Shown here in pieces: positions 1 to 64,000 of a DNA stretch of 64,000 nt. Each line of letters begins with the position of its first letter. Positions within the stretch are counted from its first letter, which is position 1. Below the pieces are notes generated by a model. That model was not told where the DNA came from and made no database searches. It saw nothing but the letters and a program-made list of their open reading frames with translations. Source of the stretch: Solirubrum puertoriconensis (GTDB lineage: Bacteria; Bacteroidota; Bacteroidia; Cytophagales; Hymenobacteraceae). The stretch spans positions 1,302,001 to 1,366,000 of the forward strand of contig NZ_LNAL01000008.1 in assembly GCF_001483135.1 (NCBI RefSeq), in the 5' to 3' direction. A program made the translations under genes and the position numbers.

Positions 1-608
1 AGTCGATTCCGTACGAGCCGCTGAAACAATACGATGCAAATACGGTAAATCCGATGGGCTTAAACATGCGAAACCCTGCTATTGCTACGGTTCCGCGTGG
101 AAAGCTTGATTACTTCAATCATATCGGGAAAGACAGTGTAGGTATTGCTGAGCGTACTCTGCGCAACCCACTGGCATATAGCCGCCAAAACCTTGAGGAA
201 GGTAAGGTTCTATATACCCGAATCTGCCAACACTGCCACGGTGAGCAAGGTGACGGACAAGGGCCTGTCGGAGCTAAATTCAAAGGTGTACCTAGTTATT
301 CAACTGGTGCATATGTTAACATGAATGATGCTCACATCTACCATGTGATTCAGTGGGGCAAAGGACGGATGATGCCGCACGGCTCAATTGTCAATCCGGA
401 GGAGCGCTGGAAAATTGCTATGTACGTCCGCGTACTGCAGAAAGGTAAAGGTCCGGAAGGCATGAGCGAATTGGTAACAGACGAACTTACCCCTACGCAG
501 AAAACCAACCCCGAAAATCAGGAGCCTTACGGTGAGGCGCAAGCTAACAAAGCTTCGGAAACCCCGGGCCAAGGTGGCACGGAGGCTCGTAACGGCACGG
601 CAGAGTAA
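1..608 (+). CDS. actE: Alternative complex III subunit ActE, mono-heme cytochrome c (5' end outside window)
   Basis: The frame is open from base 3 to the TAA at 606-608, so the gene begins upstream of the window; the ATG at 54 is internal. A c-type heme motif CQHCH is encoded at 225-239, followed by a GRMMPHG segment that could supply the distal Met ligand. The C-terminal tail is polar and low in complexity. In Bacteroidota the ACIII complex oxidises menaquinol and passes electrons to the oxidase, and ActE is its small periplasmic mono-heme subunit. actF starts 5 bp downstream. The call rests on the heme domain plus position between an unseen upstream act operon and actF. Confidence 0.85.
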   Translation, partial: SIPYEPLKQYDANTVNPMGLNMRNPAIATVPRGKLDYFNHIGKDSVGIAERTLRNPLAYSRQNLEEGKVLYTRICQHCHGEQGDGQGPVGAKFKGVPSYSTGAYVNMNDAHIYHVIQWGKGRMMPHGSIVNPEERWKIAMYVRVLQKGKGPEGMSELVTDELTPTQKTNPENQEPYGEAQANKASETPGQGGTEARNGTAE

Positions 609-613
609 TCAAT

Positions 614-1939
614 ATGGCTTCAACGCATCATCACGAACCTGTAACGGCTGAGTTTCTAGAACTCTCGCCTGCTGCTCGCCGTCGGTTCATCCTGTTCATT
701 GTTGCCGGGGTCGTGCTTATGGCCATCGGTCTCATCATGGCTGCCATGGGTATTGGTGGCGGCCACCACGAAGTAGCTGCTGCTGCTCATGGTGCCTCAG
801 AAGGTGCTGGTGCATCAGTTGAGCATGGTGGAGATCATGCTCCGGTATGGCTTCGCCGTTTGTTTGCCAGCCTGTGGCAAAGCAATACTTATCTAATTGG
901 TATCTCTGTTGTCGGCACAGTATTCGTAGCAATTAATACTGTTGCTTATGCAGGCTGGTCAATCATCGTTCGCCGCATTGCAGAAGCTTTCAGTGCTTGG
1001 TTGCTTCCTGGCTTGGTGATCATGCTGATTGTGTTCTTCGCGAGCGGGCACAACCTGTTCCACTGGCGTACTCACGGCATCATGGATCCGGGCTCTGAGA
1101 ATTACGATGCAATCATTGCTGGCAAATCAGGCTTCTTGAACTTGCCTTTCTATGTGATTCGTATGGTGCTGTTCGTACTAATCTGGTGGTTTTTCTCGGA
1201 ACGTTTGCGAAAGCTCTCTTTGGAAGAAGATCAACTAGGCGGTACGGGTTTCTGGGATAAGAGCATCAATGTGTCAGCGCTCTTCCTCGTACTGTTTGCT
1301 GTTACATCTTCAATTGCTGCTTGGGATTGGGTGATGTCTATTGACACTCACTGGTTCTCAACCATGTTCGGTTGGTATGTATTTGCTTCGTGGTGGGTAG
1401 CAGGTATTGCTGCGATTCTCCTGAGTGCTATATTCCTGAAGCAAGCCGGTTACTTGCGCTTTTTGAATTCGAACCACCTGCATGACCTAGGAAAGCTGAT
1501 GTTTGGCTTCAGCATCTTCTGGACTTACATCTGGTTCTCACAGTTCATGTTGATTTGGTACGCGAACCTCCCCGAGGAATCGGTGTACTTCAATCAACGT
1601 CTAGGTGGCTTCAATGGCCAATATACTTGGTTGTTCTTCTTCAACCTGATCATCAATTTCGCTTTCCCATTCTTGGCTCTAATGACCCGCGATGCTAAGC
1701 GTCAGATGATCATGCTGAAGATTGTGGCTATTGCGGTGCTGATTGGCCACTGGCTTGACTTCTATATGATGATCATGCCCGGAACGTTGAAGGCCGACAG
1801 TGGGTTTATCATAGAAATCGGTACTGCGCTGGTTTTCCTCGGCTCGTTCCTCCTCTTGATGACCAAACGTCTCTCGCAAGCTTCTCTGATTCCGGTTAAT
1901 CATCCCTTTGTAGAGGAGAGCGTACATCATACCACCTAA
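614..1939 (+). CDS. actF: Alternative complex III membrane subunit ActF (NrfD/PsrC-like)
   Basis: This 441-residue protein is a polytopic inner-membrane protein with about ten hydrophobic segments, beginning near residue 25 (FILFIVAGVVLMAIGLIMA). A His-rich loop lies between the first two segments. Segments such as FASGHNLFHWR and SIAAWDWVMSIDTHWFST fit the quinol-interacting NrfD-like subunits ActC and ActF. Its place directly after actE and before oxidase subunit II is the usual Bacteroidota order and favours ActF over ActC. It should take part in menaquinol oxidation and possibly proton translocation. Confidence 0.85.
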   Translation: MASTHHHEPVTAEFLELSPAARRRFILFIVAGVVLMAIGLIMAAMGIGGGHHEVAAAAHGASEGAGASVEHGGDHAPVWLRRLFASLWQSNTYLIGISVVGTVFVAINTVAYAGWSIIVRRIAEAFSAWLLPGLVIMLIVFFASGHNLFHWRTHGIMDPGSENYDAIIAGKSGFLNLPFYVIRMVLFVLIWWFFSERLRKLSLEEDQLGGTGFWDKSINVSALFLVLFAVTSSIAAWDWVMSIDTHWFSTMFGWYVFASWWVAGIAAILLSAIFLKQAGYLRFLNSNHLHDLGKLMFGFSIFWTYIWFSQFMLIWYANLPEESVYFNQRLGGFNGQYTWLFFFNLIINFAFPFLALMTRDAKRQMIMLKIVAIAVLIGHWLDFYMMIMPGTLKADSGFIIEIGTALVFLGSFLLLMTKRLSQASLIPVNHPFVEESVHHTT

Positions 1940-1981
1940 GCTCGCGCTGTTCGGACCACTGACTTTCACAACGTACAACTA

Positions 1982-3049
1982 ATGATTGCTCTCGGTATCC
2001 TTCTGGCGCTGGTGCTTCTGCTGGTCGTGTTCGGCCTCTTATTCCGGCTTCAGATCCTCACTTCCATTTTCTCTGGTAGCTATAACCGTCCTATTGGTCT
2101 TAGCAATCGAGTAAATGCCATCCTAATGCTGCTGTTCCTGATTTTAGGAGGCGCAGCGTTTGCTTACTCCTTTGTCGATAATTACGACAAAATGAATCCG
2201 CCGATTGCCTCTGTGCACGGCCTGCATACAGAGAAGCTTTTCTGGACCACGATGGTAGTTATCGGCATCGTGTTCGTGATTACGCAGGTAGCTCTGTTTG
2301 TTTACTCTTACCGCTACCAGTATAAGGAGGGGCGTCGCGCTTTCTTCTTTTCGCACAACAACAAAATCGAAATCATCTGGACGGTTATTCCGGCAGTTGT
2401 TATGTCGGGTTTGATTTTTGGTGGTTGGAAGGAGTGGACCAACATCATGGGACCTGCTCCCAAAGACGCCATCGAGGTCGAGATTATGGGTAAGCAGTTC
2501 AACTTCCTTGTTCGCTACCCAGGTCGTGACCAAAAGCTTGGCAACATCAACTACCGTTTGATCGATGCTACGAATGAGTTTGGCTTCGACTTGAACGATC
2601 AGCGTGGAATGGATGACTTCACAGCTGGTGAAGTGCACGTACCTAAAGGCCATCCGGTTTTAATGCGTATCCGTTCGCGCGATGTGTTGCACGCTGTATA
2701 TGCACCTCATTTCCGCGTACAGATGTATGCCGTACCCGGCATGCCTACCAAGTTCTGGTTCACTCCAACCAAGACTACTGACGAAATGCGGGCACAAACA
2801 GGAAATCCGAACTTCAACTACGAGATTGCCTGTAACCAGATCTGCGGTCGTGGTCACTTTGCTATGAAGGCGACTATTATCGTTGACGAGCCAGAAGACT
2901 ACATCGCCTGGTATTCGCAACAGAAGGCATTTGTAGAGCAGAACCCAGATGTACTAGCCGATTTCAAACAGAAAAAGGCTGCATCTGTTGAACAAGCACA
3001 GGCTGCTGCTGAAGTGCCCTCTACTGTTTCGGCCAAAGCCGCCCTCTAA
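1982..3049 (+). CDS. coxB: Cytochrome c oxidase subunit II (CuA subunit)
   Basis: The 355-residue protein has an N-terminal membrane segment, further hydrophobic segments at about residues 40-115 and a periplasmic cupredoxin domain. The binuclear CuA site is complete: an upstream His in VLHAVYAPHF, then CNQICGRGHFAMK with both Cys, His and Met. There is no C-terminal CxxCH, so this is not a cytochrome c fusion of the caa3 type. It should take electrons from cytochrome c (possibly ActE) and pass them to subunit I, which starts 27 bp downstream. Confidence 0.95.
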   Translation: MIALGILLALVLLLVVFGLLFRLQILTSIFSGSYNRPIGLSNRVNAILMLLFLILGGAAFAYSFVDNYDKMNPPIASVHGLHTEKLFWTTMVVIGIVFVITQVALFVYSYRYQYKEGRRAFFFSHNNKIEIIWTVIPAVVMSGLIFGGWKEWTNIMGPAPKDAIEVEIMGKQFNFLVRYPGRDQKLGNINYRLIDATNEFGFDLNDQRGMDDFTAGEVHVPKGHPVLMRIRSRDVLHAVYAPHFRVQMYAVPGMPTKFWFTPTKTTDEMRAQTGNPNFNYEIACNQICGRGHFAMKATIIVDEPEDYIAWYSQQKAFVEQNPDVLADFKQKKAASVEQAQAAAEVPSTVSAKAAL

Positions 3050-3076
3050 CGAGTAACTTAAAAGCACGCTTTTCTG

Positions 3077-4930
3077 ATGGCTGCATCTAATATTCCGATG
3101 GGCTCGGCGCCAACTAGTGCGCCGCACATCCAGCATCACGTAGCCGGCGACCACCACGACGAGCACCATGATGAAGGAAACTTCTTAACGAAGTATGTCT
3201 TCAGCACGGACCACAAGATGATTGCCAAGCAATTCTTGATTTCAGGTATTGCTTGGGCTTTTATCGGTGCTACGCTCTCGACGCTGTTCCGGATTCAGCT
3301 GGGTTGGCCTGATGCTCAACTTACTTGGCTTGAGCCTTTGTTGGGCCGCTGGGTAGAAGGAGGTAAGCTCAACCCCGAGTTTTACCTTGCACTGGTTACC
3401 ATGCACGGCACTATCATGGTGTTTTTCGTGCTGACTGCAGGCTTGAGCGGTACCTTCTCTAACTTCCTCATTCCCCTGCAGATTGGTGCCCGCGACATGG
3501 CATCAGGCTTCATGAACATGCTCTCGTTCTGGTTCTTCTTCCTGGCGGGTATTGTAATGTTCGTTTCTCTGTTCCTTGAAACAGGCCCTGCTGCCGCTGG
3601 TTGGACGATTTATCCCCCGCTGAGTGCGTTGCCGCAGGCAATTCCTGGCTCGGGTGCAGGTCAAACACTGTGGCTGGTATCAATGGCCCTATTCATTGTA
3701 TCGCAGCTCCTAGGTGGTGTTAACTACATCACAACTGTTATCAACCTACGGACTGCCGGTATGTCGATGGCTAAGCTGCCGCTGACAATTTGGTCGTTCT
3801 TCCTGACTGCTATTCTGGGTCTGCTTTCCTTCCCAGTACTGTTCTCAGCAGCATTGCTGTTGATCTTCGACCGTTCGTTCGGAACCAGCTTCTTCCTTTC
3901 TGATATCTACATTGGTGGTGAGGCTCTTAACCACGTTGGTGGTAGCCCGATCTTGTTCCAGCACTTGTTCTGGTTCCTAGGTCACCCGGAAGTTTACATT
4001 GTAATCATGCCGGCAATGGGTATCGTATCTGAAGTAATGGCAACGAATGCTCGTAAGCCAATCTTCGGTTACCGTGCCATGATTGGTTCGCTGATTGGCA
4101 TTTCGCTCCTCTCGTTCGTTGTGTGGGCCCACCACATGTTCGTAACAGGTATGAACCCCTTCCTCGGATCGGTGTTTATGTTCCTCACGCTCATCATCGC
4201 AGTACCTTCAGCAGTAAAGACCTTTAACTGGCTGGCTACGCTGTGGCGCGGTAATATCCGTTTCACCACTGCTATGATGTTTGCTATCGGTTTCGTTTCG
4301 CTGTTCGTTTCGGGCGGTCTAACGGGTATTATCCTAGGTAACGCTGCACTGGACATCCAGATGCACAACACTTACTTTGTGGTTGCTCACTTCCACTTGG
4401 TAATGGGCAGCTCTGCCTTCTTCGGCATGTTTGCTGGTGTTTATCACTGGTTCCCGAAGATGTTTGGTCGTATGATGGACGAGAAGCTAGGCTATGTACA
4501 CTTCTGGCTGACCATATTGGCTGCTTACTTAGTGTTCCTGCCGATGCACTACGTTGGTATTGCTGGTTTCCCACGCCGTTACTACGCCTACACCGCGTAT
4601 GAAACCTTCAACCAGTTTGCTGACCTGAATACGTTCATTTCGATTGCGGCAATCTTTGCCTTCTTCGCACAGTTCGTCTTCTTGTTCAACTTTGTCTACA
4701 GCATCTTCCGTGGCCGTCGGGCTACTGAGAACCCATGGAATTCGAACACGCTGGAGTGGACTACCCCAGTTGAGCCTGGTCACGGTAACTGGCCCGGTGC
4801 AATTCCTGCTGTCTACCGTTGGCCGTATGATTACAGCAAACCTGGTGCAGAGCAAGACTTTATTCCGCAACACATCCCGTACTCGCAGACTGTTTCTTCG
4901 AACCTGCCATACGAGCGCGAAATGGAATAA
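3077..4930 (+). CDS. ctaD: Cytochrome c oxidase subunit I (catalytic heme-copper subunit)
   Basis: The 617-residue protein has a His-rich N-terminal extension and twelve or more membrane helices. Family motifs are present: MHGTIMVFF (low-spin heme ligand), WFLGHPEVYI (CuB His and cross-linked Tyr), AHHMFVTGMNP (CuB His pair) and HNTYFVVAHFHLVMG (heme a3 and heme a ligands). The HPEVY Tyr and the K-channel region indicate an A-type oxidase. It is the last gene before a strong hairpin terminator at 4951-4988, so actEF-coxBA probably form the end of one transcript. Confidence 0.96.
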   Translation: MAASNIPMGSAPTSAPHIQHHVAGDHHDEHHDEGNFLTKYVFSTDHKMIAKQFLISGIAWAFIGATLSTLFRIQLGWPDAQLTWLEPLLGRWVEGGKLNPEFYLALVTMHGTIMVFFVLTAGLSGTFSNFLIPLQIGARDMASGFMNMLSFWFFFLAGIVMFVSLFLETGPAAAGWTIYPPLSALPQAIPGSGAGQTLWLVSMALFIVSQLLGGVNYITTVINLRTAGMSMAKLPLTIWSFFLTAILGLLSFPVLFSAALLLIFDRSFGTSFFLSDIYIGGEALNHVGGSPILFQHLFWFLGHPEVYIVIMPAMGIVSEVMATNARKPIFGYRAMIGSLIGISLLSFVVWAHHMFVTGMNPFLGSVFMFLTLIIAVPSAVKTFNWLATLWRGNIRFTTAMMFAIGFVSLFVSGGLTGIILGNAALDIQMHNTYFVVAHFHLVMGSSAFFGMFAGVYHWFPKMFGRMMDEKLGYVHFWLTILAAYLVFLPMHYVGIAGFPRRYYAYTAYETFNQFADLNTFISIAAIFAFFAQFVFLFNFVYSIFRGRRATENPWNSNTLEWTTPVEPGHGNWPGAIPAVYRWPYDYSKPGAEQDFIPQHIPYSQTVSSNLPYEREME

Positions 4931-4950
4931 TTAACGCTGCGCAATCATTG

Positions 4951-4988
4951 AAAAGGGAAGCCATAATCTGGCTTCCCTTTTCTTTTTC
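4951..4988 (+). terminator. Rho-independent terminator after oxidase subunit I
   Basis: A perfect 13-bp stem (4951-4963 with 4969-4981) and a 5-base loop end in a T-rich run. It lies 20 bp past the subunit I stop and separates the act-cox transcript from the heme-synthesis genes. Confidence 0.9.
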
Positions 4989-5036
4989 AACCTTTTGGGT
5001 AGGAACTTCGCGGCCTCATCTGGTTTTACTATTTAG

Positions 5037-6116
5037 ATGAACACACCAACTTTTGAACGCAGATTCACGCTTACTGCTACGCTTACATTAGTGGCAGTTT
5101 ACATACTGATTTTGGTAGGAGGCATTGTGCGGAGCACTGGCTCCGGTATGGGGTGCCCTGATTGGCCAAAATGCTTTGGTCAGTGGGTTCCGCCGACACA
5201 CATCAATGAATTACCTCCTAATTACAAGGAGGTTTACACTGCCCAAAGGGTAGCTAAAAACGAGCGTGTGGCAAACACACTTAAAAGTTTGGGCTTTACT
5301 GAGGTGGCAGCTAACATTTTCGCTCATCCCAATCAATATATCGAAACTGATTTTAACCCTGTCAAAACATGGATTGAGTATCTCAACCGCTTAACAGGTG
5401 TAATTATTGGTTTCCTGATTCTGCTGACAGTAGTTGTAGCGTGGCCATATCGGCGTAGTGACCCATTAATCTTCTGGGCATCGTTTCTTAGTTTCATTAC
5501 AGTAGGCGTACAGGGCTGGCTCGGGTCGTTGGTGGTATCTACTAATCTGCTACCGGTGATGGTGACTATCCACATGAGCTTGGCTCTAGTTTTAGTAGCC
5601 TTATTAATTTGGGCTATTGTGCGTGCTGGTAGCACACCTCAGATGCCATTTCTTCAGCAATTACCTAGTGGATTATCAGCATTACTCTTTGGCCTGACAG
5701 CTCTTACTTTCTTGCAAATCGTATTAGGTACGCAGGTCAGAGAAGATATTGACATGGTAGCGTTTGGGCTAAATTATCTACACCGCGACCAATGGATTGC
5801 GCAACTCGGCGGGGTGTTCAGGTTCCACCGAACCTTCTCTGCGGTGTTGCTTATTGGCAACGTGTATGCGGCCATAAAGCTGTTTCAAACGGGTGTGTCA
5901 ATGCTTAACAAACTGGCCTATGCTACACTCGCGGTACTGCTACTCGAAATAGTGGCTGGCATAACGCTCGCCTACTTTGCAATGCCTGCCGCAGCTCAGC
6001 CTATTCATCTTACCCTAGGAACGCTCTTGTTCGGAGTGCAATTTCTGGCGTTTGTGCAATACCGAAAGCTGACGCAGTTATCGCAACCCGTCGAGCATCC
6101 GGCAGTTGTTGCGTAA
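5037..6116 (+). CDS. ctaA: Heme A synthase (COX15/CtaA family)
   Basis: The 359-residue, eight-helix membrane protein opens with the family signature VGGIVRSTGSGMGCPDWP. His residues expected to bind heme occur in TIHMSLAL, RFHRTFSAV and PIHLTLGT, and the glutamate segment WIEYLNRLTG is present. It oxidises the methyl group of heme O to give heme A for subunit I. The N-terminal loop is longer than in Bacillus CtaA, as is usual for the COX15-like type. A promoter-like TAGGAACTTCGCGGCC lies about 40 bp upstream, and its stop codon overlaps the promoter of the next gene. Confidence 0.93.
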   Translation: MNTPTFERRFTLTATLTLVAVYILILVGGIVRSTGSGMGCPDWPKCFGQWVPPTHINELPPNYKEVYTAQRVAKNERVANTLKSLGFTEVAANIFAHPNQYIETDFNPVKTWIEYLNRLTGVIIGFLILLTVVVAWPYRRSDPLIFWASFLSFITVGVQGWLGSLVVSTNLLPVMVTIHMSLALVLVALLIWAIVRAGSTPQMPFLQQLPSGLSALLFGLTALTFLQIVLGTQVREDIDMVAFGLNYLHRDQWIAQLGGVFRFHRTFSAVLLIGNVYAAIKLFQTGVSMLNKLAYATLAVLLLEIVAGITLAYFAMPAAAQPIHLTLGTLLFGVQFLAFVQYRKLTQLSQPVEHPAVVA

Positions 6117-6130
6117 CTTTGCGGCCCCAT
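6114..6130 (+). promoter_or_regulatory. Promoter -7 element with CGGCCCC initial region, upstream of ctaB
   Basis: TAACTTTG at 6114-6121 matches the Bacteroidota -7 consensus TAnnTTTG and runs directly into CGGCCCCAT. The TAA of ctaA is the first three bases of the element. The same core recurs at 52282, 54723 and 56821. No clear -33 TTTG was seen at the expected distance. Confidence 0.65.
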
Positions 6131-6168
6131 TTGGAGCCGAATGCCCGGCTTGATTGTTTTTGCTGCTG

Positions 6169-7032
6169 ATGACAAAGGTCAGGGCCTACTTCCAACTTCT
6201 GAAATTCCGGCTTTCGCTCACGGTAGCGTTTTCCGCTGCCATCGGCTTCATGCTTGGCCAGCATGAGTTTGCGTGGCGTGTCCACTGGGCTGAAGCGTTG
6301 CTCGTAATGCTTGGCGGCTTGCTAGTAACCGGTTCAGCAAACACCATTAACCAGATCTACGAAAAGGATCTGGACCGCCTGATGAAGCGAACAGCCAAGC
6401 GGCCGATGCCACAAGGCGTTTTGTCGGTTACCGAGGCTTGGACGTTTGTTGTACTTACTGGCGTTGCAGGCTTGTTGCTGCTGGGGTGGTATTTCAATCC
6501 ACTAACAGCAGCTATATCTCTGCTCTCACTCATTCTCTACGGCTTCATCTACACTCCGCTGAAGCGAATTTCGCCTATCTGTGTGGCGGTAGGGGCAATA
6601 CCGGGCGGCTTGCCGCCTATGATTGGCTGGGTAGCTGCTACGGGCATGCTCACCGTGGAAGCTTGGATTCTATTTGGTATCCAGTTCATGTGGCAATTTC
6701 CTCACTTCTGGGCCATTGCCTGGGTACTCGATGAGGACTACAGCAAAGCTGGTTTTCGTATGCTGCCTACAGCCGGTGGACGCGATTTACGTACGGCCTT
6801 TCAAATCATGACTTATACGCTGCTGCTCATACCGCTTAGCCTGCTACCCATGCAGTTTGGTATGACGGGTAAAACTTCGGCGGTAATTGCTGTGCTATGC
6901 GGAGTTTTATTCTTGATGCAGACGTTTTACCTCATGCGCACAGGCTCTAAAAAGGCCGCCATGCGCATCATGTTTGGCTCCTTTCTGTATCTGCCAATTG
7001 TACAGATAGCCTTAGTAATCGACAAACTCTAA
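6169..7032 (+). CDS. ctaB: Protoheme IX farnesyltransferase (heme O synthase)
   Basis: This UbiA-family prenyltransferase has the prenyl-diphosphate motif NQIYEKDLDRLMKRT and later YTPLKRISP and LDEDYSKAGFRMLP. It transfers farnesyl to heme B, making heme O for the neighbouring heme A synthase. Nine hydrophobic helices are visible. An in-frame TTG at 6154 would add five residues, but the ATG at 6169 (MTKVRAYFQLLK) is the normal family start and lies about 40 bp after the promoter at 6114. Confidence 0.93.
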   Translation: MTKVRAYFQLLKFRLSLTVAFSAAIGFMLGQHEFAWRVHWAEALLVMLGGLLVTGSANTINQIYEKDLDRLMKRTAKRPMPQGVLSVTEAWTFVVLTGVAGLLLLGWYFNPLTAAISLLSLILYGFIYTPLKRISPICVAVGAIPGGLPPMIGWVAATGMLTVEAWILFGIQFMWQFPHFWAIAWVLDEDYSKAGFRMLPTAGGRDLRTAFQIMTYTLLLIPLSLLPMQFGMTGKTSAVIAVLCGVLFLMQTFYLMRTGSKKAAMRIMFGSFLYLPIVQIALVIDKL

Positions 7033-7042
7033 CATTTCGGAT

Positions 7043-7630
7043 ATGCATCCTTCCGAGTCGTTAAATAACAAGCAAGTAGCCCTAGGTATTCACCCGTTGC
7101 GCTTCTTGCTGTGGCTAATGATCATCAGCATCACCATGATGTTCGCGGCCTTCACAAGCGCTTACATTGTGCGTCGGGGCGAAGGCGGTTGGCTCGAATT
7201 CGACCTACCTTCTGGTTTGCTGTTCAACTCGGCCGTAATCGTGCTAAGCAGCGCGGCCATGCAGTTGGCTTGGTTCTCGGCCCGCCGCGATGAGTTGCGT
7301 CGGGTGCAATGGGCTATGCTGGCAACCTTTGCCCTAGGTGTGCTTTTCCTGATTGGTCAATGGCAAGTGTGGGAAGAGCTGGTTCAAAGCAAGATTTTCT
7401 TCGGTGGTGCCGACAGCAATCCGGCGGGTTCCTTCGTATATGTGCTTACGGGTGTACACGGATTTCACCTTATCACAGGTTTGGTGTTCCTACTGGTAGT
7501 ACTGCTTAAGAGCCTGCGCTTTCAGGTTCACTCCCGGCAAATGATGGCTATGACCAACGGAGCCATCTACTGGCACTTCCTGGGTGGGCTTTGGTTGTAC
7601 CTGTATTTGTTTCTACTTTTGAACCACTGA
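7043..7630 (+). CDS. Cytochrome c oxidase subunit III family protein, short paralogue
   Basis: The 195-residue protein has five hydrophobic helices. TSAYIVRRG and the late motifs LTGVHGFHLITG and YWHFLGGLWLYLYL are typical of the subunit III fold. It starts 10 bp after ctaB and is followed by a second, longer subunit III, an arrangement common in Bacteroidota oxidase clusters. It probably packs against subunit I, stabilising the oxidase or aiding oxygen delivery. Which paralogue belongs to the mature complex cannot be told from sequence. Confidence 0.88.
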   Translation: MHPSESLNNKQVALGIHPLRFLLWLMIISITMMFAAFTSAYIVRRGEGGWLEFDLPSGLLFNSAVIVLSSAAMQLAWFSARRDELRRVQWAMLATFALGVLFLIGQWQVWEELVQSKIFFGGADSNPAGSFVYVLTGVHGFHLITGLVFLLVVLLKSLRFQVHSRQMMAMTNGAIYWHFLGGLWLYLYLFLLLNH

Positions 7631-7650
7631 TTTCGTTTTTCTTGCACACT

Positions 7651-8415
7651 ATGGCCATTTCCACTACGGCAACGCAGAACGCCGCTTACGAAGCGCCGCG
7701 GAGCGGCACCTGGGACGGCGGTAACGAACCTTTCAAGGCTAGCTACGGCAAGCTGATGATGTGGTTCTTTCTGCTGTCGGATGCATTCACGTTCGCGGCA
7801 TTCCTGACCACCTACGGCATGGTGCGTCATCGCCACCTTGCTTACACCGGTACGCCCGAGGCTTTCAAGTTCAGCACTGCTTACTGGCCCATCCCGGAAA
7901 AAGTATTTAACGCCTTCCCAGGCTTGCACGGGTATGATATCCCGCTGGCCTTCGTGGCTTTGATGACCATGATTCTCATCGTGTCATCGGTAACGATGGT
8001 ACTGGCTGTAGAGGCTGGCCACCGGATGGATAAGGACGACGTGCAGAAATGGCTGCTGTGGACAATCCTGTTTGGTGGTATGTTCCTGGGTTGCCAAGCT
8101 TGGGAATGGGCTCACTTCATCAGCGGCACCGACGAGGGCACGCTGATGGCTGATGGTTCGCGCTTCTTCGGGGCAAACCTTACCATGAACCAATACGGCC
8201 CGGTGCTATTTGCTGACCTTTTCTTCTTCATCACGGGTTTCCACGGTACACACGTATTCTCTGGTGTGTGCTTGCTGGTGTACGCTTTCATCGCGACTAC
8301 CAACGGTACCTTCCACAAGCGTGGGCACTACGAAATGGTTGAGAAGATTGGCCTGTACTGGCACTTTGTAGACCTGGTGTGGGTATTCGTTTTCACCTTC
8401 TTCTACCTGATCTAA
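7651..8415 (+). CDS. ctaE: Cytochrome c oxidase subunit III, long paralogue
   Basis: This is a 254-residue protein if started at the ATG at 7651 (MAISTTATQNAAYE); a longer in-frame start at 7591 lies inside the previous gene and is less likely. It has about seven helices. KLMMWFFLLSDAFTFAAF, CQAWEWAHF, TGFHGTHVFSG and YWHFVDLVWVFVFTF are classic subunit III motifs, including the conserved Glu in WEW. A 49-base double inverted repeat separates it from subunit IV. Confidence 0.92.
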   Translation: MAISTTATQNAAYEAPRSGTWDGGNEPFKASYGKLMMWFFLLSDAFTFAAFLTTYGMVRHRHLAYTGTPEAFKFSTAYWPIPEKVFNAFPGLHGYDIPLAFVALMTMILIVSSVTMVLAVEAGHRMDKDDVQKWLLWTILFGGMFLGCQAWEWAHFISGTDEGTLMADGSRFFGANLTMNQYGPVLFADLFFFITGFHGTHVFSGVCLLVYAFIATTNGTFHKRGHYEMVEKIGLYWHFVDLVWVFVFTFFYLI

Positions 8416-8429
8416 TTGCTTAATAGTTG

Positions 8430-8478
8430 AATGGCTAAATGGGCTGCATGTTCGTCGAACATCAACCATTTAGCCATT
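8430..8478. repeat. Nested perfect inverted repeat between subunit III and subunit IV genes
   Basis: Outer arms of 13 bp (8430-8442 and 8466-8478) enclose a second perfect hairpin of 7 bp with a one-base loop (8448-8462). No T-run follows directly, so it may be an RNA processing or stability element or a weak attenuator, not a classic terminator. Confidence 0.8.
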
Positions 8479-8503
8479 TGGCTGTTTTAATCCTGTCATA
8501 ATC

Positions 8504-8854
8504 ATGGCTCACCACGCTCCCGAACACGATTACAACGCCGAAGGTCACGCGGTACACGGCAAGCCTAACGTAAAGCCGATTCTGCGCGCACTGGCGTGGA
8601 TTGTGGGCATCACTGCCTTCGAATTCCTGCTTGCTTTCGTGATGGACGCAAGCACCTTGCGCAACTCGATCTTCATCATCCTGACGATCTTCAAAGCCTT
8701 CTTCATCGTTGCCGAGTTTATGCACTTGCGCCACGAAACGAAGGGTCTGATCTGGTCGATCATGATTCCCATGGCCCTGCTTATTTGGCTACTAGTAGCT
8801 CTGGTTTCTGAAGGTAGCTTCGTTGGCGAAGCCATCTTCAACGCTTACAAGTAA
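8504..8854 (+). CDS. Cytochrome c oxidase subunit IV family protein
   Basis: The 116-residue protein has a His-rich N-terminus and three helices (about residues 25-45, 55-72 and 83-105). AEFMHLRHETKG between helices two and three is characteristic of the bacterial COX4/CyoD-like subunit IV family. It is thought to help assemble or stabilise the oxidase core. It follows subunit III after a structured spacer and precedes the copper chaperone by 3 bp. Confidence 0.87.
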   Translation: MAHHAPEHDYNAEGHAVHGKPNVKPILRALAWIVGITAFEFLLAFVMDASTLRNSIFIILTIFKAFFIVAEFMHLRHETKGLIWSIMIPMALLIWLLVALVSEGSFVGEAIFNAYK

Positions 8855-8857
8855 AGC

Positions 8858-9532
8858 ATGAGGCCCCAGAAGATTTTAGTGCTGGGCCTACTTCTGCTTT
8901 TGCCGGTACTGGCTTTTCTGTTTCTGTACAGCTTCGGCACCAACCATTTCGCGCTGCGCACTTTTTACCCGCTTCGTGTCGACTCGACACAAGTAGAGGG
9001 AAAGTGGCAGCGCGATACGGTTTTTCACAGGATTGGAAATTTTCGCCTCGTTAATCAATCGGGGCAACCTACTACCCAGCGAAACCTCGAAGGCAGTGTG
9101 TATGTGGCCAGCTTCTTTTTTACCACCTGCCCACAAGTTTGCCCTAGGTTAAATAGCCAATTGCAGCGGGTACAGGAGAAATTCAGAAAGGAGCCGCGCG
9201 TAAAGCTGGCATCTTTTAGTGTTGATCCGCAGCACGATTCGGTGGCTGTACTGGCTAATTACGCCGAGCAGTATGGAGCCATTGCTGGTAAGTGGTATTT
9301 TCTGACCGGAGCGAAGGACAACATTAACCGGTTGGCCCTGCAGGACTACAAAATTGCCGAAGCTGGACCGGCACCAATAAGCTCGTCTCCTGGTTTAGTA
9401 CACAGCCAGCGGCTGGTGCTTGTCGACCGCGATAAGCACATCCGCGGGGTGTATGATGGGCTCGATCCAAAGGATGTGGATCGATTAATGACTGAAATCC
9501 GCATTTTGCTTTACACCTATGACCACGACTAA
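8858..9532 (+). CDS. SCO1/SenC-family copper chaperone for CuA assembly
   Basis: The 224-residue protein has an N-terminal membrane anchor (about residues 5-25) and a periplasmic thioredoxin fold. The copper-binding CPQVC motif is at about residues 91-95, and the distal His is in LVHSQRLVLVD. SCO proteins deliver copper to, or reduce the cysteines of, the CuA site in subunit II. The last 14 bp overlap the start of the DUF420 gene, so translation is probably coupled. Confidence 0.92.
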   Translation: MRPQKILVLGLLLLLPVLAFLFLYSFGTNHFALRTFYPLRVDSTQVEGKWQRDTVFHRIGNFRLVNQSGQPTTQRNLEGSVYVASFFFTTCPQVCPRLNSQLQRVQEKFRKEPRVKLASFSVDPQHDSVAVLANYAEQYGAIAGKWYFLTGAKDNINRLALQDYKIAEAGPAPISSSPGLVHSQRLVLVDRDKHIRGVYDGLDPKDVDRLMTEIRILLYTYDHD

Positions 9533-10082
9533 CACCGGCGTAATAACCGGACCCGTAACGCCGCGCGGGTACAAAGTGGTAATGATTGCACTGGGCGCTA
9601 TCATCCCGATAGCTGTGGCAGTGCTATATTATTTCCCGCAGCTCTTCCGCATCGAAGGGGCTGATGTCAGCTTTTTGCCTGCCGTTAATGCCGGGATAAA
9701 CTCGCTTACGGCTGTGTGCTTGGTGTTGGGCTACTATTTCATTCGCAACAAGGATGTAGCCAAGCACCGCGCGATGATGGGTGCTGCATTTGTGCTGGGC
9801 TCCATCTTTTTGGTTTCGTATGTAGTGTATCACTCGCAAGCCGTAACCACGCGCTTTGGTGGCGAAGGCCTGATTCGTTACATCTACTACTTCCTGCTAC
9901 TCACCCACATTCTGCTAGCAGCTGTGACGGTGGGTATGGTACTGTTTACGTTGTTTTTTGCGGTAACCAACCAATTTGCTAAGCACCGCAAAATCGCGCG
10001 CTGGACATACCCGATTTGGCTGTATGTATCGATTACGGGCGTAATCGTATACTTCATGATTGCGCCGTATTACGCGCATTAG
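9519..10082 (+). CDS. DUF420 membrane protein linked to oxidase assembly
   Basis: The 187-residue protein has five helices. KHRAMMGAAFVLGSIFL, VSYVVYHSQ, LTHILLA and KHRKIARWTYPIWLYVS match the DUF420 family, which has several conserved His residues within helices. The family resembles CtaM-type assembly factors and is typically encoded beside sco and oxidase genes, as here. Its ATG lies within the sco coding region (14-bp overlap). A role in copper or heme insertion is an inference from context. Confidence 0.88.
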   Translation: MTTTNTGVITGPVTPRGYKVVMIALGAIIPIAVAVLYYFPQLFRIEGADVSFLPAVNAGINSLTAVCLVLGYYFIRNKDVAKHRAMMGAAFVLGSIFLVSYVVYHSQAVTTRFGGEGLIRYIYYFLLLTHILLAAVTVGMVLFTLFFAVTNQFAKHRKIARWTYPIWLYVSITGVIVYFMIAPYYAH

Positions 10083-10123
10083 AGTACGCGTAACTTCACT
10101 TCCCTGTAGCTGTTGATTGAGGT

Positions 10124-10378
10124 ATGAAAAAGATGTTGGTTGCCGTATTGCCTATCCTGTTTGTGATGCTGATCGGCCTCGCACCGCAGGCAAGCTATGC
10201 CCAATGCACGTTGTGTAAAAACAATGTAGAAGCGGCCCGTACCGAAAAGGATGGGTACGACATTTCGGGCCTAAACAAGGGGATTCTGTACATGATGGCG
10301 GCACCGTACGTCATGGGTGGCATAGTAGGCTTTTTCTGGTACCGTAACGTGCGCCGGAAGCGCCGGCAAGCCATTTAG
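10124..10378 (+). CDS. Small secreted or anchored CxxC protein at end of oxidase cluster
   Basis: The 84-residue protein has a signal peptide ending near SYAQ, then CTLCKNNVEAA, a second hydrophobic segment (about residues 54-72) and a basic tail RNVRRKRRQAI. The CxxC pair directly after signal cleavage suggests metal or redox chemistry on the periplasmic side. It is the last gene of the cluster, with a terminator about 115 bp downstream. I recognise no named family; an accessory role in oxidase biogenesis is inferred from position. Confidence 0.75.
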   Translation: MKKMLVAVLPILFVMLIGLAPQASYAQCTLCKNNVEAARTEKDGYDISGLNKGILYMMAAPYVMGGIVGFFWYRNVRRKRRQAI

Positions 10379-10494
10379 TTGCTGTTGGAGTAAGAGCCTA
10401 GGTAAGCATTCCAGTTCAGAGCTAAGCAGTACCCAAGCTTGCTCGCCACACGTACTACCCGCCACTGTGCAGCAGTATCCTATTGATCTTGCAT

Positions 10495-10524
10495 GCAAAT
10501 GCCGCCTACTGGCGGCATTTTTGC
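10495..10524 (+). terminator. Terminator of the oxidase biogenesis operon
   Basis: The stem AAATGCCGCC / GGCGGCATTT with a 4-base loop is followed by TTGC. It sits between the CxxC protein and the histidine kinase. Confidence 0.8.
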
Positions 10525-10590
10525 TTGAGGGGCTGCCAAATACCTAGGTAAGTTTCTAATCTTGCCGAGGTTATACCTAGAGTTTCTTTA

Positions 10591-13500
10591 GTGACGAAGC
10601 GCTTTTCACCGCTGGTACTGCTACTGGCGGCTTTGCTCTGTTTTACAGGAGCATTCTTAAGCAACTACTTTACAGCGCCTGGCGTGCTGGTGCAGGCCGA
10701 TATGGCACGGCTGCAGCAATTGCTTTCGGCAGCCGAAGAGCGGGCCGAGCGCGAAGCCGAAAGCTTAGCGGTGCAGTTACTACGTGGGCAAGGCAGCTTT
10801 GTCACGTTGCAGGGTGCTACTTACCCCACATTTGTATTTCGCGGAAATCAACTGCTCTACTGGTCCGATCATACCATTCGGCCCGAAGTACAAAATGTAT
10901 CGCAGTCGTTCCGCGATAAGCTGGTGCAAATGCGCTTCGGTACGTATCTGGCCATACGGCGGCCTGCCGGTAGCTTTACAATCCTGACCTATATTCCGCT
11001 GCAGCGGCAATACGGTATTAGCAACCGCTACTTGCGCGAGGGCCTTGAGCTGGCGTTGTTCAAGGGCTCGGATGTGCAGTTGCTACCCAACGCCGAGCAG
11101 AACGATCAACTTCCGAAGCTATACTCGCACGAAGGGCATTACCTATTTTCGGTACAAAGCCGGCAACCCAATCCGGTTACGGGCAAGTACCTGCCGCTGG
11201 GGCTGCTGGTGCTGGGAATATGCTTGTTCGTTGCCGCGTCGCTGCTGCTGGGGCATGAGCTGTTCCAAAAGCGCAAGGCATGGCTTGGAGCAATTGCTGT
11301 AGTAGGGCCTTTGGTAGTGCTACGGGCATTGCTGCTGCACTTCAACTTGCCGTTTTCCTTTATTGAGCTGCCGCTATTCGACCCTAAAGTGTACGCGGCC
11401 TCGTGGGTGTCGCCGTCGCTGGGCGATTTACTGATCAACGCGGCGTTGCTATTGGTGGTAGCATGGTATACGCTCTTGCTGTTTCGTCGGTATGGCATGC
11501 TGCGATACATGCGCAGGGTAGAGGGCGACCCTAAGCGCATGGCTACAGCAGTTGTCATCTTTGTGGCGTTTTATGGCCTGCTAGTACTCCTGTATCAGTT
11601 TTACCTGAGTACGGCTACCAACTCGCAATTGGTGCTCGATGTAACGCAAAGCATTCAGTTTTCTAAGTTTAAGCTGCTGCTGTGTGCAGCCATTGTGCTG
11701 CACACAGCCAGCTATTGCCTGGGCTTTTGGCTGCTCACACAGCTATACATGGCTGTAGTGCGTCCGCAGCCGAAGCCGGTACACTTGCTGCTACTGGGTG
11801 TGCCAGCCCTGCTTGTTCTGCCTGTAGGCTTTGCCCTAGGCGAGTCGTGGTTGGTGCTGCTTGGCCTTACCCTGCTTTTCTTTTTGCTGCTGCGCATTTC
11901 GTCGTTGCGGTTGCTGGCGGGGGTGCTACCGTACCGGGTGTATGTATTTGTATTTTTGATGCTAGGGCTCAGTGCTAGCTTGGGTTCATTGGCCTTATAT
12001 CAGCACTTCAAGGATCAGCTGATTCTAAATAAGCAGCGGTTAGCGGGCAACTTGTTGGTTGATAACGATCTGCAAGGCGAGTTTATGCTAGTGGAGCGTG
12101 CCCGCGATATCGCCGCCGACCCCATCGTGCGGACGCGCTTGGCCAGCCCCTTTGCCGATCAGGAATTGGTACGGCAGCGGATTTCCAAATACTACCTGCG
12201 TGGTTACTTCGATAAATACGAGGTGCAGGTGACGCTCTTCGATGCAAACGGCATTCCGATGGATGAGCCGGCCAGCACCCCTAGGCTGCCAGCGTTGCGC
12301 CCGTTCTTGCTGCGGCAAGCCATTCCGACGGACCTGCCTAACCTTTACCTGCTCAACCCTGCCGGCTCCTTCGATACGCGGCGTTACGTAGCATTTGTGC
12401 CCGTGCCCACGGTGGACGGTAACGTGGCAACCGTAATGCTGCAGCTTACTCTGAAAAAGCTTACGGCTAACAGCGTGGTGCCCGAGCTGCTTGTCGACCA
12501 GAAATACTTTCAGCCGGGCCTAGGTAACGAACTTAGCTATGCCGGCTACGAGTACGATCGGCTGGTGTACAGCGAGGGGGACTTCGATTACATAAACAAC
12601 CTCCCCGTGCCCGTGCTGCACGATGAGCGGCTGTATACCTCGGGAGTGGTGCTGAATGGCGGACACCACCTAGGTGTGAAAGGACCGCAGAACCGCACCG
12701 TGGTGGTGTCAACTCCCACGTATGCAGTAATCGAATGGCTGGCCAACTTCTCCTTCTGGTTTTTGCTGCACACCATCGGTGGGGTGTTGGCCGGAGTTGT
12801 GGTGCTGCTGGTGCGCGGGCGTAACCCGCAGTTGCTGCGCGCTACGTTTAGTGCCAAAATTCAGCTGTTCCTGAACATCGGTATTCTGGCAACACTACTA
12901 GTGGTGAGTTTGGCCACGGCTAGCTTGTTTACTGACGCTTACAAGCGCGATTTGCGCCGTACGTACGAGCGCCGCGGCCAATTGGCCCAAGCCACCCTGC
13001 TCAAAAACCGCGACCTGCTAACCGAGCCCGAAGGCCACGAGCGCCTGACCGAGCTGGCCGAAAACGTATCGACGCTGACGGAGTCCGACCTGAACCTGTA
13101 CGATGCCAAAGGGCAGCTGCTGGTAAGTAGCCAACCGCTAATTTTTGAGGCTGGATTGGTAAGTGAGCTGATGAACCCCGAAGCGGTGGCTGCATTGGCC
13201 GAGCGAGGGCAGCCGCGGATTTTAGTCAATGAGCGCGCCGGTTCGTTGTCGTTCAACACGCTGTACTTGCCGCTGCGTGCCCAAACCGCTACGGTCGGTG
13301 GGGGAGCGGTGCTGGGCTACGTTGGCATTCCGTTCTTCGACTCGGAAAAGGAGCTGAACACCAAACTAACGGAGCTGACGACTACCATCCTGAACATCTT
13401 CACCGTGATGTTCATTTTGTTCTTGTTCCTCACGTTTGTGGCCACGCGCGTGCTCACGCAGCCGCTCAAGCTAATTACCGAAAAGCTGCGCCACACCACG

Positions 13501-14292
13501 CTCACGGGCCAGAACGAGCCGCTGGCCTACGAATCGAACGACGAGATTGGCTTGCTGGTGCGCGAGTACAACACCATGCTCCATAAGCTCGAAGACAGCA
13601 AGCAGGAGCTTGCCATGCAGGAGAAAGAAGCCGCGTGGCGGGAAATGGCCCGGCAAGTAGCCCACGAAATCAAGAACCCGCTTACGCCCATGAAGCTGAG
13701 CCTGCAGTTTTTGCAGCGGGCCTTGGCCGAAAAGCGCGACAACATTGAGGAGATGATGGGCCGCATTTCGCAGACGCTCATTACCCAGATTGATGTGCTA
13801 ACGGACATTGCAACGTCGTTCTCCAATTTCACCAACCTGCCCGCCATGCGCCCCGAGCGCCTAGGTATTGCCTCGGTGTTGCGCCGCTGCGTGGCCTTGC
13901 ACCAGCACGTGCGCATGGAGGTGGAGCCCGGCAGCGAGGATGTGGTGGTGTATGCCGATGAAAGCCTGATTGTGCGCACTTTCAATAATTTGCTGCTGAA
14001 TGCCCTGCAGTCGGTGCCGGAAGCGCGTAAGCCCGAGGTGGTGGCGCGTGTGCAACTGCCCACGGCGGGGCTGGTGCGCATCAGCATTCAGGACAACGGG
14101 AGCGGCATTGCCGCAGATGTGCGCGAAAATGTGTTCAAGCCTAACTTTACTACGAAGGAAAAGGGCTCGGGCATTGGGTTGGCCGTGGCCCGGCGCGGTA
14201 TCGAGAGTGCCGGCGGAAAAATCTGGTTCGAGACGACGGAAGACGTAGGTACTACCTTCTTCATCGAGTTGCCGCAGGCACCTAGCTTGTAG
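10591..14292 (+). CDS. Very large multi-pass membrane sensor histidine kinase (NtrY-like core)
   Basis: A GTG start gives 1233 residues. A first membrane helix (about 7-27) precedes an extracytoplasmic segment. A block of six to eight helices (about 205-470) leads to a second sensor segment, two more helices (about 715-780), a third extracytoplasmic segment, a further helix and a HAMP-like linker (about 930-1010). The kinase core is complete: H-box AHEIKNPLTP with phospho-accepting His1025, N-box FNNLLLNALQSVPE, G1 DNGSGIAADV and G2 KGSGIGLAVARRG. HEIKNPLTP resembles NtrY-type kinases. No response regulator is adjacent, and the ligand is unknown. TAATCTTG at 10557-10564 is a one-mismatch promoter. 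Confidence 0.9.
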   Translation: MTKRFSPLVLLLAALLCFTGAFLSNYFTAPGVLVQADMARLQQLLSAAEERAEREAESLAVQLLRGQGSFVTLQGATYPTFVFRGNQLLYWSDHTIRPEVQNVSQSFRDKLVQMRFGTYLAIRRPAGSFTILTYIPLQRQYGISNRYLREGLELALFKGSDVQLLPNAEQNDQLPKLYSHEGHYLFSVQSRQPNPVTGKYLPLGLLVLGICLFVAASLLLGHELFQKRKAWLGAIAVVGPLVVLRALLLHFNLPFSFIELPLFDPKVYAASWVSPSLGDLLINAALLLVVAWYTLLLFRRYGMLRYMRRVEGDPKRMATAVVIFVAFYGLLVLLYQFYLSTATNSQLVLDVTQSIQFSKFKLLLCAAIVLHTASYCLGFWLLTQLYMAVVRPQPKPVHLLLLGVPALLVLPVGFALGESWLVLLGLTLLFFLLLRISSLRLLAGVLPYRVYVFVFLMLGLSASLGSLALYQHFKDQLILNKQRLAGNLLVDNDLQGEFMLVERARDIAADPIVRTRLASPFADQELVRQRISKYYLRGYFDKYEVQVTLFDANGIPMDEPASTPRLPALRPFLLRQAIPTDLPNLYLLNPAGSFDTRRYVAFVPVPTVDGNVATVMLQLTLKKLTANSVVPELLVDQKYFQPGLGNELSYAGYEYDRLVYSEGDFDYINNLPVPVLHDERLYTSGVVLNGGHHLGVKGPQNRTVVVSTPTYAVIEWLANFSFWFLLHTIGGVLAGVVVLLVRGRNPQLLRATFSAKIQLFLNIGILATLLVVSLATASLFTDAYKRDLRRTYERRGQLAQATLLKNRDLLTEPEGHERLTELAENVSTLTESDLNLYDAKGQLLVSSQPLIFEAGLVSELMNPEAVAALAERGQPRILVNERAGSLSFNTLYLPLRAQTATVGGGAVLGYVGIPFFDSEKELNTKLTELTTTILNIFTVMFILFLFLTFVATRVLTQPLKLITEKLRHTTLTGQNEPLAYESNDEIGLLVREYNTMLHKLEDSKQELAMQEKEAAWREMARQVAHEIKNPLTPMKLSLQFLQRALAEKRDNIEEMMGRISQTLITQIDVLTDIATSFSNFTNLPAMRPERLGIASVLRRCVALHQHVRMEVEPGSEDVVVYADESLIVRTFNNLLLNALQSVPEARKPEVVARVQLPTAGLVRISIQDNGSGIAADVRENVFKPNFTTKEKGSGIGLAVARRGIESAGGKIWFETTEDVGTTFFIELPQAPSL

Positions 14293-14399
14293 TATTCGGT
14301 GAAGCTCGGCGCTCGAAGGATTTTTCCGGCTGTATGCGACGTTAGCGTGCCGTACGTTATTTCGCCTTTGGGTTGCCGCTGCTCCGCCGCGAGCTTTCT

Positions 14400-17300
14400 A
14401 TGTTGCCACTGATACGCTGCTACTTACGCTGCTTTTTGCTGCTGGCATTGCTGGTAACTAGCGCATGGGCTCACGCGCAACAGCGGCCGGAGGTGATGTC
14501 GTCGCGCAGGTGCGTGTGGGTGCGTGTGCCCGCCGGGCGCGACACCACCGAGTTTGCACTGATGGACTCGCTGACCGTGGTGCCATCGTCGGTATCGATT
14601 TCAGTGCAGGGACGGGCAGTGGCGTACGACCGCACTACCGACCGATACCGCATCTTGTGGCCGAGCAGCCGCATTGTTTCGCCCGAGCCCAACGAGCCCG
14701 ATTTGCGCCTGCCCACCAATCGGCCCGACTCGGTGCTGGTGTGCTACCGCGTGCTGCCCCTGCGCCTAGGTGCGCCGGTCGCCCGTCGGCCCAGGGAGCA
14801 GATGGACACCATCAGCTTTAACAACCGCCCATTTATGGGCTACGCGGGCCTAGGTCAGCAGGAGCAGATTTTAGTCACGCCGGGCATTAGCAAAACGGGT
14901 AACCTCACGCGCGGCGTTTCGTTTGGCAATGCCCAGAATGTGTTCGTCAACTCGGCGCTTAACCTGCAGCTCGAAGGCAAACTCACTGAGAAAATAGGGC
15001 TTACAGCGGCCATCAGCGACCAGAACGTGCCGTTTCAGCCCGAGGGCAACACGCAGCAGCTGCAGGAGTTCGACCGCATCTTCATCACCCTTACGCACCC
15101 GAATTGGGCGCTTACGGCCGGCGACGTGGTGCTGCGCAACAAGCCCGATTACTTCCTGCGCTTCTACAAAAACGTGCAGGGTGCGGCGGCCGAGGCGCAG
15201 TTTCGGCAGCGGCCCGGTTGGCGTAGCTCCACCAACGTGGCGGCGGGCGTGGCCAAGGGTAAATTTGCCAGCACTACCGTCGACCCCATCGAGAACGTGC
15301 AGGGTCCGTACCGCTTGCGTGGGCCCAACGGCGAGCAGTTCATCATCATTCTGGCCAACTCCGAGCGCGTGTACCTCGACGGCCGCCTGCTGGTGCGCGG
15401 CTTCGATAACGACTATGTTATTGACTACAACACGGCCGAACTCACGTTTTCGCCGCGGCACCTCATCACGCGCAACTCGCGCATTCGTGTCGATTACGAG
15501 TACTCCGATTTCAACTACGCCCGCTCGCTCTACCACCTCAGCCACTACCAAGAGGCTGGGCGCCTGCAGCTGCACGCCAACTACTACCGCGAGGCCGACA
15601 ACCCCGACAACTCGCCCAACCTCACGCTCGACGACGACGACCGCGACTTTTTGCGCCGCTTGCCCGAAAACGTGAGCATTGCCGCCACACCGGGCGCCGA
15701 CTCCGTGAGCTACGACCGCCGCCAAGTGCAGTACAACCGCGTGCGCTACCGCGACCCGGCCACCGGCGAGCAGCGCTGGGTGTTTGAGCTACTAACCGAC
15801 TCGACGCGCAGCGTGTACAACGTGCGCTTTACTGATGTAGGTGAGGGCAACGCCGATTACGTGCTGAGCACCGACCCCGGAAAAACCAACGCCAACGGCC
15901 GCGTGTACGAGTATGTGCCGCCCATCGGCGGGGTATCGCGGGGGCGCTACCGGCCCGAGCGCCTGCTGCCGACGCCGCTCGAAAAGCAGCTGATTTCGGC
16001 CGGCGCCAACTTCCGGGTTGACTCCACCACTTCGGTGTTCGTGGATGTGGCCTCGTCGGACCTGGACCTGAACCGCTTTTCGCCGCAATCCGACAAAGGC
16101 CACTCCATGCGCGTGGGGTATGCGGTGCAGGATAAACCCTTGGCCGTGCCGGGGCTGCGCAACTACCGGCTGCGCTCCTCCATGGATTACGAGTACACCA
16201 GCCGGCGCTTTTCGCCCATCGACCGGTATCGCGACATTGAGTTCGACCGCAACTGGAGCACCGGCGCTACGCAGCAGAGCAACGCCATTGGCGGGCGCCT
16301 CTCACGCGAAGACAACATCTTCAACTTCTCGGTAGGCGCCGCCAAGGACCTCAACAACCACTTTGGCTACCGCGTGAGCCGGCGCTACCGCGCCGGCGAG
16401 GTAAGCGGCGTGCAGCACTGGTTGGATGGCGCCCAGCGCGTGGGCGACGTGGAGCTGCGCGGCTCGTTGTTTCTCCTAGGTGCCGAATCGGGGCGGCGGC
16501 GCTCTACCTGGACGCGCGGCGAAGGGGCCGTGCGCTACACCCGCGGCCCGGTGGTTCCCGGCTACGCCTACCGCTTCGATAAAAACCGCGTGGCGCTGCC
16601 CTCGGGCGATTCGCTATCGTCGGCCAACTACTTCGACGAGCACGCCGTGTTTGTGCAAAGCCAGGACAGCGCCCGCACCAAATACCGCCTCGATTACACC
16701 TACCGCCGCGACCGGGCGCCCAACGCCGAGCAAACCGCCCTGCAACTGCGAGGCACCGCCCAAACCTGGCAGGGCCAGCTTACCACGCGCATCGGCCGCA
16801 ACCAAGATTTAAGCCTGCTGGCCACGTACCGCGACTTGCTGGCCCGCGACAGTGCCCGCCAACGTACGGCCCTAGGTCAGCTGGCCTGGAACGCGTCGTT
16901 GCTGCAGGGGCAGGTGCGCTCCGAGCTGACGTACAACGTAGCCACGGGCCGCGAGCCGAAGCGCGACTACGTGTTCATTCCCGTACCGAGCGGGCAGCAG
17001 GGGCTGGGCACGCACTACTACGCCGGCGACCTGAACAACAACGGCCGCCAGGACAAGGAAGAATTTCTGGAGGCCGCCACGCCCGATGCCGTGTTCCGCA
17101 CGCACATCAAGGTGTTTTTGTTTACCGATACCTATGTTACGGCCTTCACCAACCGCTTCGGTTATCGCCTGCTGCTGGGCGCACCTAGGGAGTGGCGCGA
17201 GGGCAGCGGCTGGCGGGCCATGGTGGCGCGGTTCAGCAACGTTAGCAGCGTCAACCTCGATCGGCGCACCACCGATAAGTCTTTGTCGGCGCGCCTGAAC

Positions 17301-17999
17301 CCGTTTGCCTATCAAACCAACGACGAGCAACTGTTGTCGCTCAACAAGGTCTTGCGCAACACATTGTACTTCAATCGCTCCAATCCGGTGTTCGGCGCCG
17401 AGCTAACCGTGCTGCAGAATCAGCAGAAAACACTGCTCACTACCGGCACCGATACGCGCAACTTGGCCAGCCAAAGCATGCTGCTGCGCCGCACCTTGGC
17501 GCAGTCGTTTACCTCGCGCCTTACGGCTACGCGCAGCATCCGCGAAAACAGCAGCACCTACCTGCTCACGCGCAACTTCCGCATCCGGCAGTACGAGGTG
17601 GCGCCTGAGCTGAGCTACCAACCCTCGGGCACGTGGCGCTTTACGGGCACCTACCAGCACACCACCAAGGAAAACGTGTTTGGCCCCGAAACCGGCGCCC
17701 GCGGTGCTTTCGATGAGTTGGGGGTTGAAACGCGCATCAGCCAGGTGAACAAGCGTACCGTTACGGCTGCCAGCCGCTACGTACGCGTGGCCTACAGCGG
17801 CGACCAAGCTTCCGAAGCCTCTGTGGTGGGCCTCGAAATACTGCAGGCCCTGCGCCCCGGCAACAACGTAACCTGGACGATAAACCTGGAGCAGCGCCTC
17901 AGCAACGGCCTCAACATCACCATCAGCTACGATGGCCGCAAACCCGACGGCTTGCGCAGCATTCACACCGGGCGTATGCAGGCCTCGGTGCTGTTTTAA
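14400..17999 (+). CDS. Large outer-membrane beta-barrel-like surface protein
   Basis: Starting at the ATG at 14400 gives 1199 residues and a clean signal peptide (YLRCFLLLALLVTSAWAHA, then QQ); an in-frame TTG at 14373 would place extra residues before it. The body is dominated by alternating polar and aromatic strands, with Tyr, Arg and Asn rich repeats, few hydrophobic helices and a terminal ...QASVLF ending in Phe, as expected for an outer-membrane barrel. Internal wording such as ISDQNVPFQPEGNTQ and FDRIFITLTHP recalls large Bacteroidota surface proteins, but I cannot assign a family. It lies 107 bp after the kinase in the same direction. Confidence 0.7.
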   Translation: MLPLIRCYLRCFLLLALLVTSAWAHAQQRPEVMSSRRCVWVRVPAGRDTTEFALMDSLTVVPSSVSISVQGRAVAYDRTTDRYRILWPSSRIVSPEPNEPDLRLPTNRPDSVLVCYRVLPLRLGAPVARRPREQMDTISFNNRPFMGYAGLGQQEQILVTPGISKTGNLTRGVSFGNAQNVFVNSALNLQLEGKLTEKIGLTAAISDQNVPFQPEGNTQQLQEFDRIFITLTHPNWALTAGDVVLRNKPDYFLRFYKNVQGAAAEAQFRQRPGWRSSTNVAAGVAKGKFASTTVDPIENVQGPYRLRGPNGEQFIIILANSERVYLDGRLLVRGFDNDYVIDYNTAELTFSPRHLITRNSRIRVDYEYSDFNYARSLYHLSHYQEAGRLQLHANYYREADNPDNSPNLTLDDDDRDFLRRLPENVSIAATPGADSVSYDRRQVQYNRVRYRDPATGEQRWVFELLTDSTRSVYNVRFTDVGEGNADYVLSTDPGKTNANGRVYEYVPPIGGVSRGRYRPERLLPTPLEKQLISAGANFRVDSTTSVFVDVASSDLDLNRFSPQSDKGHSMRVGYAVQDKPLAVPGLRNYRLRSSMDYEYTSRRFSPIDRYRDIEFDRNWSTGATQQSNAIGGRLSREDNIFNFSVGAAKDLNNHFGYRVSRRYRAGEVSGVQHWLDGAQRVGDVELRGSLFLLGAESGRRRSTWTRGEGAVRYTRGPVVPGYAYRFDKNRVALPSGDSLSSANYFDEHAVFVQSQDSARTKYRLDYTYRRDRAPNAEQTALQLRGTAQTWQGQLTTRIGRNQDLSLLATYRDLLARDSARQRTALGQLAWNASLLQGQVRSELTYNVATGREPKRDYVFIPVPSGQQGLGTHYYAGDLNNNGRQDKEEFLEAATPDAVFRTHIKVFLFTDTYVTAFTNRFGYRLLLGAPREWREGSGWRAMVARFSNVSSVNLDRRTTDKSLSARLNPFAYQTNDEQLLSLNKVLRNTLYFNRSNPVFGAELTVLQNQQKTLLTTGTDTRNLASQSMLLRRTLAQSFTSRLTATRSIRENSSTYLLTRNFRIRQYEVAPELSYQPSGTWRFTGTYQHTTKENVFGPETGARGAFDELGVETRISQVNKRTVTAASRYVRVAYSGDQASEASVVGLEILQALRPGNNVTWTINLEQRLSNGLNITISYDGRKPDGLRSIHTGRMQASVLF

Positions 18000-18019
18000 G
18001 TCGGCGGCTGAAAATTTAC

Positions 18020-18646
18020 CTAGTAGCGTATCTGCACGCGGGCCGTGTCCATGCCGGCCACGGTGTAGCGGATGCGGTGTTCCTCGGCGGGGGTGGTGCG
18101 GCCGCCGTTGAGCTGCCACCCCACGACATTGTCGCCCGGCGGTACAAAGCGGAAGATGACCGTGTCCTTTGGAGGGCGGATGATAAACGATTGCTGAAAG
18201 CCCCCGACTACAATATTCACCGCGTCGGTGCGGGGCGGTTCGTCGCGCAGGTGGATGCGCACCCAAGCGGGCGCGTCCACGGGCACGCGCAAGCCTTTGT
18301 TCTTGCGCCCGCCCTTGAGCTGCGGCGGGGTGAGGTAGTTGCTCTCCCCGCGCGGGGAAGTGGCCCGCACGACGTACTCGTACTCCGACTTCGCCTCGAA
18401 CGAAAAGGCAAAGCGCCCGTGCGCGTCCGTGTCGCGCCAGCGGTCTGCGGCCGTGAGCACGGCGGAGGTGCCGCGTTTGGCGCGCGTGTAGAGGCGCACC
18501 TGCGCCGGGCCTACAGCCTGGCCGGTAACCGAATCGACAACCACGCCCTCCGCGCTTGTCTGCCCCTCTTGAAGAATCATACCGCAGCCGCTTATGCCAC
18601 TTATAGCCAAGACGCCGAGCAGGCCCGTGGCATACCAATATTTCAT
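18020..18646 (-). CDS. Lipoprotein with carboxypeptidase-regulatory-like (beta-sandwich) domain
   Basis: The ATG at 18646 gives 208 residues with a lipoprotein signal (LGVLAISGISGC); an upstream extension of the frame to 18736 lacks a sensible signal. After the lipobox, a SAEGVVVDSVTGQAVGPAQVRLYT segment followed by DTDAHGRFAFSF is the typical start of a CarboxypepD_reg or transthyretin-like fold. The second half is beta-rich and unassigned. It converges on the large surface protein with only about 20 bp between the stops. It is probably lipid-anchored in the outer membrane. Confidence 0.75.
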   Translation of the reverse strand: MKYWYATGLLGVLAISGISGCGMILQEGQTSAEGVVVDSVTGQAVGPAQVRLYTRAKRGTSAVLTAADRWRDTDAHGRFAFSFEAKSEYEYVVRATSPRGESNYLTPPQLKGGRKNKGLRVPVDAPAWVRIHLRDEPPRTDAVNIVVGGFQQSFIIRPPKDTVIFRFVPPGDNVVGWQLNGGRTTPAEEHRIRYTVAGMDTARVQIRY

Positions 18647-18806
18647 AACAATAACCCTAAGTATACTGCCGCTGCAGCTATGCGGATAAACCAACACGAA
18701 TGCAAGTGCCGGAAATATAGCGGCTTTGGACAGCAAGCAAGTAATAGCCTGTAGTTACTTTGCCCTATACCTTCCCGCTGCTTCCTAGGTCGGCACGTTG
18801 CAGGGG

Positions 18807-19433
18807 CTAATGCCAGCCATAGGACCTAGGGCGCCAAGCTCGAGCGGTGGGCTGCTTACCTACTTTCTTGGTGATGTCGCGCTGCTTAAAGCAGAAATCG
18901 AACGGGTGACCGGTGCGTAAAGCGCGCAACGTCAGCTCGGCGCAGGCCAGGGCGTCGGAGAGGCTGTCGTGGTGGTTTAGCTCGATGCCAAAATGGGCTG
19001 ATAGCTCGCTTAGTTTGCTGCGCCCGATGTGCGGAAAAGCATCCTTGCACAGCTTAATCGAGCACATGCTAAAAAACTCGGGCATGGGCAGCTGGTGCGT
19101 AGCCAGGCTGTGCTGCAGCACGCTTACGTCGAAAGAGGCATTGTGCGCTACCACCAATTGGCCCTGCACATAATGCTCGATGGCGGGCCACAGCTGCAGC
19201 AACGTAGCGGCCGGGCGCAGCTGCTCCGCCGAAATGCGGTGAATGCTGTAGTTAATGCCCGATACGCGCAGCTCGGGCGGCCGGATAAGGTGTTGCTCGC
19301 GCGCTACGATGTTGCCGCCGCGCACCTGCACGATGCCAATGGAGCAAGCGCTGTCGCGCTTCTCGTACGCCGTCTCAAAGTCGATGGCGGTGAAGTTGAG
19401 CTCCTGGAGGTCCTGGAGAATGCGTTGCTGCAT
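18807..19433 (-). CDS. DnaQ-like 3'-5' exonuclease (DEDDh type)
   Basis: The ATG at 19433 (MQQRILQDLQELNFTAID) gives 208 residues; the open frame continues to 19505 without a better start. Exo I (AIDFETAY), Exo II (VAHNASFDVSVL) and Exo III (HDSLSDALACAEL) are all present with the acidic residues and the catalytic His, placing it in the epsilon/RNase T-like superfamily. The protein has an exonuclease domain only, with a basic C-terminal tail ending RAWRPRSYGWH. It could act in proofreading, DNA repair or RNA trimming. Confidence 0.88.
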   Translation of the reverse strand: MQQRILQDLQELNFTAIDFETAYEKRDSACSIGIVQVRGGNIVAREQHLIRPPELRVSGINYSIHRISAEQLRPAATLLQLWPAIEHYVQGQLVVAHNASFDVSVLQHSLATHQLPMPEFFSMCSIKLCKDAFPHIGRSKLSELSAHFGIELNHHDSLSDALACAELTLRALRTGHPFDFCFKQRDITKKVGKQPTARAWRPRSYGWH

Positions 19434-19523
19434 GGCCGCGCGGTAAACTAGGTGGTAAGTGATGCCTCGGGGGCTAAGCCCGAAAAATGGCATGCAATTA
19501 CGCACTCTGCGGCGGCAACAGCC

Positions 19524-20438
19524 CTAGGGCAGCGGCGCTTTTTGGCCGGCAGCTACCGTGGGACGCGGCCGAACCAGCGTGTAGAGCAAGCGGCCGCGCT
19601 GCAACTCTGGCCCTTGCAAGCGCAGGGCGTACAGCCGTACCGTGTCGGGTGTGCTGGTGTAGGCCAAGCGGCGACGGCGCGGCGTGCTGCCATCGAGCAG
19701 CACGTAATCAAGGTTGTTGGCGTAGGTTTCGGCAAAATCGGTAGCGGCCTGGTAGCTGCGGTAGCGCCCTAGGCCACGTACGCTGCCATCGGCACCTAGT
19801 CGCACTTGGCTACGGCGCCCCGCCGAGTCGGTAGCCGCGTAGGCGCCGGCTAGTAGCTGCTTGTGCACGAAGCGTTGCACCGCGCTTGCCTCGGTGCCAG
19901 CGGCAGTGGCGTTGCGCTGCAGCCTGATGTAACGCTCCGACGCTAATTGCCGGCCGCTTTTGCTGTAGCGGTTTAGCAACAGGGTAGTGTCGGCTAAGCG
20001 CTTTTCGTAGGCCAGCTCGAAGGCATCGTCGGGTTTCTCGGCGTCGCGGTGGTTGGTGAGCAGGCCAATAGCGTTAGCCGTTGGCCGGAAATATAGCGTA
20101 AGGTTGCCAGCTTCGTGGTTGTTGAGGTTGAGCGCGACGCGAAGGCTGTCGCCCGTGCGCGCTGCCGGGTCGATGCGCAGGGCTGCTATGCCCCGTAATG
20201 CCGCAGCCGCTTGCAACGGCGAGCGGGTACGAGCTATTTCGGCCATGTAGGTTTCCTTTACCCACACGCCGCGTAGCATAGGGCCGAACTCGCGGGCCAA
20301 GGCCTCCACAGCAGCCGGCGTTACCGACTCAGCGGTTGAAGTGGGGTTGCGTTCGGCTTCCTGCTGACCTCGTTGGCAGGCAAGCAAACCGCAGCACGCA
20401 ATCAGTGCAAAAAGAATATGACGAGGGGAGCAGGGCAT
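19524..20438 (-). CDS. Lipoprotein of unknown function
   Basis: The 304-residue protein starts with a type II signal (HILFALIACCGLLAC, then QRG). The mature part is a mixed alpha/beta domain: an N-terminal helical region (EALAREFGPMLRGVWVKETY) and a beta-rich C-terminal half. The GVWVK opening followed by strands resembles lipocalin-like Bacteroidota lipoproteins, but the match is weak and no motif proves it. It stands alone between the exonuclease and the hexosaminidase, both on the same strand. Confidence 0.75.
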   Translation of the reverse strand: MPCSPRHILFALIACCGLLACQRGQQEAERNPTSTAESVTPAAVEALAREFGPMLRGVWVKETYMAEIARTRSPLQAAAALRGIAALRIDPAARTGDSLRVALNLNNHEAGNLTLYFRPTANAIGLLTNHRDAEKPDDAFELAYEKRLADTTLLLNRYSKSGRQLASERYIRLQRNATAAGTEASAVQRFVHKQLLAGAYAATDSAGRRSQVRLGADGSVRGLGRYRSYQAATDFAETYANNLDYVLLDGSTPRRRRLAYTSTPDTVRLYALRLQGPELQRGRLLYTLVRPRPTVAAGQKAPLP

Positions 20439-20533
20439 GAAGAGAGGGAAGGAACTACTGGCCTTTACCGCAACTCGCCGTTTTGCGTTGCCCTGGGTAG
20501 TATGCTGTAGCGCGCTATTGTTGTTCAGGCAGC

Positions 20534-22570
20534 TTAGCGCGTAATAGCCTTGCGAACCACCTCAGCCAAGGGCAGCTCCGTTTGGCCGGCTGGCTTTTTG
20601 GCTTGCTCCAGCTGCTTCTGAGCAGCGGCCAGCCACTCAGCCGACGCCGGCTTGCCTTTCTCGAGCTGCTCGAGGCGCTGCAGCATAAGGGTAGACACTA
20701 CCGTAAGCTGCGTTGAAAGCGGTGCGTACTCGCGCAGGCTGGCATTGGTTTGCAACAGCGGCTGCACCTTGGCGTCGTTTTGCTGCCACTGCTTTAGCTG
20801 CGTGCGCAGCCGAGCCAGCTGCCGGCGCGTTTCGGGGGTGTGCGGCAACTGCGTGATAAGGGCGCGCGGGTAGGCGAGTAGGCTATCGAGCGTAGCCCCA
20901 AACTGCCGCACCGCTTCCGATTCGGCCGGCGCGGCATCAACCAAGCGGTTGAGCGGCGTTTGGGTGGTGTATTTGAAGCCTTGAAAGTGGCGTTTGTACT
21001 CCTTGACGGGCTCTAGTGCATTCGCTAGGGTGCGCAGCGGCGCCACATCGTAGCCAGCGGCCATCATGGCCAGTAGCTGCTCGGGCGCGCGGCGGTGCTG
21101 CAGGCCCAGGCCTTCGAGCTGCACCGAAACGGCACCTAGGCGGCGGTACATATCGGGCACGTTGGTAACCGTTGCCGGCGACCACAACCGTTCGGCCACC
21201 GCCGCCGTGCGCGGCCACACCCGCGAATCGTAGATAACCGAATCGGCAAACTCCGACCACATGGTAGCCTCGCCACCCAGGATGCGCTTTTTCTCTTCGT
21301 CGGTCAGCGGCGCATCAGCAGGTATGGGGTCGGGGGCGTAGTGCGAGGCCGCCGTGAGGTACAGATCGATGTAGTAGCCGTTCGAGAGAATAGCCTGGTG
21401 GCCGGCCTTAGCGGCTTCGTACAGGCCTTTTTTGCCGCGCCAGCTCTGGATTACCGCGTCGGCCGGCAGCCCGGGCCCTAGGATTTCATCCCAACCCACC
21501 ATCCGCTTCTCGTATTTCGTCAGCATCGTCAGCACGCGGCGGTTGAAGGCGGTTTGGAGGGCGTGCTTGTCCACAGCGCCGTCGCGCTTCACCATGCCTC
21601 GCTCGCGCATATACTGCGCAATGCGTGGGTTGCGGCGCCACTGCCGGCCGTCGTTTTCGTCGCCGCCGATGTGGAAGTACGGATCGGGGAACAAGGCCGT
21701 CATCTCGGCAAACAGCTTATCGAGCAGCTCGTAGGTCGATTCCTTCGTGGGGTCCATGGCGATGTTGAGCACGCCCCAGCGCGGCGATACGCCGTAGGTC
21801 GAGTCGTTGGAGGCCAGCTCGGGGTAAGCGGCCAGCCAGGCTGTGGCGTGGCCCGGCACATCGAACTCCGGAATTACCCGAATGCCTCTGGCTTGCGCGT
21901 ACTGGAGCACCTCGCGCACCTGCTCTTGGGTGTAGTAGCCGTTGGCGCCGCCTACTTGGTGCAGCTTCGGCAGCACTTTGCTTTCTACCCGAAAGCCTTG
22001 GTCGTCGCTGAGGTGCCAGTGTAGCACGTTCAGCTTCACGGCGGCCATGGCATCGAGGTTGCGCTTGATAACCGACACGGGCATGAAGTGCCGTGCCGGG
22101 TCAATCAGCAGTCCGCGCCACGGAAAGCGCGGTTGATCTTGTATCTCCACCTCGGGCAGGTAGCTGCGCTTGGCGTCGCCTTGCGGCAGTTGCTCCAAGG
22201 TGGCCAGGGCCCGCAGCACACCTAGGGAGGTGGGTGCATCAATGGTAACGCCGTTGGGTGTTACGCGCAGGCTGTAGCGCTCCTCATCGAACAGCTCCAT
22301 GCGCCCAAGCTTGCCGTACCGGATTTGCAGGGGCAGGGCATTGGCTGCGGCCGTGCCGTTGCGGTGCAGGCGGTCGAGCGTACGGCCAACCGCGGCACGC
22401 AACTGAGCGTCTTCCGGTCCGTCGAGCTGCGGCTTTAGCAGCGCCCTAGGTGCCAACGAGGCCTTGCCCCAGCTAACCTGGGCAGGCACGGGCAGGAGTT
22501 GGCGGGTATCGGCGGGCTGAGCAAAAGCGGCAAGCGGTAGGAGGAGCAGAAGCAGAAGCGAACGAAGCAT
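20534..22570 (-). CDS. Beta-N-acetylhexosaminidase, glycoside hydrolase family 20
   Basis: The 678-residue protein has a signal peptide (LLLLLLLPLAAFAQ). An N-terminal GH20b domain (about 25-150) leads into the TIM barrel (PRFPWRGLLIDPARHF, then LHWHLSDDQGFR and PEFDVPGHATAWL). The catalytic pair is in FHIGGDEND, near residue 300, and active-site Trp motifs follow (QSWRGKKGL, GGEATMWSE). A helical C-terminal domain extends to the end. It removes terminal N-acetylglucosamine or N-acetylgalactosamine from chitin, glycan or peptidoglycan fragments, probably in the periplasm or at the surface. Confidence 0.95.
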   Translation of the reverse strand: MLRSLLLLLLLPLAAFAQPADTRQLLPVPAQVSWGKASLAPRALLKPQLDGPEDAQLRAAVGRTLDRLHRNGTAAANALPLQIRYGKLGRMELFDEERYSLRVTPNGVTIDAPTSLGVLRALATLEQLPQGDAKRSYLPEVEIQDQPRFPWRGLLIDPARHFMPVSVIKRNLDAMAAVKLNVLHWHLSDDQGFRVESKVLPKLHQVGGANGYYTQEQVREVLQYAQARGIRVIPEFDVPGHATAWLAAYPELASNDSTYGVSPRWGVLNIAMDPTKESTYELLDKLFAEMTALFPDPYFHIGGDENDGRQWRRNPRIAQYMRERGMVKRDGAVDKHALQTAFNRRVLTMLTKYEKRMVGWDEILGPGLPADAVIQSWRGKKGLYEAAKAGHQAILSNGYYIDLYLTAASHYAPDPIPADAPLTDEEKKRILGGEATMWSEFADSVIYDSRVWPRTAAVAERLWSPATVTNVPDMYRRLGAVSVQLEGLGLQHRRAPEQLLAMMAAGYDVAPLRTLANALEPVKEYKRHFQGFKYTTQTPLNRLVDAAPAESEAVRQFGATLDSLLAYPRALITQLPHTPETRRQLARLRTQLKQWQQNDAKVQPLLQTNASLREYAPLSTQLTVVSTLMLQRLEQLEKGKPASAEWLAAAQKQLEQAKKPAGQTELPLAEVVRKAITR

Positions 22571-22636
22571 AGGGCGAGTTTACGGCGAAGCGCCCAAGCA
22601 GGCGCAATTTCTTTGCCGTTTAGCTTTGGCCGCTGC

Positions 22637-24016
22637 TTATATCATGCCCCTCGACTTAAACTCGAGGTACCGGTTGATGGTGTTGGCCGTGAGGTTTTGC
22701 GGTGCCGTGAGCAAAGCCTGAATGCCGTAGCGCTGCAGCTCCAGCACCATGCGGCGCTTGTCCTGCACAAATTTTTCGGCCACGGTTTGGTTGTACAGCT
22801 CCTCGGTGCTGGTAGCCGGTGTTTCGAGCACGCCGCGCAGCTCGGTGTTTTCGAAGAACACTACTAGCAGCAGGTGCTGGCTAGCCAGGCGGCGCAGGTA
22901 AGGCAATTGGCGCTGCAGGCCGTGCAGGCTCTCGAAGTTGGTAAACAGCACCAGCAGGCTACGTTGCTTTACCTGCCGCTGCACCAAGGCGGCCAGCCGC
23001 TCGAAGTCGGATTCCAGAAAACGCGTTTGTTGCCGATACAGCACCTCCAGCAGGCGCGGCAGCTGGCCGCGGCGGCGGTCGGCGGGTACTACGTCGCCGG
23101 GCTCGTGGGCGAAGGTGATGAGGCCGGCGCGGTCGTGCTTAATGAGGGCAATGTTGCTGAGCACCAAGGAGGCGTTGATGGCGTAGTCGAGCAAGGCCAG
23201 CTGCTCGAAGGGCATGCGCATCACGCGGCCTTTGTCGATAACGCAGTACACCTGTTGGGCGCGCTCGTCTTCGTGGTGGTTTACGAGTAGTTGGTCGCCG
23301 GCCTGGCTGGGGCGGCGGGCCGTGGCTTTCCAGTTAATGGTGCGCGGATCGTCGCCGAGGGCGTAGGGGCGAATGTGGTCGAACTCCATGCTCTGGCCCA
23401 CGCGGCGAATGCGTTTCACGCCAACTTCGGTAAGGCGGTTGCTGAGGGCCAGCAGTTCGTAGCGGCGCATCTGCAAAAACGAAGGGTACACAGCCGTCGT
23501 CACATCGGCCTCACCAAAACGGTAGCGGCGTTGTACCAAGCCCAGCGGCGAGCGGGCCAGCACGTTGGTTTGCCCAAAAATGTACTCGCCGCGGCGGGTG
23601 GGGCGTAGCTGATAATGTAGCGTGGTGGCGGTGCCGCCGGCCATTCGCAGCGGAAACAGCAAGTCGCGGCGCTGAAACTGCACCGGCACATCATCCACCA
23701 CATCGAGGCGCGCGGCGAAAGGGTAGCGGTTTTCAACCACTACCTGCACATCGTTGTCGTCGCCGTTGGAGAGTCGCCGGCCGATTACCCGCCGCGCAAA
23801 TACGCCTTCGCCCCGGCCCAAGGCATAAAGCAACCCTAGGTCGAGGAGCGTGAAGAGGGCCAGGGCAACGGCCAGAATTTGTGCCGGTGCTACCAATACG
23901 GGCCAGAAATGCGCCACAATCAGCAGCGTAACTACTACAGTCCACGCGGCAAAAAAGCGCGAAGGCAGCAGCAACGAGGCAATCAGATTGCGGAAGAAGG
24001 ATGTAGAGGCAGGCAT
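22637..24016 (-). CDS. DUF58 domain protein, last gene of the MoxR cluster
   Basis: With the ATG at 24016 (MPASTSFFRNLI) the protein has 459 residues; a GTG at 24052 would extend it by 12. Two hydrophobic helices near the N-terminus (about 15-75) precede a beta-rich region and the DUF58 signature RPYALGDDPRTINWKATARR. A vWA-like C-terminal half follows (YCVIDKGRVMRMPFEQLALLDYA). DUF58 proteins are the standard partners of MoxR AAA+ ATPases, which lie just upstream in transcription. A chaperone or maturation role at the membrane is the usual inference. Confidence 0.9.
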   Translation of the reverse strand: MPASTSFFRNLIASLLLPSRFFAAWTVVVTLLIVAHFWPVLVAPAQILAVALALFTLLDLGLLYALGRGEGVFARRVIGRRLSNGDDNDVQVVVENRYPFAARLDVVDDVPVQFQRRDLLFPLRMAGGTATTLHYQLRPTRRGEYIFGQTNVLARSPLGLVQRRYRFGEADVTTAVYPSFLQMRRYELLALSNRLTEVGVKRIRRVGQSMEFDHIRPYALGDDPRTINWKATARRPSQAGDQLLVNHHEDERAQQVYCVIDKGRVMRMPFEQLALLDYAINASLVLSNIALIKHDRAGLITFAHEPGDVVPADRRRGQLPRLLEVLYRQQTRFLESDFERLAALVQRQVKQRSLLVLFTNFESLHGLQRQLPYLRRLASQHLLLVVFFENTELRGVLETPATSTEELYNQTVAEKFVQDKRRMVLELQRYGIQALLTAPQNLTANTINRYLEFKSRGMI

Positions 24017-24115
24017 CGGCAACGAGGGCGCGTGCGGCAGGAAGTAATGCACCTAGGGCTTGCGGCAAGCTCTAGGTGCGAAAAAAAAGCGGAAAGGCAG
24101 AATTGCTATCGGACA

Positions 24116-24152
24116 TCAGCACGCAAGATGTCTCGACTGCGCTCGACATGAC
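24116..24152. repeat. REP-like interspersed repeat, copy A
   Basis: A 37-base element in the spacer between the DUF58 and MoxR genes. On the minus strand it reads GTCATGTCGAGC ... CATCTTGCGTGCTGA. It matches the left end of the larger element at 35573-35683 at both extremities. It contains a short palindromic core (TCGAGCGCAGTCGA). Confidence 0.75.
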
Positions 24153-24179
24153 ATTCTAACTGCTCATTGCCCACGCGGC

Positions 24180-25199
24180 CTAGCGCGGCACCTCCACCTG
24201 TTGCAGCAGTTGGCGCACCACGTCGTCGGGGCCCAGGCCTTCCAGCTCGCGCTCGGGCGTAAGCTGAATGCGGTGGCGTAGTACCGGCGCGGCCAGGTGC
24301 TGAATGTCTTCGGGCGTTACAAAGTCGCGGCCGCGCAGGGCGGCAAGGGCTTTGGCGCCGTTCAGCAGAGCAATGGAGGCCCGCGGCGAAGCCCCTAGGT
24401 GCAGCGACTTGTGCGTGCGCGTGAGGCCCACCAGCTTGGCTACATATTCAAACAACCTAGGCTCGACGTGCTGCTGGCGCACTTGGCGGCGCAACGCGTG
24501 CAACTGCTCGGGCGTAACCACGGCCTGCACTGCATTGAGCGGCAAGCCACCGGCGCCGGCGTGGTGTCCTTGCAGAATCAGGATTTCCTCGGCCTCGGTG
24601 GGGTAGGGCACGAGCACTTTAAACAGGAAACGGTCGAGCTGGGCTTCGGGCAGGCGGTACGTGCCTTCTTGCTCCACGGGGTTTTGCGTGGCTAGCACCA
24701 TAAAAGGCTCGCCCAGGTGGTGCGTGTGCCCGTCGTGGGTAATGTGGCGCTCCTCCATCACCTCGAACAAGGCTGATTGAGTTTTGGCTGGGGCACGGTT
24801 AATCTCGTCGATCAGCACCACACTCGAGAAAATAGGGCCTTGCCGAAACTCGAAACTGCCGCGCGCCGGCACGTACACCGAGGTGCCCAGCACATCGGAG
24901 GGCATGAGGTCGGGCGTGAACTGAATGCGGCCAAACGGCACCGAAAGCGTGCGGGCCAGTAGCTTGGCCGTAAGTGTTTTGGCAACGCCGGGCACGCCTT
25001 CGAGCAGCACGTGGCCATCGGCCAGCAACGCCACGAGCAGCAGTTCTACCAGGTCGTGCTGGCCTACGAGTACGCGGCTTACCTCGCGGCGCACGGCCTC
25101 GGTGGTGCCCGAGAGCTGGCTAAGGTCGGTGCGGGTACCGAAGGGCATCTCGGCGGTAGTGTGGTTGGTGTGCGGGGTATGGTTGGTAGAGGGTTCCAT
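24180..25199 (-). CDS. MoxR-family AAA+ ATPase
   Basis: The ATG at 25199 (MEPSTNHTPHTN) gives 339 residues. Walker A is GVPGVAKT, Walker B is VVLIDEINRAP, sensor 1 is VLATQNPVEQEGTYRLPEAQ and an arginine-finger region follows (LDRFLFKV). The C-terminal lid domain has RASIALLNGAKALAALRGRDF, the normal MoxR tail. MoxR ATPases act as chaperones that activate or insert cofactors into partner complexes. This one sits between DUF58 and the DUF4350/DUF4129 genes on the same strand. A REP-like repeat lies in the gap to DUF58. Confidence 0.93.
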   Translation of the reverse strand: MEPSTNHTPHTNHTTAEMPFGTRTDLSQLSGTTEAVRREVSRVLVGQHDLVELLLVALLADGHVLLEGVPGVAKTLTAKLLARTLSVPFGRIQFTPDLMPSDVLGTSVYVPARGSFEFRQGPIFSSVVLIDEINRAPAKTQSALFEVMEERHITHDGHTHHLGEPFMVLATQNPVEQEGTYRLPEAQLDRFLFKVLVPYPTEAEEILILQGHHAGAGGLPLNAVQAVVTPEQLHALRRQVRQQHVEPRLFEYVAKLVGLTRTHKSLHLGASPRASIALLNGAKALAALRGRDFVTPEDIQHLAAPVLRHRIQLTPERELEGLGPDDVVRQLLQQVEVPR

Positions 25200-25270
25200 G
25201 CGGTAGAAGGAGGCCACGGCACCTAGGGCAAGGCGGGCGGTAAGTAGTTGATGGAGGTTAAACCAAGCAA

Positions 25271-26515
25271 TTAGCGCTCGGCGCGTTGCTGAAAGTTGGT
25301 GAGCAGTTGATACAGCTGATGAAGCTCGGTTTCGGAAACGTGCTCGGCATCAAGCCAATTGTTAAGACGAGCCAGCAGCGCCGTCACCTCGTCGGCCGGA
25401 ATGCCGGTGCGCAAACTCAGACGGCGCGGGTAGTCGGTATCGATGGTAAGCGGTACGGGCTCCTGAAAGCGGGTGCGCAAGTAATCGAAGAACAAGCGAA
25501 TGCGCAGGCCGGCTAAGCTCTGGTGGTTACGCCCTTGGCGGTACACGTTGGCTACGGTGCGCACAAATTGTAGGCTGGTGTTGGGCAGCGGCCGCAGCGT
25601 AGGCACAGGCCGCTGGCGGCGGCGCGCACCTAGGAGCGCAAACAGCAATCCGCCGATGAGCAGACCATTCCAGGCCCACTCAAGCGCCGGGCTGGTGTGT
25701 ACAACCCGCAGCAGCGAGTCGTCGCCTTCGCGGCCTTGGGTGTAAAACTCGTCCCACAGCACCGGGCCTTGCGGCAGGTAGCTTAGGGCGCCGGCCACAA
25801 ATGCGGCGTTACGGCCATACAGCACGCCGTAGTTGCTGAGCAGGGCCGGTACCGAGCACACGTACAAGTGCCCACGGCCCACCGAGGTGTGCACCAGCAC
25901 GGGGTGCTGCTGGTTGTCGAGGGCCAGCACAGTGCCGGGCGAGGTTTGCCCCTTGCTTTTGCCCGATGCGGCCAGCAGCCGGCCCAGGCTGTCGTGGGCA
26001 AAGTAGGTGCCTACTACGCGGTTGGGGAGGGCAGCCGTGCGCTTTTGCAGCGCCGTGGCCACAAACCGAAAACGCACGGTATCCTTGCTGCTTACGTCTA
26101 AATCGAAAGGCGCATCCACCGTAGCGGGCATTTGCCACAGGCTGTCGATTTTATCGGAAAGCAGAAACTGCTCGGCCGCCAGCCATACGGTGCCGCCCCG
26201 CTGCAAGTAGCGCGTAATGGCTTGCGCATCGGCGGGGCTGGGCTGAAAGGATTGCTGCGCCAGAAAATACACGGCGGGCGGCGCCTTTACCGAATCCTGC
26301 AGGGCTACGTAGGGCGACTCGCGCGTGGGGCGCACCGATGCCTTGGCGAGGGTAGGCAACAGCCGAAAGCTGGCGTAGGTACCTAGGGGGCGCTTGTGGT
26401 CGTTGCGGTACGAGGGCGTCCAGTCGAGTTTTTTGGGCTGGTTGTAGGCTATCAGCAGCCAAATACCCACCAGTATCCCCAGCACCGTAAGCGGCCAACG
26501 AATAGAACGAAGCAT
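25271..26515 (-). CDS. DUF4350 membrane-anchored protein
   Basis: The 414-residue protein has an N-terminal helix (about 7-24, PLTVLGILVGIWLLIAY) and a second helix near residues 280-300 (WNGLLIGGLLFALLGARRR). Between them lies a soluble domain with PLGTYASFRLLPTL and AITRYLQRGGTVWLAAEQF, typical of the DUF4350 glutamine-amidotransferase-like fold. The C-terminal cytoplasmic part is helical. Its ATG overlaps the TAA of the DUF4129 gene by one base, showing translational coupling within the MoxR operon. Confidence 0.87.
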   Translation of the reverse strand: MLRSIRWPLTVLGILVGIWLLIAYNQPKKLDWTPSYRNDHKRPLGTYASFRLLPTLAKASVRPTRESPYVALQDSVKAPPAVYFLAQQSFQPSPADAQAITRYLQRGGTVWLAAEQFLLSDKIDSLWQMPATVDAPFDLDVSSKDTVRFRFVATALQKRTAALPNRVVGTYFAHDSLGRLLAASGKSKGQTSPGTVLALDNQQHPVLVHTSVGRGHLYVCSVPALLSNYGVLYGRNAAFVAGALSYLPQGPVLWDEFYTQGREGDDSLLRVVHTSPALEWAWNGLLIGGLLFALLGARRRQRPVPTLRPLPNTSLQFVRTVANVYRQGRNHQSLAGLRIRLFFDYLRTRFQEPVPLTIDTDYPRRLSLRTGIPADEVTALLARLNNWLDAEHVSETELHQLYQLLTNFQQRAER

Positions 26516-27297
26516 TAGGCAGCGCGGCGGTTTTGGAGGTGGGTAAGAAATGCCTGGCGCGTGGTGCGCACTTGCTCGTAGGGAGCGGCCTCAAGCTCTA
26601 GCTCGCCGTACCACACGTACTCGAACTGGCGCGTGAGTGAGGCAAATGCGGGCACCAACCGGGCAGCATTGGTTTGCAGCTCGGCTTGGTAGTGGTGGTT
26701 GGTTTTGTCGGGCGTCCAGTTGATAAGCCCACGGTCGGTGAGGGCCTTTAGCACCAGCAAGTAACCCAGGCGCGTAGCTAAGCGCCATTGGCCTTGCGCC
26801 TCGGCCTGTTGCAAGCGCTGCGGCAGGGTTTGCTCGTGCACATCGTCGGCTTCGGTAGCGTAAGGCACGGCAATGTTGCGCCCGCGGCCGCGCAGCCAAT
26901 CGGATAGCCGCAGGTTGAGCAGCTGCATCACAATCAGCACCAGCGCTACTGCAGCTACGCCGTAAATCAGCACCCGCCACACAACGGCACCGCTGCCCTC
27001 GGGTAAGGAGTCGAACAGCCGGCGCATGAGGTTTTGCCACCAGCGGCTTACCGGGTTGGTAGGCGGCGGCGCCTCCTGGTAGTGCAGGTCGTCATCGGCT
27101 TGCAGGCGCTGCAGCTCATCGGCACCGAAGTTGCGCACCGAAGCTGGTGCGGGTGCTTGCTGTACAGCGGCAACGGCTGGCGGGCTGGGTGCTTGGGGCT
27201 GAACCGGAGCTGGAGCAGCTACAGCTAGTTGCACCAACAACAAGCCAGTAGCCAAGCTACCTAGGGGGTAAGTAAATCGGCGCGAGGAGGGGAGCAT
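26515..27297 (-). CDS. DUF4129 membrane protein
   Basis: The ATG at 27297 (MLPSSRRFTYPLGS) gives 260 residues and overlaps the stop of the upstream membrane protein by 3 bases. There is a signal or anchor helix (about 9-27), a Pro/Ala/Gln-rich linker, one internal helix (about 140-160, VWRVLIYGVAAVALVLIVMQL) and a C-terminal DUF4129 domain with RLGYLLVLKALTDRGLINWTPDKTNHHY. The motif Y.W.G near the end (FEYVWYGELEL) is family-typical. It is a standard member of MoxR/DUF58/DUF4350 clusters. Confidence 0.87.
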   Translation of the reverse strand: MLPSSRRFTYPLGSLATGLLLVQLAVAAPAPVQPQAPSPPAVAAVQQAPAPASVRNFGADELQRLQADDDLHYQEAPPPTNPVSRWWQNLMRRLFDSLPEGSGAVVWRVLIYGVAAVALVLIVMQLLNLRLSDWLRGRGRNIAVPYATEADDVHEQTLPQRLQQAEAQGQWRLATRLGYLLVLKALTDRGLINWTPDKTNHHYQAELQTNAARLVPAFASLTRQFEYVWYGELELEAAPYEQVRTTRQAFLTHLQNRRAA

Positions 27298-28247
27298 CAA
27301 AGCGTAGGGTCGCCGTAGCTGGGGCGGAACAGCGTGTCGTCGGGAGCGGTGGAGGAGCCGGTACTGGCGGATGGCGTTTGGCCGATTTCCTGCACGCGCC
27401 ATTGCAGGCTAACGCCGTCGCGGCGCTCTACCAAGTTGAAGTACTGGAACATCAGCAGCAGAAACAGCACCGGGTACAGCGCCAGATTAATGGCCATCTG
27501 CACACCTTGAAGCAAGACGAAGCCTGTGCTACCAAACTCGCTGGAGCCAAAGAAGCCCATGAAGCCCAACACCAGGCCCAGCACGCCCCCAACGGCAGCC
27601 GACAAAATGCCTACGCCTATGCCACCCACGAACATCAGCCCGAACGTGGACCACCACTTGCCGCGAATCAGGCCTACGCAGCGGCTTAGCGTCTCGCCTA
27701 GGTCGGCGCGCTCAAACACGATTACGCAAGGCAGCAGATACAAAGCCATTGACAAATAAACGCCCGGAATGATGAGCAGCATATAGCCCAGCACCACGCA
27801 GATGGTTGCCACAATGCCATAGCCAACCAGCGGCAGCATGTTGGGGCGGGCCTCAGCCCACACCTCGGCAACCGTCAAGGGCGCGGTAGCATCGGGGCTC
27901 TCCATGCGGCGCTTCACGAAGGCGTACATCATGGCGTAAGTGGCCAGCATGGCCAACATGGTTACAATACCCAGCCCTACGTAAGCCGGCACCATTATCA
28001 GTTGCACCGAGGAGGTGTCGTCGAGCGTGGATGCACTTGTAAAAACCGAAAAGACCAACCCCGCAATTGCTACCATTGCCACGGCCATGGGCACTAGCAA
28101 CACGCGGTAGAGGTTGCCGCCATGCTTGCCCAAAAAGGAAAAGGTGGCTTCGAACTTCTGGCCGAAGTCGCGGCGGCGGTAGTAGTCCTGCGGAGTGGTA
28201 AAAGTGCGCTCCGATTCGGTGCGAGGAGTAGCGGTAGAAGTTTGCAT
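27297..28247 (-). CDS. Polytopic membrane protein, MoxR-cluster paralogue 1
   Basis: This 316-residue protein has six hydrophobic helices. Its N-terminus reads DYYRRRDFGQKFEATFSFLGKH, which is clearly related to DFYQVRDFGQKWEATAQLL in the next gene, so the two arose by duplication. IPGVYLSMALYLLPCVIVFE followed by LSRCVGLIRGKWWSTFGL also matches the paralogue. The general architecture resembles DUF4013/GDPD-membrane-domain-like proteins, but I cannot place it firmly. The stop overlaps the DUF4129 start. Confidence 0.8.
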   Translation of the reverse strand: MQTSTATPRTESERTFTTPQDYYRRRDFGQKFEATFSFLGKHGGNLYRVLLVPMAVAMVAIAGLVFSVFTSASTLDDTSSVQLIMVPAYVGLGIVTMLAMLATYAMMYAFVKRRMESPDATAPLTVAEVWAEARPNMLPLVGYGIVATICVVLGYMLLIIPGVYLSMALYLLPCVIVFERADLGETLSRCVGLIRGKWWSTFGLMFVGGIGVGILSAAVGGVLGLVLGFMGFFGSSEFGSTGFVLLQGVQMAINLALYPVLFLLLMFQYFNLVERRDGVSLQWRVQEIGQTPSASTGSSTAPDDTLFRPSYGDPTL

Positions 28248-28293
28248 GCGGCTATAAATGAAGGCTATTGAGAATACAGTGGGTGGGTGCGAG

Positions 28294-29187
28294 CTACAGC
28301 AGGTATTCGCCCTCAGTAACGGCGCCTAGGTCGTGGGGCTGGCTGGTTGCTGCCGGAGCCTGACCGATGCGCGAAGCCCGCCAGCTGAGGCCCGGGCTTT
28401 CCTTGCTCTCTACTATACTAAAGTAATTAAATGCCATGAGGATGGCCGTAATGGGCTGGAGCAAAAACTGCAAAGTCGAAATCAGCAGGCGTACTGGCAG
28501 CACCCAAAACCACTCCGACTGGTCTATCTCGAGCGCCGCCCCCAGGCTTTGCAGGAGGGCTTCGGGTATCTGAATAGTGCCTACTTGCAGCAACGCTGCC
28601 ATGAGCGCCAAGCCGAACGTCGTCCACCAAAACCGTTCGACCAGCTTAAAGCAGCGCGACAACGATTCTTCGCCGTCTTCGAGCATTACCACGGCGGGCA
28701 GCAGCGTAAAGGCCGGCCAGATGTAAATGCCCGGAATGATCAGGCACAAAAAGCCCAAGCCCATCAGCGCGCCAAAAATGAGGTTGCTGCCGAAATAGGA
28801 ACCCAGGCCGTTGACAAAGTCCCAAATCTGATCGGGCGTGTAACGGGCACCGGGCTCGTCGAGGGCGTGCATGCGGGCGCGCAGAAAGCCGTATACCACG
28901 CCCGTGCCTACAAAGCTGCCGATAGCATAAAACACCGTACCAACGGGGAATAGCATGGCGCCATCGGTGCCCACAAAATGCTCGCCAGCCGCCTGAAACA
29001 GCGCTCCGATAAGCATGTACAGGCCCGCGTAGCGCACCAAGACACCAAACAGCTCTTTGTAGTGCAGACGCAGGAGTTGGGCAGTGGCCTCCCACTTCTG
29101 TCCGAAGTCGCGCACTTGGTAGAAATCGGCGGGGTGGCTAAAGGGAGGCGGCCCAGCGGTAGGCTTGGCTGTGGTAAGCGTGGGCAT
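28294..29187 (-). CDS. Polytopic membrane protein, MoxR-cluster paralogue 2
   Basis: The 297-residue protein has six hydrophobic helices and the same layout as its neighbour 46 bp away: RDFGQKWEATAQLL near residue 30, IPGIYIWPAFTLLPAVVMLE near the middle, then LSRCFKLVERFWWTTFGLAL. It is the first gene of the minus-strand MoxR operon. Its upstream side is an AT-rich, foreign-looking spacer that separates it from the SpoIIM/RDD pair. Function unknown; probably a membrane component of the MoxR-linked assembly. Confidence 0.8.
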   Translation of the reverse strand: MPTLTTAKPTAGPPPFSHPADFYQVRDFGQKWEATAQLLRLHYKELFGVLVRYAGLYMLIGALFQAAGEHFVGTDGAMLFPVGTVFYAIGSFVGTGVVYGFLRARMHALDEPGARYTPDQIWDFVNGLGSYFGSNLIFGALMGLGFLCLIIPGIYIWPAFTLLPAVVMLEDGEESLSRCFKLVERFWWTTFGLALMAALLQVGTIQIPEALLQSLGAALEIDQSEWFWVLPVRLLISTLQFLLQPITAILMAFNYFSIVESKESPGLSWRASRIGQAPAATSQPHDLGAVTEGEYLL

Positions 29188-29578
29188 GGTGAACGACGGT
29201 GGAGATAAGCGGGAGCAGGACGATAAACACCAAGAAGTTAATAAATAAGAAGTGTGCGCAACAATACAGATAGTCTATTATAATTTTTAGCTAAAGTCAT
29301 GACCCTTACTCAGAATTATTAAAAACATAAACAAAGTTCTGTTTATTTGATGCAATGTATAAAAAATGCATAATATGTACTTTGGACATAATCAGGGAGT
29401 ATTTTACGCATTGATTCTTTGATATCACTTGATATTACTTTACATGATTACAACCCATTAACATTAAATAATATTGAGCAGTATATTAATTATCGAATAG
29501 ATCAAGCAAAACTAAGCTTCAACAAACGTACGGACAAAATAATATTTACATTATTAATTATAACTATAAACCATGAAA
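29188..29578. other. AT-rich spacer, no confident gene
   Basis: Composition drops sharply compared with both sides and there is no CCTAGG. A + strand frame at 29419-29712 begins with TTG and runs antisense into the broken lipoprotein gene; its composition is hydrophobic and unstructured and I do not accept it as a gene. The promoter of the MoxR operon is expected near 29190-29260, but I could not identify its -7 element with confidence. Confidence 0.6.
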
Positions 29579-30026
29579 TTACTCAGCATATTTTTTTGCA
29601 AGGGCATAGACCGTTTCATTTTTATAAATTATTTTATTGCTATTTTTATAAGTTATGCACTTATAGTCATTTGTGGAAAGCACTAAGGAGTCTTGTGTTA
29701 TTGTTCTTATGAGAAATATGGTGTTAGCAAGTCTGATGTGGCTGTCATCAATCATTGACCAACTTTGATCTGGTTCATGATCAAAGTTTTCTTCGTTACT
29801 ATCTATATACACACCATTCTTTTTTTTGTAAATCCTATAATGCTTATTATCGAATTTCCACCTTTCTGCATTCAATTTGCTTTGTTTTTTTTGCAGTAGA
29901 GTAATTACATACTTTTAGAGCATGAACAAGCCAGAAATCATTATTCGAATTTAAAATTTTGCTACCAGACTTAGACTTGCAAGAAGCTGTCATTAAAAGT
30001 GTTGTATACAGCAAAAGCCTTAACAT
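29579..30026 (-). pseudogene. Frameshifted lipoprotein gene, possibly lipocalin-like
   Basis: An ATG at 30026 opens a lipoprotein signal (LLLYTTLLMTASC) followed by KSKSGSKILNSNNDF, but this frame stops at about 29847. The downstream part continues one frame over (KLNAERWKFDNKHYRIYKK ... to the stop at 29579). The two frames meet at a run of eight A on the coding strand (T-run at 29885-29892). Removing one A would give a single protein of about 143 residues. The body (WKFDNKHYRIY ... IFLIRTITQDSLVLS) resembles lipocalin-like lipoproteins. It is AT-rich, unlike its neighbours. It may be a real pseudogene, a slippage (phase-variable) gene or a sequencing error. Confidence 0.65.
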
Positions 30027-30046
30027 TTTATTACCTTAAAAGCGAA

Positions 30047-31036
30047 TCAGGGGGCCTCCTCGTCGGTTTCGGTGAGGGCGAGGCCTAGGCGCGTGGTGCG
30101 GCGGTACACCCACCAGGGGTACACCACAAAGTAGCCTACTACCAGCACCAGCGAGAGGCCAATGGTCGGCAAGCTCACGGCCAGCGGGTGGCGCGGCGCC
30201 AAGCGGGTAACAAAGCCTTCCAGGAAAGCGGCTACCACAATCAGCGGCACCAAGCCGGCCATCAGGCGCATACCATCGCGGGCACCGCGGCGCAAGGCCT
30301 CGCCACGCGGGTAGCTGCCCGGAAAGAGCAGGCTGTTGCCCAGCACCAGCCCTGCCCCGGCGGCCAGAATAATGCAGCTGATTTCAATGGTGCCGTGCAC
30401 CCAAATGGCCATGGCCGATTTCAGCCCCACGCCCTGCGCGAAAAAGAAATACTGAAAACTGCCCACCATCACGGCGTTGCGAAACAGCAGAAACAGCGTA
30501 CCTAGGCCGCCAACCACCCCGAGGGCAAACGTGAGCAAGGCCACGCGCACGTTGTTGAAGGCGATGTACAGAAACATGGATACCTCGGGGGCGGTGCCGT
30601 ACACATCGGTGGGCCGGCCGCGCCGGATGTTCTCGAGCGTCGAGTTCACGTAGCCGTCGCCCAAAATCAGGCGCACAAAGGTGTCGTCTTCGGCAGCCGA
30701 TAGCGCACCTAGGCCCGCAAACAGCAGAAACAGCACAAAGGCCAGCAGCATGGGCCGCCAATAGCGCACCATCAGCAGCGGAAACTCGAGTCGCCAAAAC
30801 CTACCTAGGGGCTGGCGGCGCGCGGCGCGGCGGCGGTACAACTGTTCATGAAAGCGCGCCGCCAGTTGGTTGAGGTGCTCGGTAACCGGTGCCGACGGGT
30901 AGAACGTGCGGGCGTACGCCAAGTCGTCGGTGAGGGCTACAAAACGCTCGGCCAGCTCTTCGGGGGTAGCGGCCGGGGTATGTTCGTAAGAGTGCCACCG
31001 CTCTTGGTTGCGGCGGATGAATACAGCTTCGCGCAT
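30047..31036 (-). CDS. SpoIIM/DUF95-type membrane protein
   Basis: The ATG at 31036 (MREAVFIRRNQERW) gives 329 residues; extension to 31069 is possible but unneeded. The N-terminal cytoplasmic helical region (RNQERWHSYE ... YARTFYPSAPV) is followed by five or six membrane helices. IWVHGTIEISCIILAAGAGL and NNVRVALLTFALGVVGG are typical of the stage II sporulation protein M family. In non-sporulating bacteria this family is found beside RDD and MoxR genes. It is divergent from the RDD gene with 89 bp between the starts. Confidence 0.9.
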   Translation of the reverse strand: MREAVFIRRNQERWHSYEHTPAATPEELAERFVALTDDLAYARTFYPSAPVTEHLNQLAARFHEQLYRRRAARRQPLGRFWRLEFPLLMVRYWRPMLLAFVLFLLFAGLGALSAAEDDTFVRLILGDGYVNSTLENIRRGRPTDVYGTAPEVSMFLYIAFNNVRVALLTFALGVVGGLGTLFLLFRNAVMVGSFQYFFFAQGVGLKSAMAIWVHGTIEISCIILAAGAGLVLGNSLLFPGSYPRGEALRRGARDGMRLMAGLVPLIVVAAFLEGFVTRLAPRHPLAVSLPTIGLSLVLVVGYFVVYPWWVYRRTTRLGLALTETDEEAP

Positions 31037-31125
31037 AAAGAAACGCCCGACCGTAAGCGGCGGGCGCAAATCGTGTCAGGAAGATTATATTTTTGGAAGT
31101 ATTCTCCAATAATAGTTTGCCGCCC

Positions 31126-31875
31126 ATGGCTCAGTTGCGCATTCCAACCACCCAAAACGTTACGCTTGAGTACGAAACCGCCTCCATTGGCGAGCGTATT
31201 GCCGCCACCCTGCTCGATGGCGTGGTGCAAGCCGGCTGGGTTATTCTGTGGCTGACGCTGCTGTTCGGCGTGTTCGATCTAGAAAGCGGCCGCAACGAAT
31301 TCACGCTTGGCATGATCATCATTGTGGTAATTGTGCTGCCGCTGTTTGTGTACCACTTGGTGTCGGAGGCCCTGTGGCAGGGGCAAAGCATCGGCAAGCG
31401 CATCATGAAAGTGCGCGTAATCAGCCTCAACGGCACGCCAGCACGCTTCACGCAATACTTGTTGCGCTGGGTGTTGCGCATTGTCGATGTGAGCATGTTT
31501 TACGGCATTGTGGCCATTGCCTGCATTTTGGGCAGCGGCCGCGGGCAGCGCCTGGGTGATATGGCCGCCGGCACCGCAGTAGTGCGCCTCAACCGCCGCC
31601 AAACCGCCGCCGATAACTCCTTGTTCGGCTCCGATTACGACCCCAATTACCGCGTTACCTTCCCGCAGGTAGCTTCGCTGGCCGACCACGACGTGCGCCT
31701 GATTCAGGAACTAGTAACGCAGAGCGAAAAGCGCGGCGCTTACCACATCCTCGACGATGTCGCCGAGCGGGTGCGCACCCTTACGGGTATCGAAACCAAC
31801 ATGCCCAACCACGAATTTTTGCTTGTAGTGCTGCGCGACTACGGCTACCTCGCCTCACAAGCTGCGGCGCACTAA
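31126..31875 (+). CDS. RDD family membrane protein
   Basis: The ATG at 31126 (MAQLRIPTTQNVTLEYE) gives 249 residues. It has the RDD-type core: ASIGERIAATLLDGVVQAGW, three helices, WQGQSIGKRIMKVRVISLNG and LRWVLRIVDVSMFYG. The C-terminal 90 residues form a soluble tail (DHDVRLIQELVTQSEKRGAYHI in part). TATTTTTG at 31088-31095 fits a -7 promoter element. It is divergent from the SpoIIM gene, a pairing common in Bacteroidota. RDD proteins are putative transporters or membrane-complex components. Confidence 0.9.
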   Translation: MAQLRIPTTQNVTLEYETASIGERIAATLLDGVVQAGWVILWLTLLFGVFDLESGRNEFTLGMIIIVVIVLPLFVYHLVSEALWQGQSIGKRIMKVRVISLNGTPARFTQYLLRWVLRIVDVSMFYGIVAIACILGSGRGQRLGDMAAGTAVVRLNRRQTAADNSLFGSDYDPNYRVTFPQVASLADHDVRLIQELVTQSEKRGAYHILDDVAERVRTLTGIETNMPNHEFLLVVLRDYGYLASQAAAH

Positions 31876-31977
31876 GTAGTAGGGTAATTAGCTGCCTATT
31901 AGCCAGTCAGCTTGGTTGGCCCCAACTCCGTTGCCGTTTGGCCGTAGCAGTAGAGTAAACCTAACGCTGACTTTGCC

Positions 31978-32373
31978 ATGGCTACTGATAATAGAAACGA
32001 CAACGATAAATTCGATTTCGTAAAGGATAACAACCCGCGCGAGTCGCCCAACCTCAGCCCCCAGCCCGAAAATCTGCGCCGGGGCGCCGAGGTAGCCAAC
32101 CAGCCCGAGGGCATGCCTGGCCAAGCCGCTAACCCCGGCTTGCAAGCGCCGCATCAGCAAGCGCCCAACTACGGCGATTTTGGCAAGGCTGAAAACGCCG
32201 TGCCTCAAAGCCAAGCTTCTACTTCGAGCGAGAACTTCCAGCCGTACTACGGCCAAGAAACTCCGCCACAACCCGAAGACACCCACCACGGCGACAACCG
32301 TTTCCGAAACAGCGGCACCCGCAATTGGGAAACCAACGAGCCTAAAAACCCGCACGTAGGTTCCGAAGACTAA
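31978..32373 (+). CDS. Small hydrophilic, probably disordered protein
   Basis: The 131-residue protein is very rich in Asn, Pro, Gln, Glu and Gly, with no hydrophobic segment and no cysteine. Such composition suggests an intrinsically disordered cytoplasmic protein, perhaps stress-related. GACTTTGCC lies directly before the ATG, so the transcript may have almost no leader. A strong bidirectional terminator follows. I recognise no family. Confidence 0.7.
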   Translation: MATDNRNDNDKFDFVKDNNPRESPNLSPQPENLRRGAEVANQPEGMPGQAANPGLQAPHQQAPNYGDFGKAENAVPQSQASTSSENFQPYYGQETPPQPEDTHHGDNRFRNSGTRNWETNEPKNPHVGSED

Positions 32374-32395
32374 GCCCCCTAGGTGCCTGTAATGT

Positions 32396-32431
32396 AAAAA
32401 GCCCCTGCTAGCGTACTAGCAGGGGCTTTTT
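32396..32431. terminator. Bidirectional terminator between convergent genes
   Basis: A perfect 16-bp stem (five A, GCCCCTGCTAG, loop CGTA, then the complement and five T) serves both the disordered-protein gene (+) and the GNAT-nitrilase gene (-). Confidence 0.9.
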
Positions 32432-32452
32432 GTTTGTTCACGAAGCAGGCAA

Positions 32453-34180
32453 TCAACCAGCGGTGTGCTGCATCTTGTTTTTGCGAGCGGGTCGCATCGA
32501 TACGCGGTCTTCGCCTTGGCCAAGCAATTCGTCGTCGCGTTCGGTTTTCTTCACCACCCAACTTACCGAGTACAGGTCCTTCCGACGGTCGCGCAGGTTG
32601 CGCACGGCGCCCGAGGTGTTCAAGTCCTTCAGCAAGTCTAGGTCGAGGTCGGCAATCAGCGTCATCTCGGTGTTCGGCGTGGCCTCGGCCACGATGGCGT
32701 CGTGCGGGAAGGCAAAGTCGGAGGGGCTGAACACGGCCGACTGCGAGTACTGAATGTCCATGTTCTCGACGCGCGGCAGGTTGCCTACCGAGCCCGTAAT
32801 GGCCACGTAGCACTCGTTTTCGATGGCGCGGGCCTGGGCGCACAGGCGCACCCGTTGGTAGGCGTTCTTGGTATCCGTCCAGAACGGCACGAACAGAATC
32901 TTCATGCCTTCGTCGGAGAGCATGCGCGAGAGCTCGGGAAACTCCACGTCGTAGCACACCAAAATGCCGATTTTACCGAAGTCCGTGTCAAAGCACTTCA
33001 GCTTGTCGCCACCGCGCATGCCCCAGTAGCTGGCCTCGTCGGGGGTTACGTGCAGCTTGTACTGCTCGTCCACGGTGCCGTCGCGGCGGCAGAGGTAAGC
33101 TACGTTGTGCAGCTTGCCGTCGTGGTACAGCGGCATCGAGCCGGCAATGATGTTGATGTTGTAGCTCACAGCCAGTTCCATCATTTTCGCCTTGATGGGC
33201 TCGGTGAAAGCGGCCATGGCCCGAATGGCTACCGACGGGGTGTCCTCGTTGGTAAGCGCCATGAGGGGCGCATTGAAGAACTCCGGAAACATCACGCAGT
33301 CGGCCTTGTAGCCCGATACGGTATCCACGAAAAACTCGATCTGCTGAAACAGATCTTCGAGCGAGCGGGTGCCGCGCATTTGCCACTGCACAATGCCAAT
33401 GCGCACGTTGCTCTTCACGTTGCCGATGAGGCGTTCGGCATCCTCGTCGTAGTACACGTTAATCCACTCCAGCAGCGTGGCGTAGGCCTTCGACTCGGAG
33501 TCGTAGGGCAAGTAGCCGCGGATGATTTTGCGTACGTGAAACTCGTTGGAAAGCTGAAAAGTGAGGATGGGGTCGGTCAGCTCTTTGTTGCGCACCATCT
33601 CCACGTACTTGGCCGGCGTCATCTCGTCGGCGTACTTGGCGTAGCCCGGAATGCGGCCGCCCGCCACCATGGCGCGCAGGTTCAGGTTTTCGCACAGCTC
33701 CTTGCGGGCATCGTAGAGGCGCCGACCTAGGCGCAGGTTGCGGTACTCGGGGTCCACGAACACGTCGACGCCGTACAGCGTGTCGCCGTCGGGGTTGTGC
33801 GTGTCGAACTTGCCGTTGCCGGTAATCTTGGCGTAGGTGTGCCGGTCGCCAAAGTCGGAATACTGCACAATGATGGCCAGTGCGGCGGCCACCACCACGC
33901 CGTTGTCTTCGATACAGATTTGGCCTTCCGGAAACTTCCGCACAAGGGCGTTGTACTCGTCCTGGGCCCAGGCGCCCTCCATGTTGGAGTACACCTTGTC
34001 CATAATATCGCGCACGGCTTTGTAGTCCGATTTGCGGAGCGTGCGCAGCACCAGCTTGTGTGCCTGCGTTACTTGCCCGTCCTCCGGGGCGGTGGGGGTA
34101 GCAGCAGCAGCTGGTGCGGTTGGTTTCTTATCGGCCTTTTTGGCTTGGCCGTTTGATTTAGCAGAGGAACTCGAAGCCAT
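32453..34180 (-). CDS. Fused GNAT acetyltransferase and nitrilase-superfamily amidohydrolase
   Basis: The ATG at 34180 (MASSSSAKSNGQAKK) gives 575 residues; the reading frame upstream is unrelated. After a Lys/Ala/Pro-rich linker, residues of about 45-250 form a GNAT domain (LRKSDYKAVRDIMDKVY, then FVDPEYRNLRLGRRLYDARK). Residues of about 265-555 form a carbon-nitrogen hydrolase with the Glu-Lys-Cys triad in VMFPEFFNAPL, EQYKLHVTPDE and ILVCYDVEFPE. This two-domain arrangement is a known bacterial family with unproven substrate. TACTTTTG at 34209-34216 (minus strand) is a perfect -7 element. Confidence 0.92.
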   Translation of the reverse strand: MASSSSAKSNGQAKKADKKPTAPAAAATPTAPEDGQVTQAHKLVLRTLRKSDYKAVRDIMDKVYSNMEGAWAQDEYNALVRKFPEGQICIEDNGVVVAAALAIIVQYSDFGDRHTYAKITGNGKFDTHNPDGDTLYGVDVFVDPEYRNLRLGRRLYDARKELCENLNLRAMVAGGRIPGYAKYADEMTPAKYVEMVRNKELTDPILTFQLSNEFHVRKIIRGYLPYDSESKAYATLLEWINVYYDEDAERLIGNVKSNVRIGIVQWQMRGTRSLEDLFQQIEFFVDTVSGYKADCVMFPEFFNAPLMALTNEDTPSVAIRAMAAFTEPIKAKMMELAVSYNINIIAGSMPLYHDGKLHNVAYLCRRDGTVDEQYKLHVTPDEASYWGMRGGDKLKCFDTDFGKIGILVCYDVEFPELSRMLSDEGMKILFVPFWTDTKNAYQRVRLCAQARAIENECYVAITGSVGNLPRVENMDIQYSQSAVFSPSDFAFPHDAIVAEATPNTEMTLIADLDLDLLKDLNTSGAVRNLRDRRKDLYSVSWVVKKTERDDELLGQGEDRVSMRPARKNKMQHTAG

Positions 34181-34208
34181 GATAGCAGAAGGGATGAAAC
34201 GCGTTCCA

Positions 34209-34216
34209 CAAAAGTA
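34209..34216 (-). promoter_or_regulatory. -7 promoter element of the GNAT-nitrilase gene
   Basis: The minus strand reads TACTTTTG, an exact TAnnTTTG match, 28 bp before the chosen ATG. No good -33 element was found. Confidence 0.6.
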
Positions 34217-34332
34217 GAGAGTTGGTGGCCGCGTAGGGGCAATACGTAGCAACGTAGCCGAAGGGCTTGGTGTTCCGAAACCGGCGGCAGGTGTTGTATC
34301 TTAAGTAAGCCACACCTTTTACGCCCTAGGTT

Positions 34333-34785
34333 ATGCTGCTGCGCTCCGCTACCCCCGCCGACGTACCCGCGATGTTCGACATCCGCTGCTCGGTGCGCGA
34401 AAATCATCAGTCGCGCGAAGAACTGGCCGCCCTAGGTGTAACGCCTGAATCTGTGGCCGCAATGCTCGAAGGCGACGGGCCGGGCTGGGTGGTTGAAGTA
34501 GACGGCAAGCCCGTGGCTTTTGCCATGGTTATCGTTCTGGAAAAAACGGTGTTTGCCTGTTTTGTGAGCCCCGGTTACGAGGGGCGCGGCATCGGATGCC
34601 TGCTGATGGAAGCCGCCGAGCATTGCCTCGCTCACAACGGCATTGAGGAGGCATGGCTTACTACCGGAGCCAACCCAGACCTGCGCGCCAACGGCTTCTA
34701 CCAAGCCCTCGACTGGACACCAGCCGGCACCGACCCTGATGGGCAATTGCGCTATACCAAGCGCCTGCCGCGGCTTGGTCATTAG
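34333..34785 (+). CDS. GNAT family N-acetyltransferase
   Basis: The 150-residue single-domain protein starts MLLRSATPADVPAMFDIR. Acetyl-CoA binding motif A is FVSPGYEGRGIGCLLMEAAE, and NGFYQALDWTPAG forms the C-terminal strand and wall. The acceptor is not predictable. It is divergent from the GNAT-nitrilase gene and converges with the CoA-transferase genes across a hairpin at 34834-34867. Confidence 0.9.
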   Translation: MLLRSATPADVPAMFDIRCSVRENHQSREELAALGVTPESVAAMLEGDGPGWVVEVDGKPVAFAMVIVLEKTVFACFVSPGYEGRGIGCLLMEAAEHCLAHNGIEEAWLTTGANPDLRANGFYQALDWTPAGTDPDGQLRYTKRLPRLGH

Positions 34786-34831
34786 CGCCTGCCAAGGGCG
34801 CAGGCACCCAGCCGCACCTAGAGCCAAAAAC

Positions 34832-34867
34832 AAAAAGCTTCGCTGGGCCTTGGCCCAGCGAAGCTTT
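34832..34867 (-). terminator. Terminator of the CoA-transferase operon
   Basis: A perfect 16-bp stem with a 2-base loop (34834-34849 with 34852-34867). Read on the minus strand it is followed by a T-rich tract (TTTTTGTTTTTGG), so it mainly serves the minus-strand gene; the + strand tail is weak. Confidence 0.85.
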
Positions 34868-34889
34868 GCGGCAGCAAGGAGCTATTAAG

Positions 34890-35549
34890 CTACAGTGCCA
34901 TTTCGGGCACGCCGCCCTCGGGCACCACCAGTTTCCCGGCGGTAGCCGCCTGAATTTGCTCAACCGACACGCCTGGTGCCCGCTCGCGCAGCACAAAGCC
35001 ATCGGGCGTCACGTCGATTACGGCCAACTCCGTTACAATCTTCTTCACGCAGCGCAAACCCGTGATGGGCAGCGTGCAGTCGGGCAGCAGTTTGGAGGAG
35101 CCGTCTTTGGCCACGTGCTGCATGGCCACGATGATGTTCTTGGCCGAGGCCACCAGGTCCATGGCGCCGCCCATGCCTTTCACCATCTTGCCCGGAATCT
35201 TCCAATTGGCAATGTCGCCGCGCTCTGAAACCTCCATGGCGCCTAGGATGGTCAGGTCGACGTGTTCGCCGCGGATCATGCCAAACGACTCGGCCGAGGA
35301 GAAGATGCTGGAGCCTGGCAACGTAGTAATGGTTTGCTTACCAGCGTTGATGAGGTCGGGGTCTACTTGGTCTTCGGTAGGGAAGGGGCCCATGCCCAGC
35401 AGCCCGTTCTCCGACTGCAGCACCACGTTCACGCCCTGCGGAATGTAGTTGGCCACCAACGTCGGAATACCAATGCCGAGGTTTACGTAGTAGCCGTCTT
35501 TAACTTCTTTGGCAATGCGCTTGGCAATGCCGTGTTTATCTAAAGCCAT
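34890..35549 (-). CDS. scoB: 3-oxoacid CoA-transferase subunit B
   Basis: The 219-residue subunit has the catalytic Glu in [12 protein letters not shown] and the family segments [13 protein letters not shown] and [14 protein letters not shown]. With subunit A it moves CoA between succinyl-CoA and acetoacetate, or a related acid pair, in ketone-body or short-chain acid use. The two subunits are separated by a 146-bp gap filled by an interspersed repeat, where direct linkage is more usual. Confidence 0.93.
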
Positions 35550-35572
35550 GATGCTCTGTTGCTGGAAGTAAC

Positions 35573-35683
35573 GTCATGTCGAGCTTGCCGGGGCATCTCG
35601 CGTGCTGATACTAGGGACTGATCAGCTGTTCAGCAAGAAGATTACTACTTGGCGCGATTCCTTGGTTTCGCTCGGAATGACGT
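35573..35683. repeat. MITE-like or REP-doublet element, copy B
   Basis: The left end reads GTCATGTCGAGC ... CATCTCGCGTGCTGA and the right end, inverted, reads GTCATTCCGAGCGAAACC, giving imperfect terminal inverted repeats around about 40 unrelated bases. The left end matches copy A at 24116-24152. It lies between scoB and scoA and has no coding capacity. Confidence 0.7.
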
Positions 35684-35695
35684 GTTATTAAAAAG

Positions 35696-36394
35696 CTACC
35701 CCTGCCTAACGGTCCGCTGCTCAATGCGCTTCTCGTAGCTCTTGCCCTGATAGATGCGCTGCACGTAAATGCCGGGCGTGTGAATTTGGTTGGGGTCAAG
35801 TTCGCCGGCGGGTACCAGCTCCTCTACCTCGGCAACCGTAATTTTGCCTGCAGCGGCCATCATGGGGTTGAAGTTCCGCGCGGTGCCTTTATAGATAAGG
35901 TTGCCGGCAGTGTCGCCCTTCCAAGCCTTCACGAAGGCGAAATCGGCGTGCAGAGCGGTTTCGAGCAGGTACATCTTGCCGTTGAACTCGCGCGACTCCT
36001 TGCCTTCGCCTACCTCGGTGCCGTAGCCGGCCGGAGTGTAAAAGGCCGGAATGCCTGCGCCACCAGCCCGGCAGCGTTCGGCTAGCGTGCCCTGCGGAAT
36101 CAGCTCTACCTCCAGCTCGCCCGAGAGTAGCTGGCGCTCAAACTCGGCGTTTTCGCCTACGTAGCTCGATATCATTTTCTTCACCTGGCGCTGTTGCAGC
36201 AGCAAGCCAATGCCAAAATCGTCGACGCCGGCGTTGTTGCTGATGCAGGTGAGGTTTTTCACGCCTAGGCGGAGCAGCTCTTGAATGCTGTTCTCGGGGA
36301 TGCCGCACAGGCCAAAACCGCCGAGCATGAGCGTCATGCCGTCGGTGATACCCTGCAGCGCGGCTTGGGCATCGGCCACTACTTTGTTGATCAT
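35696..36394 (-). CDS. scoA: 3-oxoacid CoA-transferase subunit A
   Basis: The ATG at 36394 ([15 protein letters not shown]) gives 232 residues. [15 protein letters not shown] is the CoA-binding glycine-rich signature, and [20 protein letters not shown] and [19 protein letters not shown] are typical of subunit A of SCOT-type transferases. It is first in the operon with scoB. Confidence 0.93.
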
Positions 36395-36422
36395 AGAAAT
36401 CGGGTGGGGATTTGGAGGCGCC

Positions 36423-36475
36423 AAAATAGCAACTCCCCGCCCAGCATGCGCAGTGCCGGGCGGGGAGTTGCTATT
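36423..36475 (-). terminator. Terminator of the ftsX-to-ribF operon
   Basis: A perfect 18-bp inverted repeat (36425-36442 with 36458-36475) and a 15-base loop. Read on the minus strand, TTTTGG follows the stem. It lies between ribF and scoA. The minus-strand sequence TATTTTGG at its edge could also belong to the scoA promoter. Confidence 0.8.
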
Positions 36476-36543
36476 ACGTAGGCCGGATTATTATGTCGGG
36501 CAGCCTGCAATGCGCGGTGCGGCCCGATAGCAGCGCCTAGGTG

Positions 36544-37497
36544 CTAGCCGCTGATGAGGTGGCGGCGGGCCTCGTCGGCATCTTTCCCGAGCTGGGCTTT
36601 CAGGGCATCAAGGCCGTTGAACTTCTGCTCGTCGCGCAAGCGGGCCACAAAATGCACCTGCAGCGGCTGGTCGTACAAGTCGCCTTCAAAATCGAGCAGG
36701 TGTGCCTCCACGGTTTCGGCCAGGTCGCCGCCCACCGTAGGGCGCACGCCAATGTTCAGCATAGCGGCGTGGTGCGCCCCATCGGCGGTAGTAGCCATTA
36801 CGGCGTACACGCCGCGGCCCGGTACCTGCTTCAGAGGTTCCTGGCACTTGATGTTGGCCGTGGGGTAGCCAATAGTGCGCCCCAGCTGCTGCCCGCGCAC
36901 CACAATGCCGGTGTAGGGGTAATCGTAGCCTAGGTAGCGGTTGGCCGTGGCTACGTCGCCGGCCTCCAGAGCCCGCCGAATGCGCGTGCTGCTTACACCT
37001 ACGGCATCCACGTCTTCGCGCGGAATTTCTTCCACCTCCAGCCCGTACTTGGCCGAGTGCGCCTGCAAATACTCAAAGCCGCCTTCGCGGTTTTTGCCGA
37101 AGCGGTGGTCGTAGCCGATTACCAGCTTTTTGGCACCCACGGTTTCGAGCAGCAGCTCGCGGATGTACTGCTCCGACGTCCACTCGGCAAACTCGCGGGT
37201 AAAAGGCACGATCAGCAGGTAATCGACGCCGTGCGAGGCCAGCTTCTCAATCCGCTCCTCCAGGGTGTTCAGCAAATGCAGCTGTAGCGGCTGGGGGTGC
37301 GAAAGCGGCGGGGCCAGCACCAAACGCGGGTGCGGCCAGTAAGTAATTACTACGCTGGGCCCGTCGGATTGCTGCGCTACTTCCTGCAGGCGCAGCAGGA
37401 TTTTCTGATGCCCTAGGTGCACACCGTCGAAGGTGCCGCTGGTTACCACAGCGTTGGTTAAGCGCGGAAACTCGGCGGGGTTGCGAACAACATGCAT
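36544..37497 (-). CDS. ribF: Bifunctional riboflavin kinase/FAD synthetase
   Basis: The 317-residue protein has an N-terminal adenylyltransferase domain (SGTFDGVHLGHQKIL, then GYDHRFGKNREG and SSTRIRRAL) and a C-terminal riboflavin kinase domain (GRTIGYPTANI, then RGVYAVMATT and LDFEGDLYDQPLQVHF). It turns riboflavin into FMN and FAD. It is last in the ftsX/uppP/truB order and separated from truB by 122 bp. Confidence 0.95.
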   Translation of the reverse strand: MHVVRNPAEFPRLTNAVVTSGTFDGVHLGHQKILLRLQEVAQQSDGPSVVITYWPHPRLVLAPPLSHPQPLQLHLLNTLEERIEKLASHGVDYLLIVPFTREFAEWTSEQYIRELLLETVGAKKLVIGYDHRFGKNREGGFEYLQAHSAKYGLEVEEIPREDVDAVGVSSTRIRRALEAGDVATANRYLGYDYPYTGIVVRGQQLGRTIGYPTANIKCQEPLKQVPGRGVYAVMATTADGAHHAAMLNIGVRPTVGGDLAETVEAHLLDFEGDLYDQPLQVHFVARLRDEQKFNGLDALKAQLGKDADEARRHLISG

Positions 37498-37619
37498 GAA
37501 TGGCAGGATTTATACAAAGTACTACTGCGTACGCGGCAGCTTACCTGCCGGTCGTAAGCAACCGCAATCAGTAAATGGAAGAACTAGCCGGTTGTACGGC
37601 TGCGGCGCGCAAAAGGCAC

Positions 37620-38459
37620 TTACGAGTCCTGTTCCGGTTTTTGTTCGGAAGCAGCACCATGGGTAGCGTCGTAGTGCTCCAAACCGGCCCGGCGCTCGGT
37701 GCGCGGTTCGCGTTGGCGGCGCGGGCGCTCCGTTTCGCCTTCGGGGCGGGGTGGGCGTATGGCCTCAATTGTGGCCATGCTCAGGGCGTTTTCCAGGCGG
37801 TACTCGCCAATGCGGGTGCGGACTAGCTTGGTGAGGTGCGCGCCGCAACCCAACAGCTCGCCAAAGTCGCGGGCAAGGCTCCGCACGTAGGTGCCCTTGG
37901 AGCACACAATGCGGAAGTGCACATCCGGCCCGTCAATTACTGATAGCTCGAAGACCTTGATATCGACCACCTTGCTCTTTATCTCGGCCGTGTCGCCGCG
38001 GCGGGCTACTTCGTAGGCTCGTTCGCCATTAATCTTCACGGCCGAAAACAGCGGTGGCGTTTGCTCGATGGAGCCGGTAAGCTTGGTCGCCGCCGCCAAC
38101 AAGTCTTCGCGGGTGAGGTGCTCCCAAGGCTTTTCGGCATCAACCGGCGTCTCCAGGTCAAACGAAGGCGTGGTTTGACCTAGGCGAAAAATGCCGGTGT
38201 ATTCTTTCTCCTGGGCCTGAATCTGATCGATGCTCTTGGTCTTCTTGCCGGTGCACAAAATCAGCAGGCCTGTAGCCAACGGGTCGAGCGTGCCCGCGTG
38301 CCCAATCTTGCGCGGGCGCATGGCATACTTCACCTTCTTAACTACATCGAAGGAAGTCCAGCGCAACGGTTTGTCGACGAGCAGTACCTCGCCGGGGTCC
38401 ATCTCGGGTTGTGGGCGCCGGTTGTGGTTCTGATGAGAGTTTGGTTTCGCCTGGCTCAT
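37620..38459 (-). CDS. truB: tRNA pseudouridine(55) synthase
   Basis: The 279-residue protein has the catalytic Asp in KIGHAGTLDPLATGLL and the motif KEYTGIFRLGQTT. RIVCSKGTYVRSLARDFGE is the conserved KGTYVRSL region. The C-terminal 35 residues are Arg/Glu-rich and look like a disordered tail. It modifies U55 in the T-loop of tRNAs. It overlaps uppP by 4 bp, supporting one transcript. Confidence 0.95.
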   Translation of the reverse strand: MSQAKPNSHQNHNRRPQPEMDPGEVLLVDKPLRWTSFDVVKKVKYAMRPRKIGHAGTLDPLATGLLILCTGKKTKSIDQIQAQEKEYTGIFRLGQTTPSFDLETPVDAEKPWEHLTREDLLAAATKLTGSIEQTPPLFSAVKINGERAYEVARRGDTAEIKSKVVDIKVFELSVIDGPDVHFRIVCSKGTYVRSLARDFGELLGCGAHLTKLVRTRIGEYRLENALSMATIEAIRPPRPEGETERPRRQREPRTERRAGLEHYDATHGAASEQKPEQDS

Positions 38460-39244
38460 ACCAACTGAAGATTAATGCCCAACCCAATCATCGTGAGAAT
38501 GATGACACCTACGATGATGCGGTAGATGCCAAATGCCCGAAAGCCGTAGCGGCTCACGAACGTCACGAAGGACCTCACAGCCAACAGCGCCACCACAAAA
38601 GCCACCGCATTGCCAAACAACAGCACTTTTATGTCGGCTGCCTGCAGCGGATTCAGCTTGTAAGTTTTGTAGAGTTCGTAAGCGGTGATTACCGTCATGG
38701 TAGGTACCGCCAGCAAAAACGAAAAATCGGCAGCCGAACGACGGTCGAAGCCTTGCGCCAAGCCACCCACGATGGTAGCCGCCGAGCGCGATACGCCGGG
38801 CACCAAAGCCAGGCACTGGAATAAGCCAACCTTAAGCGCTTTGGCGTAGCTGGGCGTGGTAATTTGCTTGCCGGGCTCTTTGAAGATGCGGTCGATGAAC
38901 AGCAGCACAATGCCGCCCACTACCAACGAAGTGGCTACTACCGTCACGCTTTTCAGCAGCTCGGCAATTACATCCTTCAGCAAAAAGCCTAGGATGCCAA
39001 AGGGCAAAAACGCCACGGCCAGCTTCAGGTAAAAATCGAAGCTCTGCAGAAACCGGCGCCAGTACAGCGCCACCACCGACAAAATAGCCCCTAGCTGAAT
39101 GCTGGTAATAAAGGTTTCGGTAAACGGCAGTTGCCCGATGCCGAGCAAATTGGCCACGATAACCATGTGCCCGGTGCTGGAAACGGGCAAAAACTCTGTA
39201 AGACCCTCCACAATAGCCAGCAGGAGGGCGTGCCAATAACTCAT
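38456..39244 (-). CDS. uppP: Undecaprenyl-diphosphatase (BacA/UppP)
   Basis: The 262-residue, eight-helix membrane protein carries both active-site signatures, EGLTEFLPVSSTGHM (about residues 13-27) and VPGVSRSAATIVGG. It recycles undecaprenyl pyrophosphate to the monophosphate carrier for peptidoglycan synthesis, and is the classic bacitracin-resistance determinant. It lies between truB (4-bp overlap) and DUF3098 (6-bp gap). Confidence 0.95.
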   Translation of the reverse strand: MSYWHALLLAIVEGLTEFLPVSSTGHMVIVANLLGIGQLPFTETFITSIQLGAILSVVALYWRRFLQSFDFYLKLAVAFLPFGILGFLLKDVIAELLKSVTVVATSLVVGGIVLLFIDRIFKEPGKQITTPSYAKALKVGLFQCLALVPGVSRSAATIVGGLAQGFDRRSAADFSFLLAVPTMTVITAYELYKTYKLNPLQAADIKVLLFGNAVAFVVALLAVRSFVTFVSRYGFRAFGIYRIIVGVIILTMIGLGINLQLV

Positions 39245-39250
39245 CGGTAA

Positions 39251-39565
39251 CTAGCGGCGCTGAAACGTAGGCCGAACAGGTTCGGCCGGGGTAGCCGGAG
39301 CAGCGTTGGGAGTGGTGGTGCTGGTGTTGGTAGGCTGCGTAGGAGCAGCCGCGTCCGACGACGATTTCGCCATAATAGCAAAGAACTCGACCGTGAAGCC
39401 GAGGGCCAGCAAAATGGGACCGAGCGTAAGGCCCAGGAAGCCTTCGCCGTAATCGGCCGTATCGAGGCTCATCGTGATAAAACCAGCGGCCAGCAAAGCC
39501 AGCCCAATAAACATCAGGCGGTAGTTGCGAGGCCCAAAGGCGAAGCGGGTGTTGCGCTGTTCCAT
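39251..39565 (-). CDS. DUF3098 small membrane protein
   Basis: The ATG at 39565 (MEQRNTRFAFGPRNY) gives 104 residues with two helices (YRLMFIGLALLAAGFITMS and LGPILLALGFTVEFFAIMA) and a Thr/Pro/Ala-rich tail. FGPRNYRLMFIGLALLAAGF is characteristic of DUF3098, found in Bacteroidota between ftsX and uppP, exactly as here. The role is unknown but probably connected to envelope growth or division. Confidence 0.9.
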   Translation of the reverse strand: MEQRNTRFAFGPRNYRLMFIGLALLAAGFITMSLDTADYGEGFLGLTLGPILLALGFTVEFFAIMAKSSSDAAAPTQPTNTSTTTPNAAPATPAEPVRPTFQRR

Positions 39566-39627
39566 AGTATGTGTTCGGGCGCTTGGCATCGGGTGGTTAG
39601 CCTTGTACGTTGCCGGCGCCCAACTGC

Positions 39628-40521
39628 TTAATACAAATCATCGAGCGACATGCGCAGGTACTTGCGCACGGCCCGGTAAGAACTGAAAAAACCAATTACG
39701 CAGCCAAGCAGAACCAACGCTATCAGCACGGCCGCAATCAGGCGCTCATCGCGTAGCAGGCGTAGCTCATCCAGCTGCAAATACGCCGATTGCAGCAAGG
39801 CCAGCAGTAGCAACGAGGCAACGGTGCCGCTTACAAAGCCCTGCCAGGTAGCCCGGCGCAAAAACGGCCCCTGAATAAACCATGGCGTGGCCCCAACCAG
39901 CTGCATCGAGCGAATGAGGAAGCGCTGCGAGAACAAGGCCAGCTTGATGGTATTGTTGATGAGCACCACCACCACAAACGTAAGCAGCACCGCAAAGCCC
40001 AGCAGCATCAGACTCACTTTGCGCACGTTCTGGTTGATGGAACTGATCAGGCTTTGCACGTAGGTAACCTCGTACACGCCTTGCTGCTGGCGCAAATCCT
40101 GGCTGATGCGGCGTAGCTGCACCGAATCGGCAAACGTGGGATTGATTTTTAAGATATAGGCGTCGCGCAGCGGGTTGTCGCCCAAAAACTGCTGAAACTC
40201 CTCGCCGGTGAGCTCCACAAACTGCCGGGCGCCTTCTTCCTTCGACAGAAAACGCACCTGCGCTTGGTTGTCGCGGTAGGCGATGTAGGACTTTTGCGCG
40301 AAGGTGCGCTGCAAGCGCAGCAGTTGGGTTTCGGGAAGGTTGCGCTCGAGATATACCTGTACCTCCAGGTTCTCCTTCACGGCCTCCGATAGCTTGTGCG
40401 CGTGTACCAACAACAGCCCGAACAGTCCAATTACCATCAGCGCCAACGTGATGCTGAACACCACCATGGTGTGCGGGTAAGACCCTAGTTTTTTCTTACG
40501 GGCGGGGCGGAACTGCGGCAT
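39628..40521 (-). CDS. ftsX: Cell division protein FtsX (permease of FtsEX)
   Basis: The 297-residue protein has an N-terminal helix (about 17-40), a periplasmic domain (VKENLEVQVYLERNLPE ... YVQSLISSINQ) and three C-terminal helices with MQLVGATPWFIQGPFLRRA, the typical FtsX cytoplasmic loop. With FtsE (not in the window) it controls peptidoglycan hydrolases at the septum. The minus-strand -7 element TACCTTTG lies only 8 bp before the ATG, so the mRNA is probably leaderless. Confidence 0.93.
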   Translation of the reverse strand: MPQFRPARKKKLGSYPHTMVVFSITLALMVIGLFGLLLVHAHKLSEAVKENLEVQVYLERNLPETQLLRLQRTFAQKSYIAYRDNQAQVRFLSKEEGARQFVELTGEEFQQFLGDNPLRDAYILKINPTFADSVQLRRISQDLRQQQGVYEVTYVQSLISSINQNVRKVSLMLLGFAVLLTFVVVVLINNTIKLALFSQRFLIRSMQLVGATPWFIQGPFLRRATWQGFVSGTVASLLLLALLQSAYLQLDELRLLRDERLIAAVLIALVLLGCVIGFFSSYRAVRKYLRMSLDDLY

Positions 40522-40528
40522 CGGTGGG

Positions 40529-40536
40529 CAAAGGTA
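40529..40536 (-). promoter_or_regulatory. -7 promoter element immediately before ftsX
   Basis: The minus strand reads TACCTTTG, then CCCACCG, then the ATG. With transcription starting about 5-7 bases after the element, the leader would be only a few bases. Confidence 0.6.
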
Positions 40537-40613
40537 CGACGATCAAAGATCAATGAATAATGAACAAGGCACTGGTTGATGGCCGTGGGCAGTTGCACCT
40601 AGCGCTAGCCAGC

Positions 40614-43600
40614 CTACAGCGCCGTGCGCGGGTCGTCGTCGATAATGAGTTGTTCGCGGGCTTTACGGCGGGCTTCTTCGCGGCGGCGCAGGCGCTTGCG
40701 GGCAAACAGCTCGGTAAGGTTATCGAACTGCTCGGTGTGTACTACCGAAAGGCCAGCGCGCTGCTGATTGGCAAATTGGATGTCGCGCGGGGTGGTTTCG
40801 TAGCGCAGGCGCACCCTAAACTTGCCATCGGCCCGCAGGAAGTACTCCAGCCCAATGTCGCCGATGAGTGAGGTTTGCGAAGGTGTGACCGTGGTGCCGT
40901 TGGTGTTATTGGTAATGCCGCCCGAGCGGGTTACGCGCAAACGACCCTGCAACAAGCTGTAACTCAGGCGCACTTGCAGGTCGCGCAGCTCTTCGGCCGT
41001 TACGCCATCCAGGTTAAAGTCGATTTCGAGGTTCTGGTCGATTTGCGAGGTAAGCAGGCCCAGCTGCGTCGACAGAATTTGACCTAGGCTGTTTTGCACA
41101 GCGTTGTTGCCAGCAAATAAATCGGGGGTGCCAAACTGCCCGGGCGCCGAAAGCTGCCGGAACAACAGCAGCGAAAACACTTGGCGGTTGAGTTCTTGCT
41201 CGTCGTTGCGGATGTTGGAAAGGAAGGAGGTAAGCTGCCCTTCGAGCGTAGTGGGCGCATCGTTGAACTCGAGGCCCAATTGGATGCGCGGCAATAGCAT
41301 GTCGCCGGTGAGGTGCATTACGGCCGTAACGCTGGCAAAAGCGCTGGTGCCGTTGGCATCGGCCCCGCTCAGGATGGGCGCCAGCGAAGTGCGCTGGGTG
41401 TAGGCAGCCGTTACGTCCATCTGGCCTTCGAGGGGGCTGCCGTTCCAGGTGAGCGTACCGCCGGGGCGCACCTGAAATTCTTTGTTCACGAGGCCCTGCA
41501 GCGTGAAGTTGTACGCACCGCGCACGACCTCCAGCTGGCCGTACATGTTGAAGTCGCCGCGCGTATCAATGTTCATGCGCAGCTGCCCGCTGGCCGTGCC
41601 CCGAATTACGTCGCCGGTGGTTTCGTCCAGGATTACCTCCATGTAAGCATCGGGCGTCACGTCGAACACGCAGTTCAGCAAAATGCCCGACAAATCAACG
41701 GCACTACGCTGCGGGGTAGCGGCGGCTTTGGTGGTATCGGCCGGCACGTTGCGGTTTACGAACTGAATGTAGTTGGCCTGCGTGGCGGTAGCGGCGTTAT
41801 CGAGCGGCAACGAGAGGCGCGTGCCGGCCTCGCTGCGGGCCCGTACGTTGATAACGAGGTTGTTGGTGGGGCCCGTTACGCTGGCTTCGCCCGTAGCGAA
41901 GGCCGTACCGAAGTACAGTTCGTTTTGCCGGCGCGTGGTGTTCAGCACTTGCATGCGGCGGAAGTTAGCCCGCAAAGCCAAGCGCATATTCTCGAAGCCT
42001 TGGTGGTAAATGGTGCCGTCGAGCGTGCCGGTGTTGCCCAGTATGTCGCGCAGGCGGATGCTGCGGAACACCATGCGGTCTTCGAAGAAGCGGATGTTGT
42101 CTTCGAAAGTGTAGGTAGTGTTGAGGTACGGGAAGGTGAACACGCCTTGGCGCACGGCCACGTCACCGCGCAGGGTAGGGGCCGAGAACGGACCGGTAAG
42201 CCGCAAGGTGCCGCGGCCAGTGCCGCCTAGGTTGGTAAGCACACCTGCCAAGAAAGGCTCGGCCAGCTTCAGGGGCGCATCGTTGAGGGCGCCGGTAAGG
42301 TTGAGCTGCTCTTGCGCCGCACCCGGAGCAATGGTGCCGGCCACGCTGAGCACGTTTAGCTGGTCGCGCTCCACCGACAAGTTCACACCTAGGCGTTTGC
42401 TCGGGTTGTCCCAGTTCGACATGCCCGACACGTTGCCGATCAGTACATTATCGAAGTAAAGTGAGTCGACGGTGAGGCGCGAGGCGGCTACCAGCTGCCC
42501 GAACACGCCGCGCACATCGCCGGTGGCATTTACGCGGCCGCGCATATTTTGGCGGGTAAGCGGCGAAAGGGTGGCCAGCTCCAGGTCTTTAACCTCGAGG
42601 TGCAGAGTTTGGGCCGGATCGTCGGAAATCTGACCAGTTGCGAGAATGCGCTGCGGCCCGTTGGAAAGCGAAAAGTTCGGCACGGTTACCTCGTGGCCAG
42701 CGCCGGCAATAACGATGGCGTCGTCCTGCGCAATCGCCCACTCGCGGCCGAGCAGGTTCAGGCCCGACTTCCGGAATACAATCTGCACCGCGTTGGGCAA
42801 GAAATCCAGCGCGCCGTTGATGGCAGCCCGGTTGGTGGTACCCGTTTGTGCCAACGACGACGAGAAGTTGATCTTGTCTTGGTCCCACACGCCTTCCACG
42901 TAAAACTGCTCCGTACGGCCCAGCACGGGCATTTCTTGCCGGGTGCTCGTTACGCTGGCTTGGGCCAATACATCGGGCGCATTAGGCAGTTTCGACGTCA
43001 GCAGGTCGAACTCCACGTTGTGAGCCTGTATGCTGTCGTACTGAATGAGATGGGCTTTGCCACCTAGGGTTAATATAGAGGTAGCACCGTTGCGGAAAGA
43101 GCCTTCGATGCGCGCCGAGTCGCTAACGCTCAGCTGCGGCATAAACACGTGGATTAGCGGATTGGCTTGCTTCAGCTGCAGGTTCAGGTCGATGGAGTAA
43201 TCGGGCGTGGCTTGGCGGCGCTTACGGCGGTAGTAAGCGGCTGTGGCCGCAGCATCGCCTTCAAAATTGAGCTTGTACTCCTCAATCAGCTGCTGCACAT
43301 CGCGCAAGGCCTGCGAAAATTGGTAGTCGCCGCGGGCCCGCAGGCGGAAAGCATCGGAGCGCATGGCCAGCAGCCGGTCGCCCTCGCGGCGCGTTGCCAG
43401 CACATCAAGCGTATCGAGGTGCACGGTGCGGCCGCGCAGCTCAAAGCGGGTATCGCGCAAATGAATGCGGCCGAGAAGTTCATCGAGCGTAAGTCCCTGA
43501 AACCGCACATCGGCCTGGGTGCTCACCACCAGTGGCTCCTTGATGATACCTAGGGCCTGCAGGTTGGCGCGGCGCACATCCGAAACTAAGTCGAAGGCCT

Positions 43601-45176
43601 GCCGGCCGCGGCCCCAGTTGATGTTGCCATCGCCCGTAAGCTGCAGGTTGGGGTCGTTGATATTCACCTTACCCTCGAACTCCTGGCGGGTAAGGCGGCC
43701 GTTGGTCACCACAATGTTTTGATAGCGGTAGCCTTTTACCCACACGTGTGGAATGGTGGCATTGGCTTGCAGGCGGGCCGCGTCGGGGTCGAAGCCAACG
43801 CCCTCCACGCGGCCGTTCACGGCTATATCCCGAATCAGCGACTCGTCGCCGAGTAGCTTGCCGAGCTGGAAGCCAGCAGTGCGCACGGTGCCCTCGTAGC
43901 TCGAGTTGCGTGGGTCGGTCTTGAACTTCAGGTTCACGTCGGCCGTGAGGTTACCCAGGTTTGTGCGGAAGTCGCCGTTGGCTACAAAGTCGTTGTAGAA
44001 ACCTAGGAAATGCCCGTTCAGCTTAACCGTACCTAAGCGTTGAAAGTAGGGGTATACCGAGGCCGGCAGCACCGGTTTCAGGTCGCGCGGGTTGAGCACG
44101 GTGCCGGGGCGCAGGCGCAGCTCGGCAAAGGTTTCCTTCCATTGGGGCAACCCTTCGGCCGATACGTTGCCGATAATATGGGTGCCGCCGTTGCTGTACT
44201 TCACGTCCAGGTTCTTGGCCGAGAAGTTGCGCACGTAGCCTTTGGCCTCGCCCGAAATCAGCACGTGCTCTTTCCAGTTTTCGAGCTGAGGCGCAAACTG
44301 GGCAATGTCGTCGGAGTACACGCTACTGGGCTGCAGGCGCGCCGTTACCTTCACCGAGTCGTTGAAATCGGTGAAGTTGAGGAAGTGCTTGTACTCAAAC
44401 TTTACGTAGTTGCTGAGGCGGCTTTGGCCTACGCGCAGCGTCAGCTTATCGAACTCCCAAAACCGCGACGCATACGTCATGTCGGCCGTAAGCTCGCGCA
44501 GCCGCGTTTTCGACGGAATATCGATAGCCCGCAAACCGTCGATCTGGGTATGCAGGGTGTCACCCCGGAACCAAATTTGCGACACATCCGCGTAAATGCT
44601 ATCGACGAACATGTGCGCGTAATCCATCGAGCGGCCGTACTCGGACGCCTTGGGGCGGTCTTTGCGGTCGAGCACAAAGCGGGCGTTGCGCAGCCCCACG
44701 CGCTCCACCTTAAAGTCGAAGGGCTTGGTGGCTTTAGTGGTGTCGGGCGCACCTAGGAGCCGCTTGAAGGCCGCCAAGAACTCATCGAGGTTAGTTTTCG
44801 CGTTAAGCGTGTTGGGGTAGGTTACCAGCGCAAACCGTGCCTCGGTGAGCGTAACTTTGCTGAGGTACAGCTTGTTGGGGGAGAAAATCGAGAATGTGCT
44901 GATATCGGCCTCCAACTCGCCGATGTAAAACAAGGGGCCACCCCGGCGGTCGAGTACCTGCACGCGCTCGAGCACCACTTTGGTAAACGGCCGAATGTTG
45001 ACTTGCCCGATGCTTACGGGCTGCTGCAGCTTATCCGACAGAATTTCGGCCGCGCGTTGCGCCACCCTGGTTTGCACCGAAGGCACCCGCAACGCCAGCA
45101 CCGCCGCGCCCAGCAACAGGCCTAGCACGAGCACTAGCCCGAGCAACACCTTCAGGATGGCCTTTATAACTTGCAC
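40614..45176 (-). CDS. tamB: TamB-like translocation/assembly module protein (DUF490)
   Basis: A GTG at 45176 (VQVIKAILKVLLG) gives 1520 residues starting just before a membrane helix; the frame stays open to a TTG at 45290, but that stretch looks non-coding. After the anchor come VSIGQVNIRPFTKVVLERV and a very long beta-helical, repeat-like body. The C-terminal third has TamB-domain features (FTFPYLNTTYTFEDNIRF, then VRGAYNFTLQGLVNKEFQV and LLFRQLSAPGQF). Such proteins span the periplasm and support outer-membrane protein or lipid transport. It is divergent from tsaD, a common Bacteroidota pairing. Confidence 0.9.
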   Translation of the reverse strand: MQVIKAILKVLLGLVLVLGLLLGAAVLALRVPSVQTRVAQRAAEILSDKLQQPVSIGQVNIRPFTKVVLERVQVLDRRGGPLFYIGELEADISTFSIFSPNKLYLSKVTLTEARFALVTYPNTLNAKTNLDEFLAAFKRLLGAPDTTKATKPFDFKVERVGLRNARFVLDRKDRPKASEYGRSMDYAHMFVDSIYADVSQIWFRGDTLHTQIDGLRAIDIPSKTRLRELTADMTYASRFWEFDKLTLRVGQSRLSNYVKFEYKHFLNFTDFNDSVKVTARLQPSSVYSDDIAQFAPQLENWKEHVLISGEAKGYVRNFSAKNLDVKYSNGGTHIIGNVSAEGLPQWKETFAELRLRPGTVLNPRDLKPVLPASVYPYFQRLGTVKLNGHFLGFYNDFVANGDFRTNLGNLTADVNLKFKTDPRNSSYEGTVRTAGFQLGKLLGDESLIRDIAVNGRVEGVGFDPDAARLQANATIPHVWVKGYRYQNIVVTNGRLTRQEFEGKVNINDPNLQLTGDGNINWGRGRQAFDLVSDVRRANLQALGIIKEPLVVSTQADVRFQGLTLDELLGRIHLRDTRFELRGRTVHLDTLDVLATRREGDRLLAMRSDAFRLRARGDYQFSQALRDVQQLIEEYKLNFEGDAAATAAYYRRKRRQATPDYSIDLNLQLKQANPLIHVFMPQLSVSDSARIEGSFRNGATSILTLGGKAHLIQYDSIQAHNVEFDLLTSKLPNAPDVLAQASVTSTRQEMPVLGRTEQFYVEGVWDQDKINFSSSLAQTGTTNRAAINGALDFLPNAVQIVFRKSGLNLLGREWAIAQDDAIVIAGAGHEVTVPNFSLSNGPQRILATGQISDDPAQTLHLEVKDLELATLSPLTRQNMRGRVNATGDVRGVFGQLVAASRLTVDSLYFDNVLIGNVSGMSNWDNPSKRLGVNLSVERDQLNVLSVAGTIAPGAAQEQLNLTGALNDAPLKLAEPFLAGVLTNLGGTGRGTLRLTGPFSAPTLRGDVAVRQGVFTFPYLNTTYTFEDNIRFFEDRMVFRSIRLRDILGNTGTLDGTIYHQGFENMRLALRANFRRMQVLNTTRRQNELYFGTAFATGEASVTGPTNNLVINVRARSEAGTRLSLPLDNAATATQANYIQFVNRNVPADTTKAAATPQRSAVDLSGILLNCVFDVTPDAYMEVILDETTGDVIRGTASGQLRMNIDTRGDFNMYGQLEVVRGAYNFTLQGLVNKEFQVRPGGTLTWNGSPLEGQMDVTAAYTQRTSLAPILSGADANGTSAFASVTAVMHLTGDMLLPRIQLGLEFNDAPTTLEGQLTSFLSNIRNDEQELNRQVFSLLLFRQLSAPGQFGTPDLFAGNNAVQNSLGQILSTQLGLLTSQIDQNLEIDFNLDGVTAEELRDLQVRLSYSLLQGRLRVTRSGGITNNTNGTTVTPSQTSLIGDIGLEYFLRADGKFRVRLRYETTPRDIQFANQQRAGLSVVHTEQFDNLTELFARKRLRRREEARRKAREQLIIDDDPRTAL

Positions 45177-45329
45177 GCGGTTGTTGGCGGTGTGGTAGAA
45201 AGCGGAGCCGCTGCGCGACTGCCCAGCAGCAAGACGTAAACGCTGCCCCAACGGATGCTTGTGTGCTCCGATAAGGCAGATAATCTGCAAAAAAAGCTAA
45301 CTGCCCGCACATAAGCCGCGGATCATCCT

Positions 45330-46340
45330 ATGGAACACCCAATTATTCTGGCCATTGAGTCGTCGTGCGACGATACGGGAGCAGCAGTAATGGCCGGGGG
45401 CAAAATTCTGGCCAACGTAGTAGCCTCGCAGCAAGTGCACGAATTATACGGCGGCGTGGTGCCCGAACTGGCCTCGCGCGCCCACCAGCAGCACATTTTG
45501 CCGGTAGTGCAGGCTGCGCTGCAAAAAGCCGTTGTGGAAAAAGAACAGCTCGATGCCATAGCCTTTACGCAGGGGCCGGGCTTGCTGGGCTCGTTGCTGG
45601 TAGGCGGCATGTTTGCCAAAAGCTTTGCGCTGGCCCTAGGCAAGCCGCTGCTGGCCGTAAACCACATGCGGGCCCACATTCTGGCGCATTTCATCGAGGA
45701 CCCCCGGCCCGAGTTTCCTTTTCTGTGCCTTACCGTAAGCGGCGGCCACACCCAACTGGTGGTGGTGCGCAGCGCCCTGCACATGGAAATCATCGGCCAA
45801 ACCCAGGACGACGCCGCTGGCGAAGCCTTCGACAAAACGGCCAAGCTGCTGGGCCTGCCGTACCCCGGCGGACCTAGGCTCGACAAATTGGCTCAGCAGG
45901 GCAACCCGTTGCGCTTCCCGTTCCCGGTAAACCAAATGCCCGGCTACGACTTTTCGTTTTCGGGCGTGAAAACGGCCGTGATGTACTTCCTGCGCCAGCA
46001 AACGCAGCAGAACCCCAAATTCATCGAGGAGAACCTGTCCGACCTCTGCGCCAGCATTCAGCACACCATTCTGCAAACGCTGATGCGCCAGCTGCGCCGC
46101 GCCGCCGCCGACTTCAACCTTACCAACATTGCCATTGCCGGGGGCGTAGCGGCCAACTCGGGCCTGCGGGCCGAACTGCAGCGCTTGGCCGAAGACCACG
46201 ATTGGCGTGTGTTCATCCCGGCTTTTCAGTACTGCACCGATAACGCCGGCATGATTGCCATGGCCGCGCACTTTCAGTACCTAGCCGGCGACTTTGCCTC
46301 GCAACTGGCTAGTCCAGACCCGCGGCTGAAACTGGCGTAA
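45330..46340 (+). CDS. tsaD: tRNA N6-adenosine threonylcarbamoyltransferase subunit TsaD
   Basis: The 336-residue ASKHA-fold protein has AIESSCDDTGAAV at the N-terminus, the metal-binding HMRAH pair, LTVSGGHTQLV and the late AIAGGVAANSGLR and CTDNAGMIAMAA motifs. It transfers threonylcarbamoyl to A37 of ANN-decoding tRNAs. It is the first of a + strand run to 49.6 kb. Length and motifs are complete. Confidence 0.96.
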   Translation: MEHPIILAIESSCDDTGAAVMAGGKILANVVASQQVHELYGGVVPELASRAHQQHILPVVQAALQKAVVEKEQLDAIAFTQGPGLLGSLLVGGMFAKSFALALGKPLLAVNHMRAHILAHFIEDPRPEFPFLCLTVSGGHTQLVVVRSALHMEIIGQTQDDAAGEAFDKTAKLLGLPYPGGPRLDKLAQQGNPLRFPFPVNQMPGYDFSFSGVKTAVMYFLRQQTQQNPKFIEENLSDLCASIQHTILQTLMRQLRRAAADFNLTNIAIAGGVAANSGLRAELQRLAEDHDWRVFIPAFQYCTDNAGMIAMAAHFQYLAGDFASQLASPDPRLKLA

Positions 46341-46353
46341 GGGGCACCAGGCT

Positions 46354-47028
46354 ATGAACGAGATGTTGCAATCGGTTATCGAAGCCGCCACGTGGATTGA
46401 TAAGGTCAATCCAAGGTTTGAAGATAACTTTTACCGAAGCGAGGAACTGCGGCCTGGCTTCCTCATAGCCAACAGTCAGTACCACAAGGAGGCACTTGCT
46501 GTAACGGTGCAGAAGCGGCGTGAGTATCTGCAGAATCCAGCTACTGATTTATTGACGCTGGAGGAAGTTGCCGAAAAGGGCAAGCTAATACTGATTGATC
46601 CGCTGGATTCGGAGCTAGACGGCGGAGCCGAAGTCTACTCGCAGGGGTATTTTGACTTGTGGGACTGCGCCCCTTGGGATACTTGGGTTGCGTTTGGCAG
46701 TGCGACGCTAAAGCAGGCAGCGGATTCAGCGCTAATAAATCCTTTTCTATCCCAGCTAAAACATTTTCAAGCGACATCGTTCGATGCGTTGATAGCTTGG
46801 GTGCCCAATACCCAACTCAATTAGGTGTACTCTGGACGAGAAGTAAGCCTGCGTGAGCAGAATATCGAGTGGTGGAGCGGTACAGATGCTAATGCTCCCT
46901 GTGACTCGGTATTGAACAGATTATTTGCCTCGCCTACCGGGCTCATATTCGAGGAAATAGCCCACGAGAAGCTCATCGGCCAGCGGCTGGAAATGATCAA
47001 CAAAGCCAAGTCAGTGGTACTGCACTGA
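46354..47028 (+). pseudogene. Uncharacterised gene interrupted by an in-frame TAG
   Basis: An ATG at 46354 opens 156 codons ending in a TAG at 46822-46824. The very same frame then continues for 68 codons to a TGA at 47026-47028. The first part is rich in Trp and acidic residues (FDLWDCAPWDTWVAFGSA, then FDALIAWVPN); the second continues naturally (SLREQNIEWWSG ... IAHEKLIGQRLEMINKAK). One C-to-T change (CAG to TAG) would explain the break in a protein of about 224 residues. No family was recognised. It is lower in GC and has no CCTAGG, unlike its neighbours. Two separate short genes are less likely. Confidence 0.6.
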
Positions 47029-47035
47029 AATTCCA

Positions 47036-47443
47036 ATGCAAAACCCCTTCCACCCCGGCGACCAGAAAACCCACCACTACACCGTGGTACCCGCCGACTT
47101 CGCCAGCTTTGAAGCCGGTAATGGGCTGGTGCACCCCGTACTGAGCACCTTTGCCCTAGGGCGCGAAATGGAATGGGCGGGCCGCTTGTTCGTGCTCGAG
47201 ATGCGTGAAGCAGGGGAGGAGGGCATTGGTACCATGCTGGAGGTGCAGCACCACGCGCCCGCCTTTGAGGGCGAAACCGTACAGGTTACTGCTACCTTTG
47301 CCGCCCTTGTTGGCCGCGAGCTTACCTGCACCGTAGAAGCGCGGGTGGGCGAGCGGCTGGTAGCCACGGGCCGCACCGGCCAGCGCATCGTTGATAAAGC
47401 CAAGCTCGAGGCCCGGTTTGCGGCGTTGCGCGAGGCCCGCTGA
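47036..47443 (+). CDS. Thioesterase-family (hotdog fold) protein
   Basis: The 135-residue protein has a hotdog-like layout: a beta start (THHYTVVPADFASF), a central helix (HPVLSTFALGREMEWAGRLFV) and long strands (GTMLEVQHHAPAFEGETVQVT). HHAPAFEGETV is like the FlK-type acyl-CoA thioesterase families. It probably cleaves or binds a small acyl-CoA; the substrate is unknown. It begins 7 bp after the broken gene. Confidence 0.8.
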   Translation: MQNPFHPGDQKTHHYTVVPADFASFEAGNGLVHPVLSTFALGREMEWAGRLFVLEMREAGEEGIGTMLEVQHHAPAFEGETVQVTATFAALVGRELTCTVEARVGERLVATGRTGQRIVDKAKLEARFAALREAR

Positions 47444-47516
47444 CCGCCGCGCCTGCCATATTTTCGTAAAGCAACGGCCACCGCAGCCGCTTCTCTATTC
47501 TCTGCGACATCAATCC

Positions 47517-47987
47517 ATGGCTAAAGCCAACGACACCAAACCGCGCTCCATCAACATCCAGAACCGCCGGGCTGGGTACGAGTACTCGTTTCTGGTTAAG
47601 TACACCGCCGGCATGGTACTGCTGGGTACCGAAATCAAAAGCCTGCGCGAGGGCAACGCCAACATTACCGATGGTTACTGCACGTTCGGCGCCAACAGCA
47701 CGCTGTGGCTGCATGGCGTAACTATTGCGCAGTACACCCAAGGCACCTATAACAACCACGAGCCCACCCGCCCGCGCCAGCTGCTGCTCACCAAAAAGGA
47801 GATGCGCCAACTTGAGGCTAAAAGCCAGGAGCAGGGCCTCACCATTATTCCGCTGCGCATGTTCATTGGCGAGCGGGGCTTTGCCAAGGTTGAAATTGCG
47901 CTGGCCAAGGGCAAAAAGCTGTTCGATAAACGCGAGGACATAAAGGCCCGCGATGTGAAGCGGGAAATGGACCGCGCCCGCTACTAA
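47517..47987 (+). CDS. smpB: SsrA-binding protein SmpB
   Basis: The ATG at 47517 (MAKANDTKPRSINIQNR) gives 156 residues. NRRAGYEYSFL, AGMVLLGTEIKSLREGNANI and RPRQLLLTKKEMRQLE are standard SmpB motifs, and the basic tail ends DVKREMDRARY. It binds tmRNA and enters the ribosomal A site to rescue stalled ribosomes. TATTTTCG at 47459-47466 may be its -7 element. No ssrA gene was seen nearby. Confidence 0.95.
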   Translation: MAKANDTKPRSINIQNRRAGYEYSFLVKYTAGMVLLGTEIKSLREGNANITDGYCTFGANSTLWLHGVTIAQYTQGTYNNHEPTRPRQLLLTKKEMRQLEAKSQEQGLTIIPLRMFIGERGFAKVEIALAKGKKLFDKREDIKARDVKREMDRARY

Positions 47988-48090
47988 GCAGATGCACCGA
48001 ACTGCCGAGCCGAGCGGGGGGCGGACATCTGGTGAAAACTTCTCACGCAGATGCACCGCTTCCGCTCGGCGCGACAAGCCTTTCCTTGCG

Positions 48091-48103
48091 TACCTTGCGG
48101 CCT
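48091..48103 (+). promoter_or_regulatory. Promoter-like TACCTTGCGGCC before the NlpC/P60 gene
   Basis: TACCTTGCGGCC is one T short of the TAnnTTTGCGGCC core seen elsewhere. It lies inside the longest open frame (from 48032) and 28 bp before the TTG at 48125, which favours the downstream start. Confidence 0.5.
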
Positions 48104-48124
48104 GATTTACCTCTTTTTACCTCC

Positions 48125-48928
48125 TTGGAACACGGAATTTGCGCCCTGAGCGTGGTGCCGGTGCGGGCCGAACCTGCTGACAAAGCCGAAATCGTAACGC
48201 AGCTGATTTTCGGCGACTGCTACAGCATTGTGCAAACGCAAGGCAACTGGGTGCAGGTGCGCACCACCGCCGATGATTACCTCGGCTGGATGGACGTTAA
48301 GCAGCACACACCCGTTACGGCGGAGTACCTGGCCGCCTGGAGCGCGCAAGACCACCCCCGCAGCCTCGATGTGGTGCAGGTAGTCAGCAATGCCACCACT
48401 CGTATTCCGGTTACCCTAGGTGCCCGCCTGCCGTTCTTTGATGGCATGACGCTGCGCCTCGGCCAGGAAGCCTATTTCTACAACGGCGCGGCCACCAACC
48501 CGCTTAACGGCCATGGCCCCCTGGGCCCCGCCGAAAAGCGCACGGCCTTGCTGCTGAAGGCGGGCCAGCTGTTCCTGAAAGCGCCGTACCTGTGGGGCGG
48601 CCGCACTTTGTTTGGCGTCGATTGCTCGGGCCTGATGCAGCAACTCTTTGGGCTGATTGGCGTGCAGCTTCCGCGCGATGCCCGCCAGCAAATCGACCTG
48701 GGCGAAGTAGTGCATTTTGTAGCCCAAACACGCCCCGGCGACTTGGCCTTTTTCGACAATGCCGAGGGGCGCATCATCCATGTGGGCATGATGCTCGACG
48801 ACCAGCAGATTTTGCACGCCAGTGGCGAGGTGCGCGTGGATATCCTCGACCACAACGGCATTTATAATCAGCAACGCCAGAAGTACACCCACAAGCTACG
48901 CCTCATCAAACGCGTGCTGCCTGCCTAG
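48125..48928 (+). CDS. NlpC/P60 family cell-wall cysteine hydrolase
   Basis: A TTG start at 48125 gives LEHGICALSVVPVRAEP, the usual beginning of this Bacteroidota family, and 267 residues. A GTG at 48032 would add 31 residues but spans the promoter-like element. An SH3-like region (about 5-65) precedes a middle segment and the catalytic domain: Cys in GVDCSGLMQQLFG, His in IIHVGMMLDD, plus RPGDLAFFDN. It cleaves D-glutamyl-diaminopimelate-type bonds in peptidoglycan peptides. No signal peptide is visible from the TTG start. Confidence 0.85.
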   Translation: MEHGICALSVVPVRAEPADKAEIVTQLIFGDCYSIVQTQGNWVQVRTTADDYLGWMDVKQHTPVTAEYLAAWSAQDHPRSLDVVQVVSNATTRIPVTLGARLPFFDGMTLRLGQEAYFYNGAATNPLNGHGPLGPAEKRTALLLKAGQLFLKAPYLWGGRTLFGVDCSGLMQQLFGLIGVQLPRDARQQIDLGEVVHFVAQTRPGDLAFFDNAEGRIIHVGMMLDDQQILHASGEVRVDILDHNGIYNQQRQKYTHKLRLIKRVLPA

Positions 48929-49063
48929 GTACCGCCGAGGCCCGGTAAAATACAAGCACATTAGGCAAGCTCAACTTGAACCAACCTACACCCACGGTGG
49001 TTGCGTAAACGGCTGGAAAGCCCTAGCTTACGGCTAGTTCCGAACGCTTACGACCCCTAGTGT

Positions 49064-49558
49064 ATGGACCAAAAAGTGCTCGTGTTGAATGGCGACTACT
49101 CCGCCATTACCCTCTGCAGCGTGCAGAAGGCATTTGTGTTGCTGTATCTCGAAAAAGCTGAACTAATTGCCAACAAAGAGGGGGCGTTTTTGCGCACCGT
49201 CAGCATGGCCTACCCCAAGCCGAGCATTATCCGATTGCAGCGCTACGTGCGCGTGCCGTACAAAGGCATTGCCCTGAGCCGCCACAACGTAATGAAGCGC
49301 GACAACTTTGAGTGCCAATACTGCGGCTCCACCAAAAACCTTACCCTCGACCACGTGCTGCCCCGCTCGCGCGGCGGCGACTCGAGTTGGGGCAACTTGC
49401 TGACGGCCTGTGCCCGGTGTAACCACGCCAAAGGCCACCGCACCCCCGAAGAGGCTGGCCTCACCGTTCGGCAAAAGCCCAAAAGGCCAACTTTGGCTAG
49501 TTTCCTGAAGCTTAGTGCCGGCTCCATCGACCATACTTGGCACGCGTATCTCAACTGA
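49064..49558 (+). CDS. HNH endonuclease family protein
   Basis: The 164-residue protein begins MDQKVLVLNGDYSAITLCSV, typical of a widespread Bacteroidota/Cyanobacteria HNH family. The HNH core is complete: CQYCG zinc knuckle, LDHVLPRSRGGDSSWGNL with the catalytic His, and CARCNHAKGHRTPEEAG. Biological role (repair, restriction or mobile) is not established; the setting among housekeeping genes argues against a mobile element. Confidence 0.9.
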   Translation: MDQKVLVLNGDYSAITLCSVQKAFVLLYLEKAELIANKEGAFLRTVSMAYPKPSIIRLQRYVRVPYKGIALSRHNVMKRDNFECQYCGSTKNLTLDHVLPRSRGGDSSWGNLLTACARCNHAKGHRTPEEAGLTVRQKPKRPTLASFLKLSAGSIDHTWHAYLN

Positions 49559-49590
49559 ACCGGTGCAGCTAAAGCTGCCCGGTTTTTTTG
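49558..49590 (+). terminator. Terminator after the HNH gene
   Basis: The stem AACCGG-(T)-GCAGCT / AGCTGC-CCGGTT with a 2-base loop and one bulge is followed by five more T. It starts at the last base of the stop codon. Confidence 0.85.
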
Positions 49591-49629
49591 TGCCATTGCC
49601 CTAGGTGCAGCGCGCCTGCAACAGCAACA

Positions 49630-49660
49630 ACGGCCCGGCAGATGGACTCTGCCGGGCCGT
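49630..49660 (-). terminator. Hairpin downstream of the alpha/beta hydrolase
   Basis: A perfect 12-bp stem (49630-49641 with 49649-49660) and a 7-base loop. The minus-strand tail is only moderately T-rich (GTTGTTGCTGTT), so it is a terminator-like structure, not a strong classic one. Confidence 0.65.
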
Positions 49661-49683
49661 GTTCGTAGTTAAGTTCTGGTGAT

Positions 49684-50589
49684 TTAGCGGCTGCCAAGCG
49701 GCTGTTGCGCCGTGGAGTAGCGGCTGTCGTCGCTCACGGGCGTGCCGGAGGCGCCGGTGAAATCGAGCAAGTCTTTGGTCAGGCGGTCTTTGCCATCGGC
49801 CGTTGCGAACAGCCCGTGCGGCTCGCCGTCGTAACGAATGTAGGTAGCGCTGGGCAGCAGCTTGGTCAGCTGATCGGAGCTGGATTCGATGGGTACGGTT
49901 TTGTCGGAGGTGCCGTGAATGATGAGCGTGGGCACCCGAATGGTCTGCACGTCTTGGCGGAAATCGGTTTCGGCCCAGGCGTGGGCACAGGCTTCGGTAG
50001 CGTGGGGCGTTGCTTGCAGGCAAATCATCTGCATCCAATCGAGCGTGGCCTGGCTTACGGGGTGGCTTACTACGCCTACGCCGTAGAACTGCTTACCGAA
50101 AGTTTGCAAGAAATCGGGGCGGTCTTTGCGCAGGTTATCGATAATCTCGTCGAACGTCGACTTGTCCACGCCATCGGGGTTGTCGTCGGTTTTCAATAGG
50201 TAAGGAAGCACGCTGGCCACCAGTACCACTTTGCTTACGCGGGCCCCGCCGTAGCGGCTCATGTACCGGGCTACTTCACCGCCGCCCATTGAGAAACCCA
50301 CCAAGGTTACGTTTTGTAGGTTCAGGCCTTCCAGAATGGCATTCAGGTCGCTGGCCAGGGTATCGTAATCGTAGCCGTTCCAAGGTTTGTCCGATTTGCC
50401 GAAACCGCGGCGGTCGTAGGCAATTACGCGCTTGCCGTAGTGCGGCAGCGTATGCGCTTGATGCTCCCACATCTGGTGGTCGGCGGGCCAACCATGAATG
50501 AGCACTACCGGGTCGCCCTGGCCCCAGTCTTGGTAAAAGATATTTACGCGGTTGCCTTGGGCGTCTTGCCCTACTTGAATGTAGCTCAT
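49684..50589 (-). CDS. Alpha/beta hydrolase, non-heme haloperoxidase type
   Basis: The ATG at 50589 (MSYIQVGQDAQGNRVNI) gives 301 residues. The oxyanion segment is VLIHGWPADHQMW, the nucleophile Ser is in LVGFSMGGGEVARY, the acid is probably in LIIHGTSDKTVP and the His is in DGEPHGLF. The motif set matches cofactor-free chloroperoxidase-like esterases. The native substrate is unknown. The C-terminal 25 residues are low in complexity. Confidence 0.9.
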   Translation of the reverse strand: MSYIQVGQDAQGNRVNIFYQDWGQGDPVVLIHGWPADHQMWEHQAHTLPHYGKRVIAYDRRGFGKSDKPWNGYDYDTLASDLNAILEGLNLQNVTLVGFSMGGGEVARYMSRYGGARVSKVVLVASVLPYLLKTDDNPDGVDKSTFDEIIDNLRKDRPDFLQTFGKQFYGVGVVSHPVSQATLDWMQMICLQATPHATEACAHAWAETDFRQDVQTIRVPTLIIHGTSDKTVPIESSSDQLTKLLPSATYIRYDGEPHGLFATADGKDRLTKDLLDFTGASGTPVSDDSRYSTAQQPLGSR

Positions 50590-50863
50590 TTGCGGTGCGG
50601 TTGTGAAGTTGAAATGCGTATTCTGCCTGATTACTGCCCCGGGCAACCTAGGGTTAGCTTGCCTGCCGCCATGCAACAGGCGTAGCGCCAAGTATTTGCC
50701 GCCGAAGGCAGTTTATCGCTCGGCAGAGTGTGCTTTCCATCCGACGAAATTTATCCGCGCTATTTGCCGTACCAGTTGCCCCCAAGCAATGCTGCTAGTG
50801 CCTAGGTGCTATGCACGGCCGCAGCCTGCGGCAGGTTCGTAACAAATAGCCACCTTTGGCCCA

Positions 50864-52090
50864 ATGAGCCGCCATTGTACCCTTCGCCTAGGTGCCAGCG
50901 CCCTGCTGCTGGCCCTTGCAGCTTGCCAGGAGCGCCAACAAACCAACGCCGAGGCCACTTCCGATAAGCCGACTACACCGCCCGCTGCAGCCGCCCCCAC
51001 CAACTCGCCGGGGGCTTGGTACCGGCAGTACCGAGGGCAATTGCCCGGCAGCCCCGATAGCATTACGCTGCACCTAACGGCCGCACCTACTGGTGCTAAC
51101 TCTGAACTACCTGGTTACTACGGCTCTTACCACCGCCGCGCCGGGCAACCCTTTGAGCTGATTGGCCTGCCCACGGTTACCCCCGATAGCTTGGTGCTGC
51201 AAGACATCAGCCCCGAAGAAGGCGGGCTGGAGAACAACGGCCCTGTGTGGCGGCTGCGCCGGCAAGGCAATGCTTTGGTAGGCACCCACGCGGGCAAAGC
51301 CGTGCGCTTGCGCATGGTGCAGCCCATGGGCAGCGTGGCGCTGGTGGCCCGCCACTTCACCGATTCGGTAGCGGCGTACCCCAACGAGCCGAAAACGCCC
51401 TACGCTCACCAAAGCCTGCTGGCACTGCTGCCGGTTAAAGCGCCGGCCGCGCTGCAGGCCAACATTGTGCGCACGCTCCGCGGCGATACGCTGAGCAATC
51501 GGCCGGCGCCTACGCTCGAGGGCTACTGGCAGGCACAGTTGCAGGAGTATACCGAGGAGTACCGCGCCAATGCCGCCGAGCTCCGCACCGACCCCGCCGA
51601 TACCACTGAGCTGCCCGCTTACGCCCTGCGCTACGACCAACAGCAGCTCGTTCGCGTGCTCTGGAATCAAGCGCCACTGCTCAGCCTGGGCTTTTTAAAC
51701 TATAGCTACAGCGGCGGTGCCCACGGTAACTACGGTACCACGGTAGCCAGCTTCGACGTACGAAATGGCCGGGCCCTGCGCTACGCCGATATTTTTCGGC
51801 CTGGAGTAGAGCCGCAGCTTACCCAATTGCTCAACCGCGCCGTGCGCCGCACCCTCGGCATTCCTGCTACCGCCCGCCTCGATCAGACGTTGCTTGTAGA
51901 GCAAATGCCCGTTACCCGCAACGTGTTTCTTACCAGCGGCGGCGCCGTATTTGTGTACGTGCCCTACGAAATTGCCTCGTATGCCCAAGGCGAAATCCGG
52001 GTGTTTGTGCCCTATGCCGATCTGCGCCCCTTGCTGCAGCCCAGCTTGCCCCTAGGTGCCCAAGCCGACATTGCCAACCAGAGCACCTAG
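50864..52090 (+). CDS. Lipoprotein with DUF3298 (RsiV-like) C-terminal domain
   Basis: The 408-residue protein has a lipoprotein signal (ASALLLALAAC, then QERQQ) and a Thr/Pro/Ala-rich linker. An unassigned beta domain (about 50-150) is followed by a PdaC/DUF3298-type half: FLNYSYSGGAHGNYGTTVAS, then LRYADIFRPGVEP and a final VFVPYADLRPLL. Related domains occur in anti-sigma factor RsiV and bind lysozyme or peptidoglycan; whether that applies here is inference. CCACCTTTGGCCCA directly precedes the ATG. Confidence 0.85.
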   Translation: MSRHCTLRLGASALLLALAACQERQQTNAEATSDKPTTPPAAAAPTNSPGAWYRQYRGQLPGSPDSITLHLTAAPTGANSELPGYYGSYHRRAGQPFELIGLPTVTPDSLVLQDISPEEGGLENNGPVWRLRRQGNALVGTHAGKAVRLRMVQPMGSVALVARHFTDSVAAYPNEPKTPYAHQSLLALLPVKAPAALQANIVRTLRGDTLSNRPAPTLEGYWQAQLQEYTEEYRANAAELRTDPADTTELPAYALRYDQQQLVRVLWNQAPLLSLGFLNYSYSGGAHGNYGTTVASFDVRNGRALRYADIFRPGVEPQLTQLLNRAVRRTLGIPATARLDQTLLVEQMPVTRNVFLTSGGAVFVYVPYEIASYAQGEIRVFVPYADLRPLLQPSLPLGAQADIANQST

Positions 52091-52281
52091 GCCCTTTGGC
52101 TATGCCTCACGGAAGCTTGCCCGGATAGCAGCCAACCTGTACTTGCTCAAAAAACTCCGGGCGCACAGGAACGCGTCGGCTAGTGGCTGCGTCTAGCTTA
52201 GTTCAACTGCTTAGCGCCCACGGTACCTTGGTGCCAACAGGTATGTGCCCAACCGGCAAACCCCAAGGGCATGTTTGTACG

Positions 52282-52297
52282 TACCTTTGCGGCCCCA
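52282..52297 (+). promoter_or_regulatory. Promoter core of the desaturase gene
   Basis: TACCTTTG at 52282-52289 followed by CGGCCCCA. The ATG at 52317 is 28 bp after the element, leaving a leader of about 20 bases. It is one of the four exact TAnnTTTGCGGCC sites. Confidence 0.7.
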
Positions 52298-52316
52298 TTT
52301 CCGTTTTCCCAATCGC

Positions 52317-53390
52317 ATGTCAGTACCCAAGTTTGCCGCCGTACGGCAAAAAGAGTCGTTTCACAATGAGCTGAAGCGCCGCGTTAATGCCTACTTCGAG
52401 GAGTCGGGCAAAGCCACCACCGGCAACGCCACGCTGTTCACCAAAGCCGCCTTGCTCACGGGCGCTCTGTTGTTCCTCTACATCCACCTTGTGTTCTTCA
52501 CGCCGCCTACGGGCTGGGCTATTCTGGAATGCATCCTGATGGGTGGGGTAGGGGCTGCCATCGGCTTCAACATCATGCACGACGGCGCCCACGGCTCGTT
52601 CTCCAAGCACGGCTGGCTAAACCAAGCCGCTGCTTTTACCCTGAACGTGTTCGGCGGCAACTCCTTCATGTGGAACATGAAGCACAACCTCATCCACCAC
52701 ATGTACACCAACATCGATGGGGTGGATGACGACATTGACGCCCAGCCCTGGTTGCGCTTGAGCGAAACCCAGCCGCGCCGCGCCCTGCACCGCTACCAGC
52801 ACTATTACTTCTGGTTTCTGTACGCGCTGTTTTACCTGGCTTGGGTGGTGATGATGGACTACCAGAAATACTTCAAAGGCTCTATCGGCTCGGTGCCGCT
52901 GAAGAAGATGGAAACCAAAGACCAACTGGTATTTTGGGGCTTTAAGGCGCTGTACCTCGTGCTGTTCGTAGGCCTGCCTATCTACATCGTAGGCTTCGTG
53001 CCGTGGGTTATCGGCTTCCTGATCTTCGCCGCCGTGGCCGGTTTCTCGCTGAGCTTAGTGTTCCAGCTGGCCCACACCGTTGAGCCTGCTACCTTCCCCG
53101 TGCCCGATGCCCAGACCTACAAGATGGAAGACGAGTGGGCCGTGCACCAACTGAAAACCACCGCCAACTTCGCCACCAACAACAAAGTGGTAACCTGGCT
53201 CCTAGGTGGCCTCAACTTTCAGGTTGAGCATCACCTGTTCCCGAAGATTTCGCACGTGCACTACCCGGCCATCAGCAAGATCATCAAGCAGGCCTGCGAG
53301 GAGTTCAACGTGACCTACAACGAATTCCCGCGCATGCGCTCGGCCGTGCTGTCGCACGTGCTGTTCCTGCGGCAGCTCGGCCGGGCTTAG
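52317..53390 (+). CDS. Membrane fatty-acid (acyl-CoA or acyl-lipid) desaturase
   Basis: The ATG at 52317 (MSVPKFAAVRQKESFHNEL) gives 357 residues. The three His boxes are complete: HDGAHGS, HNLIHHMYTN and QVEHHLFPK. Four to six helices flank them. The arrangement fits front-end or delta-5-type desaturases of Bacteroidota, which introduce a double bond into membrane acyl chains, probably for cold adaptation. It has its own promoter and a strong terminator, so it is monocistronic. Confidence 0.93.
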   Translation: MSVPKFAAVRQKESFHNELKRRVNAYFEESGKATTGNATLFTKAALLTGALLFLYIHLVFFTPPTGWAILECILMGGVGAAIGFNIMHDGAHGSFSKHGWLNQAAAFTLNVFGGNSFMWNMKHNLIHHMYTNIDGVDDDIDAQPWLRLSETQPRRALHRYQHYYFWFLYALFYLAWVVMMDYQKYFKGSIGSVPLKKMETKDQLVFWGFKALYLVLFVGLPIYIVGFVPWVIGFLIFAAVAGFSLSLVFQLAHTVEPATFPVPDAQTYKMEDEWAVHQLKTTANFATNNKVVTWLLGGLNFQVEHHLFPKISHVHYPAISKIIKQACEEFNVTYNEFPRMRSAVLSHVLFLRQLGRA

Positions 53391-53402
53391 TACTGAATTT
53401 GT

Positions 53403-53452
53403 AAAAAGAAAAGAGAGAGGCGTACGTAATGTGCGCCTCTCTCTTTTCTTTA
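53403..53452 (+). terminator. Long terminator after the desaturase gene
   Basis: A perfect 18-bp stem (53405-53422 with 53434-53451) with purine on the 5' arm and pyrimidine on the 3' arm. The 3' arm itself supplies the T-rich tail. Confidence 0.9.
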
Positions 53453-53474
53453 AGATGACCTTAACCATTAGCTG

Positions 53475-53975
53475 ATGAGGCATTTCCCTAAAGTGTGCTC
53501 CGGGCTGCTAAGCTTAATTATTGTATTGGCTTCCTGCCAAAAGAAAAGCGAAGTGTCAGCTGTGTATACAAGTCAGTGCCTACATAACATTGTTTATCAA
53601 TACGTAGCAGTAAAAAGTAAGAAGCCAAATCAGTATTTGTCTTTCGTAACTGTACGCATTGATAAAGGTGGTGACTCTACGCTAGTCGTTTTAGAAAGCG
53701 TTATGCCTGTTATCAATAAGAATGAAGAGTTCATTGCTTATGACAGTGTGTTGAATGTGCCAGTCTATATAGTTGGAGACGCTAATGAGTTGGTTGAAGG
53801 TAATAGTGCTGTTGTTCCAAACGATGTGAAAGGCTACAACCAGAAGCTACAGCGTGATCCGCCTCTCATCTATCCTAAAGAGTTTGATGGTTGGGCCATG
53901 TCGTTCAAAGCTGATAAGGTTCGTTTATTCCGGGCTAATCAATTAGACGATAACTACATAAAATATTGCAAGTGA
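53475..53975 (+). CDS. AT-rich lipoprotein of unknown function, first of a pair
   Basis: The 166-residue protein has a lipoprotein signal (LLSLIIVLASC, then QKKSE). The mature part looks beta-rich (VAVKSKKPNQYLSFVTVRID, then DSTLVVLESVMPVI) and ends NYIKYCK. Codon use is clearly more AT-rich than in flanking genes and it has no CCTAGG, which suggests recent gain together with the lipoprotein gene downstream. Function unknown; no family recognised. Confidence 0.7.
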   Translation: MRHFPKVCSGLLSLIIVLASCQKKSEVSAVYTSQCLHNIVYQYVAVKSKKPNQYLSFVTVRIDKGGDSTLVVLESVMPVINKNEEFIAYDSVLNVPVYIVGDANELVEGNSAVVPNDVKGYNQKLQRDPPLIYPKEFDGWAMSFKADKVRLFRANQLDDNYIKYCK

Positions 53976-54031
53976 AACAGATGGCTGTTCTTGCGTCAAC
54001 CGAGGCGGGCGTAAAGATTGGTTTAAACAAA

Positions 54032-54060
54032 ACGACCTACTTTCAACGAGGTAGGTCGTC
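54032..54060 (+). terminator. Hairpin between the two AT-rich lipoprotein genes
   Basis: The stem ACGACCTAC (54032-54040) pairs with GTAGGTCGT (54051-54059) around a 10-base loop; CCTGTTTATT follows. A probable terminator with a weak T-tract. Confidence 0.65.
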
Positions 54061-54094
54061 CTGTTTATTCAGATTATTATAGATAACAACACAC

Positions 54095-54697
54095 ATGAAT
54101 CGAGCAGCTGCATTTGTTTTAAAAAGCATTCTTCCTTTAGCATTGCTCGGGGCATGCAAAGAGAAAGAGGCACCTGTCAAAACACGAAAGTCATACGGTT
54201 TTGAAGTTGAGCTTAGCACTTGGAATGGCTTTTCTGGTAGCAATACATATTATCGGGTCAAGCATAAGGTGTACTGGTATGAGATAGAGAGTTATGCAGG
54301 TGGGCAAGCGGCTACTGATGACACCACAGCAGTAATGTTTGTCCGTCGGGTTAAGAAACAACGCCTGTACGATGAGAGAAATAGCTTTTGTGTTGATACT
54401 ATTTTCTTCGGTTTAAACAGATATCAGGCAGACACTTTGTTAGCGTTGACCAGACCGATATTTGAGCAACTAAATACAAGCAATGTTGATACTGTTGGAC
54501 GCATCAGCTATTTCCAAACTGATGATAATGGAGGCAGGGTGATGCTTCACATCAATGGGCAGAAGCTTTCCATTGAATTTCATTCACTTAGCCTTTCTGA
54601 TGTCGGGAAAAAATCAGCTCAGTTTAGTGCCATCGAGAGCCGCTTAAAGCAATGGTTTGAAAGGCCAAGCGCAAGTGGAAAGCCGCCTTGCAGGTAG
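54095..54697 (+). CDS. AT-rich lipoprotein of unknown function, second of a pair
   Basis: The 200-residue protein has a lipoprotein signal (SILPLALLGAC, then KEKEA). Beta-strand patterns alternate through the middle (YYRVKHKVYWYEIES), and a C-terminal helix (FSAIESRLKQWFER) ends the protein. It shares the low GC of its neighbour but no clear sequence similarity. Its 3' end lies 25 bp before the rpsA promoter. No family recognised. Confidence 0.7.
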   Translation: MNRAAAFVLKSILPLALLGACKEKEAPVKTRKSYGFEVELSTWNGFSGSNTYYRVKHKVYWYEIESYAGGQAATDDTTAVMFVRRVKKQRLYDERNSFCVDTIFFGLNRYQADTLLALTRPIFEQLNTSNVDTVGRISYFQTDDNGGRVMLHINGQKLSIEFHSLSLSDVGKKSAQFSAIESRLKQWFERPSASGKPPCR

Positions 54698-54722
54698 CTT
54701 TTCGTTTCTAGCTCTATTTCAG

Positions 54723-54737
54723 TATCTTTGCGGCCCT
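54723..54737 (+). promoter_or_regulatory. rpsA promoter core
   Basis: TATCTTTG (54723-54730) followed by CGGCCCT, with a T-rich -33 candidate TTTTCG at 54699-54704 (18-bp spacing). About 100 bp of leader with several GC-rich self-complementary stretches separates it from the ATG, space enough for autoregulation by S1. Confidence 0.7.
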
Positions 54738-54839
54738 GCCAGGGTGGCGGGACAGGGCTTTAGCTCTGGAAATCAATACAAACGCGTTCCGGAGGCGGGC
54801 CCTGCGCCGGACGTGTACACGAGGGCCAACTGCAATATC

Positions 54840-56669
54840 ATGGCAGAAGTAGTAGATAACTTCGACTGGGACAACGTCGGAGCAAACAGCTTCGGTGGCA
54901 ACTACTCCAAGGAAGAGCGCGCGCGTCTCGAAGAGATGTACGCTGGCACGCTGACCACCGTGGAGGAGGAGCAAGTTGTTCGGGGCACGGTAGTTTCGGT
55001 AAACGACCGCGACGTAATCGTGAACATCGGTTTCAAATCGGACGGTCTGGTTCCGCGCTCGGAATTCCGCGACCTGGCTGAGCTGAAGCCCGGCGACGAA
55101 GTTGAAGTATTCATCGAAGACCAAGAAGATGCCAACGGTCAGCTGATCCTGTCGCGCAAGAAAGCGAAGATCAAGCAGGCTTGGAAGGCCATCTACGACG
55201 CTCTCGAAAACGACACCATCCTGGAAGGTGTGGTGAAGCGTCGCACCAAGGGCGGTCTGATCATGGAGCTGGACGGCGTAGAAGCCTTCTTGCCCGGCTC
55301 GCAGATCGACGTGAAGCCCATCCGCGACTTCGACATCTATGTTGGTCGTCGCATGGAGGTGAAAGTGGTGAAAATCAACGCCGCTTTCGACAACGTGGTT
55401 GTTTCGCACAAAGTCCTCATCGAAAAGGACCTGGAGAAGCAGCGCGAAGCCATCCTCAACAACTTGGAGAAAGGCCAGATCCTCGAGGGCGTTATCAAGA
55501 ACATGACCAACTTCGGTGTGTTCATCGACCTCGGCGGCGTAGACGGCCTGCTGCACATCACCGACATCTCGTGGGGCCGTATCGCGCACCCGTCGGAAGT
55601 ACTGCAGCTCGACCAGAAGCTGAACGTAGTAGTTCTGGACTTCGACGAAGCTAAGAAGCGTATTTCGCTTGGCCTGAAGCAGCTGACCCCGCACCCGTGG
55701 GATTCGTTGCCGCAAGACCTGCAGCCCGGCTCGCGCGTACAAGGCCGCATCGTGAACGTAGCCGACTACGGTGCGTTCATGGAGATTGTGCCTGGCGTAG
55801 AAGGCCTGATCCACGTTTCGGAAATGTCGTGGAGCCAGCACCTGCGCAACCCGCAGGACTTTATCAAGCAGGGCGACGTAGTAGAGGCTCAGATCCTGAC
55901 CCTCGACCGCGACGAGCGCAAGATGAGCCTCGGCATCAAGCAACTGACCGAAGATCCGTGGACCCGTGCCGATTTCGGTGGCAAGTACGCTGTAGGTACC
56001 AAGCACAATGGTCTGGTGCGTAACCTCACCAACTTCGGCCTGTTCGTAGAACTGGAAGAAGGTGTTGACGGCCTCGTACACGTTTCGGACCTGTCGTGGA
56101 CCAAGAAGGTGAAGCACCCCTCGGAAATGGTGAAGGTTGGTGACCGTCTGGACGTAGTGGTTCTCGAACTCGACGTGCAGAACCGCCGCCTGGCCCTGGG
56201 CCACAAGCAGCTGGAAGAAAACCCCTGGGATACCTTCCAGACGGTGTTCACCGCTGGTTCGGTTCACAAGGCTACCATCACCGAGAAGTCGGATCGCGGC
56301 GCCGTTCTGGAGCTGCCCTACGGCATCGAAGGTTTTGCTTACCCCAAGTCGCTGGCCAAAGAGGATGGCTCGCAGCCTGAAGTAGGCGAGGCACTGGACT
56401 TCCGCGTAGTTGAATTCTCGAAGGACGACCGTCGCATCGTGCTGTCGCACTCTGCTACCTACGGTGCTGGCCAAGAGGAAGAAAACAGCCGCGCTGCCAA
56501 GTTCCAGAAGAAGAAGCCTTCTGCTGGTGCTAACGCTGGCGGCAACGCTGGCGAAGGCAAAGTTGCCGATCTGAAGAAAGCTGAGAAGTCGACCCTAGGC
56601 GACCTCGACGCTCTGAGCGCCCTGCGCGACCGGATGCTGGGCAACGAGCAAGGCGAAAACAACGGCTAA
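54840..56669 (+). CDS. rpsA: 30S ribosomal protein S1
   Basis: The ATG at 54840 (MAEVVDNFDWDNVGANS) gives 609 residues; the frame stays open upstream to 54657, but that part overlaps the promoter and is not coding. Six S1 domains are visible by their openings: VRGTVVSVNDRDVIVNIG, EGVVKRRTKGGLIMELDG, EGVIKNMTNFGVFIDLGG, QGRIVNVADYGAFMEI, NGLVRNLTNFGLFVELEE and KATITEKSDRGAVLELP. The tail is Ala/Gly/Lys-rich. S1 helps bind mRNA to the small subunit, which matters in Bacteroidota with weak Shine-Dalgarno signals. Confidence 0.97.
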   Translation: MAEVVDNFDWDNVGANSFGGNYSKEERARLEEMYAGTLTTVEEEQVVRGTVVSVNDRDVIVNIGFKSDGLVPRSEFRDLAELKPGDEVEVFIEDQEDANGQLILSRKKAKIKQAWKAIYDALENDTILEGVVKRRTKGGLIMELDGVEAFLPGSQIDVKPIRDFDIYVGRRMEVKVVKINAAFDNVVVSHKVLIEKDLEKQREAILNNLEKGQILEGVIKNMTNFGVFIDLGGVDGLLHITDISWGRIAHPSEVLQLDQKLNVVVLDFDEAKKRISLGLKQLTPHPWDSLPQDLQPGSRVQGRIVNVADYGAFMEIVPGVEGLIHVSEMSWSQHLRNPQDFIKQGDVVEAQILTLDRDERKMSLGIKQLTEDPWTRADFGGKYAVGTKHNGLVRNLTNFGLFVELEEGVDGLVHVSDLSWTKKVKHPSEMVKVGDRLDVVVLELDVQNRRLALGHKQLEENPWDTFQTVFTAGSVHKATITEKSDRGAVLELPYGIEGFAYPKSLAKEDGSQPEVGEALDFRVVEFSKDDRRIVLSHSATYGAGQEEENSRAAKFQKKKPSAGANAGGNAGEGKVADLKKAEKSTLGDLDALSALRDRMLGNEQGENNG

Positions 56670-56698
56670 GCTGCCGCTGGTAATTGCCGCCAAATAAG

Positions 56699-56733
56699 AA
56701 GCCCCCGGCCCAACAGGCTGGGGGCTTTTTTTA
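56699..56733 (+). terminator. rpsA terminator
   Basis: The stem GCCCCCGGCC / GGCTGGGGGC (one G-U pair), a 5-base loop and seven T. Confidence 0.92.
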
Positions 56734-56797
56734 TGATGTTTTTTTGACAGGCTACCAGCGTGTTAGCCCCTCTTTGTGCAAATAGCATGACCTAGGC

Positions 56798-56828
56798 TTT
56801 GCAAAAGCAGAGGAATAAAGTATGTTTG
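56798..56828 (+). promoter_or_regulatory. Full -33/-7 promoter of the tRNA-Cys gene
   Basis: TTTG at 56798-56801, 19 bases, then TATGTTTG at 56821-56828 and CGGCCCC. This is the best complete Bacteroidota-type promoter in the window. The tRNA starts 19 bp later. Confidence 0.8.
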
Positions 56829-56847
56829 CGGCCCCAAGTCTTACTAA

Positions 56848-56918
56848 GGTGACGTGACCGAGAGGCTAGGTAGAGGTCTGCAAAACCTCGTACAGCGGTT
56901 CGAATCCGCTCGTCACCT
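56848..56918 (+). tRNA. tRNA-Cys (anticodon GCA)
   Basis: The acceptor arms GGTGACG (56848-56854) and CGTCACC (56911-56917) pair perfectly, with discriminator T. The anticodon loop CTGCAAA carries GCA and the T-loop is GGTTCGAATCC. The 71-nt length is normal for tRNA-Cys. CCA is not encoded. It borders the accessory region, and tRNA 3' ends are frequent integration sites. Confidence 0.95.
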
Positions 56919-56932
56919 CAAACAATAAGGAG

Positions 56933-56975
56933 AAAAGCCCCGCAGCTCAAGGAGTTACGGGGCTTTTACTTTTTA
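56933..56975 (+). terminator. Terminator after tRNA-Cys
   Basis: The stem AAAAGCCCCG (56933-56942) pairs with CGGGGCTTTT (56958-56967) around a 15-base loop; ACTTTTT follows. Confidence 0.88.
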
Positions 56976-57062
56976 CAGGTACAACCTAGGTACAACACTC
57001 TGCATTTTGTTGCTGCCCTCACGCGCTGCGCTCTGTTGTTTGTGTACCCTTACAGCACTGCG

Positions 57063-57392
57063 ATGGATCAGGAGTTTTCGTTGTCTAGCCTTCCATTCGT
57101 TATCAATCTGACCATGGAGCAGCAGCAGAAACTGTTAAGTGAAATTGCCATACGCTACGCCGAAGAGAGGGCTTACCAAGAAATCCTGTGTCGGCGATAC
57201 ATACTGGCAGAGGAACCAACCCCAGGACTGCTATACGACGACCGACTACCGCTGCGATTGGGCTGTGGTAAAACCAAGGCATACGAGCTGTTGCAGGCAG
57301 GTGTGCTCAGGCACCAGCGAATAGGGGCGAAGTACATTGTTACCGAGGACGCCGTTCGTGAATTCTTTGCCGATCGGCGCAGAGTATTCTAG
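57063..57392 (+). CDS. Excisionase-like helix-turn-helix DNA-binding protein
   Basis: The ATG at 57063 (MDQEFSLSSLPFVINL) gives 109 residues; an in-frame TTG at 57036 is less likely. The N-terminal half is helical (EQQQKLLSEIAIRYAEERAY). The C-terminal half has the HTH_17 pattern: PLRLGCGKTKAYELLQAGVL, then a wing HQRIGAKYIVTEDAVREFF. Such proteins are excisionases or small regulators. Being the first gene after tRNA-Cys suggests a mobile-element boundary, but no integrase is visible within the window. Confidence 0.75.
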   Translation: MDQEFSLSSLPFVINLTMEQQQKLLSEIAIRYAEERAYQEILCRRYILAEEPTPGLLYDDRLPLRLGCGKTKAYELLQAGVLRHQRIGAKYIVTEDAVREFFADRRRVF

Positions 57393-57407
57393 TCTGCTTT
57401 GCTCGAC

Positions 57408-57415
57408 TACTTTTG
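57408..57415 (+). promoter_or_regulatory. -7 element immediately before the DUF2442-like gene
   Basis: TACTTTTG at 57408-57415 is an exact consensus match 4 bases before the ATG at 57420, so the transcript should be leaderless. Confidence 0.55.
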
Positions 57416-57419
57416 TAGC

Positions 57420-57671
57420 ATGGCCAACATCAACCGCGTCGAGCTCACTGCCACCGCCGTCTACTTTCACCTCTCCGACGGCACGTTCCGCCACTGCCTG
57501 TACACCCAGGCCTGCGCTACGTTCCTCTATGCTGCCACCCCGCGGCAGCGCGAGAACTACGTGCTCGAGCAGCGCGACAGCGTGGTGAACTGGCCTGATC
57601 TGGGTGGCTCCCTCACAGTCCAGGGAGCCGAGGTGAAGCGGCTGGTGGCCGAAATGGAACCAGTGGCTTAA
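57420..57671 (+). CDS. DUF2442-like small protein
   Basis: The ATG at 57420 (MANINRVELTATAVYF) gives 83 residues. VYFHLSDGTFRHC, then ATPRQRENYVLEQRD and VNWPDLGGSLTVQG follow the order of the DUF2442 family (DG box, A.P..R box, WP.L box). DUF2442 members often lie next to DUF4160 toxin-like genes, but no such partner is seen here. Function unknown. Confidence 0.7.
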   Translation: MANINRVELTATAVYFHLSDGTFRHCLYTQACATFLYAATPRQRENYVLEQRDSVVNWPDLGGSLTVQGAEVKRLVAEMEPVA

Positions 57672-57809
57672 CTCTGCTTCGCACAGCAGGTTGGCGCACC
57701 GGCACAGCCAAGCTCGACATTAAGCGAATAGGCAAGCGGCTGGGGAACCTGGGGTGTTGTTTTGAGCCATCGAGCATCGCCGCTCTCGTTCTTACCACAC
57801 CTACTTGCC

Positions 57810-58001
57810 ATGCGCAACGCCTTTCGCACCCTCTCGTTCGTTCTCGTTCTGCTAACCCTAGCCGCCAGCGCCGCGCCGGCCGTGGCCGACACGCCCGCCA
57901 GCAAGGCCATGCGCAAGGGACAGCGTTACACCCACCGCCCCTACTACAAGCAGTACCGCCACGGCAAGGTGTGGAACCTGCTGTTCGCCCGCAAAAGCTA
58001 A
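57810..58001 (+). CDS. Small secreted basic protein
   Basis: The ATG at 57810 gives 63 residues with a good signal peptide (TLSFVLVLLTLAASAAPAVA, then D). The mature 37 residues are strongly basic and aromatic (RYTHRPYYKQYRHGKVW). It could bind nucleic acid or cell wall, or act on other cells; nothing proves a role. The upstream ATG-less extension of the frame is not needed. Confidence 0.6.
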   Translation: MRNAFRTLSFVLVLLTLAASAAPAVADTPASKAMRKGQRYTHRPYYKQYRHGKVWNLLFARKS

Positions 58002-58082
58002 CCGTCAACCGACTTTTCTGCCGCACGCAAGGCGCCTTCCCCAGCCCGGGGAGGGCGTTTTCGTTTGGTCACGGGTCTGTTG

Positions 58083-58181
58083 TTAGCCGCCCCAGCGGAA
58101 AAATAACTCAAACAGCACGATTAAGAGTAGGGCCAGTAGCACGAGCAAGCCGCCGGCGCGTCGGTCGTTGGTCGGGTTCAT
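58083..58181 (-). CDS. 32-residue single-helix membrane peptide
   Basis: The ATG at 58181 opens MNPTNDRRAGG followed by one continuous hydrophobic helix (LLVLLALLLIVLFELFF) and RWGG. It is a plausible real microprotein because charge is confined to the ends and the helix has membrane length. It could be a holin-like or toxin-like peptide, or an unrelated small protein. Confidence 0.45.
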   Translation of the reverse strand: MNPTNDRRAGGLLVLLALLLIVLFELFFRWGG

Positions 58182-58223
58182 ATATAGTTGTATTCGTGCC
58201 GTGCGCCGCCTAGGTTCGCCGCC

Positions 58224-58517
58224 ATGGAACCGCCTTACTGGTATTTGCCCATTGGCCCGCAAGGCCAACCCCCGCGCCTGCTCACCTGGTCGGAGTACTC
58301 CGACAACCCCTTTGGCAAGTGGGTCGGCATCAACTACAGCATGCTGCTGCCCATTACGTTCCTGGCCGAGGTGGATTGGACCTACGAATTTGCCGACCCC
58401 AAGCACCAAGCGCGGTGGGAGGAGTCAAAGCGCTACCTGCGCCGGCCCGGTGTGTACGAGTACTTGCACATCCCCATCGAGGAGCGGCCGCTGTGGTCAG
58501 CCAAAAAGCACAGCTAG
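58224..58517 (+). CDS. Small protein of unknown function
   Basis: The ATG at 58224 (MEPPYWYLPIGPQGQPP) gives 97 residues, rich in Trp, Tyr and Pro. LLTWSEYSDNPFGKWVGIN and ADPKHQARWEESKRYLRRP suggest a compact soluble domain; there is no signal peptide. An earlier in-frame start at 58188 is possible. It sits in a block of small accessory genes after tRNA-Cys. No family recognised. Confidence 0.6.
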   Translation: MEPPYWYLPIGPQGQPPRLLTWSEYSDNPFGKWVGINYSMLLPITFLAEVDWTYEFADPKHQARWEESKRYLRRPGVYEYLHIPIEERPLWSAKKHS

Positions 58518-58599
58518 CTTTACTGTCGATGCTGCGCCTAGGCGAGTTCAAGCATGAATTGCTGGGTGCCGTGCGTTGCGCCAAGACAGCGCCGTGTGA

Positions 58600-58779
58600 A
58601 TGGTCACGTGGCGCGGTCGCACCCGCAACCTGTACCGGATTGATAACGGCTACTGGAAGGCTTCCTGCGAAGCCGAACTAGAAGTCGGCGCGGCGCGGAA
58701 AGCTCGACCCGGGCGCCCCTCGGCTAAGCAATTGTCACCAGCCAAACGTGGCAACCAACCCGCTGAACAAGGCAACTGA
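58600..58779 (+). CDS. 59-residue basic small protein (tentative)
   Basis: The ATG at 58600 opens MVTWRGRTRNLYRIDNGYWK, then a Lys/Arg/Pro-rich tail and a TGA at 58777. The first 25 residues have gene-like composition. The tail overlaps the start of a minus-strand small ORF by 45 bp. Weak evidence only. Confidence 0.35.
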   Translation: MVTWRGRTRNLYRIDNGYWKASCEAELEVGAARKARPGRPSAKQLSPAKRGNQPAEQGN

Positions 58780-58851
58780 TCCCACAGCCAGGATCCAAGG
58801 CAAACCGGCAGTGAGGCGCTTCTTTCTCCTTGACTTTTTGCGACGGCTCAT
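58735..58851 (-). CDS. 38-residue basic, single-helix membrane peptide
   Basis: The ATG at 58851 opens MSRRKKSRRKKRLTAG followed by one hydrophobic helix (LPWILAVGSVALFSGLVA) and TFGW. The positive-inside N-terminus followed by a short helix is typical of small membrane proteins and some type I toxins. Overlaps the tentative small + strand gene. Confidence 0.45.
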   Translation of the reverse strand: MSRRKKSRRKKRLTAGLPWILAVGSVALFSGLVATFGW

Positions 58852-59347
58852 AAACGAAAGTTTATCGCAAGTTGCGCAGGTTAAATCACTGTTCTGTATG
58901 TAGTTACTGGATGCGTATTCCTGCTATCCGAGTACAACGAATTCTTATTTGACCGGAGGCCAAACCAAGCGTAGGGTGCGCCATCACATCGACAAGTTGG
59001 GCCGTTGCTGCGCCTAGGTAATCAGTGGCCATGCGGACAGATTAGTCCCCGCGTCTCGTCAACCACCATCCCCTCCCGACGCCTCTGCATACCGGCTGGG
59101 CAGGTGGCAGCGCACAAGCCTTCTACAGGAGGAGATTATATATAAATCCTTAGATGTCACAGCCACGCTGTACTGTGAAGCGATTCCGCGATAAGCGGTG
59201 AGCCAGTAACAATTGGCCTATTGTACTATTCTGGTTCTGTTGACTAATTCTAATGTCCCCTGTACGGGTAAACCTTCCTGTTAACCGAGACAGAAATGAT
59301 TGAGGTTTGTGTATTCCGTAACCACAACCTTATTACCAATCTTCGTT
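58852..59347. other. Spacer before the Cys-rich lipoprotein gene
   Basis: About 500 bp with no credible ORF. It contains one CCTAGG (59012-59017), an AT-rich patch (TATATATAAATCC near 59140-59152) and a TTTG at 59307-59310 that could be the -33 element of the downstream gene. The -7 region is not convincing. Confidence 0.5.
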
Positions 59348-60034
59348 ATGAAAAAGCTAGTACTGGTCCTGGCAACTGCCATCGCCTCTTCGATGGCGCT
59401 GTACTCCTGCCAAGACCAAGCTGTTAAACCCAACGCGCCGACGGCCGTGGCAACCAGCCGCAACGTTGAGGCAACCATCCCAACCGCCGGCAAAGGCGGT
59501 GTGACGGTCAAGAGCGTGGAGCGCGTGGATGCCGAGTCGGAAATCGTGCAGCATTACCTAAGCTCAGAAAGCGCCCACGCGCTGGAGGCTTCCGGAGCAG
59601 GCAAGATCCAATTGGAAGAAATTCTCAGCGTTACGTTGGCCGTCGAAGGCGAGGACACCGGATTCCGGGCCTTGGCATTCCGCTTGGAGCGGCCGGATGG
59701 CACTAAAGCGGATTTGTACGCGTACTACCAGGCCGAGAGCCCGAAGACGTTCAACGGCCTGATCGTGTCGGTAAAGCACGACGGGGACAACTCGGGGGTG
59801 GTAAGCACCTTCTCGGACGACAACCAATTAATCAAGAGCTTGACGATCAAAGAAGGCATCGCCGTTGAGCAGGTGCTGGGCGGCGATTTGCAAGGGCGGG
59901 CCACCTGCTACGGCAAGTGCATGCAAGCGATCAAGCTTGAACAAGAGAACGATCCGTTGTGGGACTTGGCTTGCAACGTGAACCAACTCGGTTGCTTCTT
60001 GCTCTATTGGAGCATTTGCAACTACCGGTGCTAA
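59348..60034 (+). CDS. Lipoprotein with Cys-rich C-terminal tail
   Basis: The ATG at 59348 (MKKLVLVLATAIASS) gives 228 residues; the frame extends upstream to 59300 without need. The lipobox is ASSMALYSC, then QDQAVK. The middle domain is alpha/beta (EILSVTLAVEGEDTGFRALA). The last 45 residues hold six Cys (ATCYGKCMQAI, then DLACNVNQLGCF, then SICNYRC). A surface protein carrying a disulfide-bonded, peptide-like tail, perhaps released as an antimicrobial or signal, is one reading; similarity to the halocin C8-like group is only in Cys pattern. Confidence 0.7.
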   Translation: MKKLVLVLATAIASSMALYSCQDQAVKPNAPTAVATSRNVEATIPTAGKGGVTVKSVERVDAESEIVQHYLSSESAHALEASGAGKIQLEEILSVTLAVEGEDTGFRALAFRLERPDGTKADLYAYYQAESPKTFNGLIVSVKHDGDNSGVVSTFSDDNQLIKSLTIKEGIAVEQVLGGDLQGRATCYGKCMQAIKLEQENDPLWDLACNVNQLGCFLLYWSICNYRC

Positions 60035-60038
60035 AATC

Positions 60039-60094
60039 TGGCATGAAGACAAAACGGCCGCCTGGTACCAGGCGGCCGTTTTGTCTTCATGCCA
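60039..60094. terminator. 56-base perfect palindrome, bidirectional terminator
   Basis: The two 28-bp arms are exactly complementary around GGTACC, with no spacer. AAAACGGCCGCC and its complement GGCGGCCGTTTT give T-tracts within each arm. It separates the convergent Cys-rich lipoprotein and endolysin genes. Confidence 0.9.
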
Positions 60095-60111
60095 TAATAG
60101 CAAATCAGGTC

Positions 60112-60642
60112 CTAAACTTCGTTAATTGAGGTGTGTGCGCCCTTCGGGCTAAGCCACACGCGCCGCACGTTGGCGGGCTGGGCCGAGGTCCACGCCGTGC
60201 GCCGGGCTTGCGTAAGCCGGGTTTTCAGGATGCGCACAATGCACACGCAGTTGGCTTGGTTGCCGCCCAGCACGTGGTAGTGGGTCGCGTCTTCGCCCAC
60301 GTAAAGGCCCACGTGGCCCCCGCCTTGCCGATCGAACACCAGCACGTCGCCGAGCATGGGCGTGGTCACGCCGGTACCCCACTTGAGCCAGCTCTTGGCC
60401 CGGGCCGCATCGATGTGCACGGGCTTGCCGGCGCGCTTAGCCACGATGCCCATAAACGTGCCGCACCAGGGCGTTTCGTCGTCGTTGATCCAGGTAAAGC
60501 CCAGCTCCTTCAGCCAGCCTAGGATAATTGGGTTGTGCTGCGGCCCGGCTTTCTCAGCCACGCCGAACAGCTTCAGGGCCTCGACCAGGATTTTCGGGGC
60601 GCCTTCGCTTTGCAGCCAAGCGTAGGCAGAGGGTAGTGCCAT
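60112..60642 (-). CDS. Phage-type endolysin (TIGR02594/CHAP-like amidase)
   Basis: The ATG at 60642 (MALPSAYAWLQSEGAPK) gives 176 residues. The catalytic Cys is in DETPWCGTFMGIVAKRAG, and the His is in LGDVLVFDRQGGGHVGLYVG. This is the small single-domain peptidoglycan hydrolase family (TIGR02594) found as phage lysins. There is no signal peptide, so export would depend on a holin, and holin-like genes lie just upstream in transcription. It is the last gene of the minus-strand lysis module. Confidence 0.85.
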   Translation of the reverse strand: MALPSAYAWLQSEGAPKILVEALKLFGVAEKAGPQHNPIILGWLKELGFTWINDDETPWCGTFMGIVAKRAGKPVHIDAARAKSWLKWGTGVTTPMLGDVLVFDRQGGGHVGLYVGEDATHYHVLGGNQANCVCIVRILKTRLTQARRTAWTSAQPANVRRVWLSPKGAHTSINEV

Positions 60643-60647
60643 GACGG

Positions 60648-61031
60648 TTAGCGCAGCAAGGTATAAGCGCCGATAGCTGCGGGCAAGCCGACGCCGATGC
60701 CGATCACCCAGCCGCGGCGGCGGGCCTTGACTTTCCACAGCGTCGTCGCCTGCAGCTGCGCTACCAGCGCGCCGTTCAGCTCCTGGCTGCGGGCATCAAG
60801 CTGGCCGACGCGGGTTTGGCTCAGCACCAATTGCCGACCTAGGGCCGCGGCTTCCGTGCGCGCTGCGGCGTATTGGCGGCGCACCACCGGCAGGGCGCGT
60901 AGCGAGTCGGCATTCTTGGCCGCTTGCACCCGCGGCGTGCAGATTTGGCTAGCGGCCGTAGGGGTTTGCGAGAAAGCCGGCAAGGCTGTCATCGCTGAGG
61001 CCAGCAGCAGGAGTGCGGCGAATCGTCTCAT
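60648..61031 (-). CDS. Signal-peptide coiled-coil protein, spanin-like
   Basis: The ATG at 61031 (MRRFAALLLLASAMTA) gives 127 residues: signal peptide (cut near AFSQ), a helical, coiled-coil-prone middle (RRQYAAARTEAAALGRQLVL, then VGQLDARSQELNGALV) and a C-terminal membrane helix (WVIGIGVGLPAAIGAYTLL). Its first 83 bp overlap the end of the upstream gene in another frame, like the nested Rz/Rz1 spanin genes. Spanin function is inferred from context and topology. Confidence 0.6.
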   Translation of the reverse strand: MRRFAALLLLASAMTALPAFSQTPTAASQICTPRVQAAKNADSLRALPVVRRQYAAARTEAAALGRQLVLSQTRVGQLDARSQELNGALVAQLQATTLWKVKARRRGWVIGIGVGLPAAIGAYTLLR

Positions 61032-61455
61032 AGTCGCGTTGGGCTTGGTGGCCCGCCAGGCGGGCGCGGTGGATGGTGTCGTTGTTGGCAATCCAGGCCT
61101 GCAGGGCGCGGTTATCGGCGCGCAGGCTGTCGAGCTGCTGTTGCTGCCGGGTGAGCTGTGCCGTGCGTTGGTCGGTACACGCCAGCGCACCTATAGAGAG
61201 CAGCAGCACCAGGAGCACCGCGGTGCCGGCGGGTGGTTCAAGCGGCGGCACGTCTTCGCGGGCCACGGTGGTTTCAGTGCGGGCGCCGTCCTTGCTTAGG
61301 ATGCCGATGGCGCCACCTAGCACCGTCAAAACGCTAATCATTTCGCCGGCTGTCAGCTTGCCCTGCCAGAAGGCAACGCCGAAGAAGAGCAGCAGCACGC
61401 CGGCCGCGGTGGTTTTCCAGTTCGTGACGAACAGGCGGGTAAGGAGTGTTTTCAT
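60949..61455 (-). CDS. Holin-like and coiled-coil lysis protein
   Basis: The 168-residue protein has two N-terminal helices (TTAAGVLLLFFGVAFWQG and AGEMISVLTVLGGAIGIL) like small phage holins. After a linker comes AVLLVLLLSIGALAC, which reads as a lipobox or third helix, then a coiled coil (AQLTRQQQQLDSLRADNRAL) and a polar tail. It may combine holin and i-spanin functions, or contain an internal lipoprotein start. It overlaps the following gene by 83 bp. Confidence 0.6.
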   Translation of the reverse strand: MKTLLTRLFVTNWKTTAAGVLLLFFGVAFWQGKLTAGEMISVLTVLGGAIGILSKDGARTETTVAREDVPPLEPPAGTAVLLVLLLSIGALACTDQRTAQLTRQQQQLDSLRADNRALQAWIANNDTIHRARLAGHQAQRDYETIRRTPAAGLSDDSLAGFLANPYGR

Positions 61456-61459
61456 CGGA

Positions 61460-61819
61460 CTATTTGTGCGAGGTCATCCAGGTATCGTGCACGGCGGCGC
61501 GCTGCTCGAGCGAGTTCAGACGCACCTCGATGTCGCGGTGGGTTTTGGCCGCGTCGGCCTTGGCCGCTTCGAGGTCGGCCACCCGCTGGCGCAACGCCTC
61601 GTTGCGCACGGCTTCGACCTCCACCGTGCTGGCCAGCCGCGCCAGCTTCTCGTTCGTGGACTTGATCTCCACGGCCGCGTTGCTGATGATGTAAGTGAGC
61701 AGGCTTTGCGCCAGCAGGAACAGCAGCGACAAGCCGCCGGCCAACACCCAGTTGCGGGTCTTTAGGTTTTCGCGCTCCGCGGCCGTTTCGGCGACGGAGT
61801 CTTGAGTTAATGGGGCCAC
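61460..61819 (-). CDS. Single-helix coiled-coil membrane protein of the lysis module
   Basis: The 119-residue protein has a polar N-terminus, one helix (WVLAGGLSLLFLLAQSLLTY) and a long coiled coil (LARLASTVEVEAVRNEALRQ, then VADLEAAKADAAKTHRDIEV). The stop is 4 bp before the start of the holin-like gene, so they are cotranscribed. Similar small TM-coiled-coil proteins are common in phage lysis and tail-proximal modules. Confidence 0.65.
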   Translation of the reverse strand: MAPLTQDSVAETAAERENLKTRNWVLAGGLSLLFLLAQSLLTYIISNAAVEIKSTNEKLARLASTVEVEAVRNEALRQRVADLEAAKADAAKTHRDIEVRLNSLEQRAAVHDTWMTSHK

Positions 61820-61927
61820 AAGCAGATCGGCGCTGGGATGGGGAGTATACCCGACGAAGTTACCCGCACACCTTCAGGCTATTGGCTTGGCAAGCGGATC
61901 CTTGTTGCACGCACCCTTATAGGGCAC

Positions 61928-61955
61928 AAAAAAGCCCCGCCAAATGGGCGGGGCC
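61928..61955 (-). terminator. Terminator of the acyltransferase gene
   Basis: On the minus strand the stem GCCCCGCC / GGCGGGGC is followed by six T. It isolates the acyltransferase from the lysis genes. Confidence 0.85.
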
Positions 61956-61976
61956 TATGAATGAGTAGTATTTTGT

Positions 61977-62993
61977 TTAACCAGCGATATACCTGGCTAA
62001 TGGTGATTTCTGGATTAGCCACGCAATGACACATGATATAGCCAAGCATATGAGACTCATCAGCGGTATACCTAGTAGCGGTTCTATTGTGTAGCCATTG
62101 ATTCCGTTGTGATGGAATACTAAAAGCACCAATGCATGGCTTAGATAAATAGTGAAGCTGTTAGCTGCAATGAAAGTAGTTATTGGTCCGAGAGCACGTG
62201 GCGCGGCATTTCGTACCAAATGAAAGATGCCGGCAGCCATCAGCGCTACGTTTGGCGTCAAGTAGTTAAAGTACGTGCCGGTGAACTGCTGATTCTGCAA
62301 CGTCACGTAGTACGTGCCCACGACGGTGATGATAAAGCCGATGCCGATGGCCAACCACGCCAATGGCCGGTTAACGTACTGCACCTGGGCCAGGTAGTAT
62401 CCCAGTACCAGATAGCCGATATAGCCGCCGAAGTATTGCAACTCGATAGCAACGCGGAACTTGTACAGCAGCGGGTAGCTCGCGAATAAAGCGACAGCCC
62501 AGATAACTAAGAAATAATGAATCTCTTGCCTTGGAGCGGCTCTGATCCAGCGTCCTAGAATCGGAATGAATAGATACAGGCCTATGATCATGTACAGATA
62601 CCAGAGGTGAAATTCTGTGCCGAGCTGCAACTGCCCATAAGACCACTTAACGGTCTTCCCTATCCCAAGCGGGCCCTCAGCCTGGTCCTTCCGGTAGAGA
62701 TTATACAGCAAGTAGATCAGGCTCCAGAACGCAGCAGGCGCTAGGATGCGGCTCATGCGACGCGATAAGTACTCGCCTAGGGGCCTATCAGAAGGCAGCA
62801 CCAGTGCGCCGCTGAGCATCACGAACAGGGGCACGCAAGCCCGCACGGCGCTATCGAGAACGTTGCCTACCCAAAAGTTATAGCTGCCCACCGGATGGGA
62901 AGTGCCGGGGGCTGCGTAGTGAAGAAAGATTACGCTGCAGGTAGCTAGGACGCGTAATAAATCAGGCCAATACCTCGTCTGTACTTGTGACAT
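61977..62993 (-). CDS. Acyltransferase family 3 membrane protein (OafA-like)
   Basis: The ATG at 62993 (MSQVQTRYWPDLLRVLA) gives 338 residues with ten helices. DLLRVLATCSVIFLHYAAPG is the family signature with the conserved His, and RRMSRILAPAAFWSLIYLL, EFHLWYLYMIIGLYLFIPIL and NSFTIYLSHALVLL are typical. Such enzymes O-acylate surface glycans. In prophages they often change the host surface antigen and block re-infection, which is plausible here between lysis genes and a tail-type gene. Confidence 0.88.
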   Translation of the reverse strand: MSQVQTRYWPDLLRVLATCSVIFLHYAAPGTSHPVGSYNFWVGNVLDSAVRACVPLFVMLSGALVLPSDRPLGEYLSRRMSRILAPAAFWSLIYLLYNLYRKDQAEGPLGIGKTVKWSYGQLQLGTEFHLWYLYMIIGLYLFIPILGRWIRAAPRQEIHYFLVIWAVALFASYPLLYKFRVAIELQYFGGYIGYLVLGYYLAQVQYVNRPLAWLAIGIGFIITVVGTYYVTLQNQQFTGTYFNYLTPNVALMAAGIFHLVRNAAPRALGPITTFIAANSFTIYLSHALVLLVFHHNGINGYTIEPLLGIPLMSLICLAISCVIAWLIQKSPLARYIAG

Positions 62994-63065
62994 AAGGGGC
63001 AAATATCGGCATACACCTCCGTCTATTGAATCGCTTTTGGTGACGGTTCTTCGTAGTATTGTAGT

Positions 63066-63203
63066 ATGCTACACAGTGTATTTGCTTGGTTTCGCCGTGC
63101 CTGGGTGATATTCACCACGCCTCTAGGTGACGTGCCTCACATACCCTACCCGGCCGATGAAGAGGAGTGGGCGCGAGTAAAGAAGGAGGATTTGCCCACC
63201 TAA
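63066..63203 (+). CDS. 45-residue small protein opposite to the phage genes (tentative)
   Basis: The ATG at 63066 opens MLHSVFAWFRRAWVIFTTPL, then an acidic-basic tail (ADEEEWARVKKEDLPT) and TAA. It is an amphipathic start with a charged end. It lies alone on the + strand in the gap between two minus-strand genes, so a regulatory or anti-phage microprotein is possible, but support is weak. Confidence 0.4.
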   Translation: MLHSVFAWFRRAWVIFTTPLGDVPHIPYPADEEEWARVKKEDLPT

Positions 63204-63234
63204 CCACTACGGCTAGGCAGGCATCCTCTTGGCT

Positions 63235-64000
63235 TTACGTCGGAGTGTTGACGGCACTTGGCCCGTCGATTCTCGGAGCTTCCACATAGTTGCTCGTGAT
63301 ACTTAGGCTGCAGTCGATCCAAATTGGAAAGGTTACCGCGCCGTCCCACGTTCCTAGCGGAGTTGTTTCGTTGTCGAGGTACACATCTACCTTATCGACT
63401 TGCACGTCGAAGGTCAGTTCTACTGCACCTACTCCACGGGTAACACCACTGCGCAGCTTACCTAGGTTGGCGCCCATGCTCCACTTGGAGTACGCCGTGT
63501 CCTCGAAAAACAGGGCGTAACGCATATCGGTAAATGAGACGCCTGAGGCTTGGTTATTCAAGCCTACCATCTGCGAACCTGAATTACCAGCCCGCACCTT
63601 CAGTTTCCCAGGTGCTGCCAGCGCCTTGCTTGAGTTAGCTCCCGCGCCGAAGGATTCATTGCCACTTACGCCTACGCGCTTGGTGGTCGGATTGTACGTC
63701 ACGATGTTGCCCGCGATGTTGACCCAATCTACCTCCTGCTCAGTATTAACAGGCGGAGCAGGTGCACCGTACTGCGAACGATTTGGCAGGGCTGTGCCTT
63801 TGGTCAAGCTCAGGATGTAGTCGGCCACGATGCGGCCTAGCACGTTGAAGCCGTTGCCGTTCAAGTGCACGAGCATGTAGCGCACCCCGCCATCTTCCGA
63901 ATAGAAGTAGTTGGTGTTGGCCAGATAGCCCGTTGCTTCGTAGCCCGCTGGGGCGTTGGCCGTTAATAGTTCGGCGTAGGAAGAGTACCCCGCATCCTGC
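63235..64000 (-). CDS. SGNH-hydrolase/tail-type protein, N-terminus outside window
   Basis: The frame is open to the window edge, so the gene continues beyond it; the GTG at 63885 is internal. LVHLNGNGFNVLGRIVADYI near the visible start matches the last block of SGNH/GDSL hydrolases with the catalytic His. After a linker (RSQYGAPAPPVNTEQEVDWV) a beta-rich C-terminal domain follows (KLKVRAGNSGSQMVGLN, then VTRGVGAVELTFDVQVDKVD), as in phage tail or fibre proteins. A tail-associated depolymerase or deacetylase is the best guess. Confidence 0.65.
   Translation of the reverse strand, partial: QDAGYSSYAELLTANAPAGYEATGYLANTNYFYSEDGGVRYMLVHLNGNGFNVLGRIVADYILSLTKGTALPNRSQYGAPAPPVNTEQEVDWVNIAGNIVTYNPTTKRVGVSGNESFGAGANSSKALAAPGKLKVRAGNSGSQMVGLNNQASGVSFTDMRYALFFEDTAYSKWSMGANLGKLRSGVTRGVGAVELTFDVQVDKVDVYLDNETTPLGTWDGAVTFPIWIDCSLSITSNYVEAPRIDGPSAVNTPT

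Follow-up and report, generated by a model that had tools for sequence, protein, structure and literature searches.

Excess and reading frames of CCTAGG

The window (the whole stretch of 64,000 nucleotides analysed here) raised the question of why the hexamer CCTAGG recurs along its length and what keeps it there. An exact count gave 82 sites spanning 1486 to 63466, compared with 19.6 expected from base composition. The first bases of the sites, given without strand, were 1486, 3709, 3976, 4333, 6014, 7081, 7333, 9143, 10397, 10543, 11835, 12280, 12519, 12669, 13860, 14765, 14849, 16475, 16871, 17184, 18784, 18825, 19523, 19768, 21135, 21477, 22221, 22445, 23835, 24052, 24394, 24456, 25222, 25629, 26382, 27260, 27697, 28325, 30084, 30501, 30708, 30804, 32378, 33726, 34325, 34431, 35242, 36264, 36536, 36929, 37412, 38179, 38988, 41083, 42226, 42388, 43063, 43549, 44002, 44752, 45635, 45873, 47155, 48415, 48924, 49600, 50647, 50801, 50887, 52051, 52086, 53201, 56594, 56791, 56985, 58209, 58537, 59013, 60518, 60838, 62776 and 63461. 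A first-pass annotation had estimated about 80 sites against about 20 expected, and all nine positions that it named were recovered.

The whole genome (4.80 Mb in 8 contigs) contained 6212 CCTAGG (1.29 per kb, 1293 per Mb) but 136 copies of the reversed control word GGATCC. A second-order Markov model gave an observed/expected ratio (O/E) of 7.1. The ratio under a fourth-order model was only 1.37 because the pentamers of that model are themselves built from CCTAGG. Other CTAG hexamers, which the first-pass annotation had named as a comparison, were not in excess in 464 kb of the genome (GCTAGC 0.39, ACTAGT 0.63 and TCTAGA 0.37). In coding DNA, synonymous-codon shuffling of 158 genes (30 shuffles) produced 18.8 ± 4.9 sites with a maximum of 30, compared with the 208 present, an approximately 11-fold excess with codon usage fixed. 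Within mechanically called ORFs of the window, 53 of 61 sites were read as xxC-CTA-GGx (Leu-Gly), eight as CCT-AGG (Pro-Arg) and none with an in-frame TAG, the frame use described earlier. Overall, the excess of CCTAGG first noticed by eye was confirmed and is larger than was stated.

Distribution among relatives and site-free stretches

The host belongs to the Bacteroidota, in the Hymenobacter clade, and its nearest named relatives are Hymenobacter. Among 204 genomes of the family, nine had more than 5000 CCTAGG, four had 1209-2331, eight had 507-888 and 183 had fewer than 500. The window's genome (G000) is one of the nine, together with G005, G006, G058, G109, G115, G158, G173 and G190, while five relatives of the same genus had merely 123-249 each. 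The word was present in three low relatives at just two of the 53 window sites that aligned to at least one of them. Where sites aligned with their flanks, 33/36, 34/36 and 39/40 were gap-free over ±10 positions in the three relatives. CCTAGG thus mostly sits where low relatives align without gaps yet lack the word.

Three foreign-looking segments of the window were reported to be free of the word. No CCTAGG was found at 29216-30044 (AT-rich, 29% GC), 46342-47033 or 53393-54718 (42% GC), and none of these aligned to the fetched stretches of G005 and G006, the two closest relatives. The absence of sites from their 2.83 kb had a probability of about 0.03. However, three more unaligned segments do carry CCTAGG (2, 2 and 8 sites), the one with eight sites reaching the window end, where it may reflect the limit of the fetched stretches. 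Density within the window was 1.06 per kb in unaligned and 1.33 in aligned DNA. Depletion of CCTAGG in foreign-looking DNA is suggestive only. An apparently higher density in "accessory" DNA (1.66 vs 1.37 per kb) was discounted, since unaligned stretches are partly a matter of sampling.

Conservation, asymmetry and drift of the word

CTA codons inside CCTAGG were retained at 125/166 positions in G005 and 113/170 in G006, compared with 88/364 and 70/365 outside it, so that CTA was conserved about three times as often in the word as elsewhere. CCT codons inside the word were retained at 16/23 and 17/23 positions, and elsewhere at 103/333 and 114/328. Non-coding CCTAGG was retained at 31/37 and 29/38 sites in two relatives (76-84%), compared with 45% for other non-coding hexamers. 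CCTAGG is actively maintained against mutation, and its retention, within genes as well as outside them, far exceeds what codon usage and base composition predict.

The first-pass annotation had treated the word as a palindrome, which proved too simple. The core CCTAGG is palindromic, but the full word in the window's clade is asymmetric, [C/G]CCTAGGT. Of 675 sites classed by the outer T, 581 had it on exactly one side, 28 on both sides (the palindrome ACCTAGGT) and 66 on neither. In the window, 62 of the 82 sites fitted [CGT]CCTAGGT on one strand and four were ACCTAGGT.

A change in the word was found in the lineage of the sister genome G006. CTA had become CTG at 21/64 sites in one orientation of the word, about the neutral level of CTA elsewhere (31/89), and at only 2/31 in the opposite orientation (Fisher p 0.004). 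Changes other than CTA to CTG amounted to 2/64, and sites with other flanks had changed to CTG in 5/19 cases. It is as if one position of the word had been freed in a single orientation, as drift in the specificity of a reader might do. A Vsr-type change of CTAGG to CCAGG in G006 was set aside on one ground, because the change depends on the orientation of the word.

These data bear on a bias of chemistry or codons, that is, a mutation spectrum making CTAG or a preference for the codons CTA-GGT. Three sampled low members of the genus have few CTAG (O/E 0.11-0.22), and in G158, G058, G109 and G190 its frequency is close to the expected level or higher. General CTAG avoidance has therefore also changed, a point in favour of such a bias. 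This explanation is nevertheless already disfavoured and highly improbable, given that the excess survives fixed codon usage, that CTA outside the word is poorly conserved while non-coding sites are retained, and that the same codon change in G006 depends on word orientation.

Spacing and orientation

CCTAGG was spaced more evenly than random (CV 0.86), with gaps under 30 bp making up 1.5% of the total compared with 4.3% expected. Orientation in G000 was balanced overall (299 vs 282), neighbouring sites in sampled loci were FF 158, RR 138, FR 132 and RF 132, and 21 sampled G000 loci showed neither a correlation of orientation with GC skew (r 0.01) nor a replichore orientation bias. Single loci can be skewed (5 vs 19 at L053 and 18 vs 5 at L048), heterogeneity over the 21 loci gave a chi-square of 31.5, and in G158 orientation and GC skew had an r of -0.67 over five loci only.

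Chi-like sites for the control of recombination and KOPS-like sites for directional segregation would also be short asymmetric words in large excess, and both the skewed loci and the G158 correlation fit such sites. This reading was disfavoured by the absence of an overall orientation bias, seen in the balanced orientation in G000 and in the GC-skew result and even neighbour pairs of its sampled loci, and is very unlikely. Selection for the binding of a nucleoid protein, or of another that organises the chromosome, with one site needed roughly every 0.7 kb, would account for the even spacing, the strong non-coding conservation and the palindromic dialects of G058 and G109 (below). Such binding is nonetheless a doubtful candidate, as the sampled loci show no clear strand bias and the five same-genus relatives live without the word, so that its function would be dispensable or served by another word.

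Words of other family members

Other family genomes carry other words, namely CCCTAGGG, ACCTAGGT, CTAGGCCA, CTACCCCC and GGGGCCCC. Several have CTAG in common, while CTACCCC shares only CTA and GGGGCCCC none of CTAG. The word in G058 and G109 looks palindromic. The dialect survey omitted two short loci (L149 and L150), and the wider survey covered loci of at least 15 kb. Locus L137, whose C runs have conserved flanks rich in A, resembles a repeat element and was not counted among the dialects.

Methyltransferases and uptake machinery

Methyltransferases in G000 were searched with five Pfam families. PF00145 (searched in G000 only), PF02384, PF02086 and PF07669 gave no match. The sole PF01555 enzyme adjoins a SmaI-type nuclease on a 12.5-kb contig (C4). 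Its close homologues (69-71% identity) occur in four genomes low in CCTAGG, and among the eight other genomes above 5000 it had no match in G005, G109, G115, G173 and G190 and only weak matches in G006, G058 and G158 (E 6e-5 to 1e-9). It was rejected as the cause because its distribution does not track CCTAGG. The methylation link of the first-pass annotation was unsupported among these five families in G000, and no orphan methyltransferase matching CCTAGG was found among them; a DNA-binding or repair factor, which it had also proposed, is possible.

In the model of highly iterated palindromes (HIPs; Elhai 2015), a methyltransferase marks the word and mark-guided mismatch repair creates and keeps its sites. 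The density of CCTAGG falls within that of cyanobacterial HIPs (about 500-2500 per Mb, PMC4390886) and is far above expectation, one word replaces another as in cyanobacteria, and PMC4390886 reports at least one putative methyltransferase per highly overrepresented word. Methyltransferases of some kind do exist in other high or mid genomes, PF07669 matching 11 of 13, but it was as common in low genomes (14/15), and PF02086 was absent from all 12 high or mid genomes searched. With the G000 results, and with asymmetric flanks and drift ill-suited to a palindromic methyltransferase, this model appears unlikely here. The cause of HIP1 itself is still debated (PMC4390886).

The type IV pilus/T2SS ATPase PF00437 was absent in 28/28 genomes searched, while 14/14 control genomes were positive. 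Known DNA uptake sequence (DUS) machinery is therefore missing from these 28 genomes, and uptake by type IV pili was rejected as the route on this ground.

A proposed lineage-specific tag and its possible role

Recognition-driven maintenance of a tag is very probably the general explanation. The best reading is a self-tag, like HIPs and DUS, kept by a putative factor that reads DNA and evolves fast, and that may act in uptake or recombination of DNA. CCTAGG would form the centre of a genome tag specific to the lineage and read by a putative protein outside the five methyltransferase families tested in G000, a reading with its mechanism to which we give a probability of roughly 40%. The reader would exert weak selection or biased conversion favouring its own site, and drift of its specificity would change the word dialect. 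If incoming homologous fragments with the tag were preferred, the tag could accumulate by molecular drive without type IV pili.

The likeliest role of the tag, put forward tentatively, would be self-recognition in DNA uptake or recombination. Riemerella columbina, another member of the Bacteroidota, favours its own DNA in transformation (PMC7965970); the top k-mers reported there are A-rich and therefore establish no uptake word. Against the tag reading with its mechanism stand the absence of the ATPase from the 28 genomes searched, a word shorter than the uptake cores of 9-10 bp named in PMC1939737, the palindromic look in G058 and G109, for which a dimeric DNA-binding protein is the better match, and the CTG changes at G006 sites with other flanks.

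With similar reserve, a self-tagging system of the Hymenobacteraceae is proposed, in which a putative fast-evolving reader, neither a tested methyltransferase nor a type IV pilus receptor, would write and rewrite a lineage-specific 7-8-bp tag throughout whole genomes, with a density near one to two sites per kb and a change of specificity caught in G006. Among the papers listed in literature searches, none described the CCTAGG word in Hymenobacter. A HIP-like phenomenon is now seen in another phylum, with several words, present or absent among close relatives. The 204 family genomes can therefore be compared for genes that go with the tag, which makes the old HIP puzzle testable by comparative genomics. 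As an uptake barcode, if it is one, the tag would serve bacteria that lack the usual pilus ATPase and would form a natural obstacle to gene flow.

Comparison with known systems

Restriction is expected to reduce the number of its sites. AvrII-type restriction-modification has the same hexamer as its recognition site (PMC1939737), but the number of CCTAGG is raised here and the five-family search found no matching methyltransferase.

Neither the Neisseria uptake-sequence model nor the cyanobacterial HIP model applies as it stands, because PF00437 is absent from the 28 genomes searched and the tested methyltransferase families do not account for the word in G000. The DUS of Neisseriaceae and Pasteurellaceae (Frye 2013, PMC3630211) resemble the tag in having thousands of asymmetric copies on both strands, and relatives without any word. 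Their dialects around a common core are a partial likeness, with CTAG present in several words of the family and the core lacking from the words of some relatives. The tag differs from them in its shorter length and in the missing ATPase. From HIP1 and the alternate HIPs (GCGATCGC, GGCGCC, GGGATCCC and others; PMC4390886) it differs in its host, which is not a cyanobacterium, in the asymmetry of the extended word in its clade and in the lack of a cognate methyltransferase among the five families in the window's genome. The early likeness to HIP1, weakened for the palindrome, stands for density, upkeep and word replacement in relatives: both are short GC-rich words in enormous excess at about one per kb, and in both other words replace one another in single lineages (PMC4390886).

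Excess and form of CCTAGG

Base composition predicted 19.6 CCTAGG sites in the window and 82 were counted, which bore out the first-pass annotation of about 80 sites against about 20 expected. The observed/expected ratio (O/E) was 7.1 under a second-order Markov model and 1.37 under a fourth-order model. The whole genome (G000; 4,804,721 bases in 8 contigs) showed 6212 copies compared to 136 of the reversed word GGATCC, and the genome-wide check proposed earlier against other CTAG hexamers showed no excess of these in the 464 kb counted. Coding sequence of 158 genes contained 208 sites compared to 18.8 ± 4.9 after synonymous-codon shuffling (30 shuffles). The in-gene frames were Leu-Gly or Pro-Arg and none contained TAG, as had been noted. 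The foreign-looking stretches described as free of CCTAGG were indeed free of it, but the probability of finding none in 2.83 kb is ~0.03, and sites occur in other segments that do not align. Overall, CCTAGG is a real, actively maintained and lineage-specific genome tag, the mechanism of which we infer. A separate palindrome, CGATCG, was strongly avoided in G000 (O/E 0.16).

An outer T was present on exactly one side of CCTAGG at 581 of 675 G000 sites, on both sides at 28 and on neither at 66. The two outer sides were far from independent and the preferred extended word was [C/G]CCTAGGT. In the sampled loci, its orientation was balanced overall on the chromosome, with certain single loci skewed, and CCTAGG spacing was slightly even.

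Conservation and origin of sites

When 264 kb of G000 was compared with sampled stretches of the two CCTAGG-rich relatives of the same genus, 171 kb aligned to G005 and 178 kb to G006, at 88-89% identity. Genes for the codon tests were mechanically called ORFs that passed a third-position filter. CTA codons within CCTAGG were conserved at 125/166 (G005) and 113/170 (G006) compared to 88/364 and 70/365 outside it, and CCT codons at 16/23 and 17/23 compared to 103/333 and 114/328. Non-coding CCTAGG was conserved at 31/37 (G005) and 29/38 (G006), with 45% for other non-coding hexamers. As a bare hexamer, CCTAGG showed a smaller contrast (0.725 and 0.672, where hexamers as a whole gave 0.51 and 0.53) and was exceeded by TGCGCA (0.738 in both); the codon-matched comparison, rather than bare-hexamer conservation, is the fair test of upkeep.

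CCTAGG was present in CCTAGG-low relatives at only 2 of the 53 window sites that align to at least one of them, and the alignments were gap-free at 33/36, 34/36 and 39/40 sites. Given such mostly ungapped alignment to relatives lacking the word, the sites likely arose by point substitution in place and not as an inserted element.

Distribution among relatives

For a protein encoded in the window, the named loci with the best matches were from Hymenobacter (best 80 of at least 587 matches). Two of seven same-genus relatives were high in CCTAGG (G005 5678, G006 5325) and five were low (123-249). Among 204 family genomes including G000, 9 had more than 5000 copies (high genomes), 4 had 1209-2331, 8 had 507-888 and 183 had fewer than 500. 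The high genomes belong to two genera, g1 and g5 in the classification used. At order level the top count was 807 among 38 genomes. A single 22-kb stretch of Hymenobacter setariae Fur1 was also high, with 35 sites.

GGATCC was nearly absent in many g5 genomes (0-10 copies per genome among the family genomes counted), which resembles restriction avoidance. Between genes at 35570-35685 of the window lies a ~115-bp imperfect inverted repeat (RNA fold z -2.8) that resembles dispersed repeats of the REP/MITE type; its start recurs in many places in low genus relatives and in a few in G000.

Dialects of the tag

Dialects were called mostly from one 20-22-kb stretch per genome. CCTAGG with mixed flanks was found in G158, G173 and H. 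setariae; G058 prefers CCCTAGG[G/C], and G109 and G190 prefer A[C/G]CTAG[C/G]T. The word was CTAGGCCA in G121, G119, G196 and G203, CCCTAGC/GCTAGCC in Hymenobacter sp. BT559, CCTACCC in G099, and CTACCCC(C) in G052, G146 and G166 and more weakly in G169 (z 8.1). H. nivis, H. caeli and G055 (loci L135, L142 and L246) carried GGGGCCCC/GGGCCC at 2.1-2.8 per kb. G115 was high by genome count, yet the 40 kb examined contained only 13 CCTAGG sites and showed no distinct dialect. Spacing of CCTAGG, TAGGCCA and CTACCCC was even to random (CV 0.63-1.0); GCTAGCC in BT559 was clustered (CV 1.7) and GGGCCC in H. nivis and H. caeli slightly so (CV 1.15-1.16).

In the survey of 75 stretches of ~20 kb, z 10 was reached in 31. 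All 13 stretches picked by CCTAGG count were positive, and 17 of the remaining 62, a non-random set of named loci from one protein scan and of few-contig genomes, were positive with L137 excluded. L137, from Hymenobacter sp. BT188, was left out of the count because its dispersed GCCCCCCAG, which has a conserved A-rich flank, is probably a repeat family. Two survey entries, G002 and L125, are apparently the same genome.

Eight of the 17 had words of the dialect kinds listed and 9 had TA-rich words, namely six Pontibacter loci (L156, L157, L159, L161, L162, L163) and three genomes of genus g3 (L261, L262, L264), with large excess of AGGTATAG, AAGTATAA, AACTATAG and TATATA. These words were clustered (CV 1.0-1.6) and mostly outside ORFs in the cases counted (within ORFs, AAGTATA 14/52 in L157 and CTATAG 12/38 in L162), and may therefore be a phenomenon separate from the CCTAGG-type dialects. 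In a wider survey of 46 loci >15 kb (L152-L204), drawn both from other Hymenobacteraceae and from other Cytophagales, 7 passed z 8: six Pontibacter loci and L204.

Change of the word in G006

Of 41 CCTAGG sites common to G000 and G005 but missing in G006, 32 were CCCAGG or CCTGGG; the comparable counts were 2/20 for sites missing in G000 and 6/31 in G005. In a codon-matched comparison that took account of word orientation, CTA changed to CTG in G006 at 21/64 sites in the first orientation compared to 2/31 in the other (p 0.004, modest counts), at 5/19 CCTAGG with other flanks and at 31/89 CTA codons elsewhere. Changes other than CTA to CTG occurred at 2/64 sites of the first orientation in G006, and CTA to CTG in that orientation at 0/45 in G000 and 4/50 in G005. 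On this contrast between orientations, position 4 of the tag behaves as if unconstrained in G006, and in only one strand sense. Drifting specificity of a DNA-reading protein would yield such an orientation-dependent loss.

Candidate readers

Profile search of the G000 assembly showed no match to PF00145, PF02384, PF02086 or PF07669 and one to PF01555, a methyltransferase adjoining a SmaI-type restriction nuclease on a 12.5-kb contig (C4, locus L001). Homologues 69-71% identical were found in G166, G146, G161 and G185, all CCTAGG-low, while the eight other high genomes showed no match in five and weak matches in three. This enzyme was rejected as the cause of CCTAGG, and the matching orphan methyltransferase proposed for checking did not emerge from these five families. 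Relatives of the PF01555 enzyme are found on 308 plasmid records, most commonly from Burkholderia, Xanthomonas and Klebsiella. PF02384 matched in 7/8 genomes searched, G000 being the sole exception, PF02086 in 1/14 (the low genome G003) and PF07669 in 25/28 (11/13 high or mid and 14/15 low). The type IV pilus/T2SS ATPase PF00437 matched in 0/28 genomes and in 14/14 control genomes.

Comparison with known systems

A literature search, with subscription papers mostly outside reach, found no account of such a tag in Hymenobacter. Elhai (2015, PMC4390886) describes alternate highly iterated palindromes (HIPs) in cyanobacteria, for each of which one or more putative methyltransferases fit the word, and sets out a methyl-directed repair model. 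Uptake-sequence dialects, as described by Frye (2013, PMC3630211), have a common core, and relatives without any such sequence exist; Huang (2021, PMC7965970) reports a Bacteroidota species favouring its own DNA in transformation, the uptake word being unproven. Unlike HIPs as described there, the CCTAGG tag is without a fitting methyltransferase among the five families profiled in G000, and the methylation link raised by the first-pass annotation is not supported there. Unlike uptake sequences, it occurs in genomes without the pilus ATPase (PF00437, 0/28). In density, upkeep or replacement, the tag resembles HIPs and uptake sequences alike, and on these features the likeness to HIP1 holds.
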